Positions 1 through 52,354 of a stretch of DNA of 52,354 nucleotides are shown piece by piece (the stretch's first letter is position 1; the number at the start of each line of letters is the position of its first letter). Under the pieces are notes generated by a model that worked only from the letters and a program-made list of their open reading frames with translations, did no database searches and was not told the origin of the DNA. The stretch comes from Calothrix sp. PCC 7103. GTDB taxonomy: Bacteria; Cyanobacteriota; Cyanobacteriia; Cyanobacteriales; Nostocaceae. The stretch lies in the NCBI RefSeq assembly GCF_000331305.1, contig NZ_KB217478.1, positions 8,630,979 through 8,683,332 on the forward strand, given 5' to 3'. The position numbers and the translations under genes are program-made.

Positions 1-485
1 CAATCTACCCCTATAATTTTTAGAGAATCAGGTGATGGTAAAGGTATTCTACGAACTAAATTTAATAGCGTATTACGACTTGTGTTTAAGCCTAATTTTT
101 GTGATAATCTGAATCCTGCTGCACCACCTGATGCTAAACCTATCGCAGTTAATCGAGACGCTAATCTCATAGTTCGACGTGCCCACGGAGCCACAATATC
201 TGTTAATCTTTCAGTAAATATTCGTCTTTTACATTCCGTATTGATGCAAAAAAATTTCCTCACACGCAGTTGAAGTAAAGTACCATAGTTCGCCCATGAT
301 AAATCAGCTATTTTACGCTCATAGTGGCTATGAATTTTATGTGTTGCCTCATTGCAGACTGGACATTTAACTGCTGTTTGTACTGAAGAAACAAGCACGA
401 TTACCTCCCTTCGCTCCTCGTCAATATTACAACTTTCAAGCAGGAGAAGATTTTTATCTGGTAATAAGCTTTTTAGTACTTCCAT
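1..485 (-). CDS. ISL3-type transposase, N-terminal part (cut by window edge)
   Basis: Reading the minus strand from an ATG at 485 gives 161 codons open to the window edge. The protein begins MEVLKSLLPDKNLLLLES and carries a zinc-finger pattern, CPVC near residue 41 and a second Cys pair (FFCINTEC) near residue 73. After that comes a helical stretch with WARRTMRLASRL and a second helix-turn-helix-like segment (SRNTLLNLVRR), ending IIGVD. This zf-ISL3, HTH and DDE-start order is the ISL3 family layout. The catalytic domain lies off-window, so I cannot tell whether the element is intact. No terminal inverted repeat was recognised upstream of the start. The small plus-strand frame at 82-273 is its shadow. 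Confidence 0.8.
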   Translation of the reverse strand, partial: MEVLKSLLPDKNLLLLESCNIDEERREVIVLVSSVQTAVKCPVCNEATHKIHSHYERKIADLSWANYGTLLQLRVRKFFCINTECKRRIFTERLTDIVAPWARRTMRLASRLTAIGLASGGAAGFRLSQKLGLNTSRNTLLNLVRRIPLPSPDSLKIIGVD

Positions 486-1317
486 ATTATAATGAAATCT
501 AATATACTAGTATAAATATTTATTATTTTTATTTTAAAACTAAAAAATTATACAGTCAAATGTCTTCACCCTTACTCCTTCCTTCTGCCCTCTGCCTACT
601 GCCCTCTGCCAAGAACGTTTCCAAAGCTTTCACCAAAACTTGACAAGAACCATTTTTTGCAACACTTTCATATTATTTGTCAAAACAGCTAATAAATGTT
701 AGAGACCGTTAGGCATAAGCGTTATATTGCTCTATAGATTAATTTGCCGGACAAAATAGGGATTTGTGTTTAGTTTGTATAATATCACTCAATAGACATA
801 ATGTATATATATCTATCTTATGAAATACTAATCAAGTATGACTTCTTTACAACAAACTAAGTTTATAATTTATTTACTAAAAAAAAATTAAGTATTTCAA
901 TACTTCGTATAAATAAAAGGATGCTGTTTAAGCATTAATACATACATCGCTGCTGTAATAAAAACACCGTATAAATAAATACAAGTATTTTTAATATTAA
1001 ATCATTCTTAAGATAGATGGATAAATGCAAACAAAACCAAATAATCCTACAAAATACGACTAACAAATATGACTGAAAGCTATGAAATTGAAGGAATATC
1101 GCAAGAATATGCTAATTTTTAAATTGCCACCAAGATTTTATTAAACACTATAATCATTGACAGGAAATAACCGTAATAATTCAGAATATACATGTTAAAA
1201 AGCAAACTAATTTAGACAAAAAGTACTTACAGACCTCTTTAATCAAATTTATTAACGTATAAGACGGCTGAGGACAGCCGTTCCACAAGATTTTCACTCT
1301 TATTTCCTTCATAGAAT
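486..1317. other. AT-rich intergenic spacer
   Basis: About 830 bases between the transposase start and the hmpE stop. It is very AT-rich, with several short direct and inverted AT motifs and no frame with coding character beyond about 20 codons. It probably holds the transposase promoter (AT-rich stretch 495-540) and the 3' trailer of the hmp operon. No tRNA, CRISPR or classical terminator was seen. Confidence 0.6.
581..610. repeat. CTGCC-type short tandem repeat
   Basis: Degenerate tandem units of the form CTGCCCT/CTGCCTA, about four copies. This kind of low-complexity heptamer repeat is common between genes in filamentous cyanobacteria. No function can be read from it. Confidence 0.6.
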
Positions 1318-4300
1318 TTAAGCATTTGGACTTACTAGTTTCTCTCCTTTCAGCATCCTAGACGCCGCTTCTAGCAATGCTTCTTCTAAGTAAGGTTTTG
1401 TAAAGTACCCACTGGCGCCTAAATTTATTGCCATTTGTTTATGTTTATCGGCGCCACGTGATGTCAGCATAGCTATAGGTAACTGGCTCAAGCTCGGTTC
1501 CTTAGATATACGAGATAATAATTCCAGTCCGTCGCAACGTGGCATTTCTATATCACAGAATACTATGTCACACGGTAAACCTGAACGTAATTTCTCCCAT
1601 GCTTCTTGACCATCACGCGCTTGTTCTACTCTATACCCTGCTTTATTAAACGAGAGTGATAATAATTCGCGTACTGTGATTGAATCATCTACTATCAGTA
1701 CAGTTGGGTCGATTTTGGCGCCCATTGACTCTGTACTATTACTTGCCGCTTCAAAGAATGGTACAGGACTTGCGAGCGCTGTACGTCCTTGGAATATATC
1801 GATTATTTCCAATACATCCGCTATGGGCATTATTCTACCATCCCCCAACACAGTGGCGCCTGCTACTCCTATTGGTTTCGGTGCCGGACCTTCAAACTGT
1901 TTAATTACTATTTCTTGCTCACTCAACACAGCATCTACTTGTAACCCTATTAATGTAGATGCCGAACGTATCACTACCACCGATACCATATCATCATCGC
2001 GCGTTCCCCCATACACACTTCCCCGACTTATTTGCCGATTTAATGTTAATAGTTCTTTCAACGGTTTAAATGGTAATTTAGTATCACGCCACAATATATA
2101 TAGTGTACCATCGGCATTTTTATGAATGCTTTTAGTTGATATATCTAATGTGTCTTCCACACCATCCATAGGAAATGCAATTCGCGCTTTATCCCATACA
2201 CAACACAATGCTTTACATATACTTAGGGTTAACGGTAATCGTATCGTAAAGTTTGTTCCTTTACCTAGCGTTGAATCTGTTGTTATTGTTCCTCTAATTT
2301 CACTAATACTAGTACGTACAACATCCATCCCCACACCACGACCTGCTAAATCATCGGCTTGGTCTTTTGTACTAAAATTAGGTTGGAACAATAATTCATA
2401 CACTTCAATCTTGGATATGGTTTTCGCAATTTCTGGTGTTATCAACCCGACTTTTATCGCTTTTTGTTTCACATAATCAGCATTAATACCCGCACCATCA
2501 TCCGATACAGATATTACAGTTTGGTTTCCTTGATGGAACGCACGCACTGTTATTACCCCTACAGGTTGTTTACCCTTACTCGTTCTTTCGTCTGGTGTTT
2601 CAATACCGTGAGCTATGGCATTATTGAGCATATGTATTAACGGGTCGGTCAAATGCTCTAATATCATTTTATCTATCAGCGTATCTTGACCTTCTATTAC
2701 TAACTCAACTTGCTTCCCACATTTAATCGCATTATCTCGCACACCCCGTTTTACCCGGTCGGTTACTTGCGAAAAAGGAACCATCCGTGCTTTCGTTAAA
2801 CCTTCTTGTAACTGTGTTGTTACCTGCCTAAATTGCCTTGCAACTCTCTCTGTTTCCTCGGTAACAAAATCAATATCACTCGCAGATTCGCGAACCCTAA
2901 CTATCAACTCAATCATCTCTTGAGATAATGTATGGAACGGTGTAAACCTATCCATCTCTAACTCAGAAAATCCTCTATCACTATCCTTATTACTTACTGG
3001 TGTACTAAAACCCCCATTATTACCATGTTTACGTGTTGCCAACAAAGATGCTTCTAGTAACGAACGTTCGTACAATTCCTGCATTCTGGCGCCAACATCA
3101 CTTAAATGGTGTATTTGTATAAGTAAATTATCCAGCGACTGACGTAAACGTTCCTGGTCTTGTTCGAGGGTGTTACGGTTAACCACCAACTCCCCAACCA
3201 AGTTACTCATATCATCCAGATGTTTTACAGACACCTTCATTAACTGTTCAAACCGTGCTGTACTGCGTCTATTAGTATTGCTTCGTTTAGAAACAGCATT
3301 GAGTGACTGTGATGTTCCAGCAATACTGTCACTTGATGCCAGCATTTTTTCTAAGTCGCCAAATTCATCTATCGCTTCTATATTATTACTGTTCGATGTA
3401 ACATTATTGTAAGCTGCTACATTTGAAGGCGCCTCGACTTCACTATTACCACTATCATGGACTAATAAAGCTTCGAGTGCGGCAAATTCGTCATCATCAA
3501 TTAAATCAGAATTAAATGCAATAGACAGCGGTTCGAGTGATTTATCGGGTGTAACAGCATACTCTGTTTCTTCTATAATGAAAGTTTCTTCTAAAAAGTT
3601 ATCCGATATTTCTGAGTTGTTGCTAACATTATTTACCCCATCTTCTAACTCAATGTTAAAGTCAGTATCATCTAAAATATCATCTAACCCAATATCAAAA
3701 CTTTGGACAATTGTTTCAGAAGCAACTTGCGATTCGACTTCAGATGTATCAAAGTTCCAAATATCCTTTATTTCCGGAATAGTACTTGATGTTTCGGTCG
3801 TAGAATGTATAAATTCTGGCTCGATGGGAGTAAAATGTAATTGCTGTAATTCCTCAACATCATCATTATTATAATCAGAAACAGCGGGCAGAAGTGACGG
3901 CGTTAACTCTTCAAATAAATCATTAATATCATCAAATGTTAGTGACAAATTCTCATCCGAATTCTCAAGCTCCATATAACCATCAAAAATATCATCACTC
4001 GCAGTTGCGGCAAATAAACTTGACTCTAATATAGATGCTACCGACTCTGAATCATCAACTAAATTTAATACAACTGACTCGGAACTAACCGACGACTCCT
4101 CCAAACTCCATTCATATGCAAACTCCCCCTCAGTTTGCTCCGAAAATTCTGGTACAATTGGACTAATTTGGGAATTTATTATATCATCAATACTAGCAAC
4201 GGACGGATTGGATAAGTTGTTATCAACAATAATTAACTCTTCAACATCATCAAGAGAACTACCAAACAACTGAACAACCGTTAACTCATCATTGCCCCTA

Positions 4301-5793
4301 TTAGGACGTTCATAGAAATTGGTACCAGAATCAATAACTAACAAATCATCGAGTTCGCTATTCGACGCATCAACATCATAACCAGCATCTGAGGAGTTTT
4401 CAATACCACTACTAACCGAAATTTCTGGAAGTTGTTCTACCGTTGTTATATCATCTAACTCCGAAGCATCATCCTTAAATAACTCGTCGAGTTCTGTAAG
4501 TTCAGCAATACCTACTTCTGGCCCATGATGGTCTTCATACGTACTCGTACCATTTAAAAAACTTAACTCATTAATATTCTCGGCAACTTTATCATCCGAG
4601 TCGTTTACATCTTGTATCTCTTGTATCTCTTGTATCTCTTGTATCTCTTGTATATTGTCAGATAATTCAAACTCATATTCAATACTATCAGAGTCTGAGG
4701 TAACTTCTATTTCTGTAATACCAGTAATATCTGTAACATCAATCTCAAAGTCCAATTGTTCGGTTATACCAAACAAAGAATTAATGTCATCCGAGTTGAT
4801 ATCATCGAAATCGATATCGTGTAAAAAAGGACTATGGTCAGATATTTGATTTAAATCAGTTATTTCAACTATAGAATCACTTACCGCCGTTTCTTCAAAG
4901 ACTTTATTATCAAAGAAGTCGCTGCTGAGTTCGAGCAGGGAAATATCTGGTACATTCTGGAGTGCTTCTAACTGTGGACTAATGGCAATGGAAGCATCGA
5001 GACCTGCAATTGCCAATTCAAGAGCAGTTTTAATTTCTGTAATAATAATCTTTGCTAAGGTCAAATAACTATTATCTGGGTTAGTCACCGCAGTTGCAGC
5101 ACCTCTACACAAATGACACCAATTAGTCAACTTTAAATCTTGTCCAATAATCACCAAATATTGTAAACAAGCTTCTAAACCCTTACGAGACGAGTCAGTT
5201 GCCTCTTGTTTAAATAATTGCAACATATCCCGAAGCTTTTGTAATACCCCACTTTGGAACTGTTGCCAATCTTTTTCTGTGCTAACGGGTGTTATTGTTG
5301 GGGAGACGTGATTCATCACGTCATTACTATGGGGTTCCAGGGTGCTGACTTTAATAGTGGTACCATTTTGTGTACCCAAAAGTGACTCTAAATGTTCATT
5401 CAACCATCCAAAGACGGGTTCAGCTTCACTCATCAAGTTAGCTGCTGCTTCTTCAGAAAGTCCAAACGGGCCGCTTAAATGTTCGAGTAAAGCTTTGAGA
5501 GTATCAGAAACACCAAGAAATAAAGACTCTAACTTTTGGTCAACAATAATTGGATTTTCTTTTAAAACCTTAAAGCAATCTTCCAAACGGTGTGCAGTCC
5601 GCTGAATACTATTTAAAGATAACATTGCGGCGCCACCTTTTATAGAATGAGCAGCCCGAAACACTTCGTTAATCATTTCCTGGTCATTTAAAGTTTCCTG
5701 AAGATTCAGCAAACCTTGCTCAATCGTATTTAAATGGTCTCTCGCTTCTTCTATAAAATAGCCTAATATACGTTGTTGTTGTTCAGGTAACAT
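1318..5793 (-). CDS. hmpE: HmpE: CheA-like hybrid histidine kinase of the hormogonium motility system
   Basis: 1491 residues. An N-terminal Hpt (P1) domain, residues about 5-110, holds the phospho-histidine in AAHSIKGGAAM (His49). A very long acidic Ser/Asp/Glu-rich linker, about residues 170-850, contains an IQE repeat. Then follow the dimerisation segment, the ATPase domain with N box (MLNNAIAHGIETPDER) and G box (GRGVGMDVVR), a CheW-like domain, and a C-terminal receiver with VLIVDDS and the acceptor Asp in FCDIEMPRCDG (about 1410). This is the CheA/PilL layout. As last gene of the hmp operon it should be coupled by HmpC to receptor HmpD and phosphorylate HmpB and its own receiver, steering type IV pili. 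The linker is unusually long. No clear ribosome site precedes the ATG. Confidence 0.93.
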   Translation of the reverse strand: MLPEQQQRILGYFIEEARDHLNTIEQGLLNLQETLNDQEMINEVFRAAHSIKGGAAMLSLNSIQRTAHRLEDCFKVLKENPIIVDQKLESLFLGVSDTLKALLEHLSGPFGLSEEAAANLMSEAEPVFGWLNEHLESLLGTQNGTTIKVSTLEPHSNDVMNHVSPTITPVSTEKDWQQFQSGVLQKLRDMLQLFKQEATDSSRKGLEACLQYLVIIGQDLKLTNWCHLCRGAATAVTNPDNSYLTLAKIIITEIKTALELAIAGLDASIAISPQLEALQNVPDISLLELSSDFFDNKVFEETAVSDSIVEITDLNQISDHSPFLHDIDFDDINSDDINSLFGITEQLDFEIDVTDITGITEIEVTSDSDSIEYEFELSDNIQEIQEIQEIQEIQDVNDSDDKVAENINELSFLNGTSTYEDHHGPEVGIAELTELDELFKDDASELDDITTVEQLPEISVSSGIENSSDAGYDVDASNSELDDLLVIDSGTNFYERPNRGNDELTVVQLFGSSLDDVEELIIVDNNLSNPSVASIDDIINSQISPIVPEFSEQTEGEFAYEWSLEESSVSSESVVLNLVDDSESVASILESSLFAATASDDIFDGYMELENSDENLSLTFDDINDLFEELTPSLLPAVSDYNNDDVEELQQLHFTPIEPEFIHSTTETSSTIPEIKDIWNFDTSEVESQVASETIVQSFDIGLDDILDDTDFNIELEDGVNNVSNNSEISDNFLEETFIIEETEYAVTPDKSLEPLSIAFNSDLIDDDEFAALEALLVHDSGNSEVEAPSNVAAYNNVTSNSNNIEAIDEFGDLEKMLASSDSIAGTSQSLNAVSKRSNTNRRSTARFEQLMKVSVKHLDDMSNLVGELVVNRNTLEQDQERLRQSLDNLLIQIHHLSDVGARMQELYERSLLEASLLATRKHGNNGGFSTPVSNKDSDRGFSELEMDRFTPFHTLSQEMIELIVRVRESASDIDFVTEETERVARQFRQVTTQLQEGLTKARMVPFSQVTDRVKRGVRDNAIKCGKQVELVIEGQDTLIDKMILEHLTDPLIHMLNNAIAHGIETPDERTSKGKQPVGVITVRAFHQGNQTVISVSDDGAGINADYVKQKAIKVGLITPEIAKTISKIEVYELLFQPNFSTKDQADDLAGRGVGMDVVRTSISEIRGTITTDSTLGKGTNFTIRLPLTLSICKALCCVWDKARIAFPMDGVEDTLDISTKSIHKNADGTLYILWRDTKLPFKPLKELLTLNRQISRGSVYGGTRDDDMVSVVVIRSASTLIGLQVDAVLSEQEIVIKQFEGPAPKPIGVAGATVLGDGRIMPIADVLEIIDIFQGRTALASPVPFFEAASNSTESMGAKIDPTVLIVDDSITVRELLSLSFNKAGYRVEQARDGQEAWEKLRSGLPCDIVFCDIEMPRCDGLELLSRISKEPSLSQLPIAMLTSRGADKHKQMAINLGASGYFTKPYLEEALLEAASRMLKGEKLVSPNA
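4611..4655 (-). repeat. 9-bp tandem repeat inside hmpE
   Basis: Four exact copies of CTTGTATCT (plus-strand reading) and a fifth with one change. It encodes the repeated tripeptide IQE in the acidic linker of HmpE. Because the unit is 9 bp, copy-number change keeps the frame. Confidence 0.9.
5305..5322. repeat. GACGTGAT-type palindrome inside hmpE
   Basis: GACGTGATTCATCACGTC is a perfect 8-bp-arm palindrome in the hmpE linker (protein NDVMNHVS). It has the same core as the intergenic hairpin at 43788-43815, so it looks like a dispersed repeat that landed in frame in a tolerant linker. Confidence 0.6.
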
Positions 5794-5949
5794 AAATTTA
5801 AATAGTAAAAAGTGCGCTCGTGAGTCGTGCTGTGTAAGTAAGAAGTAAAGAGTTTTGATTTTAAAGTTTTATAGTTTTGAGTAAGAAATGAAGAGTTTTG
5901 AGTGAGGAATAATAAATTAAAAATTATAACTTTGTAACTTTCTTCTCTT

Positions 5950-5976
5950 CTCACTCAGCACTCAGCACTTTCCACT
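5950..5976. repeat. CTCAGCA heptamer repeat in the hmpD-hmpE gap
   Basis: Tandem CTCAGCA heptamers just after the hmpD stop codon, followed by a degenerate unit. Related to the longer inverted arrangement at 46042-46107. The rest of the 184-base hmpD-hmpE gap is AT-rich with no gene. Confidence 0.65.
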
Positions 5977-5977
5977 C

Positions 5978-8959
5978 TCATCTGGATTCTGCGGTTTCTA
6001 CACGGAAGCGTTCTACCGACGCAATTAAGTCGCGTGATACACCCACCAAGTGTTGCAAAGCTCCAGATACTCGCTGTGCTTCTTGGGATGTCTCTTGAGC
6101 AGTTAACTCTACCGACTGCATAACCTGTGCAACTGCACGCGATGTTTCGGTTTGGTCTACGGTGTCAGCGGTGATGGAACGTACTAATATATCGATACGG
6201 TTGGCAACCTGGATAATGTTGTCGAGCGAGCGTTTTGCTTCTTCGGCAAGTTTTGTACCTGTAATTACCTGCTGTGTTCCTTCTTCCATCGCTGTCATTA
6301 CAGAACTCGTCTCACTTTGAATTTGCATCACAATTTGTTCTATCTCTTTGAGAGATTTCGCTGACTTATCCGCTAACTGCCTAACTTCATCTGCGACAAT
6401 TGCAAATCCTCGTCCTGCTTCTCCTGCTCGCGCTGCTTCTATCGAAGCGTTTAATGCCAGCAAATTAGTTCGGGAAGCAATTTGAGAAATTAATGCGACA
6501 ATTTTAGAAATTTCTTGCGAAGATTCTGCCAACCTCTTAACTTTGCGCGTGGTTTCTGCCACTGTTTCCCGAATTTCTAAAATACCCGCTACGGTGTTTT
6601 CTACAGCTTCGCCACCTTTAAGGGCAATAGAACTTGCATCGCGAGCTACTGTCTCAGCTTCGCGTGCTGCTTCTGCCACCCGTTGTATAGAATCTGTCAT
6701 TACCTGTACAGAGTTGAGTGTAACAGCGAGTTCTTCAGCTTGACGTAATGCGTCTGTAGAAAGCGCGCGGGCAAATGTTTCAGAATTTGTGGCGCCTTTA
6801 GTAACCTCCTTCGCGGCAACTTTAACTTGTTGGACAATATCCCGCAGGTTTTGAATCGTTAAATTGAAAGCATCGGCAACGGCGCCAAGTACGTCAGCTG
6901 TTACTTCAGCTTGTACAGTTAAATCACCCCGCGCGGCGCCTTCCACATCATCAAGTAAGCGAATTACCTGGCGTTGCAAGTTTTCTTTCGCTTCTTCTTG
7001 TTCTTGTGCCTTGCGTGTAGCTTCATTCGTCGTGGTAAAAATAACACGAGTCATCTCATTAAAACCCGCAGCCAACTGTCCAAATTCATCTTCAGAATAT
7101 ACAGTTGCTTGCACTCCCAAATTACCTTGACGTACACTGTCAAACTGACTTTGTAAATTTTTAGTGGTGCGACGAATTTGTTTAAACGTCAAACTACCCA
7201 TCACCCCAGTTGTAGTAAAAGAAACAACTCCCGCAGCTAATGCCATTGCCCAACCAGTTCGACTAATGGCGCTACGTTCAGTTCCATTCTGTGATAAGTT
7301 AGCAGCACCAAAGCTGACAGTCGCAACAACAATGGCACTGACAACACCTACTGTTGCTGCAATAAACCATTGTTTACTTTCTAAAGGAGCATTTTCTAAT
7401 GGCGCCAGTATACCTTGTTCTATACTTACTTGTGGTTCTAAGCGGCTAACATCAGACTGAGTAAATATAGGTACAGCTTCTTGAGAGGAAGTGATACTAA
7501 ATAACTCTGAGTCACGTGTAGCTTCTGCTTTATTTAATTTAGGAGAAGTACCGATACTTTGTGTGTTCGATTTTATCGGGGTATTAAAAGACCCAGAATG
7601 TAAAGATTGGGAACCACCAAAAGTAGATTCGTGGCTCATTTCAAACCCTGGAATGTTACCAAGGTCATCGAATGCATCAAAATCTTCTAAAAACTCTATA
7701 TTGTTAGAATTTTTGTTGACACTATTGTTTGAACTCGAACTTTTTGATTCAAAAGAAGACACACTGTTATTATCAGATGCTTTCTCAATATCTGGGGTGC
7801 CGCTATCTGACCCAAACGCTGATTCAAACGCTTCAAAATCAAAGCTGTCATCCATATCGAAGCTGCTAGCATTCGATGCCGGATTACTCGCAAGCACGCT
7901 CTTATCTTGGGTTGCATCGATACTAAACGTCGAAAACTCACCCCGAATTCGTTGTTGTGTTTCTGTAGTTAAATTTGCACTACTTTCATGAGCATCTAAA
8001 ATACTATCAAACGTTGTAGAATTTAATGTATCAGTCTTAATTTCTGCTTTGGGAGTTGCATTATTATCATTAATATAAAGAGTTACATCATCATCATTAT
8101 TTACACCATTTAAATCAGAATTCTGATGATAAAATGATTCTGATTCCATTACAAAGTCAGGTATATCAAATGGTTCGGAGCTATTAGTAGTCTTTAGATT
8201 ATTCCCATTACCAGTATCTAAGTTATTGCTTGGTGTCAGATCAGATAGCCAAAATGCAGGTAATTCTAGTTCGGTTTTATCTTCAAAAGCGTTGTTAGGA
8301 ATTGCATCTTCTGAATAATTAGCAAATGGGTCATTATTGCTGGGAGTATCGCTAACTTTGTAACTAAATAAGGTGCTGTCGGTGGGTATATCAAAGGGAT
8401 TGCTTGATGGTAGGTTGTTATCACTAGAATCACTGAAGTGATTATTATCAATATTGGAATCACTGAAGTGATTATTACTATTCAATGCGCTCAGGTCAAA
8501 ACCGCTTTTAGATATATCCATATCACCAAATGGAGAAGCCGAAGCGGTAGAGTCTGGATATGGTGCCACAGCATCAAACTCGCTAGCATCAACCAAATCA
8601 GAGAAATTAGCCGACTCGTTATTTGTAAGCACCTCGTCGGTTATATCCGACTCTTTAAAGTTGGTGTCGGTATTAGAAAATTGTTGGTAGTGACTAATAT
8701 TTTCTAAACCAGTTTTTGCAAAAGCGGTAATTTCTGGGTCACTAGTAATTTCTAAAACTTTTTCGTACTCAACTGTCGCAACATCATATTTTTGCAACAC
8801 ATAATAAACATGTCCCCGTAGTAAATGTGTATTAGGGTCATGCGGCGCCATAGTCACTACAGTATCAACCAAGGTGGCAGCCTGGTGATAATTTTGTTGA
8901 GCATAGGCATTAACAGCCTGTTGATATATCTTTTCGTAATCATCAATACTAGTAGTCAT
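5978..8959 (-). CDS. hmpD: HmpD: methyl-accepting chemotaxis-type receptor of the hormogonium system
   Basis: 993 residues. The N terminus is TPR-like (residues about 5-95, with [17 protein letters not shown]). It is followed by about 400 residues of Asn/Ser/Asp-rich low-complexity sequence, two membrane segments (about 530-590), a HAMP region and a C-terminal MCP signalling domain. The domain's highly conserved tip reads [20 protein letters not shown], about residues 835-855. This is the PilJ/HmpD type receptor; with the TPR and linker in the cytoplasm, the periplasmic loop is very short. A strong GGAGGC precedes the ATG. It sits between hmpC and hmpE and should anchor the CheW/CheA array. 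Short direct repeats encoding NNHFSDS lie near residue 165-180. Confidence 0.93.
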
Positions 8960-8981
8960 TTATAGCCTCCGTCTAATCTTA

Positions 8982-9512
8982 TTAACCTGCCCACCGCGCA
9001 GAACGCAAAATAGCAGTTTGGTCTAGCAATCGTAAGCTAGAATTACCTTCTGTATTGGAATACCACTCACCTCGTAAAAAAGGCGCTGCTATATCAGGAA
9101 TATTGGTTGGAGCTAAAAGATGCTGCACCAAAAGCCAATCCATACCACCAATAGAATCAACAGCCAAACCAACAATTGTTTCTTGTTCTTCAATGGCAAT
9201 TACTGGAATTTCCGCGCGGTCGGTATTTAACGGAGTAGCATCACCCAAAAACTGTCCCAAATCAGCGACCCAAATAACACGACCTCGTAAATTTAGAGTA
9301 CCCAAAAGTAAAGGAGAAGCATTAGGAATAGGGGTAATTCTATCGGGACTAAGTTCAATAACCTCGCGAATACCAGTAGCGAGTAAAGCGAACTCTTGGT
9401 GCGAAGGAATAAAGAACCTTAAATGTAACTCACCTTCGGGACTTGATACTTCTAACTCTCGACCCAACTGGTAATCTGAGTCTCCAACTAAAAAATCTGG
9501 TTTTAGTGTCAT
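8982..9512 (-). CDS. hmpC: HmpC: CheW-like adaptor
   Basis: 176 residues from the ATG at 9512, which encodes MTLKPDFLVGDSDYQLGREL. I chose this start because it lies just after the hmpB stop (9520) and has GAGGA about ten bases upstream. An upstream start at 9590 would overlap hmpB by 71 bases and add residues unlike the family. A single CheW fold follows, with typical elements FALLATGIREVIEL, LLGTLNLRGRVIWVADL and VIAIEEQETIVGLAVDSI. It links receptor HmpD to kinase HmpE. Confidence 0.9.
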   Translation of the reverse strand: MTLKPDFLVGDSDYQLGRELEVSSPEGELHLRFFIPSHQEFALLATGIREVIELSPDRITPIPNASPLLLGTLNLRGRVIWVADLGQFLGDATPLNTDRAEIPVIAIEEQETIVGLAVDSIGGMDWLLVQHLLAPTNIPDIAAPFLRGEWYSNTEGNSSLRLLDQTAILRSARWAG

Positions 9513-9519
9513 ATGTGAC

Positions 9520-9894
9520 TCATCCTCGCAGTAATTGTTTAACAGTACCCACCAACTCAGTCGGTTGAAAAGGTTTAGCAATATAGGCATCGGCGCCTTG
9601 TTTCATACCCCAATAGCGGTCAAACTCCTCCCCCTTACTTGAACACATTACGACAGGGACATTTTGAGTCTTTGGGTCAGACTTGAGGCGCCGACACACC
9701 TCGTAACCATTCATTCTAGGCATAACAATATCCAAAACCACCAAATCGGGGGGTTCGCTTAAAATCGCCTCAAGCGCCTCCACCCCATCTGCGGCATGGG
9801 TAACAATCATCCCGCTCGCCTTCAGGAGGTCAGTAATCATCTCCCTCTGCGCGATACTATCTTCCACAATCAGAACTGTACTCATATACCCCAT
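9520..9894 (-). CDS. hmpB: HmpB: CheY/PilH-like single-domain response regulator
   Basis: 124 residues, one receiver domain. The acidic pocket reads VLIVEDS, the phospho-acceptor is the Asp in LVVLDIVMPRMNGYE (Asp57), and the Thr/Ser and Lys switch positions are in VVMCSSKGEEFD and YIAKPFQP. All catalytic residues are intact, unlike HmpA next door. Two start codons are possible: 9894, with AGAGG six bases upstream, and 9885 (MSTVLIVEDS, more typical length). Likely target of HmpE phosphorylation. Confidence 0.92.
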   Translation of the reverse strand: MGYMSTVLIVEDSIAQREMITDLLKASGMIVTHAADGVEALEAILSEPPDLVVLDIVMPRMNGYEVCRRLKSDPKTQNVPVVMCSSKGEEFDRYWGMKQGADAYIAKPFQPTELVGTVKQLLRG

Positions 9895-9988
9895 TACTAC
9901 CTCTTTGTATGTAGATGTCCCTATAAATATGGAACATTCCCTGCCCCGCTTGATTTATGTATAAATTTATTCTATTCCTTGGCAAATT

Positions 9989-11260
9989 TTATAAACGATG
10001 GGTTTTTGTTTGTTCTGTGATATTATTTTTTACCCTATATTGAGTGTAATCAACAAGTCCTGTATTTTTATTGTTCCCGAAAGCAGGGCTATTCAGGCAC
10101 TGTTTGACTATCATTACTAAATCAGCATTGTTAAAAGGTTTACTTAAGAACCCTGTAGCTCCCGCCATTTTGGCTTTAGCAAGAAGAGAAAAATTCTTTT
10201 GGTCAGTCAGCATAATAATTGGTAAGTGCCGAAATGCTTGACACGAACGTAACATTGCACAAATCTCATAGCCATTCAATTCTGGCATTGTTAGCTCAGA
10301 TAGAATTAAATTAGGCTTCAGGGTAAAGATACCAGTGAGCGCTTGTATGGGATCTGAGAAAACGCTAGCATTAAAACCTTCTGACATAAAAATAGACTCT
10401 ACCGAGCTACGTGTACTTGTTTCTGAGTCGATGAAAACAATAGTTTTTTTTGTGGCTATTTGATTCTCCTCTATGGTTGGTTCATTTTCTGCTAAACCTA
10501 TTGTATTCGTATATACAAGATGTACCCACCCTTGTAGCACATAAGGATATAAAGCCTTAGCGACAGTCAATATATCGCGATTAAGGTAGCGTGCGAGTTG
10601 ACGAAGCGAAGTTTTTCCATCAGCCCACTGTTTGAGTTTGTTCGCAGTAGCTATTGGCACAGAAGACTGTAGTCGAACGACAGATGCGAGCATCGGCAGT
10701 TGGTCAGGAGATTGGATATAGGGGTAAAGCTGTTTCCAGTTTTGTACTTGTCTGATGGTTTGTAATGTAAGTGGTGCAGTCTTCCAGGTGTTTAATACAG
10801 GAGCAAGGGGGGAAGTTAGCTCAAAAAGAAAATTTCCACGTTTTAAGTTCAGTAAGTCAAAGATTGTTTCGCGTATAAGACCTTGAATAATGGTACGAGC
10901 TTGAGTTGTGTTAATAATATTTTGTCCGAGCAACGCCCATAAGTAACTATATTCTGGCAACGAATACGATCCACTAAAAGTTAGTTGATCTTGTCGTCGT
11001 CGTACCTGGACATCAAATATATTGTTTGTGAACTTATCAATAGGGGGTTTGACTCGATAATGTCGTAAATAATCATCAAGTCTTGATAGGTTTTGCACTC
11101 CATTGCTAGCATATGCAATTTGACCATTGAGAAAAAACATGAACCAAGATTCGGTTGGGTTGGGTTCCAACGAGGATACAAACAGTATCCCGGTTCGCTG
11201 TCCTAGCTCAATCAATTGCAGGATACTGCGAATATCAATTTCATCTAAATTTCCCTGCAT
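9989..11260 (-). CDS. hmpA: HmpA: PatA-like response regulator
   Basis: 423 residues. The N-terminal PATAN/DUF4388 domain (MQGNLDEIDIRSILQLIELG, residues 1-110) is followed by a middle helical region and a C-terminal receiver (about 270-395). The receiver is degenerate: the phospho-acceptor position reads LILSELTMPELNGYE, with Glu at about residue 321 where Asp is expected. The N-terminal acidic pair is FIDSE rather than VDDS. The Thr (IIMLTD) and Lys (FLSKPF) switch positions are kept. It is the first gene of hmpABCDE, as in Nostoc punctiforme and the pilG-pilL cluster of Synechocystis. The Glu may lock an active-like state or abolish phosphorylation. Confidence 0.92.
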   Translation of the reverse strand: MQGNLDEIDIRSILQLIELGQRTGILFVSSLEPNPTESWFMFFLNGQIAYASNGVQNLSRLDDYLRHYRVKPPIDKFTNNIFDVQVRRRQDQLTFSGSYSLPEYSYLWALLGQNIINTTQARTIIQGLIRETIFDLLNLKRGNFLFELTSPLAPVLNTWKTAPLTLQTIRQVQNWKQLYPYIQSPDQLPMLASVVRLQSSVPIATANKLKQWADGKTSLRQLARYLNRDILTVAKALYPYVLQGWVHLVYTNTIGLAENEPTIEENQIATKKTIVFIDSETSTRSSVESIFMSEGFNASVFSDPIQALTGIFTLKPNLILSELTMPELNGYEICAMLRSCQAFRHLPIIMLTDQKNFSLLAKAKMAGATGFLSKPFNNADLVMIVKQCLNSPAFGNNKNTGLVDYTQYRVKNNITEQTKTHRL

Positions 11261-11611
11261 CTAGCTCCAAGGCACTTAAAGGCACTCCTGTATATACTTG
11301 TTTTTATTGTGCCCATTTATGCAGCCATATTTAAAGGTGAGATCAAAATTGTGAATTCTTGTTTTAAATGATTGATTTCATATTTTAATGCCAGTGATAA
11401 CACGGTAGTCATTTTAGACAAAATTGGGACACAATATGATGACGCGATTACTGTATATGTCCATAGTAAAATTCGACATGTCGCGAATATAAATAGTTTT
11501 GCCTGCCTTGTCTAGCTATTATCGGGTTGGATATGGTGGGTTGCATGATTATTTAACGTATAACTATTAACAACTAACGACACTATTAAGTGCATCAAAA
11601 GGATTAAAGGT
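11261..11611. promoter_or_regulatory. Divergent hmpA / hmpF control region
   Basis: 351 bases between the two divergent starts, no gene inside. It must hold the promoters for hmpABCDE (leftward) and hmpF (rightward). The only clear symmetric motif is CGACATGTCG at 11474-11483, flanked by ATT and CGAAT. Hormogonium genes are known to depend on SigJ/SigC/SigF promoters; I could not assign such a box by eye. Confidence 0.55.
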
Positions 11612-13360
11612 GTGCTGTATTTAGCAGAAGTACAAAAACAAAAAGGCGGTTTACTCGGTGGTGGGAGCAAAGCAGAACTAAAGCTCCTAGCTTGTCAGCG
11701 CAACGACCAAAGTTGGAGCGCAGTATCTGAAGAAGTAATCTCTGCCGAGGATGCTAGTAAATTAAATGATGGCGCCCTTGTCATGGTGGAATTAAGTCCA
11801 ACTCGACAAGTTCAACGTATTCAAGAAGCTGGACGCCCTTTGTCCACAATTTTGCAGAATTATTCTCGACAGGTAGAAAAATTCAAAGCCAAGGAGGAAG
11901 AAATAAATCAGTGGAAGGAGTCGTTAACTTTCCAAGCACAGGAACTCTCACGACGAGAGCTTGAGATGGAAGATAGGATGGCACAACTTCAGCAACTTGA
12001 AGAGGAGTGCCAAAATTTAGACTCCGAAAAACAAGAGGTTGACAACTCTCGTGCTGAAATTGAAACCTTAAAACAAGAAATTGAGAAAAGGAGTCAAGAG
12101 TTAGAAGGCGCCTGGAAGCATTTACGTGGTGAACAAGGGCGTCTAGAGGAATTAAGCGCGAATTTACAGCAGGGAACAGTAATAGATTCAGAGCAAGCTG
12201 GATTTTTTTATGGGTTGCTCGAAGGTATGCAAGCGAATGTTGTTTCGACTGATGCTATTCAAGAGAGTTTAAATTACACTTTTGAAGTGGTAAATACTCA
12301 ACAGGAGTTATTGAACACACACTGGCAAAAGTTCGAGCAACAAAAAGCTTCGGTAGAACAGCAGCAACTTGAGATTGAAAATTTATCACAAGAGCTTGAT
12401 GCGACTCAAAATGAGTGTCAGCAAGTCAAAGCTGTTTTAGACCAGCAGACAAACGAGTTAAAAGCAAACACTGCCGTACTTGATGCAAAGCAAGAGTATG
12501 TGCGTATTCTCAAAGAACAGTTACGTTCTCAAGAAGACTTATATCAGCAAGTTTGCAGTTTAGCGGCGCCTGGTGATGGAAGTTTGAGCGAATCTGTTGA
12601 TGTTGAAGCTTTAGAGTCGATGTCTTTGGAGGAGTTAGAGAAAACAGTACAAGATTTACAAGACAAGTTAAATATTGATTCAAGTTTTGTTCACGACCAA
12701 GAACAAGAGCTTAATTATAAAGAAGATGCGATTAAGGAAATTCAGCAAAAAATAAGTATTGCTGACGTTAGCGAGTTAGCTACCCTTGAAGAAGAACTGA
12801 ACGATGAAAAAGACCTTTATCAGATGTTAAACGAAACACTGGTTGGTCAACGTCGAAGTTTGGTACAACGTCAAGGAGAACTGCGGCAATATCAAACGGT
12901 TTTAATGCGGCGCCAAGGTAAGAATAGCAACGAGCAAGGTAGCCAAATCGACTTAAAGCCGATATTGGCACAAATTGAGTTGCAACAGAAACAGCAATTT
13001 GCGATCTTGCAGGATGTTGAGCGTCAAATTGAACAAATAAATGCTGGCATTGAATTATCGCAAGATACTATAGAAAATCAAACATCAGAGTATGAAGAAA
13101 AACATCAAGATTTAAAAGTTAAGGAAGATAATTTATTAATGCTAAAAGACGCTCTTGCAGAATCGAGAGCAAAAGTAAGCTTATATGAAGAAATACTACA
13201 ACCAACTCAAGAAGGTTTAGACGAGTTGCGACACAAATTGCAAACTCTAAGTGACACCCTTGTTCAAATACAACAAAGCGGTAATTCTCAACTCGATATA
13301 GTTAGCCAGATGCAACAAGCACTGCAAAACTTAACTGCACAACCCCAGTTAGCAGCTTAG
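11612..13360 (+). CDS. hmpF: HmpF: coiled-coil pilus motility and polarity protein
   Basis: 582 residues from a GTG (LYLAEVQKQKGGLLGGG follows). The N-terminal 80 residues form the conserved HmpF head; residues about 85-570 are nearly continuous coiled coil rich in Glu, Gln and Leu, broken near 195-215 (GFFYGLLEGMQANVVSTD). Length, head sequence and divergent position next to hmpA match HmpF of Nostoc punctiforme. There it localises to cell poles, is needed for type IV pilus motility and sets filament direction together with the Hmp array. AAAGG precedes the start. Two overlapping GTG codons (11610, 11612) leave the start uncertain by a frame; only 11612 is in frame. Confidence 0.92.
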   Translation: MLYLAEVQKQKGGLLGGGSKAELKLLACQRNDQSWSAVSEEVISAEDASKLNDGALVMVELSPTRQVQRIQEAGRPLSTILQNYSRQVEKFKAKEEEINQWKESLTFQAQELSRRELEMEDRMAQLQQLEEECQNLDSEKQEVDNSRAEIETLKQEIEKRSQELEGAWKHLRGEQGRLEELSANLQQGTVIDSEQAGFFYGLLEGMQANVVSTDAIQESLNYTFEVVNTQQELLNTHWQKFEQQKASVEQQQLEIENLSQELDATQNECQQVKAVLDQQTNELKANTAVLDAKQEYVRILKEQLRSQEDLYQQVCSLAAPGDGSLSESVDVEALESMSLEELEKTVQDLQDKLNIDSSFVHDQEQELNYKEDAIKEIQQKISIADVSELATLEEELNDEKDLYQMLNETLVGQRRSLVQRQGELRQYQTVLMRRQGKNSNEQGSQIDLKPILAQIELQQKQQFAILQDVERQIEQINAGIELSQDTIENQTSEYEEKHQDLKVKEDNLLMLKDALAESRAKVSLYEEILQPTQEGLDELRHKLQTLSDTLVQIQQSGNSQLDIVSQMQQALQNLTAQPQLAA

Positions 13361-13521
13361 AGTAATATCTAAACACAGCCATGCTAATAAACAAATACAC
13401 AAGCGTTGGGAGACATGATTCCGGCGCCTTGTGGCGTTTATATTCTAAAAATTATCTTTTAGTAATTGTATTAAATAATTTTGGTTATAGGTAAAAAGTT
13501 CTGCAAGGAAGGGCGGCAAAA

Positions 13522-13559
13522 ACAAAAGCCTTCTCTGATATGCAAGAGAAGGCTTTTGT
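13522..13559 (-). terminator. rRNA operon terminator
   Basis: Fourteen-base perfect arms (ACAAAAGCCTTCTC and its complement) around a 10-base loop, ten bases beyond the 5S 3' end on the minus strand. The A-rich arm on the plus strand gives a U-rich tail on the minus-strand transcript. It may also stop hmpF transcripts from the other side. Confidence 0.85.
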
Positions 13560-13569
13560 TTGTATTATA

Positions 13570-13689
13570 GCCCTGGCACCGAGCAATTGTTGCAGGAGAC
13601 AACTCTCCAACTATCGTAGCCGCTGCGGCGTTTCACAACTGAGTTCGGGATGGTATCAGAGTGGTTCCACCACGCAAAAAGCACCAGGA
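13570..13689 (-). rRNA. rrf: 5S rRNA
   Basis: Reverse complement starts CCTGGTGCTTTTTGCGTGG and contains GGAACCACTCTGATACCATC, CCGAACTCAGTTGTGAAAC and the closing GGTGCCAGGGC. These are hallmarks of cyanobacterial 5S rRNA. Ends are estimated to within a few bases. It is the last gene of the minus-strand rRNA operon. Confidence 0.92.
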
Positions 13690-13693
13690 AAAA

Positions 13694-13785
13694 CTGGAGG
13701 AGGAGGGGAAGCGGGGAGGGGGAGATACGGGGAAATATACTTTCTTCTCCCCCACTCACCCACTCAGCTTGTCCCCCACTCCTAA
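13694..13785. repeat. G-tract/C-tract repeat inserted in the 23S-5S spacer
   Basis: Plus strand runs GGAGGAGGAGGGG...GGGGAGGGGGAG, then after a short AT stretch TTCTCCCCCACTCACCCACT. The two halves can form a strong G/C hairpin (GGGGGAG with CTCCCCC). Cyanobacterial C-rich heptamer repeats look like this. It sits inside the rRNA transcript between mature 23S and 5S. Confidence 0.65.
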
Positions 13786-13824
13786 AACCCTGAAGACTGC
13801 ACAGTGACGCTTTTGAATTGTTTT

Positions 13825-16646
<2,822 letters not shown>

Positions 16647-16977
16647 AATTCTATCAATTCAAAGGATTATCTGTAATTCAATACCCGTGCCTTCTTGTTC
16701 TAATTACGAAAGTAATTCAACTCAACACGGTTACTGCCTACAATTTGCGTCACTATGCAGTTTTCAAGGTTCTTACTGGATATACATCCAGCAGGCTCAG
16801 TTATATTACTAACCAAAGTTGCTGACTGTATATATGCTTGTTTTTATTTGTTGTTAATCCGAATCCGATAATAGTTTGAAGCCAAAGCCAATTCTCTCTC
16901 GACCTAGGTGATGACCTTCTTGTTGTTTTTTAACGTACTGAAGTACGTATTACGACAAGGAACGGTAGGTCTCCCTA
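16647..16977 (-). other. 16S-23S internal transcribed spacer without tRNA genes
   Basis: About 330 bases. The minus strand starts with a D1-D1' helix (GACCTACCG ... CTAGGTC) and contains a cyanobacterial box A (GAACCTTGAAAACTGCATAG, about 16753-16772). Neither tRNA-Ile nor tRNA-Ala is present. Many heterocystous cyanobacteria carry some rRNA operons with and some without the tRNA pair, so other copies may differ. Confidence 0.88.
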
Positions 16978-18463
<1,486 letters not shown>

Positions 18464-18682
18464 GGATTTAATGTCTGGGGAACTGATAAATCAGTTATTT
18501 CCAGCCATTTGTTTGTTTAGCTCTTTTGTGAAAATTCCTTTTGGAACCCTCATCTTGTTTTGCCTAAGCAAAACTCATTTAATGCATTGCTTTGACGAGG
18601 ATTGACTTGTTACTTGGCTTTCAAACTATTACTTTTTCTCGGTTCGGTTGTTTGCGGCTTCTTTCTCGTCGCCGACTTATTT

Positions 18683-18711
18683 AAGATAACGAGTCCACTA
18701 GAGAATGTCAA
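18683..18711 (-). promoter_or_regulatory. rRNA operon promoter
   Basis: On the minus strand TTGACA (18706-18711) and TATCTT (18683-18688) are separated by exactly 17 bases, a near-consensus sigma-70 promoter. It lies about 210 bases upstream of mature 16S. The leader 18464-18680 contains an AACTGATAAATCAGTT hairpin and no gene. Confidence 0.8.
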
Positions 18712-18799
18712 GCTTTTTTGGAAAAAATTTTAAAAATATTTTCGGCGCCTACTCGAACAGCCAGAAACCCTATCAAATATATTGTTTAATTAATTGATG

Positions 18800-18857
18800 G
18801 TGCGTGGCACCACTGGATTATTGTTTCTGGTTGAGATGGTTGGTGGCACCACGCGTC
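18800..18857. repeat. Imperfect inverted repeat GTGCGTGGCACCAC
   Basis: A GTGCGTGGCACCAC arm and a GTGGCACCACGCG arm about 28 bases apart, ending at the dapF stop codon. A relative, GTTGGTGGCGCCACGCACCC, lies at about 40303-40326. It belongs to a dispersed REP-like family and may act as 3' stem-loop of dapF. Confidence 0.55.
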
Positions 18858-19697
18858 CTACAATCTACCTGTGAAGATTCTTTCGGCAGGTCCTGTCATG
18901 TAAACTCGTTGGTCGATGTTTGACCATTCTATTTCTAATTGTCCTCCAGGAAGTTCGACCGTGGCTATACGGTCACATTTTCCTGTTAGTACACCTGCTA
19001 CTAATGATGCACAGGCGCCTGTTCCGCAAGCTAGTGTTATTCCAGCACCACGTTCCCAAACGCGCATTTTTACGTAGTCTCGACGCACTATTTGGATAAA
19101 TTCTGTGTTGGTACGCTGTGGAAAGGCTGGATGATGTTCAAATTTGGAACCAATCTCTTCAAGATTTATTGCTGCAACATCTTCAACGAAGGTGATACAG
19201 TGCGGGTTGCCCATGCTAACACAGGTAACTTCCCAGGTTTTACCATTGACTTCAATTGGATGTTCGACAACTTTTTGGTCAGGAGGACATAGTGTAGTAG
19301 GAATTTCTCCAGCAAGTAAGCGAGGTTCTCCCATATCTACTTTAACTTGACCGTCAGGCATTAGTTGAGGAGTAATTGTGCCTGCCAGGGTATGAATAAG
19401 ATATTTGTCGCTTTGCCGTGATGTTCCTTCTAAATCAGCTAGAAATGCTGCCATACAACGAATACCATTACCACACATTTCTGGCTCTGAACCATCAGAG
19501 TTAAATATCCGCATTGTGTAGTCAGTACCGTTTTGACCTGGCATGGCAAAAATTACACCATCGGCACCAATTCCAAAATGACGGTCGCACAATTTAATCG
19601 CGTGGTCTGGAGTGACTGCTGGAGTTAAGGTTGAGCGATTATCAACCAAAATAAAGTCGTTACCTAAACCGTGATACTTAGTAAATTCTATTGCCAT
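18858..19697 (-). CDS. dapF: Diaminopimelate epimerase
   Basis: 279 residues, normal length. It interconverts LL- and meso-diaminopimelate in the lysine and peptidoglycan pathways, in the cytoplasm. The catalytic thiol pair is present: one Cys in EMCGNGIRC (Cys75) and the other in LACGTGAC (about 222). The family start [17 protein letters not shown] is also clear. It is divergent from hfq, an arrangement also found in other cyanobacteria. Its stop codon abuts a REP-like repeat, and the rRNA promoter lies 150 bases downstream in the same direction, so some read-through into the rRNA leader is conceivable. Confidence 0.96.
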
Positions 19698-19753
19698 TTA
19701 CCCTCTAGATGAATTATCAAGGATGAAAGTTTATTATTTTATCTTTACTCAAA

Positions 19754-19969
19754 ATGCTTACAGAATTCGATACCTCTTTACCAAGTGTTCGTCAAGTCCA
19801 AAACTTGATTAAAGAAACCTCGCAAGTTGAAGTAAAGCTTTCAACAGGCGATGTTATCAGTGGCAAAATATTATGGCAAGATTTACAGTGCATGTTAGTT
19901 CAAGATAGCAGCGGTCAGAAAGTGACTATTTGGAAGCAGGCTATTGCTTACATAAAACCTTTAGGTTAA
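19754..19969 (+). CDS. hfq: Hfq-like RNA-associated protein (cyanobacterial type)
   Basis: 71 residues: MLTEFDTSLPSVRQVQNLI, then VEVKLSTGDVISGKILWQD (Sm1) and VTIWKQAIAYIKPLG (Sm2). This is the short cyanobacterial Hfq, which lacks the classic KH motif. In Synechocystis it binds the pilus ATPase PilB1 and is needed for type IV pilus motility and uptake of DNA, an interesting link to the hmp genes nearby. Divergent from dapF and followed by a hairpin terminator. Confidence 0.93.
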   Translation: MLTEFDTSLPSVRQVQNLIKETSQVEVKLSTGDVISGKILWQDLQCMLVQDSSGQKVTIWKQAIAYIKPLG

Positions 19970-19975
19970 AGGTAA

Positions 19976-19997
19976 AAGACCGAATGTATTCGGTCTT
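19976..19997 (+). terminator. hfq terminator (bidirectional)
   Basis: AAGACCGAAT followed by its complement with a 2-4 base loop, then CACATTTTTT. It lies between convergent hfq and the antiporter gene, so it can serve both. Confidence 0.8.
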
Positions 19998-20007
19998 CAC
20001 ATTTTTT

Positions 20008-22392
20008 CTATTCTCGCAGGTTATCTAATGGTAGGTACTCTTTTAGCGTTTCAATTTCGCCTGCTTTTACAACGGGGATAGCTATGGGTATTGTTACATT
20101 CGACGGCGCCAGTAATTGTTCGAGTTGCTGTAGTGCTGTTAAATTGCCACATAGTAATAGCTGGTCACGCGACTGTAACTCTGTGTGTACGTCGGGAATA
20201 CGAATAAATCGACCATCCCGACGCATTGCTTGCACTTGCACTCCAAAAGTTGTTTGAAATTCTATTTTTTCAAGTGTTTTCCCAATTAATTTGCATTCGC
20301 TACTGACAAATATCCACTGACACGCACTACTTTGATTGGGAATTGTTGCTTGTCCTCTGGCAAATTCGTCTAATGCTGCAAATTCGCTATCTTGACCAAC
20401 TAGTAATAATTTATCCCCTTCCTCTAATTTGGTTTTACCGTCAGGATAATCGATTTCTTTACCGTTTGCACGTTCGATAGCCATTAAACTAACTCCCGTT
20501 AGGTAACGCATATCCGCTTGTTCGAGCGTCATACCTATTAAAGGTGAACCAGAAGGAAGAGAATACCAGCGACGATTTAAGTCTTGTGTTGCTTCCCTTA
20601 CACCACGTCTTGACTCTGACTCGGTTTCCTCTGGACGCAAATCTAAATAATGACGATCGCGAATTTCTTTCATTTCGCGCTGAATAACTATCGGTGATAA
20701 TCCCACATCAGTTAATAAATGTGTCGCCATTTGTAAACTAGCTTCAAATTCAGGCTGTACCACCTCACGGGCGCCTAATTGATAAAATACCTCAATGTTT
20801 TTGTTATTATTCGCACGCAAAACTATATCAAGTTCTGGCGATAATTCTAATGCCCGCTTTAGAGATAACCTACTACTCATTGGATCAGGAAGCGCAACTG
20901 CCATTCCTCTGGCAGCATTAACTCCTGCTGTTTCTAACACATGTAAACTAGCACAATTACCGTACACATACGGTAATTTCGCTTCACGTAACTGCTGAAT
21001 TCGTCTTTCTGACTGGTCTATTACGACTAATGGCAAATCGTGCATCTGTAACAATTTAACCAGGTTTTTACCGACACGCCCATAACCACAAACAACTATA
21101 TGGTCTTTGTAGGGTAAATCTTCCGAAACTTCAATTGGGCCAACTTCACCACTAATATATGGTTTCAACCAAGGTATTGACTCTATCCAGTCAAACACAA
21201 TCGGTATTAACCGCAATAAAAATGGTGTAATAATTAGCGTAACTGCTGTTGTGCCTAAAATCAGTGAATAAATGCGACGCGATACCAAACCTAAAGCTTG
21301 ACCTTTACTGGCAAGTACAAACGAAAATTCCCCTATTTGCGCTAACCCAACACCTGCTATAATTGCCGTCTTCAATGGATAGCGGAAAAATTTAACGATT
21401 GGTGTGACGATGAAAAACTTGCCTACCAATACCAAAGCAACCAACCCCAATATTAATTCCAGGTTGTTCCATAAAAATAGGGGGTCAATTAACATCCCAA
21501 TAGAAACAAAAAATAAGCTTGCGAAAATATCCCGTAAGGGTTCCACGTATGTTAAAGTTTGGTCAGCATATTCAACTTCTGATATCATCAACCCTGCAAC
21601 AAAGGCGCCCATTTCAATCGAAAGTCCCAAATATTCGGTTAGTAGAGCAATTCCTAAACACAGCGCCACCACACCCAATAAAAATAATTCCTTGCTCTCA
21701 GTACGCGCAAGTAACCTTAATAATGATGGTATTACAAACTTTCCCACAGCAACGGCGCCTGCTGTAAACAACCCAATTTTAACGAGCGCCATTAATATCG
21801 CTACCCCTATTAATTCGGGTGGTTTATCGAGAGCAGGTAATACTGCTAACATTAAACCTAGCGCTAAATCTTGTACAACCAATATACCCAACAGAACTTG
21901 TCCGTGAGGTGTTTCAGTCTCATTACGCTCCATTAAGCATTTGAGAACAACCGCTGTTGAAGACAAAGAAAGTATAGACCCTAAAAACACTCCCTTCGCT
22001 GGCAAAGTTCCCCAAAAACCTGAAAATCCACACACCAAAACCGTAACTGCTATTGTTAAAATTATCTGGGCGGCACCTCCCCCAAGTGCAATACCTTGAA
22101 CCTTCTTAAGTTCTGCAAGCGAAAACTCTACTCCCAACGCAAATAACAGAAACGCCACACCGAACTGTGCCAGTGTTTCGACTTGAATTAATTCTTTTAT
22201 TAGCCCCAGTCCAGTGGGACCTACGACCATCCCGCCAATAAGGTACCCCAGCAATACAGGTTGTCGCAACAGTGCAGCAAATAAACCACCACATGCAGCA
22301 ACGGCGAGAACTGAAACCAAATCAATTATTAATCTGAAATCTTCTTGCACAGTTTTTAACGAATTATTAAGACTATTAGTCTCAGCATACAA
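20008..22392 (-). CDS. KefB-type cation:proton antiporter with RCK domains
   Basis: 794 residues. Residues about 20-405 form a CPA2 Na+/H+ exchanger-type membrane domain of some 12 helices (LLGYLIGGMVVGPTGLGL, LLFALGVEFSLAELKK, SLSSTAVVLKCLMER). A TrkA-N/RCK nucleotide-binding domain follows (about 425-545, VVCGYGRVGKNLVKLL), then two TrkA-C modules (about 605-680 and 695-760). Known relatives exchange K+ or Na+ for protons and are gated by NAD(H) or nucleotides on the RCK part. Two TrkA-C modules after one TrkA-N is not the classic KefB/KefC C terminus. The substrate ion cannot be told from sequence. Confidence 0.88.
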   Translation of the reverse strand: MYAETNSLNNSLKTVQEDFRLIIDLVSVLAVAACGGLFAALLRQPVLLGYLIGGMVVGPTGLGLIKELIQVETLAQFGVAFLLFALGVEFSLAELKKVQGIALGGGAAQIILTIAVTVLVCGFSGFWGTLPAKGVFLGSILSLSSTAVVLKCLMERNETETPHGQVLLGILVVQDLALGLMLAVLPALDKPPELIGVAILMALVKIGLFTAGAVAVGKFVIPSLLRLLARTESKELFLLGVVALCLGIALLTEYLGLSIEMGAFVAGLMISEVEYADQTLTYVEPLRDIFASLFFVSIGMLIDPLFLWNNLELILGLVALVLVGKFFIVTPIVKFFRYPLKTAIIAGVGLAQIGEFSFVLASKGQALGLVSRRIYSLILGTTAVTLIITPFLLRLIPIVFDWIESIPWLKPYISGEVGPIEVSEDLPYKDHIVVCGYGRVGKNLVKLLQMHDLPLVVIDQSERRIQQLREAKLPYVYGNCASLHVLETAGVNAARGMAVALPDPMSSRLSLKRALELSPELDIVLRANNNKNIEVFYQLGAREVVQPEFEASLQMATHLLTDVGLSPIVIQREMKEIRDRHYLDLRPEETESESRRGVREATQDLNRRWYSLPSGSPLIGMTLEQADMRYLTGVSLMAIERANGKEIDYPDGKTKLEEGDKLLLVGQDSEFAALDEFARGQATIPNQSSACQWIFVSSECKLIGKTLEKIEFQTTFGVQVQAMRRDGRFIRIPDVHTELQSRDQLLLCGNLTALQQLEQLLAPSNVTIPIAIPVVKAGEIETLKEYLPLDNLRE

Positions 22393-22496
22393 ACTTTTAT
22401 ATATCTATGGGACTGCCGAAGCTAAAATTTATACTATTTATGTTAATAAACGCGCAGGAAAGCAAGGTTAAATGAGCTTTTGTACTATGAAAAGTA

Positions 22497-22967
22497 TTAA
22501 TTGACAGTTACAAAAGTAGCTATATCACATAAAGCTTTCCAAGTTTGGTTTCCAATAACACCATCAATGGTTAAACGGCGGGTACGCTGTACATTTTTAA
22601 TGGCAGTTTCTGTACCTGCACCAAAGTCACCATCAACGGCGCCACCATATAATCCATTATCCTTCAGGACTTCTTGTACCATTGCTACTAGTTCATGTTT
22701 GGCGCCACGACGCAGTACTGGTTTATTTACAGGTGCTTTGGCATATAGTGACTTCCAAAGCATTTCGTCAGCAATACCTGTTTGCTTGAGAAAAAATTGG
22801 TACTGTGCTGTCTCTACTGCATGTTCGGTTTCAGAGCCAAAAATACCATTAACTGGAAAACGGTCTGGCCCAGGAAGTCTTGGCATTAACAACCGCTGTA
22901 ACTCTTCTACTTTGGCGCCTTCTGAACCGAGTTGTAGTATAGGATATGAGTTAGTTTGTGCTGGCAT
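22497..22967 (-). CDS. Double peptidoglycan-binding domain protein
   Basis: 156 residues made of two PG_binding_1 repeats. The first is about residues 8-70 (LQLGSEGAKVEELQRLL, VNGIFGSETEHAVETAQ); the second about 80-150 (LRRGAKHELVAMVQEVL, VDGDFGAGTETAIKNVQ). No catalytic domain and no signal peptide are visible, so it may act as a loose wall-binding module or be exported by an unrecognised route. It stands alone, upstream of the antiporter on the same strand. Confidence 0.85.
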   Translation of the reverse strand: MPAQTNSYPILQLGSEGAKVEELQRLLMPRLPGPDRFPVNGIFGSETEHAVETAQYQFFLKQTGIADEMLWKSLYAKAPVNKPVLRRGAKHELVAMVQEVLKDNGLYGGAVDGDFGAGTETAIKNVQRTRRLTIDGVIGNQTWKALCDIATFVTVN

Positions 22968-23068
22968 AGTATTTTTACCTCTGTGGACTACTAATTACTA
23001 CACCACTGTTTTTTGAGTCCTTTCCGGAAGTTTACGTGATATTACACTTATTGTTTTACCCTATTGGG

Positions 23069-23410
23069 AATATGACACAATTTGCCGCGCTGTCGGTTTC
23101 TTTAATTATTGAAGTTCCAATTGTTTTGTTTTTATTACGTCAATTTTCTAGTTTAAGGTTTTATTCGTTGATTATACTGGCATTTCTTGCTTATGTAGTT
23201 GTGTTGGAATGTATGCTGCTAAGTTATTTTCTAGTGTTCCTGCTTGTATTAAAGATGCCTCTAGTGTTACTAAGTTTATGGAAGATAACAGTTTATAAGG
23301 TAGCCCAGAAACAATTATTATTGGAATTATAACAAAAACGGTAAAAGAAATTAGCATTGCACACTTTCTTTCTACACCCCGCAATTTTTCTGCTATAAAT
23401 CCAACTGGTG
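23069..23410. pseudogene. Degraded membrane-protein remnants
   Basis: The plus strand from ATG 23069 reads MTQFAALSVSLIIEVPIVLF, about 40 hydrophobic residues, then loses character. The minus strand, about 23410-23172, reads TPVGFIAEKLRGVERK, then one membrane helix (SFTVFVIIPIIIVSGL) and a short tail with a stop. Neither has a convincing full-length form or ribosome site. I read the 22968-23605 gap as two decayed fragments, but an orphan small membrane protein on either strand is possible. Confidence 0.3.
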
Positions 23411-23605
23411 TAAAGAATATTTATTAATATTGGCAATTTGAAAACAATACGAGACAAGAGATGATTCAGGAGGTAAAACATCTGAGCTAGCACTTGATAA
23501 TGTTATACATGCGAAAAAAAGCTTAGAAGTAAAACCTTTAGGGTATTTTTTAAATATTTCACAAGTTTGAATATTCAGGTATCTGTGGTAAAAAATATTA
23601 CTATA

Positions 23606-24208
23606 TTACTTTTTAAGTATATGATACATTAAACATTCAACCATACGGTCAGTTTCCATTGGAAAAAGTTCCTTTCCGTGGAGTATTTCTTGAGTCATCA
23701 TGAAATGCACCATTGAGCCAATCATCATTCGTACTGTCGCTTCGGCATCGGGTATATTTAATTCTGGGTGTTTATTTAGGTATTCACAAATAATTTTAAG
23801 TGGCGGTGTCATAATATCATGAATCCAAGCTTTGGCCAATTCAGGAAAACGTCCAGATTCTCCTATTAATATCCGAACGAAGGCTTGATGTTCTTTATCG
23901 CTGATCATTCGATGTAGTGCAGTTGTAATTAAATGTCGCAATACCACTTCCGGATCTCCTTCAAGTGGGAGCTTATCAAATAAATCTTCAAATTTTTTGT
24001 GAGCGGATTGTTGAATTAAAGCTTTAAATAATCTTTCTTTATCGTGAAAATGGCTATATACTGTTGCTTTAGACACCCCCGCACGTGCTGCAACTCTATC
24101 CATACTTGTCCCTGCATACCCATGTGCAAGAAACTCTTGCATGGCGCCAGTTAAGATTTTTTCTACAGTCGTCTCGCGCTCAATTTCTCTCGTTTTTATA
24201 CGTGCCAT
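23606..24208 (-). CDS. TetR/AcrR-family repressor
   Basis: 200 residues. The N-terminal helix-turn-helix (residues about 10-58) has the family pattern MDRVAARAGVSKATVYSHF. The C-terminal ligand domain contains GSMVHFMMTQEI. Divergent from devB with a 500-base gap holding symmetric sites (see 24640-24685), so it most likely represses devBCA and perhaps itself. The ligand is unknown. TetR-linked DevBCA-type exporters occur in cyanobacteria besides the heterocyst glycolipid copy. Confidence 0.92.
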   Translation of the reverse strand: MARIKTREIERETTVEKILTGAMQEFLAHGYAGTSMDRVAARAGVSKATVYSHFHDKERLFKALIQQSAHKKFEDLFDKLPLEGDPEVVLRHLITTALHRMISDKEHQAFVRILIGESGRFPELAKAWIHDIMTPPLKIICEYLNKHPELNIPDAEATVRMMIGSMVHFMMTQEILHGKELFPMETDRMVECLMYHILKK

Positions 24209-24538
24209 TACTAATACGTTCCGTTTTATATATTAACTAACACATCACCACTTTAAAAACTAGCTATACATTTACCCACTATTAATTATTGAATTTTGTT
24301 AGTGTATTTTTGGTTTTGACTATAACTATCAAAAAATTAGATTTTGTAACAAAAATAGCGATTGATTAAAATCGTGTTCAGATATAAGCACAACACAATA
24401 CTCATTAGTAAATCTTATATTTAACACGGTTAAATAGTTGTTAAATGACCGTATTTTAAGTAAGAGTATGTGTTTAAATTAACACACATATTTACATTTA
24501 ACACGAAATAATCACCGCTACCGGAAAAATACAACAGA

Positions 24539-24562
24539 TAAACTACCGTTTAAACTACCGTT
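24539..24562. repeat. Tandem 12-bp repeat TAAACTACCGTT
   Basis: Two exact adjacent copies. The core resembles a half of the operator-like palindromes downstream, so it may be a weaker regulator site. Confidence 0.6.
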
Positions 24563-24639
24563 TTATTCGTTGGCATGAACTATTTTTATATACCGAAGTA
24601 AAGTTACGAAATATAAGAACTTCTGATTTATTCATCTGA

Positions 24640-24654
24640 ACTAGTCGGTTTAGT
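24640..24654. promoter_or_regulatory. Operator-like site 1 upstream of devB
   Basis: ACTAGTCGGTTTAGT, differing from the perfect palindrome at 24671 in two positions. Centre-to-centre spacing of the two sites is 31 bases, about three helical turns, so two TetR dimers could bind the same face. Confidence 0.6.
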
Positions 24655-24670
24655 TTAGCTATATTATAAG

Positions 24671-24685
24671 ACTAAACGGTTTAGT
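24671..24685. promoter_or_regulatory. Operator-like site 2 upstream of devB
   Basis: ACTAAACGGTTTAGT has perfect 7-bp arms around one central base, 23 bases before the devB ATG and followed by an AT-rich TATATA. Size and symmetry suit a TetR dimer, and the divergent tetR gene supplies the likely ligand. Confidence 0.7.
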
Positions 24686-24708
24686 ATATACAACCACAGG
24701 GCGGTTCT

Positions 24709-26103
24709 ATGGTGCAAAACCACAAGCTCGAATCACCTCAACCCAGGCGCCCATTAGTCAAGTTGATTATTGGTGCCTTAATTGCTGGGGGTATTGGAAT
24801 TTTTATAACTAATCGGGTTCGGGAAGCGTCGGCTCCAAAACCTGTTGCAGTGGCGGCACCGCAGGTAACTACGGTTACAGCGTTAGGAAGACTTGAGCCT
24901 CAAGGTGAGGTTATAAAGTTAACGGCGCCAACATCCAATCAAGGTACCAGGGTTGAGCAATTATTAGTCAAAGAGGGAGATGTCGTTCGAGCAGGACAGG
25001 CAATAGCGGTGATGGAAAACCGCGACCGTCTATTAGCGTCGATGCGAGAGGCAGAAAAAAAAGTTGCTGTCGCCAGGGCACAATTAGGACAGGTAAGAGC
25101 AGGCGCTAAACAAGGAGAGTTAACGGCACGAGGTGCAGAAATTAATCGCTTACAAGCGGAATTATCAGGAGATATTAGAACACAACAAGCAACAATTGCC
25201 CGACTTGAAGCCCAATTAAAAGGAGACTCAGCAACACAACAAGCCACAATAGACCGTTTAGAAGCAGAATTAACTGGACAAAGACAAGCTCTAAAGGCAA
25301 CAGTCGCACGCATCACAGCAGAAAGACGTAATGCCCAAGCTGATGTGCAACGCTATGAAAGTTTGTATAAAGAAGGTGTTATATCTAGTCAAGAAGTAGA
25401 TAGACGTAGGTTAAGTGCTGAAACGTCAACTCAACAGTTATTAGAAAGCCAAGCAACTTTAAGTCGTACAATTGCGACATTAGAACAACAAATAAAAGAA
25501 GCAGTAGCAAATCGTGATAAAACCATAGCCACGCAGCAACAACAAATTAACGAAGCGAAAGCTACTCGCGACAAAACTATAGCCAGTACACAACAACAAA
25601 TTAATCAAGCAAGGGGAACTTTGGCACAAACTGCGGAAGTACGTCCAACCGATGTTACTGCTGCTCAAGCTGAAATTGAAAGTGCAGTGGCAACCGTTGA
25701 ACGTATTCGTGCTGAACTTGCTTTGGCTTATATTCGGGCACCTAAAAACGGCAGAATTTTAAAGATAAATACCCGCGCGGGTGAAACCGTAGGAAACGAG
25801 GGAGTAGTGGACTTTGGGGAAACGAATCAAATGTACGCAGTTGCTGAAGTTTATCAAAGTGACATTAATAAAATACGCAAAGGACAAAAAGTTCAAGTTA
25901 CTAGCGACTCGTTACCCCAAAAGTTAGAAGGAACTGTTGACAGGGTAGGATATCAAGTTCAACGTCAAAACATAGTTAACGCTGACCCATCCAGCAATAT
26001 TGACTCTCGCATTATTGAAGTCCATGTCAAACTCAATGATATGTCGAGCTTACAAGCTGCAAGATTTACAAATTTGCAAGTGCAAACAGTAATTCAATTG
26101 TAA
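24709..26103 (+). CDS. devB: DevB-type membrane fusion protein (HlyD family)
   Basis: 464 residues. One membrane anchor (about 18-36), a lipoyl/barrel half (TVTALGRLEPQGEVIKLTAP), a long coiled-coil hairpin (about 115-320), then the second half (AYIRAPKNGRILKINTRAGE) and a beta-barrel/MP domain. The hairpin contains tandem 18-residue units (TQQATIARLEAQLKG / TQQATIDRLEAELTG) and a second pair around RDKTIATQQQQIN. It should bridge DevC/DevA in the inner membrane to a TolC-like outer-membrane channel, none of which is in the window. First gene of devBCA, divergent from tetR. Paralogues export heterocyst glycolipids; the cargo of this copy is unknown. Confidence 0.92.
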   Translation: MVQNHKLESPQPRRPLVKLIIGALIAGGIGIFITNRVREASAPKPVAVAAPQVTTVTALGRLEPQGEVIKLTAPTSNQGTRVEQLLVKEGDVVRAGQAIAVMENRDRLLASMREAEKKVAVARAQLGQVRAGAKQGELTARGAEINRLQAELSGDIRTQQATIARLEAQLKGDSATQQATIDRLEAELTGQRQALKATVARITAERRNAQADVQRYESLYKEGVISSQEVDRRRLSAETSTQQLLESQATLSRTIATLEQQIKEAVANRDKTIATQQQQINEAKATRDKTIASTQQQINQARGTLAQTAEVRPTDVTAAQAEIESAVATVERIRAELALAYIRAPKNGRILKINTRAGETVGNEGVVDFGETNQMYAVAEVYQSDINKIRKGQKVQVTSDSLPQKLEGTVDRVGYQVQRQNIVNADPSSNIDSRIIEVHVKLNDMSSLQAARFTNLQVQTVIQL

Positions 26104-26132
26104 TAAAAATTTTTAATGATTTAAAATCTAAC

Positions 26133-27299
26133 ATGTTTCAAGAATTACAGCGTCGCACTCCATTGGGTTGGTTACAACTAACTCACGAAAAAGGTAGGTT
26201 TATTGTGGCATTAGCAGGTATTGCTTTTGCCGATGTACTAATGTTTATGCAGCTTGGGTTTCAGTCGGCGTTGTTTGATAGTAATACTCGGTTACACCGT
26301 AGTATGCAAGCTGATATTTTTTTGATTAGTCCCCAAGCACGTAATTTGGCTAATATGTCCTCGTTTACTCGCAGGCGCCTTTTTCAAGCGATGGATATAC
26401 CTGGAGTAAAATCAGCAGACCCGATGTATGTTAATTTTCTAGATTGGAAAAATCCTCAGACGGGTAAAAAAGCTACGGTACTTGTGGCAGGTTTTCAGCC
26501 AAATAAGTCAGCTTTTGATTTACCCGAAGTTACAAGCCAACTTAGCAAAATGAAGTTACCTGACACTGTTTTATTTGACCGCGCAGGACGTGGTGACTAT
26601 GCCGAAATGGTATCAACAGTTGACACTGGTAAATCTGTTAGTGCAGAAATTGATAGACGTACAGTTAAAGTTAGTGGGCTGTTCAAAGTCGGCGCCTCAT
26701 TTATTGCCGATACGACTTTGATGACCAGCGACCAAAATTTCTTGAGATTATTTCCTCGCCGTGATGCAGGTAGTGTAAGTTTGGGGTTATTACAATTACA
26801 GCTAGGTAGAGACCCAGTATTAATTGCCAATCAATTACGTTCTCACTTAGGTAATGATGTTCGAGTTTTAACAAAAGAAGAATTTATTACGTTTGAAAGA
26901 GAATATTGGCAAACAAACACTGCCATAGGTTTTATATTTAGCCTTGGGGTGGGAATGGGATTTTTGGTCGGTGTGATTATTGTTTATCAAGTGCTTTCTA
27001 CTGACGTTAATGCTCATATGAAAGAGTATGCGACTTTTAAAGCAATGGGATATCGAAATTCGTATTTATTAAGTGTAGTATTTGAAGAAGCTATAATTTT
27101 AGCTGTACTAGGGTTTATACCAGGTGTAACTGTATCATTTGGACTATATGCAATGACTCGTAATGCAACAAACTTACCAGTCATAATGACTGTCTCACGT
27201 GCAATTCAGGTGCAAATTATGACAATTATTATGTGTATGATTTCTGGTGCCATTGCTACACGTAAAGTCCAATCTGCTGACCCAGCCGATATGTTTTAA
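26133..27299 (+). CDS. devC: DevC-type ABC exporter permease (MacB/FtsX fold)
   Basis: 388 residues. One N-terminal membrane helix (about 24-44), a large periplasmic domain (about 45-265) and three C-terminal helices (about 268-380, IGFIFSLGVGMGFLVGVIIV), the DevC/FtsX topology. KEYATFKAMGYRNSYLL is the conserved coupling-helix region. Starts 29 bases after devB and ends 18 bases before devA, so one operon. Confidence 0.93.
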   Translation: MFQELQRRTPLGWLQLTHEKGRFIVALAGIAFADVLMFMQLGFQSALFDSNTRLHRSMQADIFLISPQARNLANMSSFTRRRLFQAMDIPGVKSADPMYVNFLDWKNPQTGKKATVLVAGFQPNKSAFDLPEVTSQLSKMKLPDTVLFDRAGRGDYAEMVSTVDTGKSVSAEIDRRTVKVSGLFKVGASFIADTTLMTSDQNFLRLFPRRDAGSVSLGLLQLQLGRDPVLIANQLRSHLGNDVRVLTKEEFITFEREYWQTNTAIGFIFSLGVGMGFLVGVIIVYQVLSTDVNAHMKEYATFKAMGYRNSYLLSVVFEEAIILAVLGFIPGVTVSFGLYAMTRNATNLPVIMTVSRAIQVQIMTIIMCMISGAIATRKVQSADPADMF

Positions 27300-27317
27300 A
27301 GAAGGTAAAGGGGAAAT

Positions 27318-28034
27318 ATGGAAAATTTGATGGAAATGGAATCTGTTATCTCGGTTCAAAATCTTGAGCATTTTTTTGGGTCGGGTCAACTCCGTAAGCA
27401 GGTCTTATATGACATTAACCTAGAAATTAGACGGGGCGATATTATTATTATGACGGGTCCCTCTGGTTCGGGCAAAACTACACTACTAACTTTAGTCGGT
27501 GGCTTACGTTCGGCACAATCGGGTAGTTTACGTGTTCTAGGAAACGAATTAGTTGGCGCCAGTGCAGGACAACTTACACAAGCACGTCGTAATCACGGTT
27601 ATATTTTTCAGGCACATAATTTACATGGAAGTTTAACAGCATTACAAAACGTGCGGATGGGTTTAGAGGTTCATAAAGGTATTTCACCCAGAGAAATGAA
27701 TCAACGTGCAGCTTTGATGTTAGAGCAAGTTGGTTTAGGACACCGTGCTAATTATTTTCCAGATGATTTATCGGGAGGACAAAAACAACGAGTAGCTATT
27801 GCGAGGGCACTTGTGGGTCATCCAAAAATCGTTCTAGCAGATGAACCGACTGCTGCACTGGATAGTAAATCTGGTCGAGATGTTGTTAATTTAATGCAAA
27901 CCCTTGCCAAAGAACAAGGGTGTACGATTTTGCTCGTAACCCACGACAACCGCATTTTAGATATTGCCGACCGAATTGTTCACATGGAGGATGGAAAACT
28001 GGCGCGAAACGAGGAATTGGCGCCACTCAGCTAA
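27318..28034 (+). CDS. devA: DevA-type ABC exporter ATPase
   Basis: 238 residues. Walker A GPSGSGKTT, Q-loop IFQAHNLHGSL, signature LSGGQKQRVAIARAL, Walker B IVLADEPTAALD and the switch His in LLVTHDNRILD are all intact. MacB/LolD-type subunit that powers DevC. Alternative in-frame ATGs at residues 5 and 7 leave the start uncertain by a few codons. Confidence 0.94.
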   Translation: MENLMEMESVISVQNLEHFFGSGQLRKQVLYDINLEIRRGDIIIMTGPSGSGKTTLLTLVGGLRSAQSGSLRVLGNELVGASAGQLTQARRNHGYIFQAHNLHGSLTALQNVRMGLEVHKGISPREMNQRAALMLEQVGLGHRANYFPDDLSGGQKQRVAIARALVGHPKIVLADEPTAALDSKSGRDVVNLMQTLAKEQGCTILLVTHDNRILDIADRIVHMEDGKLARNEELAPLS

Positions 28035-28266
28035 AATATGGTTGTATTTGAAGTCTGATTTGAATAAAGACGTATATTCGTAAATATTCGTAAAAATTAA
28101 AACTTTTAAAAACCTTGCTTTTGTACAGGATTTATACATAATATTATGGACGGTTTAAATTACTAACTAATTTGACCGTGTACAAACATCTGATTTCTTT
28201 GGGAAACACTGTACCTGATGATTCGGTCTTTAGTACCGCAAAGGCGATATTGTTTTGTGTAAATCT

Positions 28267-29199
28267 ATGACTACGACGATAGACCGTATTATTAACTTAA
28301 GTAATCAGTTTAATGCTTCCATCGCTGGATTCAAAAAAGTGTTTCCTGTTACCAGCATGACGTTGGCAGTAGCAATGCCAATAGTTTTGTCTTCACCTGT
28401 CAAAGCCTTACAAGTACAAATGACTCCACAGTCTCCGCGATTAGGGGATACGATTTCGGTAATTGTGAGCTTGGATAATCCAGCCAATGGTGGCAATGTA
28501 ACTATTAGTAGTGGTCAAGAGACTTATACAGCATATGAAATTGCTCCAAATAAATATCGAGCATTTATTCCTACTACCCCCTTGGAAAAGCCAGGTGGAC
28601 GCACAGTAAAAGTCAGTGGTGGTGGAGAAACAAAAAATTTAACACTCCAAGTAGGCACCCGTAAATTCCCAGTACAGCGGATTAATTTACCACCTGGTAA
28701 AGCTGGAGTTAAAGCAACCGAACTAGAACTTCGACGTGCGCGTGAATTCCGCGAAGTGCGTACTCCCGAAAAGTTTTGGAAAGGTACTTTTAAGCGACCT
28801 AACCAAGGACGGATGAGTACACAATACGGTGTTAGACGCTACTATAATGGGGTGTTTGCTAATGATTATTATCATCGCGGACTAGATTATGCAGGCGCCT
28901 CTGGTTCTGCGGTTGTAGCACCAGCAGCGGGACGTGTTGTATTAGTAGGGACTGTAGCACAAGGCTTTAAAGTTCACGGTAATGTGATTGGTGTTGACCA
29001 CGGGCAAGGGGTAGCAAGTATTTTTATGCACCTCAGACAAATTTCAGTCAAAGAAGGCGATTTTGTACAGCCCGGTCAAAAAATAGGTACAGTTGGTTCC
29101 ACAGGCGCCTCTACAGGTCCTCATTTACACTGGGGTTTATATGTTAATGGCAAAAGTGTTGACCCAATGCCTTGGCTAAATGGCACTGCTGAAAAGTAA
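28267..29199 (+). CDS. M23 (LytM-type) metallopeptidase
   Basis: 310 residues from the ATG at 28267; a TTG four codons upstream is also open but less likely. A hydrophobic export segment (about 25-48, VTSMTLAVAMPIVLSSPVKA) ends in a cleavable-looking site. It is followed by a beta-rich domain and the M23 domain (about 185-300) with zinc ligands in HRGLDYAG (about 203) and HLHWGLY (about 285). Predicted to cut peptidoglycan peptide cross-links in the periplasm. Stands between devA and the ComFB gene, all rightward, with a 230-base gap after devA. Confidence 0.92.
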   Translation: MTTTIDRIINLSNQFNASIAGFKKVFPVTSMTLAVAMPIVLSSPVKALQVQMTPQSPRLGDTISVIVSLDNPANGGNVTISSGQETYTAYEIAPNKYRAFIPTTPLEKPGGRTVKVSGGGETKNLTLQVGTRKFPVQRINLPPGKAGVKATELELRRAREFREVRTPEKFWKGTFKRPNQGRMSTQYGVRRYYNGVFANDYYHRGLDYAGASGSAVVAPAAGRVVLVGTVAQGFKVHGNVIGVDHGQGVASIFMHLRQISVKEGDFVQPGQKIGTVGSTGASTGPHLHWGLYVNGKSVDPMPWLNGTAEK

Positions 29200-29358
29200 G
29201 TTATAAATGAAGTGACAAAGTAAATTATGAAGTAAAAATGTACACAGATGCATATTTGCTACATAATTTACTTGTAGACTGTTTACAATTGACTTTTAGT
29301 AAGCAATTATAGATTCGATTGATACCGTCCCTACCTAAACTTGGGTGGCTAAAAAAAG

Positions 29359-29910
29359 ATGAATAGTATGAGTATAGGAAAAATTGTAGAACAAGCTCTC
29401 CAAGATGGTTATTTAACACCTGCTATGGAAGCTGAAGTTGGGCGAATCTGCGACCATGCGTCAGAATTGTCAATTGAAGAGTACATGGCGTTAGACCGCT
29501 TAATGGGGTCACTATTAACAGGTGAGGTAGTGGCGGTACCTCGCAAACAGTTTATCAACGTCATGGAAGATTTGGTATTGACTGAAGCAGTTGCCCGTGT
29601 CGCCGAAATTGAAGCAACAAGCGAAGGGTCTTTAGATGTTGGGGACATTGCAGCTTACGCACTCAACCGTCTTCCACCGCTTTATGCTACTACCGAAGAA
29701 GGCGCCAGTTGGCAACGTGCGCGCGCTAAAACTGAATTGCAAGAGTTAATTAGCCAACAAGTTAGTGAAGCAATCGCGCGTAACCTCGACAGACCCAACG
29801 ATGATAAAACTGTGTTGACTCCTAAGAACACAGGTAATGAGGTATTGCGCCAAGTTAGCACCTTGCTTCAAGCTTATGCTCCTGCGTTTGAGCAAAAAGC
29901 GCAGTCTTAA
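29359..29910 (+). CDS. ComFB-domain protein (possible cyclic-dinucleotide receptor)
   Basis: 183 residues. Residues about 65-140 match the cyanobacterial ComFB pattern: FINVMEDLVLTEAVARV, then DIAAYALNRLPPLYATTEEG. ComFB-type proteins of cyanobacteria (CdgR and relatives) have been reported to bind c-di-GMP and affect cell size, motility and competence. The N-terminal 60 residues are a separate helical region. ATGs at codons 1 and 4 are both possible. The stop codon overlaps the stop of the convergent L,D-transpeptidase. Confidence 0.82.
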   Translation: MNSMSIGKIVEQALQDGYLTPAMEAEVGRICDHASELSIEEYMALDRLMGSLLTGEVVAVPRKQFINVMEDLVLTEAVARVAEIEATSEGSLDVGDIAAYALNRLPPLYATTEEGASWQRARAKTELQELISQQVSEAIARNLDRPNDDKTVLTPKNTGNEVLRQVSTLLQAYAPAFEQKAQS

Positions 29911-30578
29911 TGGCGAACTTCAACGACCGTTCCAATTTTCACTTGGTCGTAAAGCATCCGAACATCGGGGTTACGCATTCTGAGACAACCGTGAGATACT
30001 GGGTTCCCTACTAACGTCTCGTCTGGTGTTCCATGAAACCCTATTTCCCCATCGTTACTTGATAAAAAACCAATCCATCTATCTCCTAGAGGACTATCTT
30101 CACCTGGAGAAAACACTTTGCCAGTAATTGGATGGCGCCAAATAGGGTCATGTTGTTTATGCATGACTTGAAATATACCTGTGGGAGTTTCCCAACCTTT
30201 TTTACCAATACCTGTGGGATAACTAGCAATAACCTCGCCCTTTTGATACACATAAACTCTTCGATTACTTAAATCTACAACTAAGCGCAGCTCCGAATTC
30301 AATGCTTGTTGAGATTTTTGCCCGGTTAATTTAACATTGGGAGATGTAGCTATTGCTGCATCTCCTGCTGTTGCTTTTATTTGACCTTGTTTGAGAAAGC
30401 TTGTAAATCTTTCTACCAATGAAGGTTCACTTTTAAAAGGTGGTGCCTCGGAACGAGTTTCCACTGGCATCATCGCACGATTTGAGCTAGAAATATGCCA
30501 GCGTACTACAAGCGTTAGTAAAGCAGTACTAAAGCAAAGTAGCATGACTATGCGCGCTATAGATTCATTTTTGACCAT
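29907..30578 (-). CDS. L,D-transpeptidase (YkuD family)
   Basis: 223 residues. An N-terminal membrane anchor/signal (about 6-27, IVMLLCFSTALLTLVV) is followed by a linker and the YkuD domain (about 97-222). The catalytic segment reads HGTPDETLVGNPVSHGCLRM, with Cys at about 199. Makes 3-3 peptidoglycan cross-links or attaches proteins to the wall, in the periplasm. Converges on the ComFB gene with a 4-base stop overlap. Confidence 0.92.
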   Translation of the reverse strand: MVKNESIARIVMLLCFSTALLTLVVRWHISSSNRAMMPVETRSEAPPFKSEPSLVERFTSFLKQGQIKATAGDAAIATSPNVKLTGQKSQQALNSELRLVVDLSNRRVYVYQKGEVIASYPTGIGKKGWETPTGIFQVMHKQHDPIWRHPITGKVFSPGEDSPLGDRWIGFLSSNDGEIGFHGTPDETLVGNPVSHGCLRMRNPDVRMLYDQVKIGTVVEVRH

Positions 30579-30921
30579 CGAAGAAGCTCACTTTCAAACT
30601 ACATACACATTAAATATAATAAGCGACGCTTATTTATCAAGACTAACTATCTATCTAGATTTGTCGTATCCGAATTTAGTGCCCAACATAAAAAATTTAT
30701 AATATTTTTTTGATTTCCTTACGAATATGGTAATGGGAAAGGGCACACTAGAATTGTGAGGGTAGACCGTAAGCGCCGCGTTAACTAGTTCTGGATTATT
30801 TAAGTTTCAACAAGTTTAAGACAAGTTAAGACAAGTTAAAATATTTGGTAAGAACATAAACTCCCAGGAACTCAGTTAGCGTAGCAGACAATCATATTTT
30901 GGTGTGGGTGGGAGAAAAATT
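30579..30921. other. Spacer upstream of L,D-transpeptidase
   Basis: No gene seen. Contains direct repeats of AAGACAAGTTA (about 30819-30840). Probably includes the leftward transpeptidase promoter and the rightward promoter of the small peptide gene. Confidence 0.5.
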
Positions 30922-31083
30922 ATGTTTAAAAAATTATTGCTAGCGATTACAATTACATTTTCGCTTAATCTGTGTTTAGAGACTCAACAAGAAGAGCGCA
31001 CTAATACAGATACGAGTTTTCAGCAGAAAGCGCAAGTAGAGCAGACAAGTACGATTTTGGTATCTGTGCCACAAAAAAGGTAG
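30922..31083 (+). CDS. Small predicted secreted peptide, 53 aa
   Basis: MFKKLLLAITITFSLNLCLE followed by a polar Gln/Thr-rich tail ending VPQKR. The start has a GGGAG ribosome site about 9 bases upstream, and the N terminus is a textbook Lys-plus-hydrophobic signal segment. LNLC is only a poor lipobox. A short hairpin follows the stop. I do not recognise a family; below 60 residues, so easily missed. Confidence 0.5.
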   Translation: MFKKLLLAITITFSLNLCLETQQEERTNTDTSFQQKAQVEQTSTILVSVPQKR

Positions 31084-31087
31084 GGTT

Positions 31088-31111
31088 CTGCCCAAAGAAA
31101 GCGGGCTTTTT
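31088..31111 (+). terminator. Short hairpin after the small peptide gene
   Basis: GCCC (31090) pairs with GGGC (31103) around nine bases and is followed by TTTTT. The stem is short, so only a weak terminator. From 31112 to 31455 nothing is seen apart from one GGCGCC and the sigG promoter region. Confidence 0.4.
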
Positions 31112-31455
31112 ATGAAGATTTTGCTAATAAATTAAATTCTTGATAAGAAGCCCGGTTTCTGCTCGATATGTAGAGTAATATAGACCATCCTAATAAAAGG
31201 CGCCTTCCTGACGGAATGACGTTACAACTGCTGCATCAAAGTAAGTATCATTTCTGTATATACTCAATAGTACTTGCATGTAAGAAACCTCTTACATATA
31301 AAGCTAGATAGCCAAAGAGTTATCTTTTACATTAAATGAAATTGGCACAATTTAGATACATCGGTGTTACAGTCTAAAATCCGTCACTATCCCCAGGAAC
31401 AACTGACTGATTAGGATGTCTAATAGATAGGGATGTTAAAAAGCCAGTACGATCT

Positions 31456-32115
31456 ATGAGTCAATCGATTACTGTGTCCTGGTCGCAAATCGATACCAGG
31501 CTTCCGGAACAAAAGGAAGTGCAAGCTGACAAACTCTCAAACCACGATTTGATTTTACGCTGTCAAGAAGGATTGCGACCTGAACGTGCAGCCTTTGCGG
31601 AACTAATGCGTCGTTATCAATCTCAGGTAGAGAGAGTTTTATACCACCTAGCTCCTGACTGGGCAGATAGAGCTGATTTGGCTCAAGAAGTCTGGATAAG
31701 AGTATTTCGCAATATCAGCAAACTGCAAGAACCCGCTAAATTCCGGGGTTGGTTGAGCCGAATTGCCACCAACTTGTTTTATGACGAGTTACGGAAGCGC
31801 AAACGGGTTGTTAGTCCACTGTCGCTTGATGCTCCCCGCTCGGTAGAAGACGGCGAAATGGATTGGGAAATTGCTGGTGATACACCAGGTCCGGAAGAAG
31901 AATTAACCACTCGTGAATTTTACGAGCAATTACGTGACGCAATCGCTGACCTGCCCGAAGTATTCCGGACTACAATAGTCCTTAGAGAAATCGAAGGCAT
32001 GGCTTACGAAGAAATTGCTGAGATTACAGGTGTATCTCTAGGTACAGTGAAATCTCGCATTGCACGCGCTCGTACAAGGCTGCAATCACAACTGCAAAGT
32101 TATCTTGATGCATAA
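31456..32115 (+). CDS. sigG: ECF sigma factor, SigG type
   Basis: 219 residues. Region 2 (about 38-105) with YHLAPDWADRADLAQEVWIR and FRGWLSRIATNLFYDELRK; region 4 (about 155-212) with LPEVFRTTIVLREIEGM and the HTH YEEIAEITGVSLGTVKSRIA. Length and sequence suit the group-3 SigG of cyanobacteria, linked to envelope stress. A transmembrane anti-sigma gene follows 156 bases later, the usual pairing. Confidence 0.88.
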   Translation: MSQSITVSWSQIDTRLPEQKEVQADKLSNHDLILRCQEGLRPERAAFAELMRRYQSQVERVLYHLAPDWADRADLAQEVWIRVFRNISKLQEPAKFRGWLSRIATNLFYDELRKRKRVVSPLSLDAPRSVEDGEMDWEIAGDTPGPEEELTTREFYEQLRDAIADLPEVFRTTIVLREIEGMAYEEIAEITGVSLGTVKSRIARARTRLQSQLQSYLDA

Positions 32116-32141
32116 GTAGTAATGGTTAACCATTATTACTT
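32114..32141. repeat. Long hairpin between sigG and its anti-sigma gene
   Basis: AAGTAGTAATGG, loop TTAA, then CCATTATTACTT: twelve-base arms with one mismatch, starting at the sigG stop codon. No T run follows. It could damp read-through or protect the sigG 3' end and so set the sigma/anti-sigma ratio. Confidence 0.6.
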
Positions 32142-32271
32142 GAGAGCAGAATTGTATAATAAATTAAAAAAAGTTAGAGATTAATCGAGTGCTTCTGCCG
32201 AAAGAAATAGCCAGAATTTCTCACCTTTGTCCGATTTATTTACCCGTGTTTGAATTGGTAATGGTGTTAAT

Positions 32272-32874
32272 ATGAATACTAATTCGCAATTTGATGAGCG
32301 TTCTCACTCGCAGGAAAATCAAAACCTGTCAGAAGGGGATGTAAAGCATAGCAATGATTTTACGGGTGCTATGGATATGGTGAAGCGTGACCGCTTCGAG
32401 TTATTAAGTGCATACCTCGACGGTGAGGTAACAGCAACAGAACGCAAGCAAGTGGAAGAGTGGTTGGTAAATGACCAGTCAGTCAAAACACTTTATACTC
32501 GACTGTTAAAATTACGGCAATCTTTGCGAACTCTACCAATCCCAGAGTCACAACAGCCAGTTGAAGAAACAGTTGAGCAGGTTTTAGGTAAACTAAAGCG
32601 TCGGCGTCTAAAATTAGCAGGACTGTTTGGGGGAGCTGCAATTGCAGCTTGTGCTTTCGGCGCCTTATCAGGGATATTCTCTGGCGATTCAAGAGTGATT
32701 CAACTTGCATCGCAGCCCGTATCACAACCTATTGCCACCAAACCCAATGCTTCGTCTAAAACACTTATGGTTGCCCTTAACCAGCCAATATTTCCAATTC
32801 CTAAAACAGAAGTGGCGCCAAATCCAGTTGAAAGGCAGCGGCAAACACCCAACGCCGGAAATGGATTATATTAA
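32272..32874 (+). CDS. Membrane anti-sigma factor for SigG
   Basis: 200 residues. A cytoplasmic N-terminal anti-sigma-like helix bundle (about 38-90, RFELLSAYLDGEVTATERKQ) is followed by one membrane helix (about 114-136, AGLFGGAAIAACAFGALSG) and a short periplasmic Pro/Gln-rich tail. The zinc-coordinating HxxxCxxC of ZAS anti-sigmas is absent, so it belongs to the zinc-free group. Assigned by fold pattern and position after sigG. Confidence 0.82.
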   Translation: MNTNSQFDERSHSQENQNLSEGDVKHSNDFTGAMDMVKRDRFELLSAYLDGEVTATERKQVEEWLVNDQSVKTLYTRLLKLRQSLRTLPIPESQQPVEETVEQVLGKLKRRRLKLAGLFGGAAIAACAFGALSGIFSGDSRVIQLASQPVSQPIATKPNASSKTLMVALNQPIFPIPKTEVAPNPVERQRQTPNAGNGLY

Positions 32875-32924
32875 AAGCTTATTAATTAATTAAAGCTGAT
32901 AATTAAAGCCTATATTAGGAAAAT

Positions 32925-33350
32925 TTACTGTTTGGAAGCACTCCATAAACCATCATTCTGTAAAGTTCCGCCCAATTGGAGAACAAGCTTTTCTTCCATA
33001 AGATAAGCCCAAACTTCACCGATGCGTTGCGGGCGCCCAGGAGTGGTATTTGTGTGGTCTTGACGGAATATATTAATGTATCGACGATTATAGAGATTTT
33101 GTGAACTTTGTCGAGAGGGTTGATAGTCCTCAAGGTCATCAAGTTCAGCCAAAATATCTGAACTAGCGAAAGAAAGCATGTAACCCCAAACAGGACTATT
33201 TCCCAGCGTCATTGCTGGATACCCCTGCGGAAGGGTATAAAGCTTACCCATTGTAAAAGCGGGCAGGGCATCAATAACCCTGTCCGCACAATATTTTGTG
33301 TAATTTTCTTCACCTGGTTTGAGAGTTCCATAAACAAACACCTTAATCAC
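32925..33350 (-). CDS. Gamma-glutamylcyclotransferase-like (AIG2) protein
   Basis: 141 residues, one GGCT-like domain. The substrate loop is FVYGTLKPGEENY (residues 4-16) and the acidic residue is in AELDDLEDYQPS. Relatives release 5-oxoproline from gamma-glutamyl compounds, but many bacterial ones are uncharacterised. Convergent with the anti-sigma gene, 50 bases apart. Confidence 0.85.
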   Translation of the reverse strand: MIKVFVYGTLKPGEENYTKYCADRVIDALPAFTMGKLYTLPQGYPAMTLGNSPVWGYMLSFASSDILAELDDLEDYQPSRQSSQNLYNRRYINIFRQDHTNTTPGRPQRIGEVWAYLMEEKLVLQLGGTLQNDGLWSASKQ

Positions 33351-33430
33351 AATTAACCCTCAACAATTTAATAGCAGAACCAGAAAAAGTGCCAGTTGAA
33401 TATCTGTCACAAACAATTAGTAGATTGTAA

Positions 33431-33458
33431 GTTGGGTCAAGGCTTTGCGTAACCCAAC
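33431..33458. repeat. REP-like palindrome GTTGGGT...ACCCAAC
   Basis: GTTGGGT and ACCCAAC arms around AAGGCTTTGCGTA. A second copy with the same GGCTTT core lies at 42861-42888. Typical short cyanobacterial intergenic palindrome. The rest of 33351-33646 shows no gene. Confidence 0.75.
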
Positions 33459-33646
33459 CTAAATAACAAATACTGTACATATTTTTACCACAGAGATGCA
33501 GAAAAAGAGAGATTGGCGCCAATTCTCTAGAATAATATTATGTAATTTCGCGGTTAACATAAATAATTATCTATGATACTTTTGTAGAAGTGCGATAAAT
33601 CCTAAAATTTTAATAGCTATATACCATCCTCATAAGATAGCAAAAA

Positions 33647-34081
33647 ATGAAAATTGCCTTCGCCACAACAGATAAAGTTAATATAAACTCCGATTTCGGG
33701 AGTGCCGAAAAATTTGATATCTACGAAATATCAAAATCTGGGTATCATTTTTTAGATACTATTTGCGTAGAAAAGCAACCTGAAACAACCCAATATGGTT
33801 ATAAAAATAAAGATAATATATTGAGGGTAAACAAAGGTGAGAGCGATACCGATATAGCAACTGTAATTGATGCACTTAATGACTGTACAATTGTTTATAC
33901 CACTTCAATCGGCGCCGTGCCCGCAGCGAAACTAATCAAAAATGGTATCACACCAATGACACCAGAATTAGACCAAGAAAAAATTACTTCTATCCTTGAT
34001 AGATTATTAATAGCAGTAAAAGGAAATCCGGCACCTTGGTTGCGTAAAGTTTTACAACGAGAAAATCAATGTACTGAATAA
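33647..34081 (+). CDS. nifX: NifX-like FeMo-cofactor carrier protein
   Basis: 144 residues, normal NifX length. It begins MKIAFATTDKVNINSDFGSA and ends with the NifX signature KGNPAPWLRKVLQ; CTIVYTTSIGAVPAAKLI is the conserved middle. NifX carries the NifB/FeMo cofactor precursor during nitrogenase assembly. No other nif gene is in the window, whereas nifX normally follows nifEN, so this is probably a second copy or a displaced one. No strong ribosome site. Confidence 0.85.
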   Translation: MKIAFATTDKVNINSDFGSAEKFDIYEISKSGYHFLDTICVEKQPETTQYGYKNKDNILRVNKGESDTDIATVIDALNDCTIVYTTSIGAVPAAKLIKNGITPMTPELDQEKITSILDRLLIAVKGNPAPWLRKVLQRENQCTE

Positions 34082-34251
34082 TAGGGCTATTCAGGTAAAA
34101 TTTTGACTCAACTGAATGTATTTTAGGCAAGAGTAAAAATACTCAAATGTTGCGCCAATTTGGTTCTGCTGTCAATACAAATGAAATAGTATGTCACAAT
34201 AACTAAGCAGAAACTAAGATTAATAAGATTAACGCATTAGGAGTATTAGCA

Positions 34252-36846
34252 GTGGAGTCTCGATACAACCCAGCAGACATTGAGGAAAAATGGCAAAACA
34301 CATGGACTGAACTTGGCTTAGACAAGACTGTCACCGATAGCGACAAGCCAAAATTTTATGCGCTGTCTATGTTCCCGTATCCTTCGGGAAGCTTGCACAT
34401 GGGTCATGTCCGCAACTACACCATAACTGACGCTATCGCGCGCCTCAAAAGAATGCAAGGGTATCGGGTACTACATCCGATGGGTTGGGATGCTTTTGGT
34501 TTACCTGCGGAAAATGCTGCTATTGACAGGGGTGTTCCTCCAGCAAAGTGGACTTATCAAAATATTGAACAAATGCGGCAACAGTTAAAGCGTCTCGGTT
34601 ATTCAATTGACTGGGACTGTGAAGTTGCTACCTGTTCGCCCGATTACTATAGATGGACACAGTGGATTTTCTTACAGTTTTTTGAAGCAGGTTTGGCTTA
34701 TCAAAGAGAAGCTGCGGTAAATTGGGACCCTGTAGACCAAACTGTGATAGCAAATGAACAAGTTATTGATGGACGTTCGTGGCGTAGTGGCGCCATTGTT
34801 GAGCGAAAATTATTACGGCAATGGTTTTTGAAGATTACTGATTATGCCGAGCAGTTATTGAACGACCTCGATAAGTTGCCAGGATGGCCCGAGCGTGTCA
34901 AATTAATGCAGGCTAACTGGATAGGTAAATCGACAGGTGCCTATTTAGAGTTTCCCATAGTTGGCAGCGATGAAAAAATAGCTGTATATACAACACGTCC
35001 TGATACAGTTTACGGTGTAAGCTATGTAGTGTTGGCGCCAGAACATCCATTAACAGAGAAAGTTACAACAAAAGAACAAAAAGTAGCAGTTGAAGGATTC
35101 GTACAGGAAGTTAGCAACCAAAGCGAGATGGAACGTACTGCTGAAGATAAACCTAAACGCGGTATATCTACAGGTGGTAAGGCAATAAATCCATTTACAG
35201 GAGAAGAAATTCCTATTTGGATTGCTGATTATGTATTGTATGAGTATGGTACAGGCGCCGTAATGGGTGTACCTGCACATGATGTACGCGATTTTAAATT
35301 CGCTAAAGACCAAAATTTGGCAATTAAAGTTGTCATTGTACCGGAAGAAACAGGCATCCTGCCTGTTCCACAAGACAAATCACAAGAGGGAGAGTTGAAA
35401 GCTGCTTATACTGAAGCTGGTGTGTTGGTAAATTCACAGCAATTTGATGGCATGGCCTCGGGTGATGCTAAGAAAGCTATAGTTGAGTATGCAGAGCAAC
35501 GAGGTTATGGTAAAGCGCGTATTCAATATCGTTTACGTGATTGGTTAATTTCGCGTCAGCGTTACTGGGGCGCCCCTATACCTATTATTCACTGTCCCAA
35601 CTGCGGCGCCGTTCCAGTTCCTGAAGAAGATTTGCCTGTACAGTTACCTGATAATGTTGAATTAACAGGTCGTGGTGGTTCGCCATTGGCTTCTTTGGAA
35701 AGTTGGAAAAATGTACCTTGTCCAAGTTGTGATACACCAGCACAACGAGAGACCGATACGATGGATACTTTTATTGATTCATCGTGGTACTTCTTACGTT
35801 TTACCGATGCCAAAAACGAGAAAAAAATATTTGAAGCCAGTAGAGTCAACGATTTTATGCCCGTTGACCAATATGTCGGTGGTATTGAACATGCGATTTT
35901 ACACTTGTTGTACTCGCGGTTCTTTACTAAAGTATTGCGCGATAGAGGTTTATTGAACTTTGACGAACCCTTCCAAAGATTGTTAACACAAGGAATGGTA
36001 CAAGGTTTAACTTATATGAACCCCAATAAATCAGATAAAGATAAGTGGGTTCCTACAAGCTTAGTTAATGCAGCAGACCCTCGCGACCCCAAAACAGGCG
36101 AACCTTTACAGCTTGTTTACGCTACCATGTCTAAATCTAAAGGTAACGGTGTGGCGCCAGAAGATGTTATCGCTAAGTATGGTATTGATACCGCGCGCAT
36201 GTTTATATTGTTCAAAGCACCACCAGAAAAAGATTTGGAATGGGACGAAGCGGATGTTGAAGGACAATTTCGTTTCTTGAATAGGGTATGGCGCCTTGTT
36301 ACAGAGTATATTGCTGCTGGTAACACCAAAAAACAAGTCAACAAAAACGAATTAAGTAAATCAGAGAAAGATTTAAGACGAGCAATTCATATTGCCATTA
36401 AAGAGATTACAGAAGATATCGAAGGTGGATATCAGTTTAATACCGCAATTTCTGAGTTAATGAAGTTGAGTAATGCACTTGCTGATGCTGACTGCAAAAA
36501 TTCGCCTGTATTTGCTGAAGGTATAAACACTTTAATTGTGTTATTGGCGCCGTTTGCTCCTCATATTGCTGACGAGTTATGGCATCAATTAGGCAATAAA
36601 GATTCAGTACACACTCACTCATGGTTAAAATTTGAGCCAGAAGCCTTAGTTGTAGATGAAATTACCTTAGTAATTCAAATCAACGGCAAAAAACGCGGAG
36701 ACTTACAGGCGCCTGCCACTTTAGATAAAGCTGGGTTAGAACAATATGCGCGTGACTCTGAAGTAGCACAGCGTCATCTCGAAGGCAAAGAGATAAAAAA
36801 GGTTATTGTAGTACCTGGTAAATTAGTCAACTTCGTTGTTGGGTAA
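34252..36846 (+). CDS. leuS: Leucyl-tRNA synthetase
   Basis: 864 residues, GTG start with AGGAG upstream. Class I motifs: HIGH as [12 protein letters not shown] (about 45-56) and KMSKS as [10 protein letters not shown] (about 622-631). CP1 editing domain 220-420, then zinc-like Cys pairs (CPNCGA, CPSCDTP) and a C-terminal domain ending [15 protein letters not shown]. Unusual: a palindromic repeat sits in frame at about residues 366-377, adding [13 protein letters not shown] inside the CP1 region. Confidence 0.97.
35350..35366. repeat. ACAGGCATCCTGCCTGT palindrome inside leuS
   Basis: Same hairpin as the intergenic copies at 36902-36919 and 50905-50921. Flank TTCCACAAG matches the complement of the flank of the 36.9-kb copy, so it is a real copy of the dispersed element, not chance. 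It encodes TGILPVP. Confidence 0.8.
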
Positions 36847-36855
36847 AGCTTACAT

Positions 36856-36884
36856 AAATTTGTGAACCAATGGTTCACAAATTT
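36856..36884 (+). terminator. leuS 3' hairpin
   Basis: AAATTTGTGAACC and its exact complement around AAT, ten bases after the leuS stop. No long T run follows, so termination is probable rather than certain. Confidence 0.65.
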
Positions 36885-36896
36885 GATTTCCCTCTT

Positions 36897-36925
36897 GTGG
36901 AACAGGCATCCCTGCCTGTGTATTT
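36897..36925. repeat. GTGGAACAGGCATCC-type palindrome, intergenic copy
   Basis: CTTGTGGAACAGGCATCCC then TGCCTGTG. Related to the copy inside leuS and to that at 50898-50927. Downstream (36955-36995) is a GCAAAG/ACGCAAAG repeat typical of cyanobacterial spacers; no gene between leuS and 37102. Confidence 0.75.
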
Positions 36926-37101
36926 TATAATACTATTTTACTAATAGAGGCAAAAGAATTGAACCGCAAAGTATGCTAAGGACGCAAAGAAAGAGGAGTA
37001 GGGTGCGTGAAAGCTATTACAATCCTGAATGAAACGAAAAATTAAAATGCCTAAACTCGCTCACTAACATAATTACCCAACCCGTAGGCGTAAATTGTAT
37101 T

Positions 37102-38466
37102 ATGAATATTTATGATGTTGTAATAGTTGGCACAGGGCCAGTTGGACTAGCAACAGCGCTTGGTTTACGTCAACGCGGAATTGAAAATATTTTACTTATC
37201 GACCAAACGCGCGCGTTTAGAAAAGTTGGTCAGGTAGTAGACCTTTTACCAAACGGTTTAAAAGCCATTAAGTATATTAATCCTAACGCTTACGAAGCAG
37301 TTAAAAACGTAGCTATACCACAAAATCAACCTCAGAAACCTTCACCTGTATGGCTTTATAAAGATTTACAAGGAAAAAACGTACATTCAACCTACTTAAG
37401 TTTTGATGACTGGTTTGAAAAATATGGAGAAGGTCGGGTATCTATCACTTGGTATAATTTACAAACTTCCTTGAGAAAGTTACTACCCAAAAACATAGTC
37501 AAAATTAATAATCGCTGCGTAAATATTCAGGAAGAATCAGAAAATAACTGTGTACGCATAGACTGCGTATCTGATGCTAGTGTAAATAATAACCCCTATG
37601 CGTATTGGGAAGAAGATAAAGACGTAGAGGCGCCAACAATACAATTTGAAACCAAATCTTTTCGAGCGAAATTAGTAGTTGCAGCAGATGGAATCAATTC
37701 TACAGTTCGTAAAGCAATTTACCAAGATACTTCACATTCTGACTTTGCACAACCTGAATATTCCAAATTTGCGGCTATATTCTGTCGTGACATTGAAATA
37801 CCATCACAACTACAAACACAACTCGAAGAAAAATATTTTAGTGAAGCATCAATTTTAACAATAGGTAATCACACAGTACATAATATTTCAACAGAAAACC
37901 CAAGGTTAATCTTATTTAGTAGAGGTAGTATTGGATATATATTACACGCAGCCTTGCCCTTAGAATCTATACAAAACGCATCGGAAAATGCATTAATAGA
38001 AATTGCTTCCCAAGAATTAGAAAAAGCAGGTTTTCCAGAAGAACTTAAACAGGTAGTGCGTTTATCTTCTCCTGCCAACATGCAACAGCGTCCTTACTAT
38101 ATTCATCATGCAGTACGTCATTCACCCGCATCAGAATTAACATGGAGTTTAGGACGTACTGTATTAGTTGGTGATGCCGCGCACGGAATGCCACCTTTTA
38201 TGGCACAAGGCGCCAACCAAGGATTTGAGGATGCACTCTTCATCTCAACCCAAATTCATAAAATTGCCCAAAATAATAATTGGGATGATATAAAAGCAAT
38301 AACTGAGAGCTTTCAAATATACGAAAAATATAGGCGCCCGTTCATGGAATATATTCAACACGCAACATTAACGCGCTTCCCTTTATCATCATATAAGTTA
38401 TCAGAGGAATATACCAAAAAAGTATATTGTCGCAATTTAGATTCAGCTGTTGGGATTATGGTGTAA
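37102..38466 (+). CDS. FAD-dependent monooxygenase (aromatic hydroxylase type)
   Basis: 454 residues. Rossmann FAD motif VVIVGTGPVGLATALGL (residues 6-22) and the second FAD motif VLVGDAAHGMPPFMAQGAN (about 353-371), in between a substrate domain with KLVVAADGINSTVRKAI (the DG motif). Class A flavoprotein hydroxylase fold. The substrate is not predictable; relatives act on aromatic compounds, quinones or zeaxanthin-like molecules. No operon partner. Confidence 0.88.
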   Translation: MNIYDVVIVGTGPVGLATALGLRQRGIENILLIDQTRAFRKVGQVVDLLPNGLKAIKYINPNAYEAVKNVAIPQNQPQKPSPVWLYKDLQGKNVHSTYLSFDDWFEKYGEGRVSITWYNLQTSLRKLLPKNIVKINNRCVNIQEESENNCVRIDCVSDASVNNNPYAYWEEDKDVEAPTIQFETKSFRAKLVVAADGINSTVRKAIYQDTSHSDFAQPEYSKFAAIFCRDIEIPSQLQTQLEEKYFSEASILTIGNHTVHNISTENPRLILFSRGSIGYILHAALPLESIQNASENALIEIASQELEKAGFPEELKQVVRLSSPANMQQRPYYIHHAVRHSPASELTWSLGRTVLVGDAAHGMPPFMAQGANQGFEDALFISTQIHKIAQNNNWDDIKAITESFQIYEKYRRPFMEYIQHATLTRFPLSSYKLSEEYTKKVYCRNLDSAVGIMV

Positions 38467-38503
38467 TTTATACCCGCATGAGATTGAAAATCTAAATGAC
38501 GCT

Positions 38504-38867
38504 AAGAGGATGTTTGAAAAGTTTCCTTTAGTGTCATGCTGAACGCAGTGAAGCATCTAAGTAGGGCTTGCTGAATAGAACTATAACCTTTACCATGTAA
38601 TGGTTTCAAGCATTTTAAGTTCAAGTAGATGCAAGCTTAGGGCGCCTACAGGCTCAAAATCCGTGCATTTGGGTGGAAAAATTAGGGCTGGATTTGTAAG
38701 TCAACCTCCGAAACAACCATTTTTTGTACTGCAAGCGCGTCCAGATTCGTTTTGTGGAGTTTTTCAGCAAACCCTAAGTATACGTGCGAAACTTAGATTC
38801 TTCGTTCCGCGACACTCCGCTCAGAATGACACCTTTATACCTTGTTCGACTTTTCAAACATCCTCTT
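38504..38867. mobile_element. MITE-like element with 19-bp terminal inverted repeats
   Basis: Ends are exact inverted copies of AAGAGGATGTTTGAAAAGT (38504-38522 and 38849-38867). Inside each end there is further inverted similarity (GTGTCATGCTGAACGCAGTG versus GTGTCATTCTGAGCGGAGTG on the complementary side). No transposase is encoded, so it would move only in trans. No clear target duplication. Fills the gap 38467-38903. Confidence 0.8.
38562..38777. mobile_element. Inner inverted-repeat element nested in the MITE
   Basis: TAGGGCTTGCTGAATAG at 38562 and, as its complement, TTTTTCAGCAAACCCTAA at 38760-38777. Such TTGCTGAA ends are seen on other cyanobacterial insertion sequences. The 216-base interior has no gene. 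Confidence 0.6.
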
Positions 38868-38903
38868 GGCAACTAAGATCAGTAAAGTAATTATGGATAA
38901 CTT

Positions 38904-40286
38904 TTAAACCTGAGTAAAGCGTCTAAAGAGTTCTGGATATTCTGAAAACTTAACCTCTTGAAGGTTCGCACCAATACGTTGATAGTACTTGTTCTCATAT
39001 GCAATAGGGTCTCTACTCGCACTAAGGTTAAATAAAACTACATCCTTACCATAATAATTGACTAACCTAATGGTTCTACCAATACTATCTTTAACTGACT
39101 GGTCAATAGGTTGAGTTTGAACTTTTTGTATCAACCACCGAAAGAACTTATCAACACTGCCTTGCAATCTTACAGCTTCGTGACCGATTCCTGTAATCTT
39201 AAAACTTCTATACTCTTTGCTTTCGATGCTGTATAGACTTTCTACTCTTTTTGCATGATTATCATTATCTGCAACTCCAACACAAACATAGCCCACTGCA
39301 CCTGGTGAGTGATTTGCCATCGCTGTAAGAGTTTTTATAATTTTGTCAAAACATTCTTGGTCAAATTCTCCCCTTCCGTCTAGTTTTGTAAATCCCTGTT
39401 TAAAATCATATAAGCTTTGTTCTGTTTTAGATTGAGTTAATAGTGTTTCAAACTCGGTAAGCCAGCTATCCACAGCAGGATCGATTTGCTCCTTTGGCTT
39501 AAAACAGTTTCTAATAATACCTTTAACAGCTCTTATATTGTTAGTTTTGTTAGCTGAACTCCAATTACCACCTACAGTTATACGTATATTTTGTGCAATA
39601 TTTTTTAATTGTTCTACAAGTCCTCTATAATTAGCGACTTCCATCCTTTCTACAAACATTAGCTCGTAAAAACTAAGAAAGACAACTTGAAAGTAGCGAG
39701 GTACTAACTGAAGATTTTGATCAGATATTAACTCATTAAACCTCTTTCCTGATTCATCAAGTATCCTACGAATTTCATCATAGACTTTAATAAGTTGTAA
39801 TCGAATAGCATCTGGATTTTTTCTTCTGAGAGCTGCTTCTATTTCATCTTTTCGCATACCCTCTGTTAGCCCATAATATTCATCTAAAACTTCAGAACTA
39901 CTTCTTGGGACTTCTGGTAAAGCCATATAAGCAACAATGTCAGCTAAAATTTCTTCGTCTTTTGAGTCTCTAACCATCTCTTTTGTTAGGGCTCTATTTT
40001 GTACCCAAAAAATTTCGTCTACTTTTATTCCATATTCTAATTCTCGATTAGTAATGCTGATAAATTTCATGTCATTGAGAAGAAGAATATCTGATGCGGA
40101 TGTATCAGTCCTAATTTCAGTAGATATTTTTCTAACTAAATCTGGAAAATCAGTGGTTGCTCCAGCAGCTCTTAATTCTTGCCTAGATAGATGTTTACCA
40201 TTAGAATTTATTCTTCTAAATACTTCATCAAGTATCCCCGTGCGATTAATTCTGAAATCCGGGTTGGTGCGTAGCGCTACTCGATT
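38904..40286 (-). pseudogene. DUF262-AlbA_2 fusion, N-terminally truncated
   Basis: The open frame runs 461 codons from just after a TAA at 40287, but the first ATG is at 40070, and the sequence before it is still clearly protein: LRTNPDFRINRTGILDEVFR, then RRINSNGKHLSRQELRAAG. That is the second half of a DUF262 (GmrSD-type) nuclease domain; its N-terminal part with the DGQQR active motif is missing. The C terminus (about 245-460 of the open frame) resembles a Schlafen AlbA_2 domain: DFKQGFTKL ... LTAMANHSPGAVGYVCVGV. A REP-like repeat lies at the broken end. No ATG, GTG or TTG precedes 40070 in frame, so I call a remnant, though a 388-residue product could still be made. Confidence 0.7.
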
Positions 40287-40302
40287 TTAGCTTCGTTATA
40301 GA

Positions 40303-40326
40303 ATTGTTGGTGGCGCCACGCACCCT
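40303..40326. repeat. REP-like GGTGGCGCCACGCACC repeat
   Basis: GTTGGTGGCGCCACGCACCC, related to the repeat at 18800-18857, and preceded at 40264 by GTTGGTGCGTAGCGCTAC, a diverged partner. It marks the truncated 5' end of the DUF262-AlbA_2 gene. Confidence 0.6.
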
Positions 40327-40450
40327 ACATTTTAATGGCAAATTGCCGCTTCAGGGCTAGTAATATAATATTAGCGCCATAATAAAATTACTTATTATAC
40401 ACCTAAGTGAGAAACGTGTGTTTATTTACGCGAAAAAGTTTTTCTGAGTT

Positions 40451-40618
40451 CTATATAATCTGCTGCAACCGTTCTACTATGTCTGGGGCAAAAAATTGTT
40501 CACCAGTATTAAGATTAACCCGTGCGGGTACATTTTCAATTACAAACAATTTGCCATTAACTTCTAAAGTATAGGTTACTTCTCGCGCTACTAATACTTC
40601 ATCCCAATCATTTGCCAT
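40451..40618 (-). CDS. Small YgiT-like protein without zinc finger, 55 aa
   Basis: MANDWDEVLVAREVTYTLEV, then a VIENVPARVNLNTGEQFFAP core and ending VERLQQII. The core resembles the C-terminal half of YgiT/MqsA-type antitoxins (VPARVCxxCGEQxFxPEVVERL), but both Cys positions are replaced (VNLNTG). AGGAG lies upstream of the ATG. Divergent from the Uma2 gene 95 bases away. No toxin partner is visible. Too short to be found by length-limited searches. Confidence 0.6.
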   Translation of the reverse strand: MANDWDEVLVAREVTYTLEVNGKLFVIENVPARVNLNTGEQFFAPDIVERLQQII

Positions 40619-40713
40619 TAATGCTTCTCCTCTTAATGAAGCTATCTTTTCTTTGCTACCATGTAAAAAACTTGCAACAATAAATATATAATTGAGCTTA
40701 AAACTTTGATACT

Positions 40714-41286
40714 ATGGTGCAAACCCCCACTAAAGCGTTAACTCTAGCAGAATTTTTACAGCTACCTGAAACCAAGCCTGCTAGCGAATATATTGATGGT
40801 CAAATCATCCAAAAGCCTATGCCCAGAGGAAAACATAGCACAATTCAGGGAGAGCTTGTTACAACAGTGAATGCAGTAGTAAAGCCGAAACACATTGCTT
40901 GGGCATTTCCAGAACTACGGTGTACCTTTGGTGGACGTTCCGTTGTGCCTGATGTTGCAGTATTTACATGGAACCGTCTGCCTTTAGATGAAGAAGGTGA
41001 TATTGCAAATGTTTTCTCTACTTACCCAAACTGGACAATTGAAATTCTTTCACCAGAGCAAAGTCAGACAAAAGTCATAAATAATATATTGCACTGCTTG
41101 AATGCAGGCTGTCAAATGGGTTGGTTAATTGACCCGGGTGAAAAATCTGTTATTGCTTATCCTCAGTCTCAACAGCCGATTTTTTTACAAGAACCAGATT
41201 TATTACTTCCTACTCCTGATTTTGCTACAGATTTGAGATTGAGCGTTGGACAGTTATTTAGTTGGCTGAAACCTAGTAATGTTTAA
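40714..41286 (+). CDS. Uma2-family (DUF820) putative endonuclease
   Basis: 190 residues. Family features: LTLAEFLQLPETKPASEYIDG, the acidic residue in SVVPDVAVFTW and WTIEILSPEQSQTKV, a PD-(D/E)XK-type fold. Cyanobacteria carry dozens of these in each genome and no biological role is established. Stands alone. Confidence 0.9.
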   Translation: MVQTPTKALTLAEFLQLPETKPASEYIDGQIIQKPMPRGKHSTIQGELVTTVNAVVKPKHIAWAFPELRCTFGGRSVVPDVAVFTWNRLPLDEEGDIANVFSTYPNWTIEILSPEQSQTKVINNILHCLNAGCQMGWLIDPGEKSVIAYPQSQQPIFLQEPDLLLPTPDFATDLRLSVGQLFSWLKPSNV

Positions 41287-41348
41287 GGTACATAAGTGTC
41301 GTAGAATAATGATTTATCCTTAAGAATGCATTTACCTGCCTCACACCC

Positions 41349-42860
41349 ATGCTTTGCGACTATCTGGTACAAATTCTGACTGCCCGTGTGTATGATGTAG
41401 CTCAAGAAACACCACTTGATTTAGCTTCTAATCTTTCTGTGCGTCTCAATAATAAGCTACTCCTCAAACGTGAGGATATGCAGTCAGTATTTTCTTTTAA
41501 GTTGCGTGGCGCCTACAATAAGATGGTGAATTTACCACCGGATATGTTAGCACAAGGTGTAATTGCAGCATCGGCAGGAAACCATGCTCAAGGTGTGGCA
41601 CTCGGTGCCCGTCATTTAGGAACGCGAGCTATTATTGTTATGCCTGTAACTACCCCACAAGTAAAAGTTAACGCAGTAAAAGCGCGCGGAGGTGAAGTCG
41701 TTTTGCATGGCGATACTTATGATGATGCTTATGCTCATGCACGACAACTAGAGGCAGAAAAAGGCTTAACATTTATTCATCCTTTTGATGACCCAGATGT
41801 GATAGCTGGGCAAGGTACCATTGGGATGGAGATTTTACGACAATATCAGCAACCAATACACGCGATATTTGTGGCAATTGGTGGAGGTGGCTTGATATCG
41901 GGAGTTGCTGCTTATATAAAACGGTTGCGTCCAGAAATTAAGATTATTGGGGTAGAACCTGTTGATGCGGATGCGATGAACCAATCTTTAAAAGCTGGAA
42001 AGCGAGTGCGGTTGTCGCAAGTAGGGTTATTTGCTGATGGTGTCGCTGTGCGAGAAGTCGGGGAAGAAACGTTTCGGTTGTGTCAGGAATATGTAGACGA
42101 GATTATATTAGTCAATACTGACGATACTTGTGCTGCGATTAAAGATGTATTTGAAGATACACGCTCAATTGTGGAACCTGCGGGTGCTTTAGCAATAGCA
42201 GGCGCCAAAGCTTATGTAGAACGCGAGCAAATTGAAGGTCAAACTTTGATTGCTATTGCTTGTGGTGCCAATATGAACTTCGACCGTCTGCGTTTTGTTG
42301 CTGAACGTGCGGAATATGGAGAACAGCGCGAGGCAATATTCGCAGTAACTATTCCTGAACAGGCAGGAAGTTTACATAAATTCTGTGAATGTATTGGTAG
42401 ACGTAATTTAACTGAGTTTAATTATCGTATCGCTGATGAGAAAGTTGCCCACATTTTTGTAGGGATGCAAATTCAAAAGCGCGCGGATAGAGCCAAAATG
42501 GTAGAAACTTTTGAAAATTGCGGTTTCCCTACGCTAGATTTAACTGATGATGAATTTACGAAGCTACATTTACGGCACATGGTTGGTGGACGTTCACTAT
42601 TAGCACACAACGAACTATTATACAGGTTTGAATTTCCTGAACGCCCAGGCGCCTTAATGAAATTCGTTAGCTCAATGAGTCCCAACTGGAATATCAGCGT
42701 TTTCCATTACCGTAATAATGGGTCTGACTATGGGAAAATAGTAGTAGGTATACAAGTTCCACCCCAGGAAATGCAAGAATGGCAAGCATTTTTAGACACC
42801 CTTGGCTACACATACTGGGACGAAAATGATAATCCCGCTTATAAATTGTTTTTAGGGTAG
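41349..42860 (+). CDS. ilvA: Threonine ammonia-lyase, biosynthetic
   Basis: 503 residues. PLP-binding Lys in SVFSFKLRGAYNK (about 51), phosphate loop IGGGGLISG (about 176-184), PLP fold type II. Two C-terminal ACT-like regulatory domains (about 330-400 and 420-500), the long allosteric form that responds to isoleucine and valine. First step of isoleucine synthesis: threonine to 2-oxobutyrate. Its stop codon lies next to a REP-like palindrome. Confidence 0.95.
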   Translation: MLCDYLVQILTARVYDVAQETPLDLASNLSVRLNNKLLLKREDMQSVFSFKLRGAYNKMVNLPPDMLAQGVIAASAGNHAQGVALGARHLGTRAIIVMPVTTPQVKVNAVKARGGEVVLHGDTYDDAYAHARQLEAEKGLTFIHPFDDPDVIAGQGTIGMEILRQYQQPIHAIFVAIGGGGLISGVAAYIKRLRPEIKIIGVEPVDADAMNQSLKAGKRVRLSQVGLFADGVAVREVGEETFRLCQEYVDEIILVNTDDTCAAIKDVFEDTRSIVEPAGALAIAGAKAYVEREQIEGQTLIAIACGANMNFDRLRFVAERAEYGEQREAIFAVTIPEQAGSLHKFCECIGRRNLTEFNYRIADEKVAHIFVGMQIQKRADRAKMVETFENCGFPTLDLTDDEFTKLHLRHMVGGRSLLAHNELLYRFEFPERPGALMKFVSSMSPNWNISVFHYRNNGSDYGKIVVGIQVPPQEMQEWQAFLDTLGYTYWDENDNPAYKLFLG

Positions 42861-42888
42861 GTTGGGTGGAGGCTTTACGGAACCCAAC
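42861..42888. repeat. REP-like palindrome GTTGGGT...ACCCAAC, second copy
   Basis: Same arms and GGCTTT core as 33431-33458. It sits exactly between the ilvA stop and the glycosyltransferase remnant. Confidence 0.75.
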
Positions 42889-43125
42889 ACAATATTATTT
42901 GCAAAAGCTATTGATAGTATTCTCGAAAATCCAGTTTGGCGAGATAAACTAGGAGAATCTGTAAAAAAACGAGTTGCTTTTAACTTTGCTTGGGATAATG
43001 TTGCTTTAAAGCTAACTAAGCTCTACAGTCAATTAAATCAGGCGCCATCTCACTCCACAATCAGTGCTTACTATCGAAAAATACGCCATTCTGAACCAAA
43101 AGTTATTCAGCCACTAGCAAAGTAA
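42889..43125 (+). pseudogene. Glycosyltransferase family 1 C-terminal remnant
   Basis: About 79 codons: AIDSILENPVWRDKLGESVK, then VAFNFAWDNVALKLTKLYSQ. This is the extreme C terminus of GT4-type glycosyltransferases (D-x-L-x-LLxxP...W). The frame runs into the upstream repeat with only a TTG as start; the first 300 residues of the enzyme are absent. I read a deletion joining ilvA to the end of a glycosyltransferase at a REP element. Confidence 0.65.
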
Positions 43126-43151
43126 ACTTATTTTGTTTGATTTTAAAATCT

Positions 43152-43184
43152 TTGTAGAGACCCTATTTAATTCGGTCTCTACAA
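43152..43184. terminator. Hairpin TTGTAGAGACC / GGTCTCTACAA
   Basis: Eleven-base arms around an 11-base loop, followed by TTATTTTG. Same family as 43788-43815. Plausible terminator for the glycosyltransferase remnant/ilvA transcript. Confidence 0.55.
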
Positions 43185-43267
43185 TTATTTTGCTTAGAAT
43201 CAATATTTTGCCCAAGACCGTGATTTTATACGATATTTATGAGTTTAATTGTGTTTTTAGAGAAAAA

Positions 43268-43441
43268 TTAAGCATATTGTAGAAATATAAGCGTTTTTGG
43301 CGATTGACAGTTCATATCTACATGCCGCATCTGAAGTTTTTCTAAAATTTCGTCAAGGTTTTGGCAAAAATAAGGAACATCATTGGTTGCTAATGTGTCG
43401 TATGTGCCGTTATAACTAATAAAGGTGTTTTTAACAAGCAT
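43268..43441 (-). CDS. Possible small protein, 57 aa
   Basis: MLVKNTFISYNGTYDTLATN, with YFCQNLDEILEKLQMRHVD in the middle. Amino-acid composition looks protein-like, but there is no ribosome site, no partner and no recognised family. May be a remnant. The rest of the 43185-43544 gap shows nothing. Confidence 0.25.
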   Translation of the reverse strand: MLVKNTFISYNGTYDTLATNDVPYFCQNLDEILEKLQMRHVDMNCQSPKTLIFLQYA

Positions 43442-43544
43442 CTATCTATCGACTGAACTTATCGTGTTCCTGTAATTATTTTTATGGTTCTCAGGCGCCG
43501 TGTCTGTATTAAATGTAATTAAAAATACAAAGTTAGAGGAACCA

Positions 43545-43784
43545 ATGACTGTAAATCAAAGTGAAAAACGTCTCCTGTTATTTGTAACTTGCTGTGCAAT
43601 GGCAGGGTTAGTAGTGGGTGGAGTATCAGGTTTTACGAATAAGCCTAGTTGTGATGATAATCATATCAGTCAATGTTTGACAGAAGATACATTATATAGA
43701 ACTGTTAAGGGTATGACGACTGGATTGGGTGGAGGAGTTGGCGCCGCGTTTGCTATCCATGTTGGGATGGGTTATAAAGATTGA
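43545..43784 (+). CDS. Small membrane protein, 79 aa
   Basis: I start at ATG 43545 (MTVNQSEKRLLLFVTCCAMA) because AGAGGA precedes it; a GTG at 43500 is open but lacks a site. Two hydrophobic segments (about 9-29, and a Gly-rich one at about 55-73, TTGLGGGVGAAFAIHVGMG) flank a short loop with two Cys (SCDDNHISQC). Family not recognised. Followed directly by a strong hairpin. Confidence 0.6.
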   Translation: MTVNQSEKRLLLFVTCCAMAGLVVGGVSGFTNKPSCDDNHISQCLTEDTLYRTVKGMTTGLGGGVGAAFAIHVGMGYKD

Positions 43785-43787
43785 TGA

Positions 43788-43815
43788 GTAGAGACGTGAT
43801 TAATCACGTCTCTAC
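43788..43815 (+). terminator. Perfect hairpin GTAGAGACGTGATT...
   Basis: 28-base perfect palindrome with arms GTAGAGACGTGATT and complement, followed by ATTTTG. One of the commonest cyanobacterial spacer repeats; here between convergent genes (small membrane protein and nitroreductase) where it can end both transcripts. Confidence 0.65.
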
Positions 43816-43829
43816 ATTTTGATTTGATA

Positions 43830-44489
43830 TTAATCTATATATTGCACGACATCTTGTGTCTCGAATCTAATTTTGGGTCTTTCTGCACTTTTGTCTTCAA
43901 CAGAACGATACCCAGCAGGACACACTACAACGGCAGCGTACCCTTGTTCTGGTAATCTTAGTACCTCGTCATATTTTGAAGGTATAAATCCTTCCATTGG
44001 ACAAGTATCAATACCTAATAATGCGGCAGTGGTCATAAATTGTCCTAATGCGATGTAGACTTGTCGGGTTGACCACTCGTTTAAATCAAGAGGATATGGA
44101 GGTTTTTCCATAAATCCTTTGATGACTCCAGCAAATTTTGCCAAGTTTTCTACTGGTACTTGCTGAACTTCTGCCATTCGCGCGACGTAACGGTCTACAT
44201 ATGCTGCGTCTATATCTTTTTTAATCGCAAATACTACTAAGTGCGATGCATCTACTACTTGCGCTTGCCCCCACGAATGTGGTAATAGCTGCTGACGTAT
44301 TTCTTGGTTGTTGACTACAAAAAATTTCCAAGGCTGTAGTCCAAACGATGATGGTGCCAGTACCATACTTTGCTCTAGTACTTTCCACACATCACTGGGA
44401 ATTTTTTTGTCTGCATCGAATTTTTTGGTAGCGTAACGCCATTTCAGTTGCTCTAACACCGTTTCAGGCGCCGATACTGTGGTAATCAT
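43830..44489 (-). CDS. NAD(P)H-dependent nitroreductase family protein
   Basis: 219 residues from ATG 44489; a TTG two codons earlier is unlikely. FMN contacts: WRYATKKFDADKKIP near the N terminus, VLAPSSFGLQPWKFFVV (about 48-64) and the C-terminal VVCPAGYRSVEDKSAERPK. Dimeric flavoprotein fold (NfsB/YfkO-like). Substrate unknown. Thirty-seven bases downstream of the histidine kinase on the same strand, so perhaps co-transcribed. Confidence 0.9.
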   Translation of the reverse strand: MITTVSAPETVLEQLKWRYATKKFDADKKIPSDVWKVLEQSMVLAPSSFGLQPWKFFVVNNQEIRQQLLPHSWGQAQVVDASHLVVFAIKKDIDAAYVDRYVARMAEVQQVPVENLAKFAGVIKGFMEKPPYPLDLNEWSTRQVYIALGQFMTTAALLGIDTCPMEGFIPSKYDEVLRLPEQGYAAVVVCPAGYRSVEDKSAERPKIRFETQDVVQYID

Positions 44490-44526
44490 ACACAATAATC
44501 ACGATAGTTCCTTACTAACTATAACG

Positions 44527-45717
44527 TTACGTATCCAATATTTTAATCGGAAATATGACCTCAAAGGTTGAGCCTTTGTTGATTTCGGATGTAACTGCTA
44601 TTTTTCCTTGCAGCAGTTCTACTAGCCTTGTTACAATCGCTAGCCCTAATCCGGTACTGTTGGGAGGGTACGATTTATCTTCGCGGTTAACACGGTAATA
44701 TGGTTCAAATATTTTTGTTTGGTCTTCTTTGCTTATTCCAATTCCAGTGTCAATTATTGCTAATCTCCATTTTTCACTGTTTAATTGTTCACAGTTAATT
44801 TTTATACTTCCTGATTCGGTATAGCGAATTGCGTTGCTTACTAGATTGGTAATTATTTGTTGTAATTGTAATGAGTCTGTAATAACTTCAATTGGCGCCT
44901 TACAATCTACTCTTATTGTCAGATTTTTAGTACGCGCGAGAGGTTCCATCATTTCGTGAACGTTTTTAATAATTTCGCACACATTCGTAGGTGCAGTTTT
45001 GACTTTCAGCTTTCCAGCATCAAACCGCGAAATCTCTAATACGTTGTTGATAAGGCGAAGTAGTTGTCTTCCATTGTTGAGTATATGCTCAATATGCGCT
45101 AAGTTATTATACTTTTCTCTAACTTCGGGTGGTTGTTGCTGTACACGCAAAAATAAATCTGAATACCCAATTATAGAAGTTAAGGGATTTTTTAATTCGT
45201 GTGCTAAAAATGAAACGTTGTCTTGATTTGCACGTACTAAACGATTCAATTCTTCGTTATTTAATTTAAGTTGACTTTGCAACTGTTCTAATTCATGTAA
45301 CCGCTCGCTTACGTAACTCTTGAAACATTGAGCTACCGCTTCATCTATTACTGCATCAATTATTCGTACCGCGCGAATCGCTTTTATAGTGTTTATACTT
45401 GCTAAATCTTTCTCCAAGGTATCAAATATTACTGTTTTCAATAAATGATATTCCCTTGCAATTTCTGATGGGTCATATCCTTGTCTTGCTCTAAGAACAC
45501 CATGTTGTAAACTAGCTTTAACAATCGTTTGAATATCATTATCGTGAGATTCCACTAGTACATATGACATCGCCTTGAGTACGTCAGGGAGATGGTCAAT
45601 TATAGCGCTCGAACGCAATTTATCACCACTGGTGATCTGTCTGTCCTTACGGACTTCTGCCACCCATTCATTTGTAATTGCATTGGTCTTTTCTCGCAAA
45701 AGCTTACTAACATTCAT
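44527..45717 (-). CDS. Soluble sensor histidine kinase with RsbRD-type N terminus
   Basis: 396 residues, no membrane helix. Residues about 1-140 are an all-helical RsbR_N/RsbRD-like sensor (ITNEWVAEVRKDRQI; GYDPSEIAREYHLL). A short coiled coil leads into HisKA with FLAHELKNPLTSIIGYSD (His about 171) and HATPase_c with LVSNAIRY, DTGIGISKEDQ and STGLGLAIVTRL. No response regulator adjoins it, so the partner is unknown. Confidence 0.9.
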   Translation of the reverse strand: MNVSKLLREKTNAITNEWVAEVRKDRQITSGDKLRSSAIIDHLPDVLKAMSYVLVESHDNDIQTIVKASLQHGVLRARQGYDPSEIAREYHLLKTVIFDTLEKDLASINTIKAIRAVRIIDAVIDEAVAQCFKSYVSERLHELEQLQSQLKLNNEELNRLVRANQDNVSFLAHELKNPLTSIIGYSDLFLRVQQQPPEVREKYNNLAHIEHILNNGRQLLRLINNVLEISRFDAGKLKVKTAPTNVCEIIKNVHEMMEPLARTKNLTIRVDCKAPIEVITDSLQLQQIITNLVSNAIRYTESGSIKINCEQLNSEKWRLAIIDTGIGISKEDQTKIFEPYYRVNREDKSYPPNSTGLGLAIVTRLVELLQGKIAVTSEINKGSTFEVIFPIKILDT

Positions 45718-46041
45718 TATTTATTCTTAAAATTGAGAATAATATTATTTTTATTGCAATTATTTTAGCTGTGTAACTGTCATTAGCAATAAATAAAAAA
45801 TATTTTATCTATCTTAAGGAGTAATTAGAACAGTCTTTAACTAAGTTAATGTGAATTAAGAGCTATGCAGCGATAAGTAATGCTAATCCCAAAGGTAGAT
45901 AGGTATACAGTAGTATTGATGTTAAAATTGATATGTTAGAGTAAGTCAGCCTAATTCGACAATATAAATTATACGAGTCAAGACTAAGTATATAAAAAAA
46001 TTGTCGGAACGGAGGAACCAATTTTGGGGCGTACCTTTTTA
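45718..46041. other. Spacer between histidine kinase and ABC importer
   Basis: AT-rich, no gene seen. Contains the leftward kinase promoter region; no symmetric operator recognised. Confidence 0.5.
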
Positions 46042-46107
46042 AAGTGCTGAGTAGAAAGTGCTGAGTTCTGAGTAATAGTTAACTCAGCACTCAGTACTCG
46101 GAACTTT
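46042..46107. repeat. Inverted CTCAGCA heptamer repeat
   Basis: AAGTGCTGAGTAGAAAGTGC and further GCTGAGT units on the left, ACTCAGCACTCAGTACTC on the right, forming a long imperfect hairpin. Same heptamer as at 5950-5976. Confidence 0.7.
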
Positions 46108-46114
46108 TAACTTT

Positions 46115-46200
46115 AAAGAGGGGAGTATCTCTCAACTCTAGCCCGTCAGCTAACTTCGTAGGCATTGAGAGGAAACTGAAAAGATAGCACTACATTATAT
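46115..46200 (+). promoter_or_regulatory. Structured leader, possible yybP-ykoY (manganese) riboswitch-like element
   Basis: GGGGAGTAT at 46120 and CGTCAGC at 46144 resemble the two conserved loops of yybP-ykoY RNAs. CTCTCAA (46129-46135) can pair with TTGAGAG (46165-46171), and GTATCT with AGATAGC downstream. It lies 85-165 bases before the ABC permease start. The resemblance is from memory of the family consensus and the stem order is not fully canonical, so this is a candidate only. An orphan left from a lost gene is possible. Confidence 0.4.
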
Positions 46201-46282
46201 TTTTGTAGCAATCTTAATCAGGTATCCTCATCTGGTACTGCTCGGATTTTTTGTACCTACTAAAATCTGTTGAGGTTGCTCT

Positions 46283-47122
46283 GTGATATTCCAATTAAAT
46301 TTAGCAGCAATTGTGGCGGTTGCTGGGCAAGCGGTATGGCGCCGTTCTAAACCCTTCATTTTACGCGATAGTCTTCTGCTGCCTTGTTTGGGGTTTTTGG
46401 GGGTCATTTTGTTATGGTGGCTAATTGCAATTTTAAACCCCCAACTAATGCCAACTCCAGCAGAGGCATTAGTTGCAAATCTTGACTATATAATGAATCC
46501 TTTTTTTGAACGCGGCCCTGGTAACTTGGGAATCGGTTGGTTACTAATAGCTAGTTTGCGTCGCGTGTTAATCGGATTTGGACTAGGTGCCTTAGTTGCG
46601 ATTCCTATCGGGTTTTTAGTTGGTATGTCCAAGCAAGCGATGATGGCACTTAATCCTGTCATTCAAATCTTTAAACCTGTATCACCTTTGGCTTGGCTAC
46701 CAATTTCTCTGGCTATTTTCAATCTTGCAGACCCATCAGCGATTTTCGTAATTTTCATTACTTCGCTTTGGCCTACTATCATTAATACAGCTTTGGGAGT
46801 ATCGAGTGTTCCTAAAGACTACATTGATGTCGCGCGAGTTATAGAAATGCCGCGTTGGCGCCGAATCATCAAAATCATCCTACCTGCAAGTTTGCCTTAT
46901 ATTTTTACGGGTTTACGTATCAGCTTGGGGATCGCTTGGCTTGTAATTGTGGCAGTAGAAATGTTAACAGGTGGTGTTGGGATTGGTTTTTTTGTGTGGG
47001 ACGAATGGAGTCGTCTGAATTTAAACTCTGTTTTTCTGGCAGTGTTTGTAATAGGTTTAACTGGACTATTACTTGATTACGCTGTTGGCAAACTCCAAGA
47101 ATTTGTTACTCATCGTAAATAG
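46283..47122 (+). CDS. ABC importer permease, NrtB type
   Basis: 279 residues from a GTG with GAGG eight bases upstream. Six or so membrane helices; the ATPase-contact EAA loop reads VARVIEMPRWRRIIKIILPA (about 185-204). WWLIAILNPQLMPTPAEA is the conserved N-terminal block of the nitrate/cyanate/bicarbonate permeases NrtB/CynB/CmpB. First gene of a three-gene operon with a binding protein (12-base gap) and ATPase. The substrate cannot be fixed between nitrate, cyanate, bicarbonate or sulfonate-like anions. Confidence 0.88.
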   Translation: MIFQLNLAAIVAVAGQAVWRRSKPFILRDSLLLPCLGFLGVILLWWLIAILNPQLMPTPAEALVANLDYIMNPFFERGPGNLGIGWLLIASLRRVLIGFGLGALVAIPIGFLVGMSKQAMMALNPVIQIFKPVSPLAWLPISLAIFNLADPSAIFVIFITSLWPTIINTALGVSSVPKDYIDVARVIEMPRWRRIIKIILPASLPYIFTGLRISLGIAWLVIVAVEMLTGGVGIGFFVWDEWSRLNLNSVFLAVFVIGLTGLLLDYAVGKLQEFVTHRK

Positions 47123-47134
47123 GAATTTAAAAGT

Positions 47135-48544
47135 ATGAGTAACATAAATAATAATTGGACGCGGCGCCATTTTATCCAAGGTATAGGAGCAACCGCAGCA
47201 GGTAGTGTGCTGTCGTCTTGTGCTGTGAACGCAAACCGGGCGCCACGCGGTTTGTCGAAGCAGGCATTAGAAATTGAACAAGTTGTTAATCCTAAAACTC
47301 TCGAAAAACCAAATCTAACTGTGGGTTATGTACCAGTAAACGACTGTGCGCCATTTGCTATCGCGTGGGAAAAAGGATTTTTTCGTAAGTATGGCTTAAA
47401 TGTAACCCTTAGTCGTGAAGCTAGCTGGGGAACATCGCGCGATGGAATCATTTTTGGACGTTTGGATGCTTCTCCTGTTGTATGCGGTGCCGTAACAAAC
47501 GCTCGTACAGGTGCAGAAGGCGCCCGTCATGCTCCATTATGTGCAGCAATGACAATTCACCGTCACGGCAATGCTTTAACTATGAATAAAGCAATGTGGC
47601 AAGCTGGGTTGCGACCTTGGAAAGATTATAACGGCGATTTAGAAACGTTTGGACGTGATTTCCGCAATTACTTCGATAAACTACCCTCTGAAAAGCGCGT
47701 TTGGGCAGTTGTACTGAGTTCAGCTATATACGAATATTTTGTTCGTTACTTAGCTGCGGCTGCGGGAGTGGCGCCAGATGAAGAGTTTCGGATTATAATT
47801 GTCCCCCCACCGCAAATGGTAGTAAATATGCGAATTGGAGCAATGCAGGGTTATATGGTGGCAGAACCCTGGAATACAAGGGCAATAGTTGGTAACGAAG
47901 GTATTGGTTTTACGTTTGCTCAAGGACGCGAAATATGGCATGGACACCCAGATAGGTTACTTGCTGTAATGGAGTCATTTATTAAAGAAAATCCCAAAAC
48001 TTATCGGTCGCTAGTTAAAGCAATGATTGAAGCTTGTCGGTACTGTGGCGACCCCAAAAATCATGAAGAAGTCACAAAAATTATCTCTGACCGCTCATTT
48101 ACAGGCGCCAAACCCAAACTAACTCGTGCGGGAATCGTAGGAGAATACAATTATGGTGGTTTTGACGGGAATAAACGTATAGTATCATCACCGGAAACAA
48201 CAATATTTTTTGATTTACCAGCTTCTTTAGCGCGTATTCCTAATGACCATTCAACATTTATGTGGCAATCTGAAAGCTTATGGTTAATGACACAGGCTAC
48301 AAGATGGGGACAAAATAAAGGATTTCCCAAAGATGCCGAACTGCTAGCGCGCAAAGCATGGCGAACAGACTTGTATCGTGAAATTGCAGTAGAAATGGGT
48401 ATTGAATCACCAAAAGAAGATTACAAAATCGAGCTTGCTGATAATTTCATTGACAAAAAACCATTTGACCCCAGCGACCCTATAGGATATCTCAAAAGTT
48501 TTCAAATTCGCGCAAACTGTCCTCAGTCCTTCTTCATGTCCTAA
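47135..48544 (+). CDS. ABC importer substrate-binding protein, NrtA/CmpA family
   Basis: 469 residues. Twin-arginine signal (NWTRRHFIQGIGATAAG) followed by a lipobox-like LSSC at about 26-29, so a Tat-exported lipoprotein. Binding domain with LTVGYVPVNDCAPFAIAWEK and MVAEPWNTRAIV, as in NrtA and CmpA. The family usually presents Trp, Gln and Lys to nitrate; these cannot be aligned with certainty by eye. Gene order permease, binding protein, ATPase differs from the usual nrtABCD order, and no NrtC-type fused ATPase is present. Confidence 0.9.
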   Translation: MSNINNNWTRRHFIQGIGATAAGSVLSSCAVNANRAPRGLSKQALEIEQVVNPKTLEKPNLTVGYVPVNDCAPFAIAWEKGFFRKYGLNVTLSREASWGTSRDGIIFGRLDASPVVCGAVTNARTGAEGARHAPLCAAMTIHRHGNALTMNKAMWQAGLRPWKDYNGDLETFGRDFRNYFDKLPSEKRVWAVVLSSAIYEYFVRYLAAAAGVAPDEEFRIIIVPPPQMVVNMRIGAMQGYMVAEPWNTRAIVGNEGIGFTFAQGREIWHGHPDRLLAVMESFIKENPKTYRSLVKAMIEACRYCGDPKNHEEVTKIISDRSFTGAKPKLTRAGIVGEYNYGGFDGNKRIVSSPETTIFFDLPASLARIPNDHSTFMWQSESLWLMTQATRWGQNKGFPKDAELLARKAWRTDLYREIAVEMGIESPKEDYKIELADNFIDKKPFDPSDPIGYLKSFQIRANCPQSFFMS

Positions 48545-48575
48545 TTAGTACACTATCTTCGTATATAGGTATACA

Positions 48576-49412
48576 ATGAAATCTACCATTTACCCAACAA
48601 GTGACCAGGAGTCAAGTTTGAATAGTCCTGCATTTTTGGAAGTAATCAATTTACGTAAGTCTTATCGCAAGCAAGATGGCAGTGAGTTTGTAGTGCTAGA
48701 TAACGTTAATCTTACGATTGGCGAAAATGAATATATTTCTGTAATTGGGCATTCGGGATGTGGTAAATCTACACTGCTTAAAATCGTGGCAGGTTTAGAA
48801 AAAGCTACTGCTGGGCGAGTGTTACTTGATGGCAAAGAAATCCGTAAACCCGGCGCCGAAAGAATGATGGTGTTTCAGCAATACTCATTATTACCTTGGT
48901 TAACTGTGCGGGAAAATATTCGTTTAGCAATAGATGAGGTATTAAAAAATGCCAATCGTGCGGAGAAAGTCAGTATTGTTAACGAGCATTTGGCAATGGT
49001 AAATTTGACTGCTGCCGCCGATAAATACCCTGATGAATTATCGGGAGGGATGAAACAGCGTGTAGGTATAGCGCGCGCATTGGCAATTCGTCCGAAAATG
49101 CTGTTAATGGACGAGCCATTTGGCGCCTTAGATGCATTAACACGCGGTAAATTACAGCGTCAAGTGTTAGATATCTGGGAAAATAACAAACAAGCGGTAA
49201 TGATGATTACTCATGATGTAGATGAAGCTATCTACATGTCTGACCGCATTGTTCTTATGACTAATGGGCCTAGTGCTAATATCGGTGAAATTTTAGATGT
49301 ACCCTTCTCTCATCCCAGAAATTTAGCCGAAATGCGAAACTCAAAAGAGTATTATGAACTTCGTAACTATGCTCTTAATTTCCTTGAAAAAAACTTTACA
49401 GCAGATGATTAG
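48576..49412 (+). CDS. ABC importer ATPase, NrtD type
   Basis: 278 residues. Walker A GHSGCGKSTLL, Q-loop VFQQYSLLPWLTV, signature LSGGMKQRVGIARAL, Walker B LLMDEPFGALDAL, switch His in MITHDVDEAIYMSD. SsuB/TauB/NrtD clade by the WLTVRENI and FGALDALTR features. Ends the importer operon; a hairpin terminator follows. Confidence 0.93.
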   Translation: MKSTIYPTSDQESSLNSPAFLEVINLRKSYRKQDGSEFVVLDNVNLTIGENEYISVIGHSGCGKSTLLKIVAGLEKATAGRVLLDGKEIRKPGAERMMVFQQYSLLPWLTVRENIRLAIDEVLKNANRAEKVSIVNEHLAMVNLTAAADKYPDELSGGMKQRVGIARALAIRPKMLLMDEPFGALDALTRGKLQRQVLDIWENNKQAVMMITHDVDEAIYMSDRIVLMTNGPSANIGEILDVPFSHPRNLAEMRNSKEYYELRNYALNFLEKNFTADD

Positions 49413-49462
49413 TTCAAATTTTAAATGTCATCAAAATTAAAAAAAGGCAAAAAGTGCAAAAC

Positions 49463-49489
49463 AACTACCTTGAATAGGTAGTTTTTTTT
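49463..49489 (+). terminator. Importer operon terminator
   Basis: AACTACCT, loop TGAAT, AGGTAGTT and a run of eight or nine T. Classic intrinsic terminator 50 bases after the ATPase stop. Confidence 0.9.
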
Positions 49490-49552
49490 AACTAATATGA
49501 GACCATCTTCTTAGAGATTCTCATAAATTTGATACTTAATTAGGGGTATTCG

Positions 49553-50893
49553 ATGGAAAATTGGCAAGCATTAGTCAGCATTATCACATTTTTGTGCGTT
49601 ATTTTTTTAATCATGACTGAGTGGGTACACTTGACAATTGCAACTTTATTAGGTGCATTATTGCTTGTATTTACCAATGTCATGACTTTGAATGACGCTG
49701 TTGGTTACATTGGTAACAGTCACGGGACTTTGGCATTATTTTTTGGTGTAATGGTTCTAGTTCGAGCATTTGAACCAACTAAAATTTTTGAGTATTTAGC
49801 TACACAATTAGTAATTTTAGCCAAAGGTGAAGGTAAGCGGTTGCTTTTAGGTATTGTTATAATTACAACTCCGATTTGCGCTGTCTTACCTAATGCAACT
49901 ACAGTTATGTTACTGGCGCCATTAATTCCTCCAATGGCAGAAGAAGTAGGGGTGAATTTTGTACCATTACTTTTATTACTAGTATTTGTTGCGAATAGTG
50001 CAGGACTGTTAACAATTGTTGGTGACCCAGCTACATATATTGTTGGTGATGCGATAAATCTAAGTTTTACCAATTACTTGTATCGCTTAAGTTTCGGTGG
50101 AGCAATTGCTATTTTGACGGTTACTGCCACCTTACCATTTTTATTTCGTAAAATTTGGAATACAAAACTTGATACTTTACAAGAACTACCGCACCCCAAA
50201 ATTAATCATCCACGTGTTTTAGCATTAGGAGGATTAATAGTAGCTCTAGTTTTACTATTTTTTGTCATAGGTGAAAATTTACCTGTACCAGTTTCACCTG
50301 CTGCGGTTGCTCTTTTAGGCGCCGGATTAGCAATGCTACTTGCACACAATAGTAAAATTGATACGGTGAACAATATTCTTCGTGATGTTGACTGGAGTAC
50401 ATTGATATTTTTTATGAGTATTTTTGTCTTAATAGGAGGCTTAGAAAAAACAGGAGTAATTAACAATTTATCTGGAGTGCTTGCAACAATACTGGGAAAA
50501 AATATTGCTTTAGGTTCAATATTTTTAATATTTTTTGTGGGATTAATATCAAGTGTTGTACCGAATATTCCATTAGTAGTAGCAATGGTGCCGCTGCTTA
50601 AACAGTATGTAGTTAATATTGGTATGGCTCCTGCCGAAATTCTTCAATCTGGTTTTAATGGACAATTTCCTCCAGAAGTACTACCTTTGTTTTATGCAAT
50701 GATGTTTGGTGCCACATTGGGAGGTAATGGTACATTGGTTGGTGCATCATCAAATATTGTAGCAGCTGGTGTATCTGAACAACATGGGCGCCGTATTTCG
50801 TTTAAAACGTTTTTGCGCTATGGTATTCCAGTAATGGTGCTACAACTGATAACTTCAGCAATATATGTATTCTTCCGCTTCTTGCGTACATGA
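49553..50893 (+). CDS. ArsB/NhaD-superfamily anion permease
   Basis: 446 residues, about eleven membrane helices, two homologous halves each with a re-entrant loop: VLPNATTVMLLAPLI with NSAGLLTIVGDPATYIV in the first, and VVPNIPLVVAMVPLL with GATLGGNGTLVGASSNIV in the second. These Gly/Asn-rich loops are the family signature (IT superfamily, P-protein/ArsB/CitM). Substrate unknown: arsenite, carboxylate or Na+/H+ exchange are all precedents. Separated from the importer by a terminator, so transcribed on its own. Confidence 0.9.
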   Translation: MENWQALVSIITFLCVIFLIMTEWVHLTIATLLGALLLVFTNVMTLNDAVGYIGNSHGTLALFFGVMVLVRAFEPTKIFEYLATQLVILAKGEGKRLLLGIVIITTPICAVLPNATTVMLLAPLIPPMAEEVGVNFVPLLLLLVFVANSAGLLTIVGDPATYIVGDAINLSFTNYLYRLSFGGAIAILTVTATLPFLFRKIWNTKLDTLQELPHPKINHPRVLALGGLIVALVLLFFVIGENLPVPVSPAAVALLGAGLAMLLAHNSKIDTVNNILRDVDWSTLIFFMSIFVLIGGLEKTGVINNLSGVLATILGKNIALGSIFLIFFVGLISSVVPNIPLVVAMVPLLKQYVVNIGMAPAEILQSGFNGQFPPEVLPLFYAMMFGATLGGNGTLVGASSNIVAAGVSEQHGRRISFKTFLRYGIPVMVLQLITSAIYVFFRFLRT

Positions 50894-50897
50894 TATC

Positions 50898-50927
50898 AAG
50901 TGGCACAGGCAGGATGCCTGTGCTACA
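50898..50927. repeat. GGCACAGGCAGGATGCCTGTGC palindrome
   Basis: Third copy of the ACAGGCA-TCC-TGCCTGT hairpin family (arms at 50905-50911 and 50915-50921), between convergent genes, where it may serve as terminator. Confidence 0.75.
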
Positions 50928-51642
50928 AAGATTTAATAGATAAAACCCGATAGCCTGCACCTTGAGGCAAACATTGACCATTAATATCAACAGGACAAGC
51001 ACTACTTCCTTGAGCAGAAGGACGAATACCTTCAACAAACACAGCTTTTATTTCAACCTGTCGATTATGAAACGACTGTAACTGTATACGAGAAACTTGC
51101 TCAGACGGACGTAATACTATTTGACTACCTGAGCGAGAATCAGTAATTAGAAAAAACTCTTCACCCAAATAAGCTTCTTGTGACATAACCGGGGGAATCT
51201 CTTTATAAATTAGTTTTCCACGTAAAGAATATACTTTTGATTGTCTCCATAACCCTAAACGTTTATTTTTAGCAGTGGCCTCAGCAATTAAATATTGACT
51301 CCTGCTTTCAAAACAATTATTTAAAGTTCTTCGCTCAACTACAGCGGCGCCTTCTTCTACCATGCGAAGATTTATAGACTTATTATCTACAAACACCTCA
51401 CCAAGTATAGTACTATTTTGTACTGATTCTGTAGTTTTGACAACTACGGGAGTATTTGGCGCAAGTATCTTTCTTAAGCTTTCTGCTGCTTGCTTACGCT
51501 GTCCAGTTGTTTCAGGTACGGTAATACATGCAAGTGTGACGGTAACTGGTTTACCTATATTATCTTGAATCTGAATAGTTCTGCCATCAACGAAACCAAC
51601 AATATGACCTAGTATTAAAATTAGTTGTTGAAAAAATTCCAT
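50923..51642 (-). CDS. Staphylococcal-nuclease-like (SNase) protein
   Basis: 239 residues from ATG 51642 (MEFFQQLILILGHIVGFVDG); a start 39 codons upstream is open but gives an atypical extension. SNase fold: DGRTIQIQD ... VTLACITVPETTGQRKQAAE, then GEVFVDNKSINLRMVEEGAA and AEATAKNKRLGLW. The usual GDGDT is DGRT and the canonical catalytic Arg/Glu set is partly changed, so activity is doubtful. The C-terminal 90 residues are an extra region (FFLITDSRSGSQIVLRPSEQ; VDINGQCLPQGAGYRVLSI). Hydrophobic N terminus may anchor or export it. Confidence 0.8.
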   Translation of the reverse strand: MEFFQQLILILGHIVGFVDGRTIQIQDNIGKPVTVTLACITVPETTGQRKQAAESLRKILAPNTPVVVKTTESVQNSTILGEVFVDNKSINLRMVEEGAAVVERRTLNNCFESRSQYLIAEATAKNKRLGLWRQSKVYSLRGKLIYKEIPPVMSQEAYLGEEFFLITDSRSGSQIVLRPSEQVSRIQLQSFHNRQVEIKAVFVEGIRPSAQGSSACPVDINGQCLPQGAGYRVLSIKSL

Positions 51643-51767
51643 ATGTAAACAGGTGTATAAATTATCTGGTTTTATTATTCCCTGAATACACAGAGGAGAG
51701 AACCTTGTAAAGGAATTTATACATTTGTATACATAAAATGGTAAGGTCGCCATTGGCAACCCTACAA

Positions 51768-52292
51768 CTAACTGATTGTTGATTTGGTAACAACTACAAC
51801 AGAGGGTTTCGGTGAAGCACCAATCTTTTTACTGGGCCAGTTAGAGCCAATTGGTACTTTACGAGTTTGCGAAAATTCCTCGCCAGTAATACTTGTTACC
51901 GAAAATTCTCTAGTTTCCAAGGCTTGATTTTTGCGAATGCCGTTTGTTTCACCGGGATGCTGTATTGAAAGAAACATTGTTTGCTCGTCCGGGGTGAAGC
52001 AGGGACCTGTAACTTCACATTCCATTGGTCCGGTCGCAAAAAGGAAAGCTTTACCTGCGTCTGAGCCATTTGTGGGAATATACCAAAGGCTATTATTACC
52101 AAATAAACCAGATATAATTGCTGGCTTACCATCATCACCGATGCGACTTGTAACAGCTTTATTGAGTTTGCTTGTAGATATGTCCGTCACCATCCATACA
52201 TTTCCACTCCGGTCTATTAACAAATTATCTGGGTTCGCAAAACCAGCCCAGTCAAGGTTATATAAATAACCGCTGAAAGGCTTTAATAACAA
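51768..52292 (-). pseudogene. PhoX-type (DUF839) phosphatase, C-terminal remnant
   Basis: About 174 codons matching the late part of PhoX-like phosphatases: FANPDNLLIDRSGNVWMVTD, LWYIPTNG, ATGPMECEVTGPCFTPDEQT, MFLSIQHPGE. The family is usually over 600 residues. The frame is closed by a TGA about 30 bases upstream, still inside the window, and the last 60 bases are AT-rich noncoding, so the gene is broken here and not merely cut by the window edge. The only start is a TTG. Confidence 0.75.
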
Positions 52293-52354
52293 GACTTTAC
52301 AATAAATATGTCTAGAAATTCATTTTTATAAATACCACAATTACTAATAAAAAT

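What the first reader, a model, noticed from the sequence alone, without database searches (positions are those of the whole stretch)
1318..51400. GGCGCC is a highly iterated palindrome, and classical HIP1 is missing
Hand counting gives about 80 GGCGCC hexamers in the window, nearly one per 600 bases, spread over genes and spacers on all sides and absent from the rRNA genes. With roughly 40% GC and independent bases, about 3-5 would be expected. I saw no copy of the HIP1 octamer GCGATCGC, which in many filamentous cyanobacteria is this frequent. Flanking bases vary (TGGCGCCA, AGGCGCCT, CGGCGCCT, GGGCGCCC), so the core is the hexamer. This suggests a lineage-specific substitute for HIP1, possibly tied to a methyltransferase that recognises GGCGCC. 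Some cyanobacteria are known to have HIP variants; whether this one is described I cannot say.
Basis: partly seen in the sequence, partly recalled or inferred. Interest (0 to 1): 0.8.

Follow-up and report, generated by a model that had tools for sequence, protein, structure and literature searches.

The report
GGCGCC replaces HIP1 in Calothrix clade
This cyanobacterium's genome is peppered with the short palindrome GGCGCC in place of the usual cyanobacterial repeat HIP1; that was already reported for one strain in 2015, and here it turns out to be shared by its whole genus, kept at the level of the DNA rather than the proteins, and accompanied by a stand-alone methyltransferase that probably marks the same sequence.

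Summary
The genome has 17,704 GGCGCC (1,528/Mb; reversed control 8) and 163 HIP1. It is already in print: Elhai 2015 (PMC4390886) described GGCGCC as the alternate HIP of Calothrix PCC 7103, almost certainly this genome. New here: (1) 7 of 7 held genomes of the genus have it and nearly lack HIP1, so it is a clade trait; (2) 7 of 7 carry an m5C methyltransferase of the BsaHI/HindV (GRCGYC) type and 0 of 7 the matching restriction enzyme; (3) the hexamer is kept as DNA: where Gly-Ala is kept, GGC GCC survives in 88-97%, other codings in 40-53%, and 106 of 202 Gly-Ala pairs are GGCGCC against 2.7 expected; (4) losses are mostly transitions at the central C/G, the base that M.BsaHI methylates. A possible second case (G059) proved to be a different motif, so the statistical link to the enzyme rests on one origin. 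Methylation was not observed; biased repair and selection are not separated.

The parts
1414..51346 (.). 80 dispersed GGCGCC hexamers (palindromic, so on both strands)
   Evidence: 80 seen, 5.03 expected
34252..36846 (+). Leucyl-tRNA synthetase gene with 9 GGCGCC sites (34789 to 36708), used as anchor for named relatives
   Evidence: Pfam tRNA-synt domains; sites; orthologues in named genus members keep most of the 9, ten outgroup loci have none of them as GGCGCC
13571..18463 (-). 5S, 23S and 16S rRNA genes, free of GGCGCC
   Evidence: Rfam against the site list

Best explanation
GGCGCC is the alternate highly iterated palindrome (HIP) of this Calothrix/Dulcicalothrix genus and stands where relatives have HIP1. 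SHOWN: it is genome-wide in 7 of 7 genus genomes; HIP1 is nearly gone in all 7; most sites are shared among the genus members aligned; in genes the hexamer is kept as DNA beyond what the protein needs; losses are mostly C-to-T or G-to-A at the central CG. INFERRED: a solitary m5C methyltransferase of the BsaHI/HindV type, in all 7 genomes without its restriction partner, methylates the central C (GG-mC-GCC); deamination turns sites into GGTGCC/GGCACC; a methylation-linked process, most likely biased mismatch repair as Elhai proposed, restores or keeps them; the set was built once, around the root of the genus, after HIP1 was lost.
For: Counts in 7 of 7 genus genomes; the other 68 genomes of the family in the order sample have 0-530 GGCGCC and at least 1117 HIP1. 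Solitary enzyme in 7 of 7, PF09519 in 0 of 7. M.BsaHI methylates the central C of GRCGYC (PMC2413257). Retention of G000 sites 56/67 in G389 against 543/1364 for hexamers with five G/C; codon-matched retention 32/36 against 8/17 in G389, 56/58 against 18/34 in G388; 106 of 202 Gly-Ala pairs, 2.7 expected. 24 of 37 terminal losses are single central transitions, 11.8 expected from GCG-to-GTG elsewhere. GGTGCC/GGCACC is the only one of 9 near-miss classes in excess (237 against 166), the other 8 at 0.22-0.98 of expectation.
Against: No methylation data. The enzyme family is common (104 of 388 genomes), and 30 HIP1-rich genomes with it but without PF09519 have no GGCGCC excess to speak of (median 26.6/Mb). 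Counted by origin, only this genus combines the enzyme, HIP1 loss and a plain GGCGCC HIP; G136 has the enzyme and HIP1 loss but GCCGGC, G059 a different motif. Only 2 terminal gains against 37 losses, so a ratchet now making new sites is not seen. In G000, G353 and G380 recent loss is not below control (27/173 against 282/2286). Outside ORFs retention is hardly above control (13/19 against 0.59 in G388; 0 of 4 in G390). Spacing is close to random.
Confidence: 0.6

Rival explanations
1. The sites are kept by natural selection for a function of (methylated) GGCGCC itself, for example as a strand mark or a recombination or chromosome-organising site, rather than by biased repair.
For: Long-term retention far above control while recent losses are seen is also what weak purifying selection gives. 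Elhai argues for selection on HIP1 itself.
Against: Spacing is near random (1330 gaps, CV 0.985, mean 629; only gaps under 50 bases are scarce); 0 of 14 aligned HIP1 positions of relatives have GGCGCC within 20 bases, so no fixed place matters.
Confidence: 0.3
2. The methyltransferase is incidental: GGCGCC rose for another reason and the enzyme, widespread in the order, is there by chance.
For: Enzyme in 104 of 388 genomes; the link rests on one origin once G059 and G136 are examined.
Against: 7 of 7 genus genomes have it and none has the nuclease; decay is centred on the base such an enzyme would methylate.
Confidence: 0.15
3. Codon usage, base composition or a mobile repeat explains the count.
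For: 40 of 69 genic sites are in the Gly-Ala frame GGC GCC.
Against: GGC and GCC are the rarest Gly and Ala codons elsewhere in these genes; 106 seen, 2.7 expected; the reverse pair GCC GGC 0 of 217. All frames and spacers are hit and flanks vary. Reversed control CCGCGG: 8 in the genome.
Confidence: 0.01

Closest known systems
Alternate HIP GGCGCC of Calothrix PCC 7103 and Calothrix D253 (Elhai 2015, PMC4390886)
   Same: Same hexamer, same top 8-mer CAGGCGCC, same HIP1 density (14 per Mb), GATC depletion, two GRCGYC-type methyltransferases: almost certainly the same genome
   Different: Nothing in the motif. Here it is seen in 7 genus genomes, whereas Elhai calls exceptional HIPs sporadic, not in clades; 2 of 7 genomes (G388, G390) show only one enzyme copy at E<=1e-50, so the second copy he thought may have been critical is not general
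HIP1, GCGATCGC
   Same: GC-rich palindrome, roughly one per kb, linked to solitary methyltransferases
   Different: Other sequence and other methyltransferase; does not sit at the same places (0 of 14)
BsaHI/HgiDI/HindV restriction-modification systems (GRCGYC; PMC2413257)
   Same: Methyltransferase relatives in 7 of 7 genus genomes; in relatives the gene adjoins an RE_HindVP nuclease
   Different: No RE_HindVP in 0 of 7 genus genomes searched means solitary enzyme; one target version, GGCGCC, is over-represented instead of avoided

Membership tests
Alternate HIP (class named by Elhai 2015) | GC-rich palindrome at about 500-2500 per Mb genome-wide | tested here: met
   1528/Mb in G000; about 1150-1711/Mb in the 7 genus genomes
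Alternate HIP (class named by Elhai 2015) | HIP1 low or nearly absent | tested here: met
   163 in 11.58 Mb; 31-163 in the 7 genus genomes
Alternate HIP (class named by Elhai 2015) | a methyltransferase predicted to recognise the site | tested here: met
   family of L005/L006 in 7 of 7; target predicted by linkage to PF09519 in relatives, not assayed
Alternate HIP (class named by Elhai 2015) | sites methylated in the cell | not testable with these tools
   no methylation data; only the decay spectrum
HIP1 | the octamer GCGATCGC in high number | tested here: not met
GRCGYC (BsaHI/HindV-type) m5C methyltransferase | C5 cytosine methyltransferase fold | tested here: met
   PF00145, TIGR00675 over its cut-off
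GRCGYC (BsaHI/HindV-type) m5C methyltransferase | relatives encoded beside an RE_HindVP nuclease | tested here: met
   69 of 104 genomes with the enzyme also have PF09519; 21-62 bases apart in the five pairs I compared (G220, G181, G201, G048, G322)
GRCGYC (BsaHI/HindV-type) m5C methyltransferase | TL-motif surroundings (R about 11 and G/A about 9 residues upstream) | tested here: inconclusive
   by eye L005 reads RRG and L006 RRA before ..PSPTI; the residue count may be off by one from the paper's, and the paper's alignment figure is not held
GRCGYC (BsaHI/HindV-type) m5C methyltransferase | methylates GRCGYC in vitro | not testable with these tools
   no assay
GRCGYC restriction-modification system | cognate restriction enzyme (PF09519) present | tested here: not met
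   0 of 7 genus genomes

The most novel reading that the evidence does not exclude
A DNA methylation mark writes and rewrites genome sequence: GG-mC-GCC decays to GGTGCC by deamination and is turned back by methyl-directed repair, so that a solitary methyltransferase has imposed a self-restoring hexamer on thousands of places per genome, overriding codon choice, for the lifetime of a genus of at least seven species.
Probability: 0.25. Interest if true: 0.8.

Novelty: already known. Interest (0 to 1): 0.45.

Why it matters
Why HIP sequences exist is unsettled in the paper that names them. A genus of seven held genomes that swapped one HIP for another gives natural replicates: sites can be aligned, losses and gains counted, and the methyltransferase link tested by methylome sequencing or deletion. 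The codon-matched test shows that the hexamer rather than the protein is what is kept in genes, and the loss spectrum names the base to assay.

Tried and rejected
G136 as a further GGCGCC case: its 872 copies are no more than composition gives (14 seen, 23.1 expected in 94 kb); it is rich in GCCGGC instead, 89 against 33.9. G059 as an independent case: raw count 2497/Mb, but in a 366-kb sample GGCGCC is only 2.7 times expectation, while CGGCGCCG and CAGCGCCG are 16 and 15 times and AGCGCC 4.2 times; TGGCGCCA is depleted. G170 and G008 from raw counts: 24 seen, 16.3 expected; 24 seen, 27.0 expected; both HIP1-rich. The g66 genomes are HIP1-rich and were not sampled. Positional replacement of HIP1: 0 of 14 (about 1 expected by chance), so no sign of it. 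Regular spacing: not found. A GGCGCC-only methyltransferase: not identified; G000 has 15 PF00145 matches, and apart from L005 and L006 I assigned no target. L010 (370 aa, in G000, G353 and G380, 61% to L043 in G170) was not followed further. NCBIfam names these enzymes no more closely than the dcm superfamily.

Limits: hexamer counts overlap and genomes are related, so P values are optimistic. The 298-case loss count and the per-genome count 34 of 286 differ in how gaps were treated. One search covers 6 of the 9 near-miss classes. The cuts of 50 HIP1/Mb and 1000 GGCGCC/Mb were chosen after seeing the counts. Among the 69 genomes counted as having both genes, a number of the PF09519 matches are fragments or carry stops. 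In one search at most five candidates per genome were scored. Of 14 HIP1-poor genomes without a solitary enzyme, G192, G275 and G287 were judged on genome counts only, the samples of G271, G310 and G340 are 4-15 kb, and G204 and G100 pooled show 20 GGCGCC against 11.1. The order sample is 388 genomes drawn from a larger group.

Full report
OBSERVATION. It has the highest z of all 6-mers under a third-order model, and the ten highest-scoring 8-mers listed all contain it or most of it, led by CAGGCGCC. GATC (24 seen, 128 expected) and GGCC (18, 73) are depleted. The genome (11.58 Mb, 12 contigs) has 17,704 GGCGCC against 8 of the reversed control and 163 GCGATCGC.

ALREADY IN PRINT. Elhai 2015 (PMC4390886; I saw the abstract, passages, the end of section 2.2, sections 2.3, 2.5, 2.6, 3.4 part 1 of 2, and 3.5) reports GGCGCC as the alternate HIP of Calothrix PCC 7103 (HIP1 14 per million, top 8-mer CAGGCGCC, GATC at 16% of expected, two GrCGyC methyltransferases, a truncated CGATCG methyltransferase) and of 19 kb of Calothrix D253, and proposes GmeC-directed mismatch repair as cause. 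G000 matches in HIP1 per Mb, top 8-mer, GATC depletion (19% in the window) and number of such enzymes, so it is almost certainly PCC 7103; the tools hide its name, so this is inference. Literature searches of the held open-access library showed no other paper on GGCGCC as a HIP; subscription papers are mostly not held.

CLADE TRAIT. The genus has 7 held genomes. GGCGCC/HIP1: G000 17704/163, G388 19393/58, G380 15449/88, G389 18131/125, G390 7475/147, G353 14889/31, G391 20380/66. In the order sample of 388, the other 68 genomes of the family have 0-530 GGCGCC and at least 1117 HIP1. By name: loci of Calothrix sp. FI2-JRJ7, Calothrix sp. HK-06 and Dulcicalothrix desertica PCC 7102 (LeuRS 94-96% identical) have 43, 36 and 49 GGCGCC and no HIP1 in 22.6 kb; the nearest outgroups, Calothrix NIES-4101 (87%) and C. 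elsteri CCALA 953 (85%, 4 kb), have 0 GGCGCC and 21 and 5 HIP1. Shared contig lengths suggest that G391 is Calothrix PCC 7716 and G380 is HK-06. This differs from Elhai's statement that exceptional HIPs occur sporadically, not in clades.

METHYLTRANSFERASE. G000 has 15 PF00145 matches. L005 (319-aa frame) and L006 (304-aa frame), 59% identical, belong to a family found in 7 of 7 genus genomes, with 1 to 4 matches each, fragments included, and in 104 of 388 order genomes at E<=1e-70. In 69 of the 104, RE_HindVP (PF09519) is present too; in the five pairs whose coordinates I compared the genes lie 21-62 bases apart. BsaHI and its relatives act on GRCGYC, and M.BsaHI methylates the central C (PMC2413257, parts 1-3 of 4 read). 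None of the 7 genus genomes has PF09519. L005 and its G353 counterpart share a neighbour that looks like a RuBisCO-like protein (named by eye). In G380 the likely counterpart is split over two contig ends (95-96% identity).

ASSOCIATION, A WEAK POINT. Among 69 genomes with both genes the GGCGCC median is 2.4/Mb (maximum 37.5); among 30 with the enzyme alone and HIP1 at 50/Mb or more it is 26.6 (maximum 70); of 5 with the enzyme alone and HIP1 under 50/Mb, G000, G353, G380 and G059 exceed 1000/Mb and G136 does not; of 14 HIP1-poor genomes without a solitary enzyme none does. But G059's excess is a different motif: CGGCGCCG and CAGCGCCG, 16 and 15 times expectation, at GC 0.538. So the plain GGCGCC HIP with HIP1 loss and a solitary enzyme has one origin in this sample, this genus, and the association is not statistically established here.

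MAINTENANCE. I aligned 120 kb around L005 of G000 with six genus genomes, and the window with three named loci over 14.8-17.6 kb. G000's sites are intact in 90/111 (G353), 71/87 (G380), 106/119 (G388), 99/115 (G391), 56/67 (G389) and 21/35 (G390), where hexamers with five G/C are intact in 66, 67, 62, 61, 40 and 29%, and all-G/C hexamers in 65, 59, 56, 68, 40 and 41%. Where Gly-Ala is kept in both genomes, GGC GCC is kept in 56/58, 53/58, 32/36 and 15/17 (G388, G391, G389, G390), other codings in 18/34, 14/27, 8/17 and 2/5. In 105 predicted genes 106 of 202 Gly-Ala pairs are GGCGCC (2.7 expected from codon use) and the reversed pair is 0 of 217. Outside ORFs retention is hardly above control: 13/19, 10/16, 4/7 and 0/4 against 59, 60, 38 and 29%. 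So the hexamer is kept as DNA in genes; for spacers this is unproven.

DECAY. Where all other aligned genomes (three or more) have the site, a core genome has lost it in 37 of 298 cases; 24 are single central transitions (GGTGCC 11, GGCACC 13), 11.8 expected from GCG-to-GTG elsewhere. The four inner bases together were expected to give 22.0 losses. Only 2 terminal gains were seen, both from hexamers differing at several bases. In 857 kb of genus sequence GGTGCC/GGCACC is the one near-miss class in excess (237 against 166), the other eight are at 0.22-0.98; in 306 kb of relatives it is at 0.47. Of 94 such near-misses with two or more other genomes aligned, 64 face a GGCGCC in another genome, against 41 of 179 for five other classes. 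This is the footprint expected of m5C at the central C. Loss differs between lineages: 27/173 in G000, G353 and G380 (control 282/2286), 7/113 in G388 and G391 (control 185/1465); the groups differ at P 0.016. Against an active ratchet: hardly any new sites. For restoration: long-term retention is far above control (G389) although recent loss is not below it in three of five genomes. That last step is inference.

VERDICT. An alternate HIP already described in this strain, here extended to a genus trait with a solitary GRCGYC-type methyltransferase and a base-resolved pattern of upkeep and decay. The finding as given is already known; the extension makes a methylation-driven origin of HIPs testable.

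Noticed in passing
window 45992-46179 (+): c-di-AMP riboswitch (ydaO/yuaA leader, RF00379, 52.6 bits) just upstream of the ORF starting at 46283.
   Followed up: no
whole window; genus loci L199-L237: GATC and GGCC are strongly depleted in the window (24 against 128 and 18 against 73) and scarce in the genus loci too.
   Followed up: partly
   Followed up: no
   Followed up: partly
   Followed up: partly
   Followed up: no
L001 and L002 (G000 C7:7282329 and C7:3460727): Two m5C methyltransferases 76% identical to each other in this genome, best matches in the other genomes compared only about 40-45%; target unknown.
   Followed up: no
window 1318-11260 (-): Chemotaxis-type gene run: CheA-like hybrid kinase, MCP, and a response regulator with DUF4388.
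   Followed up: no
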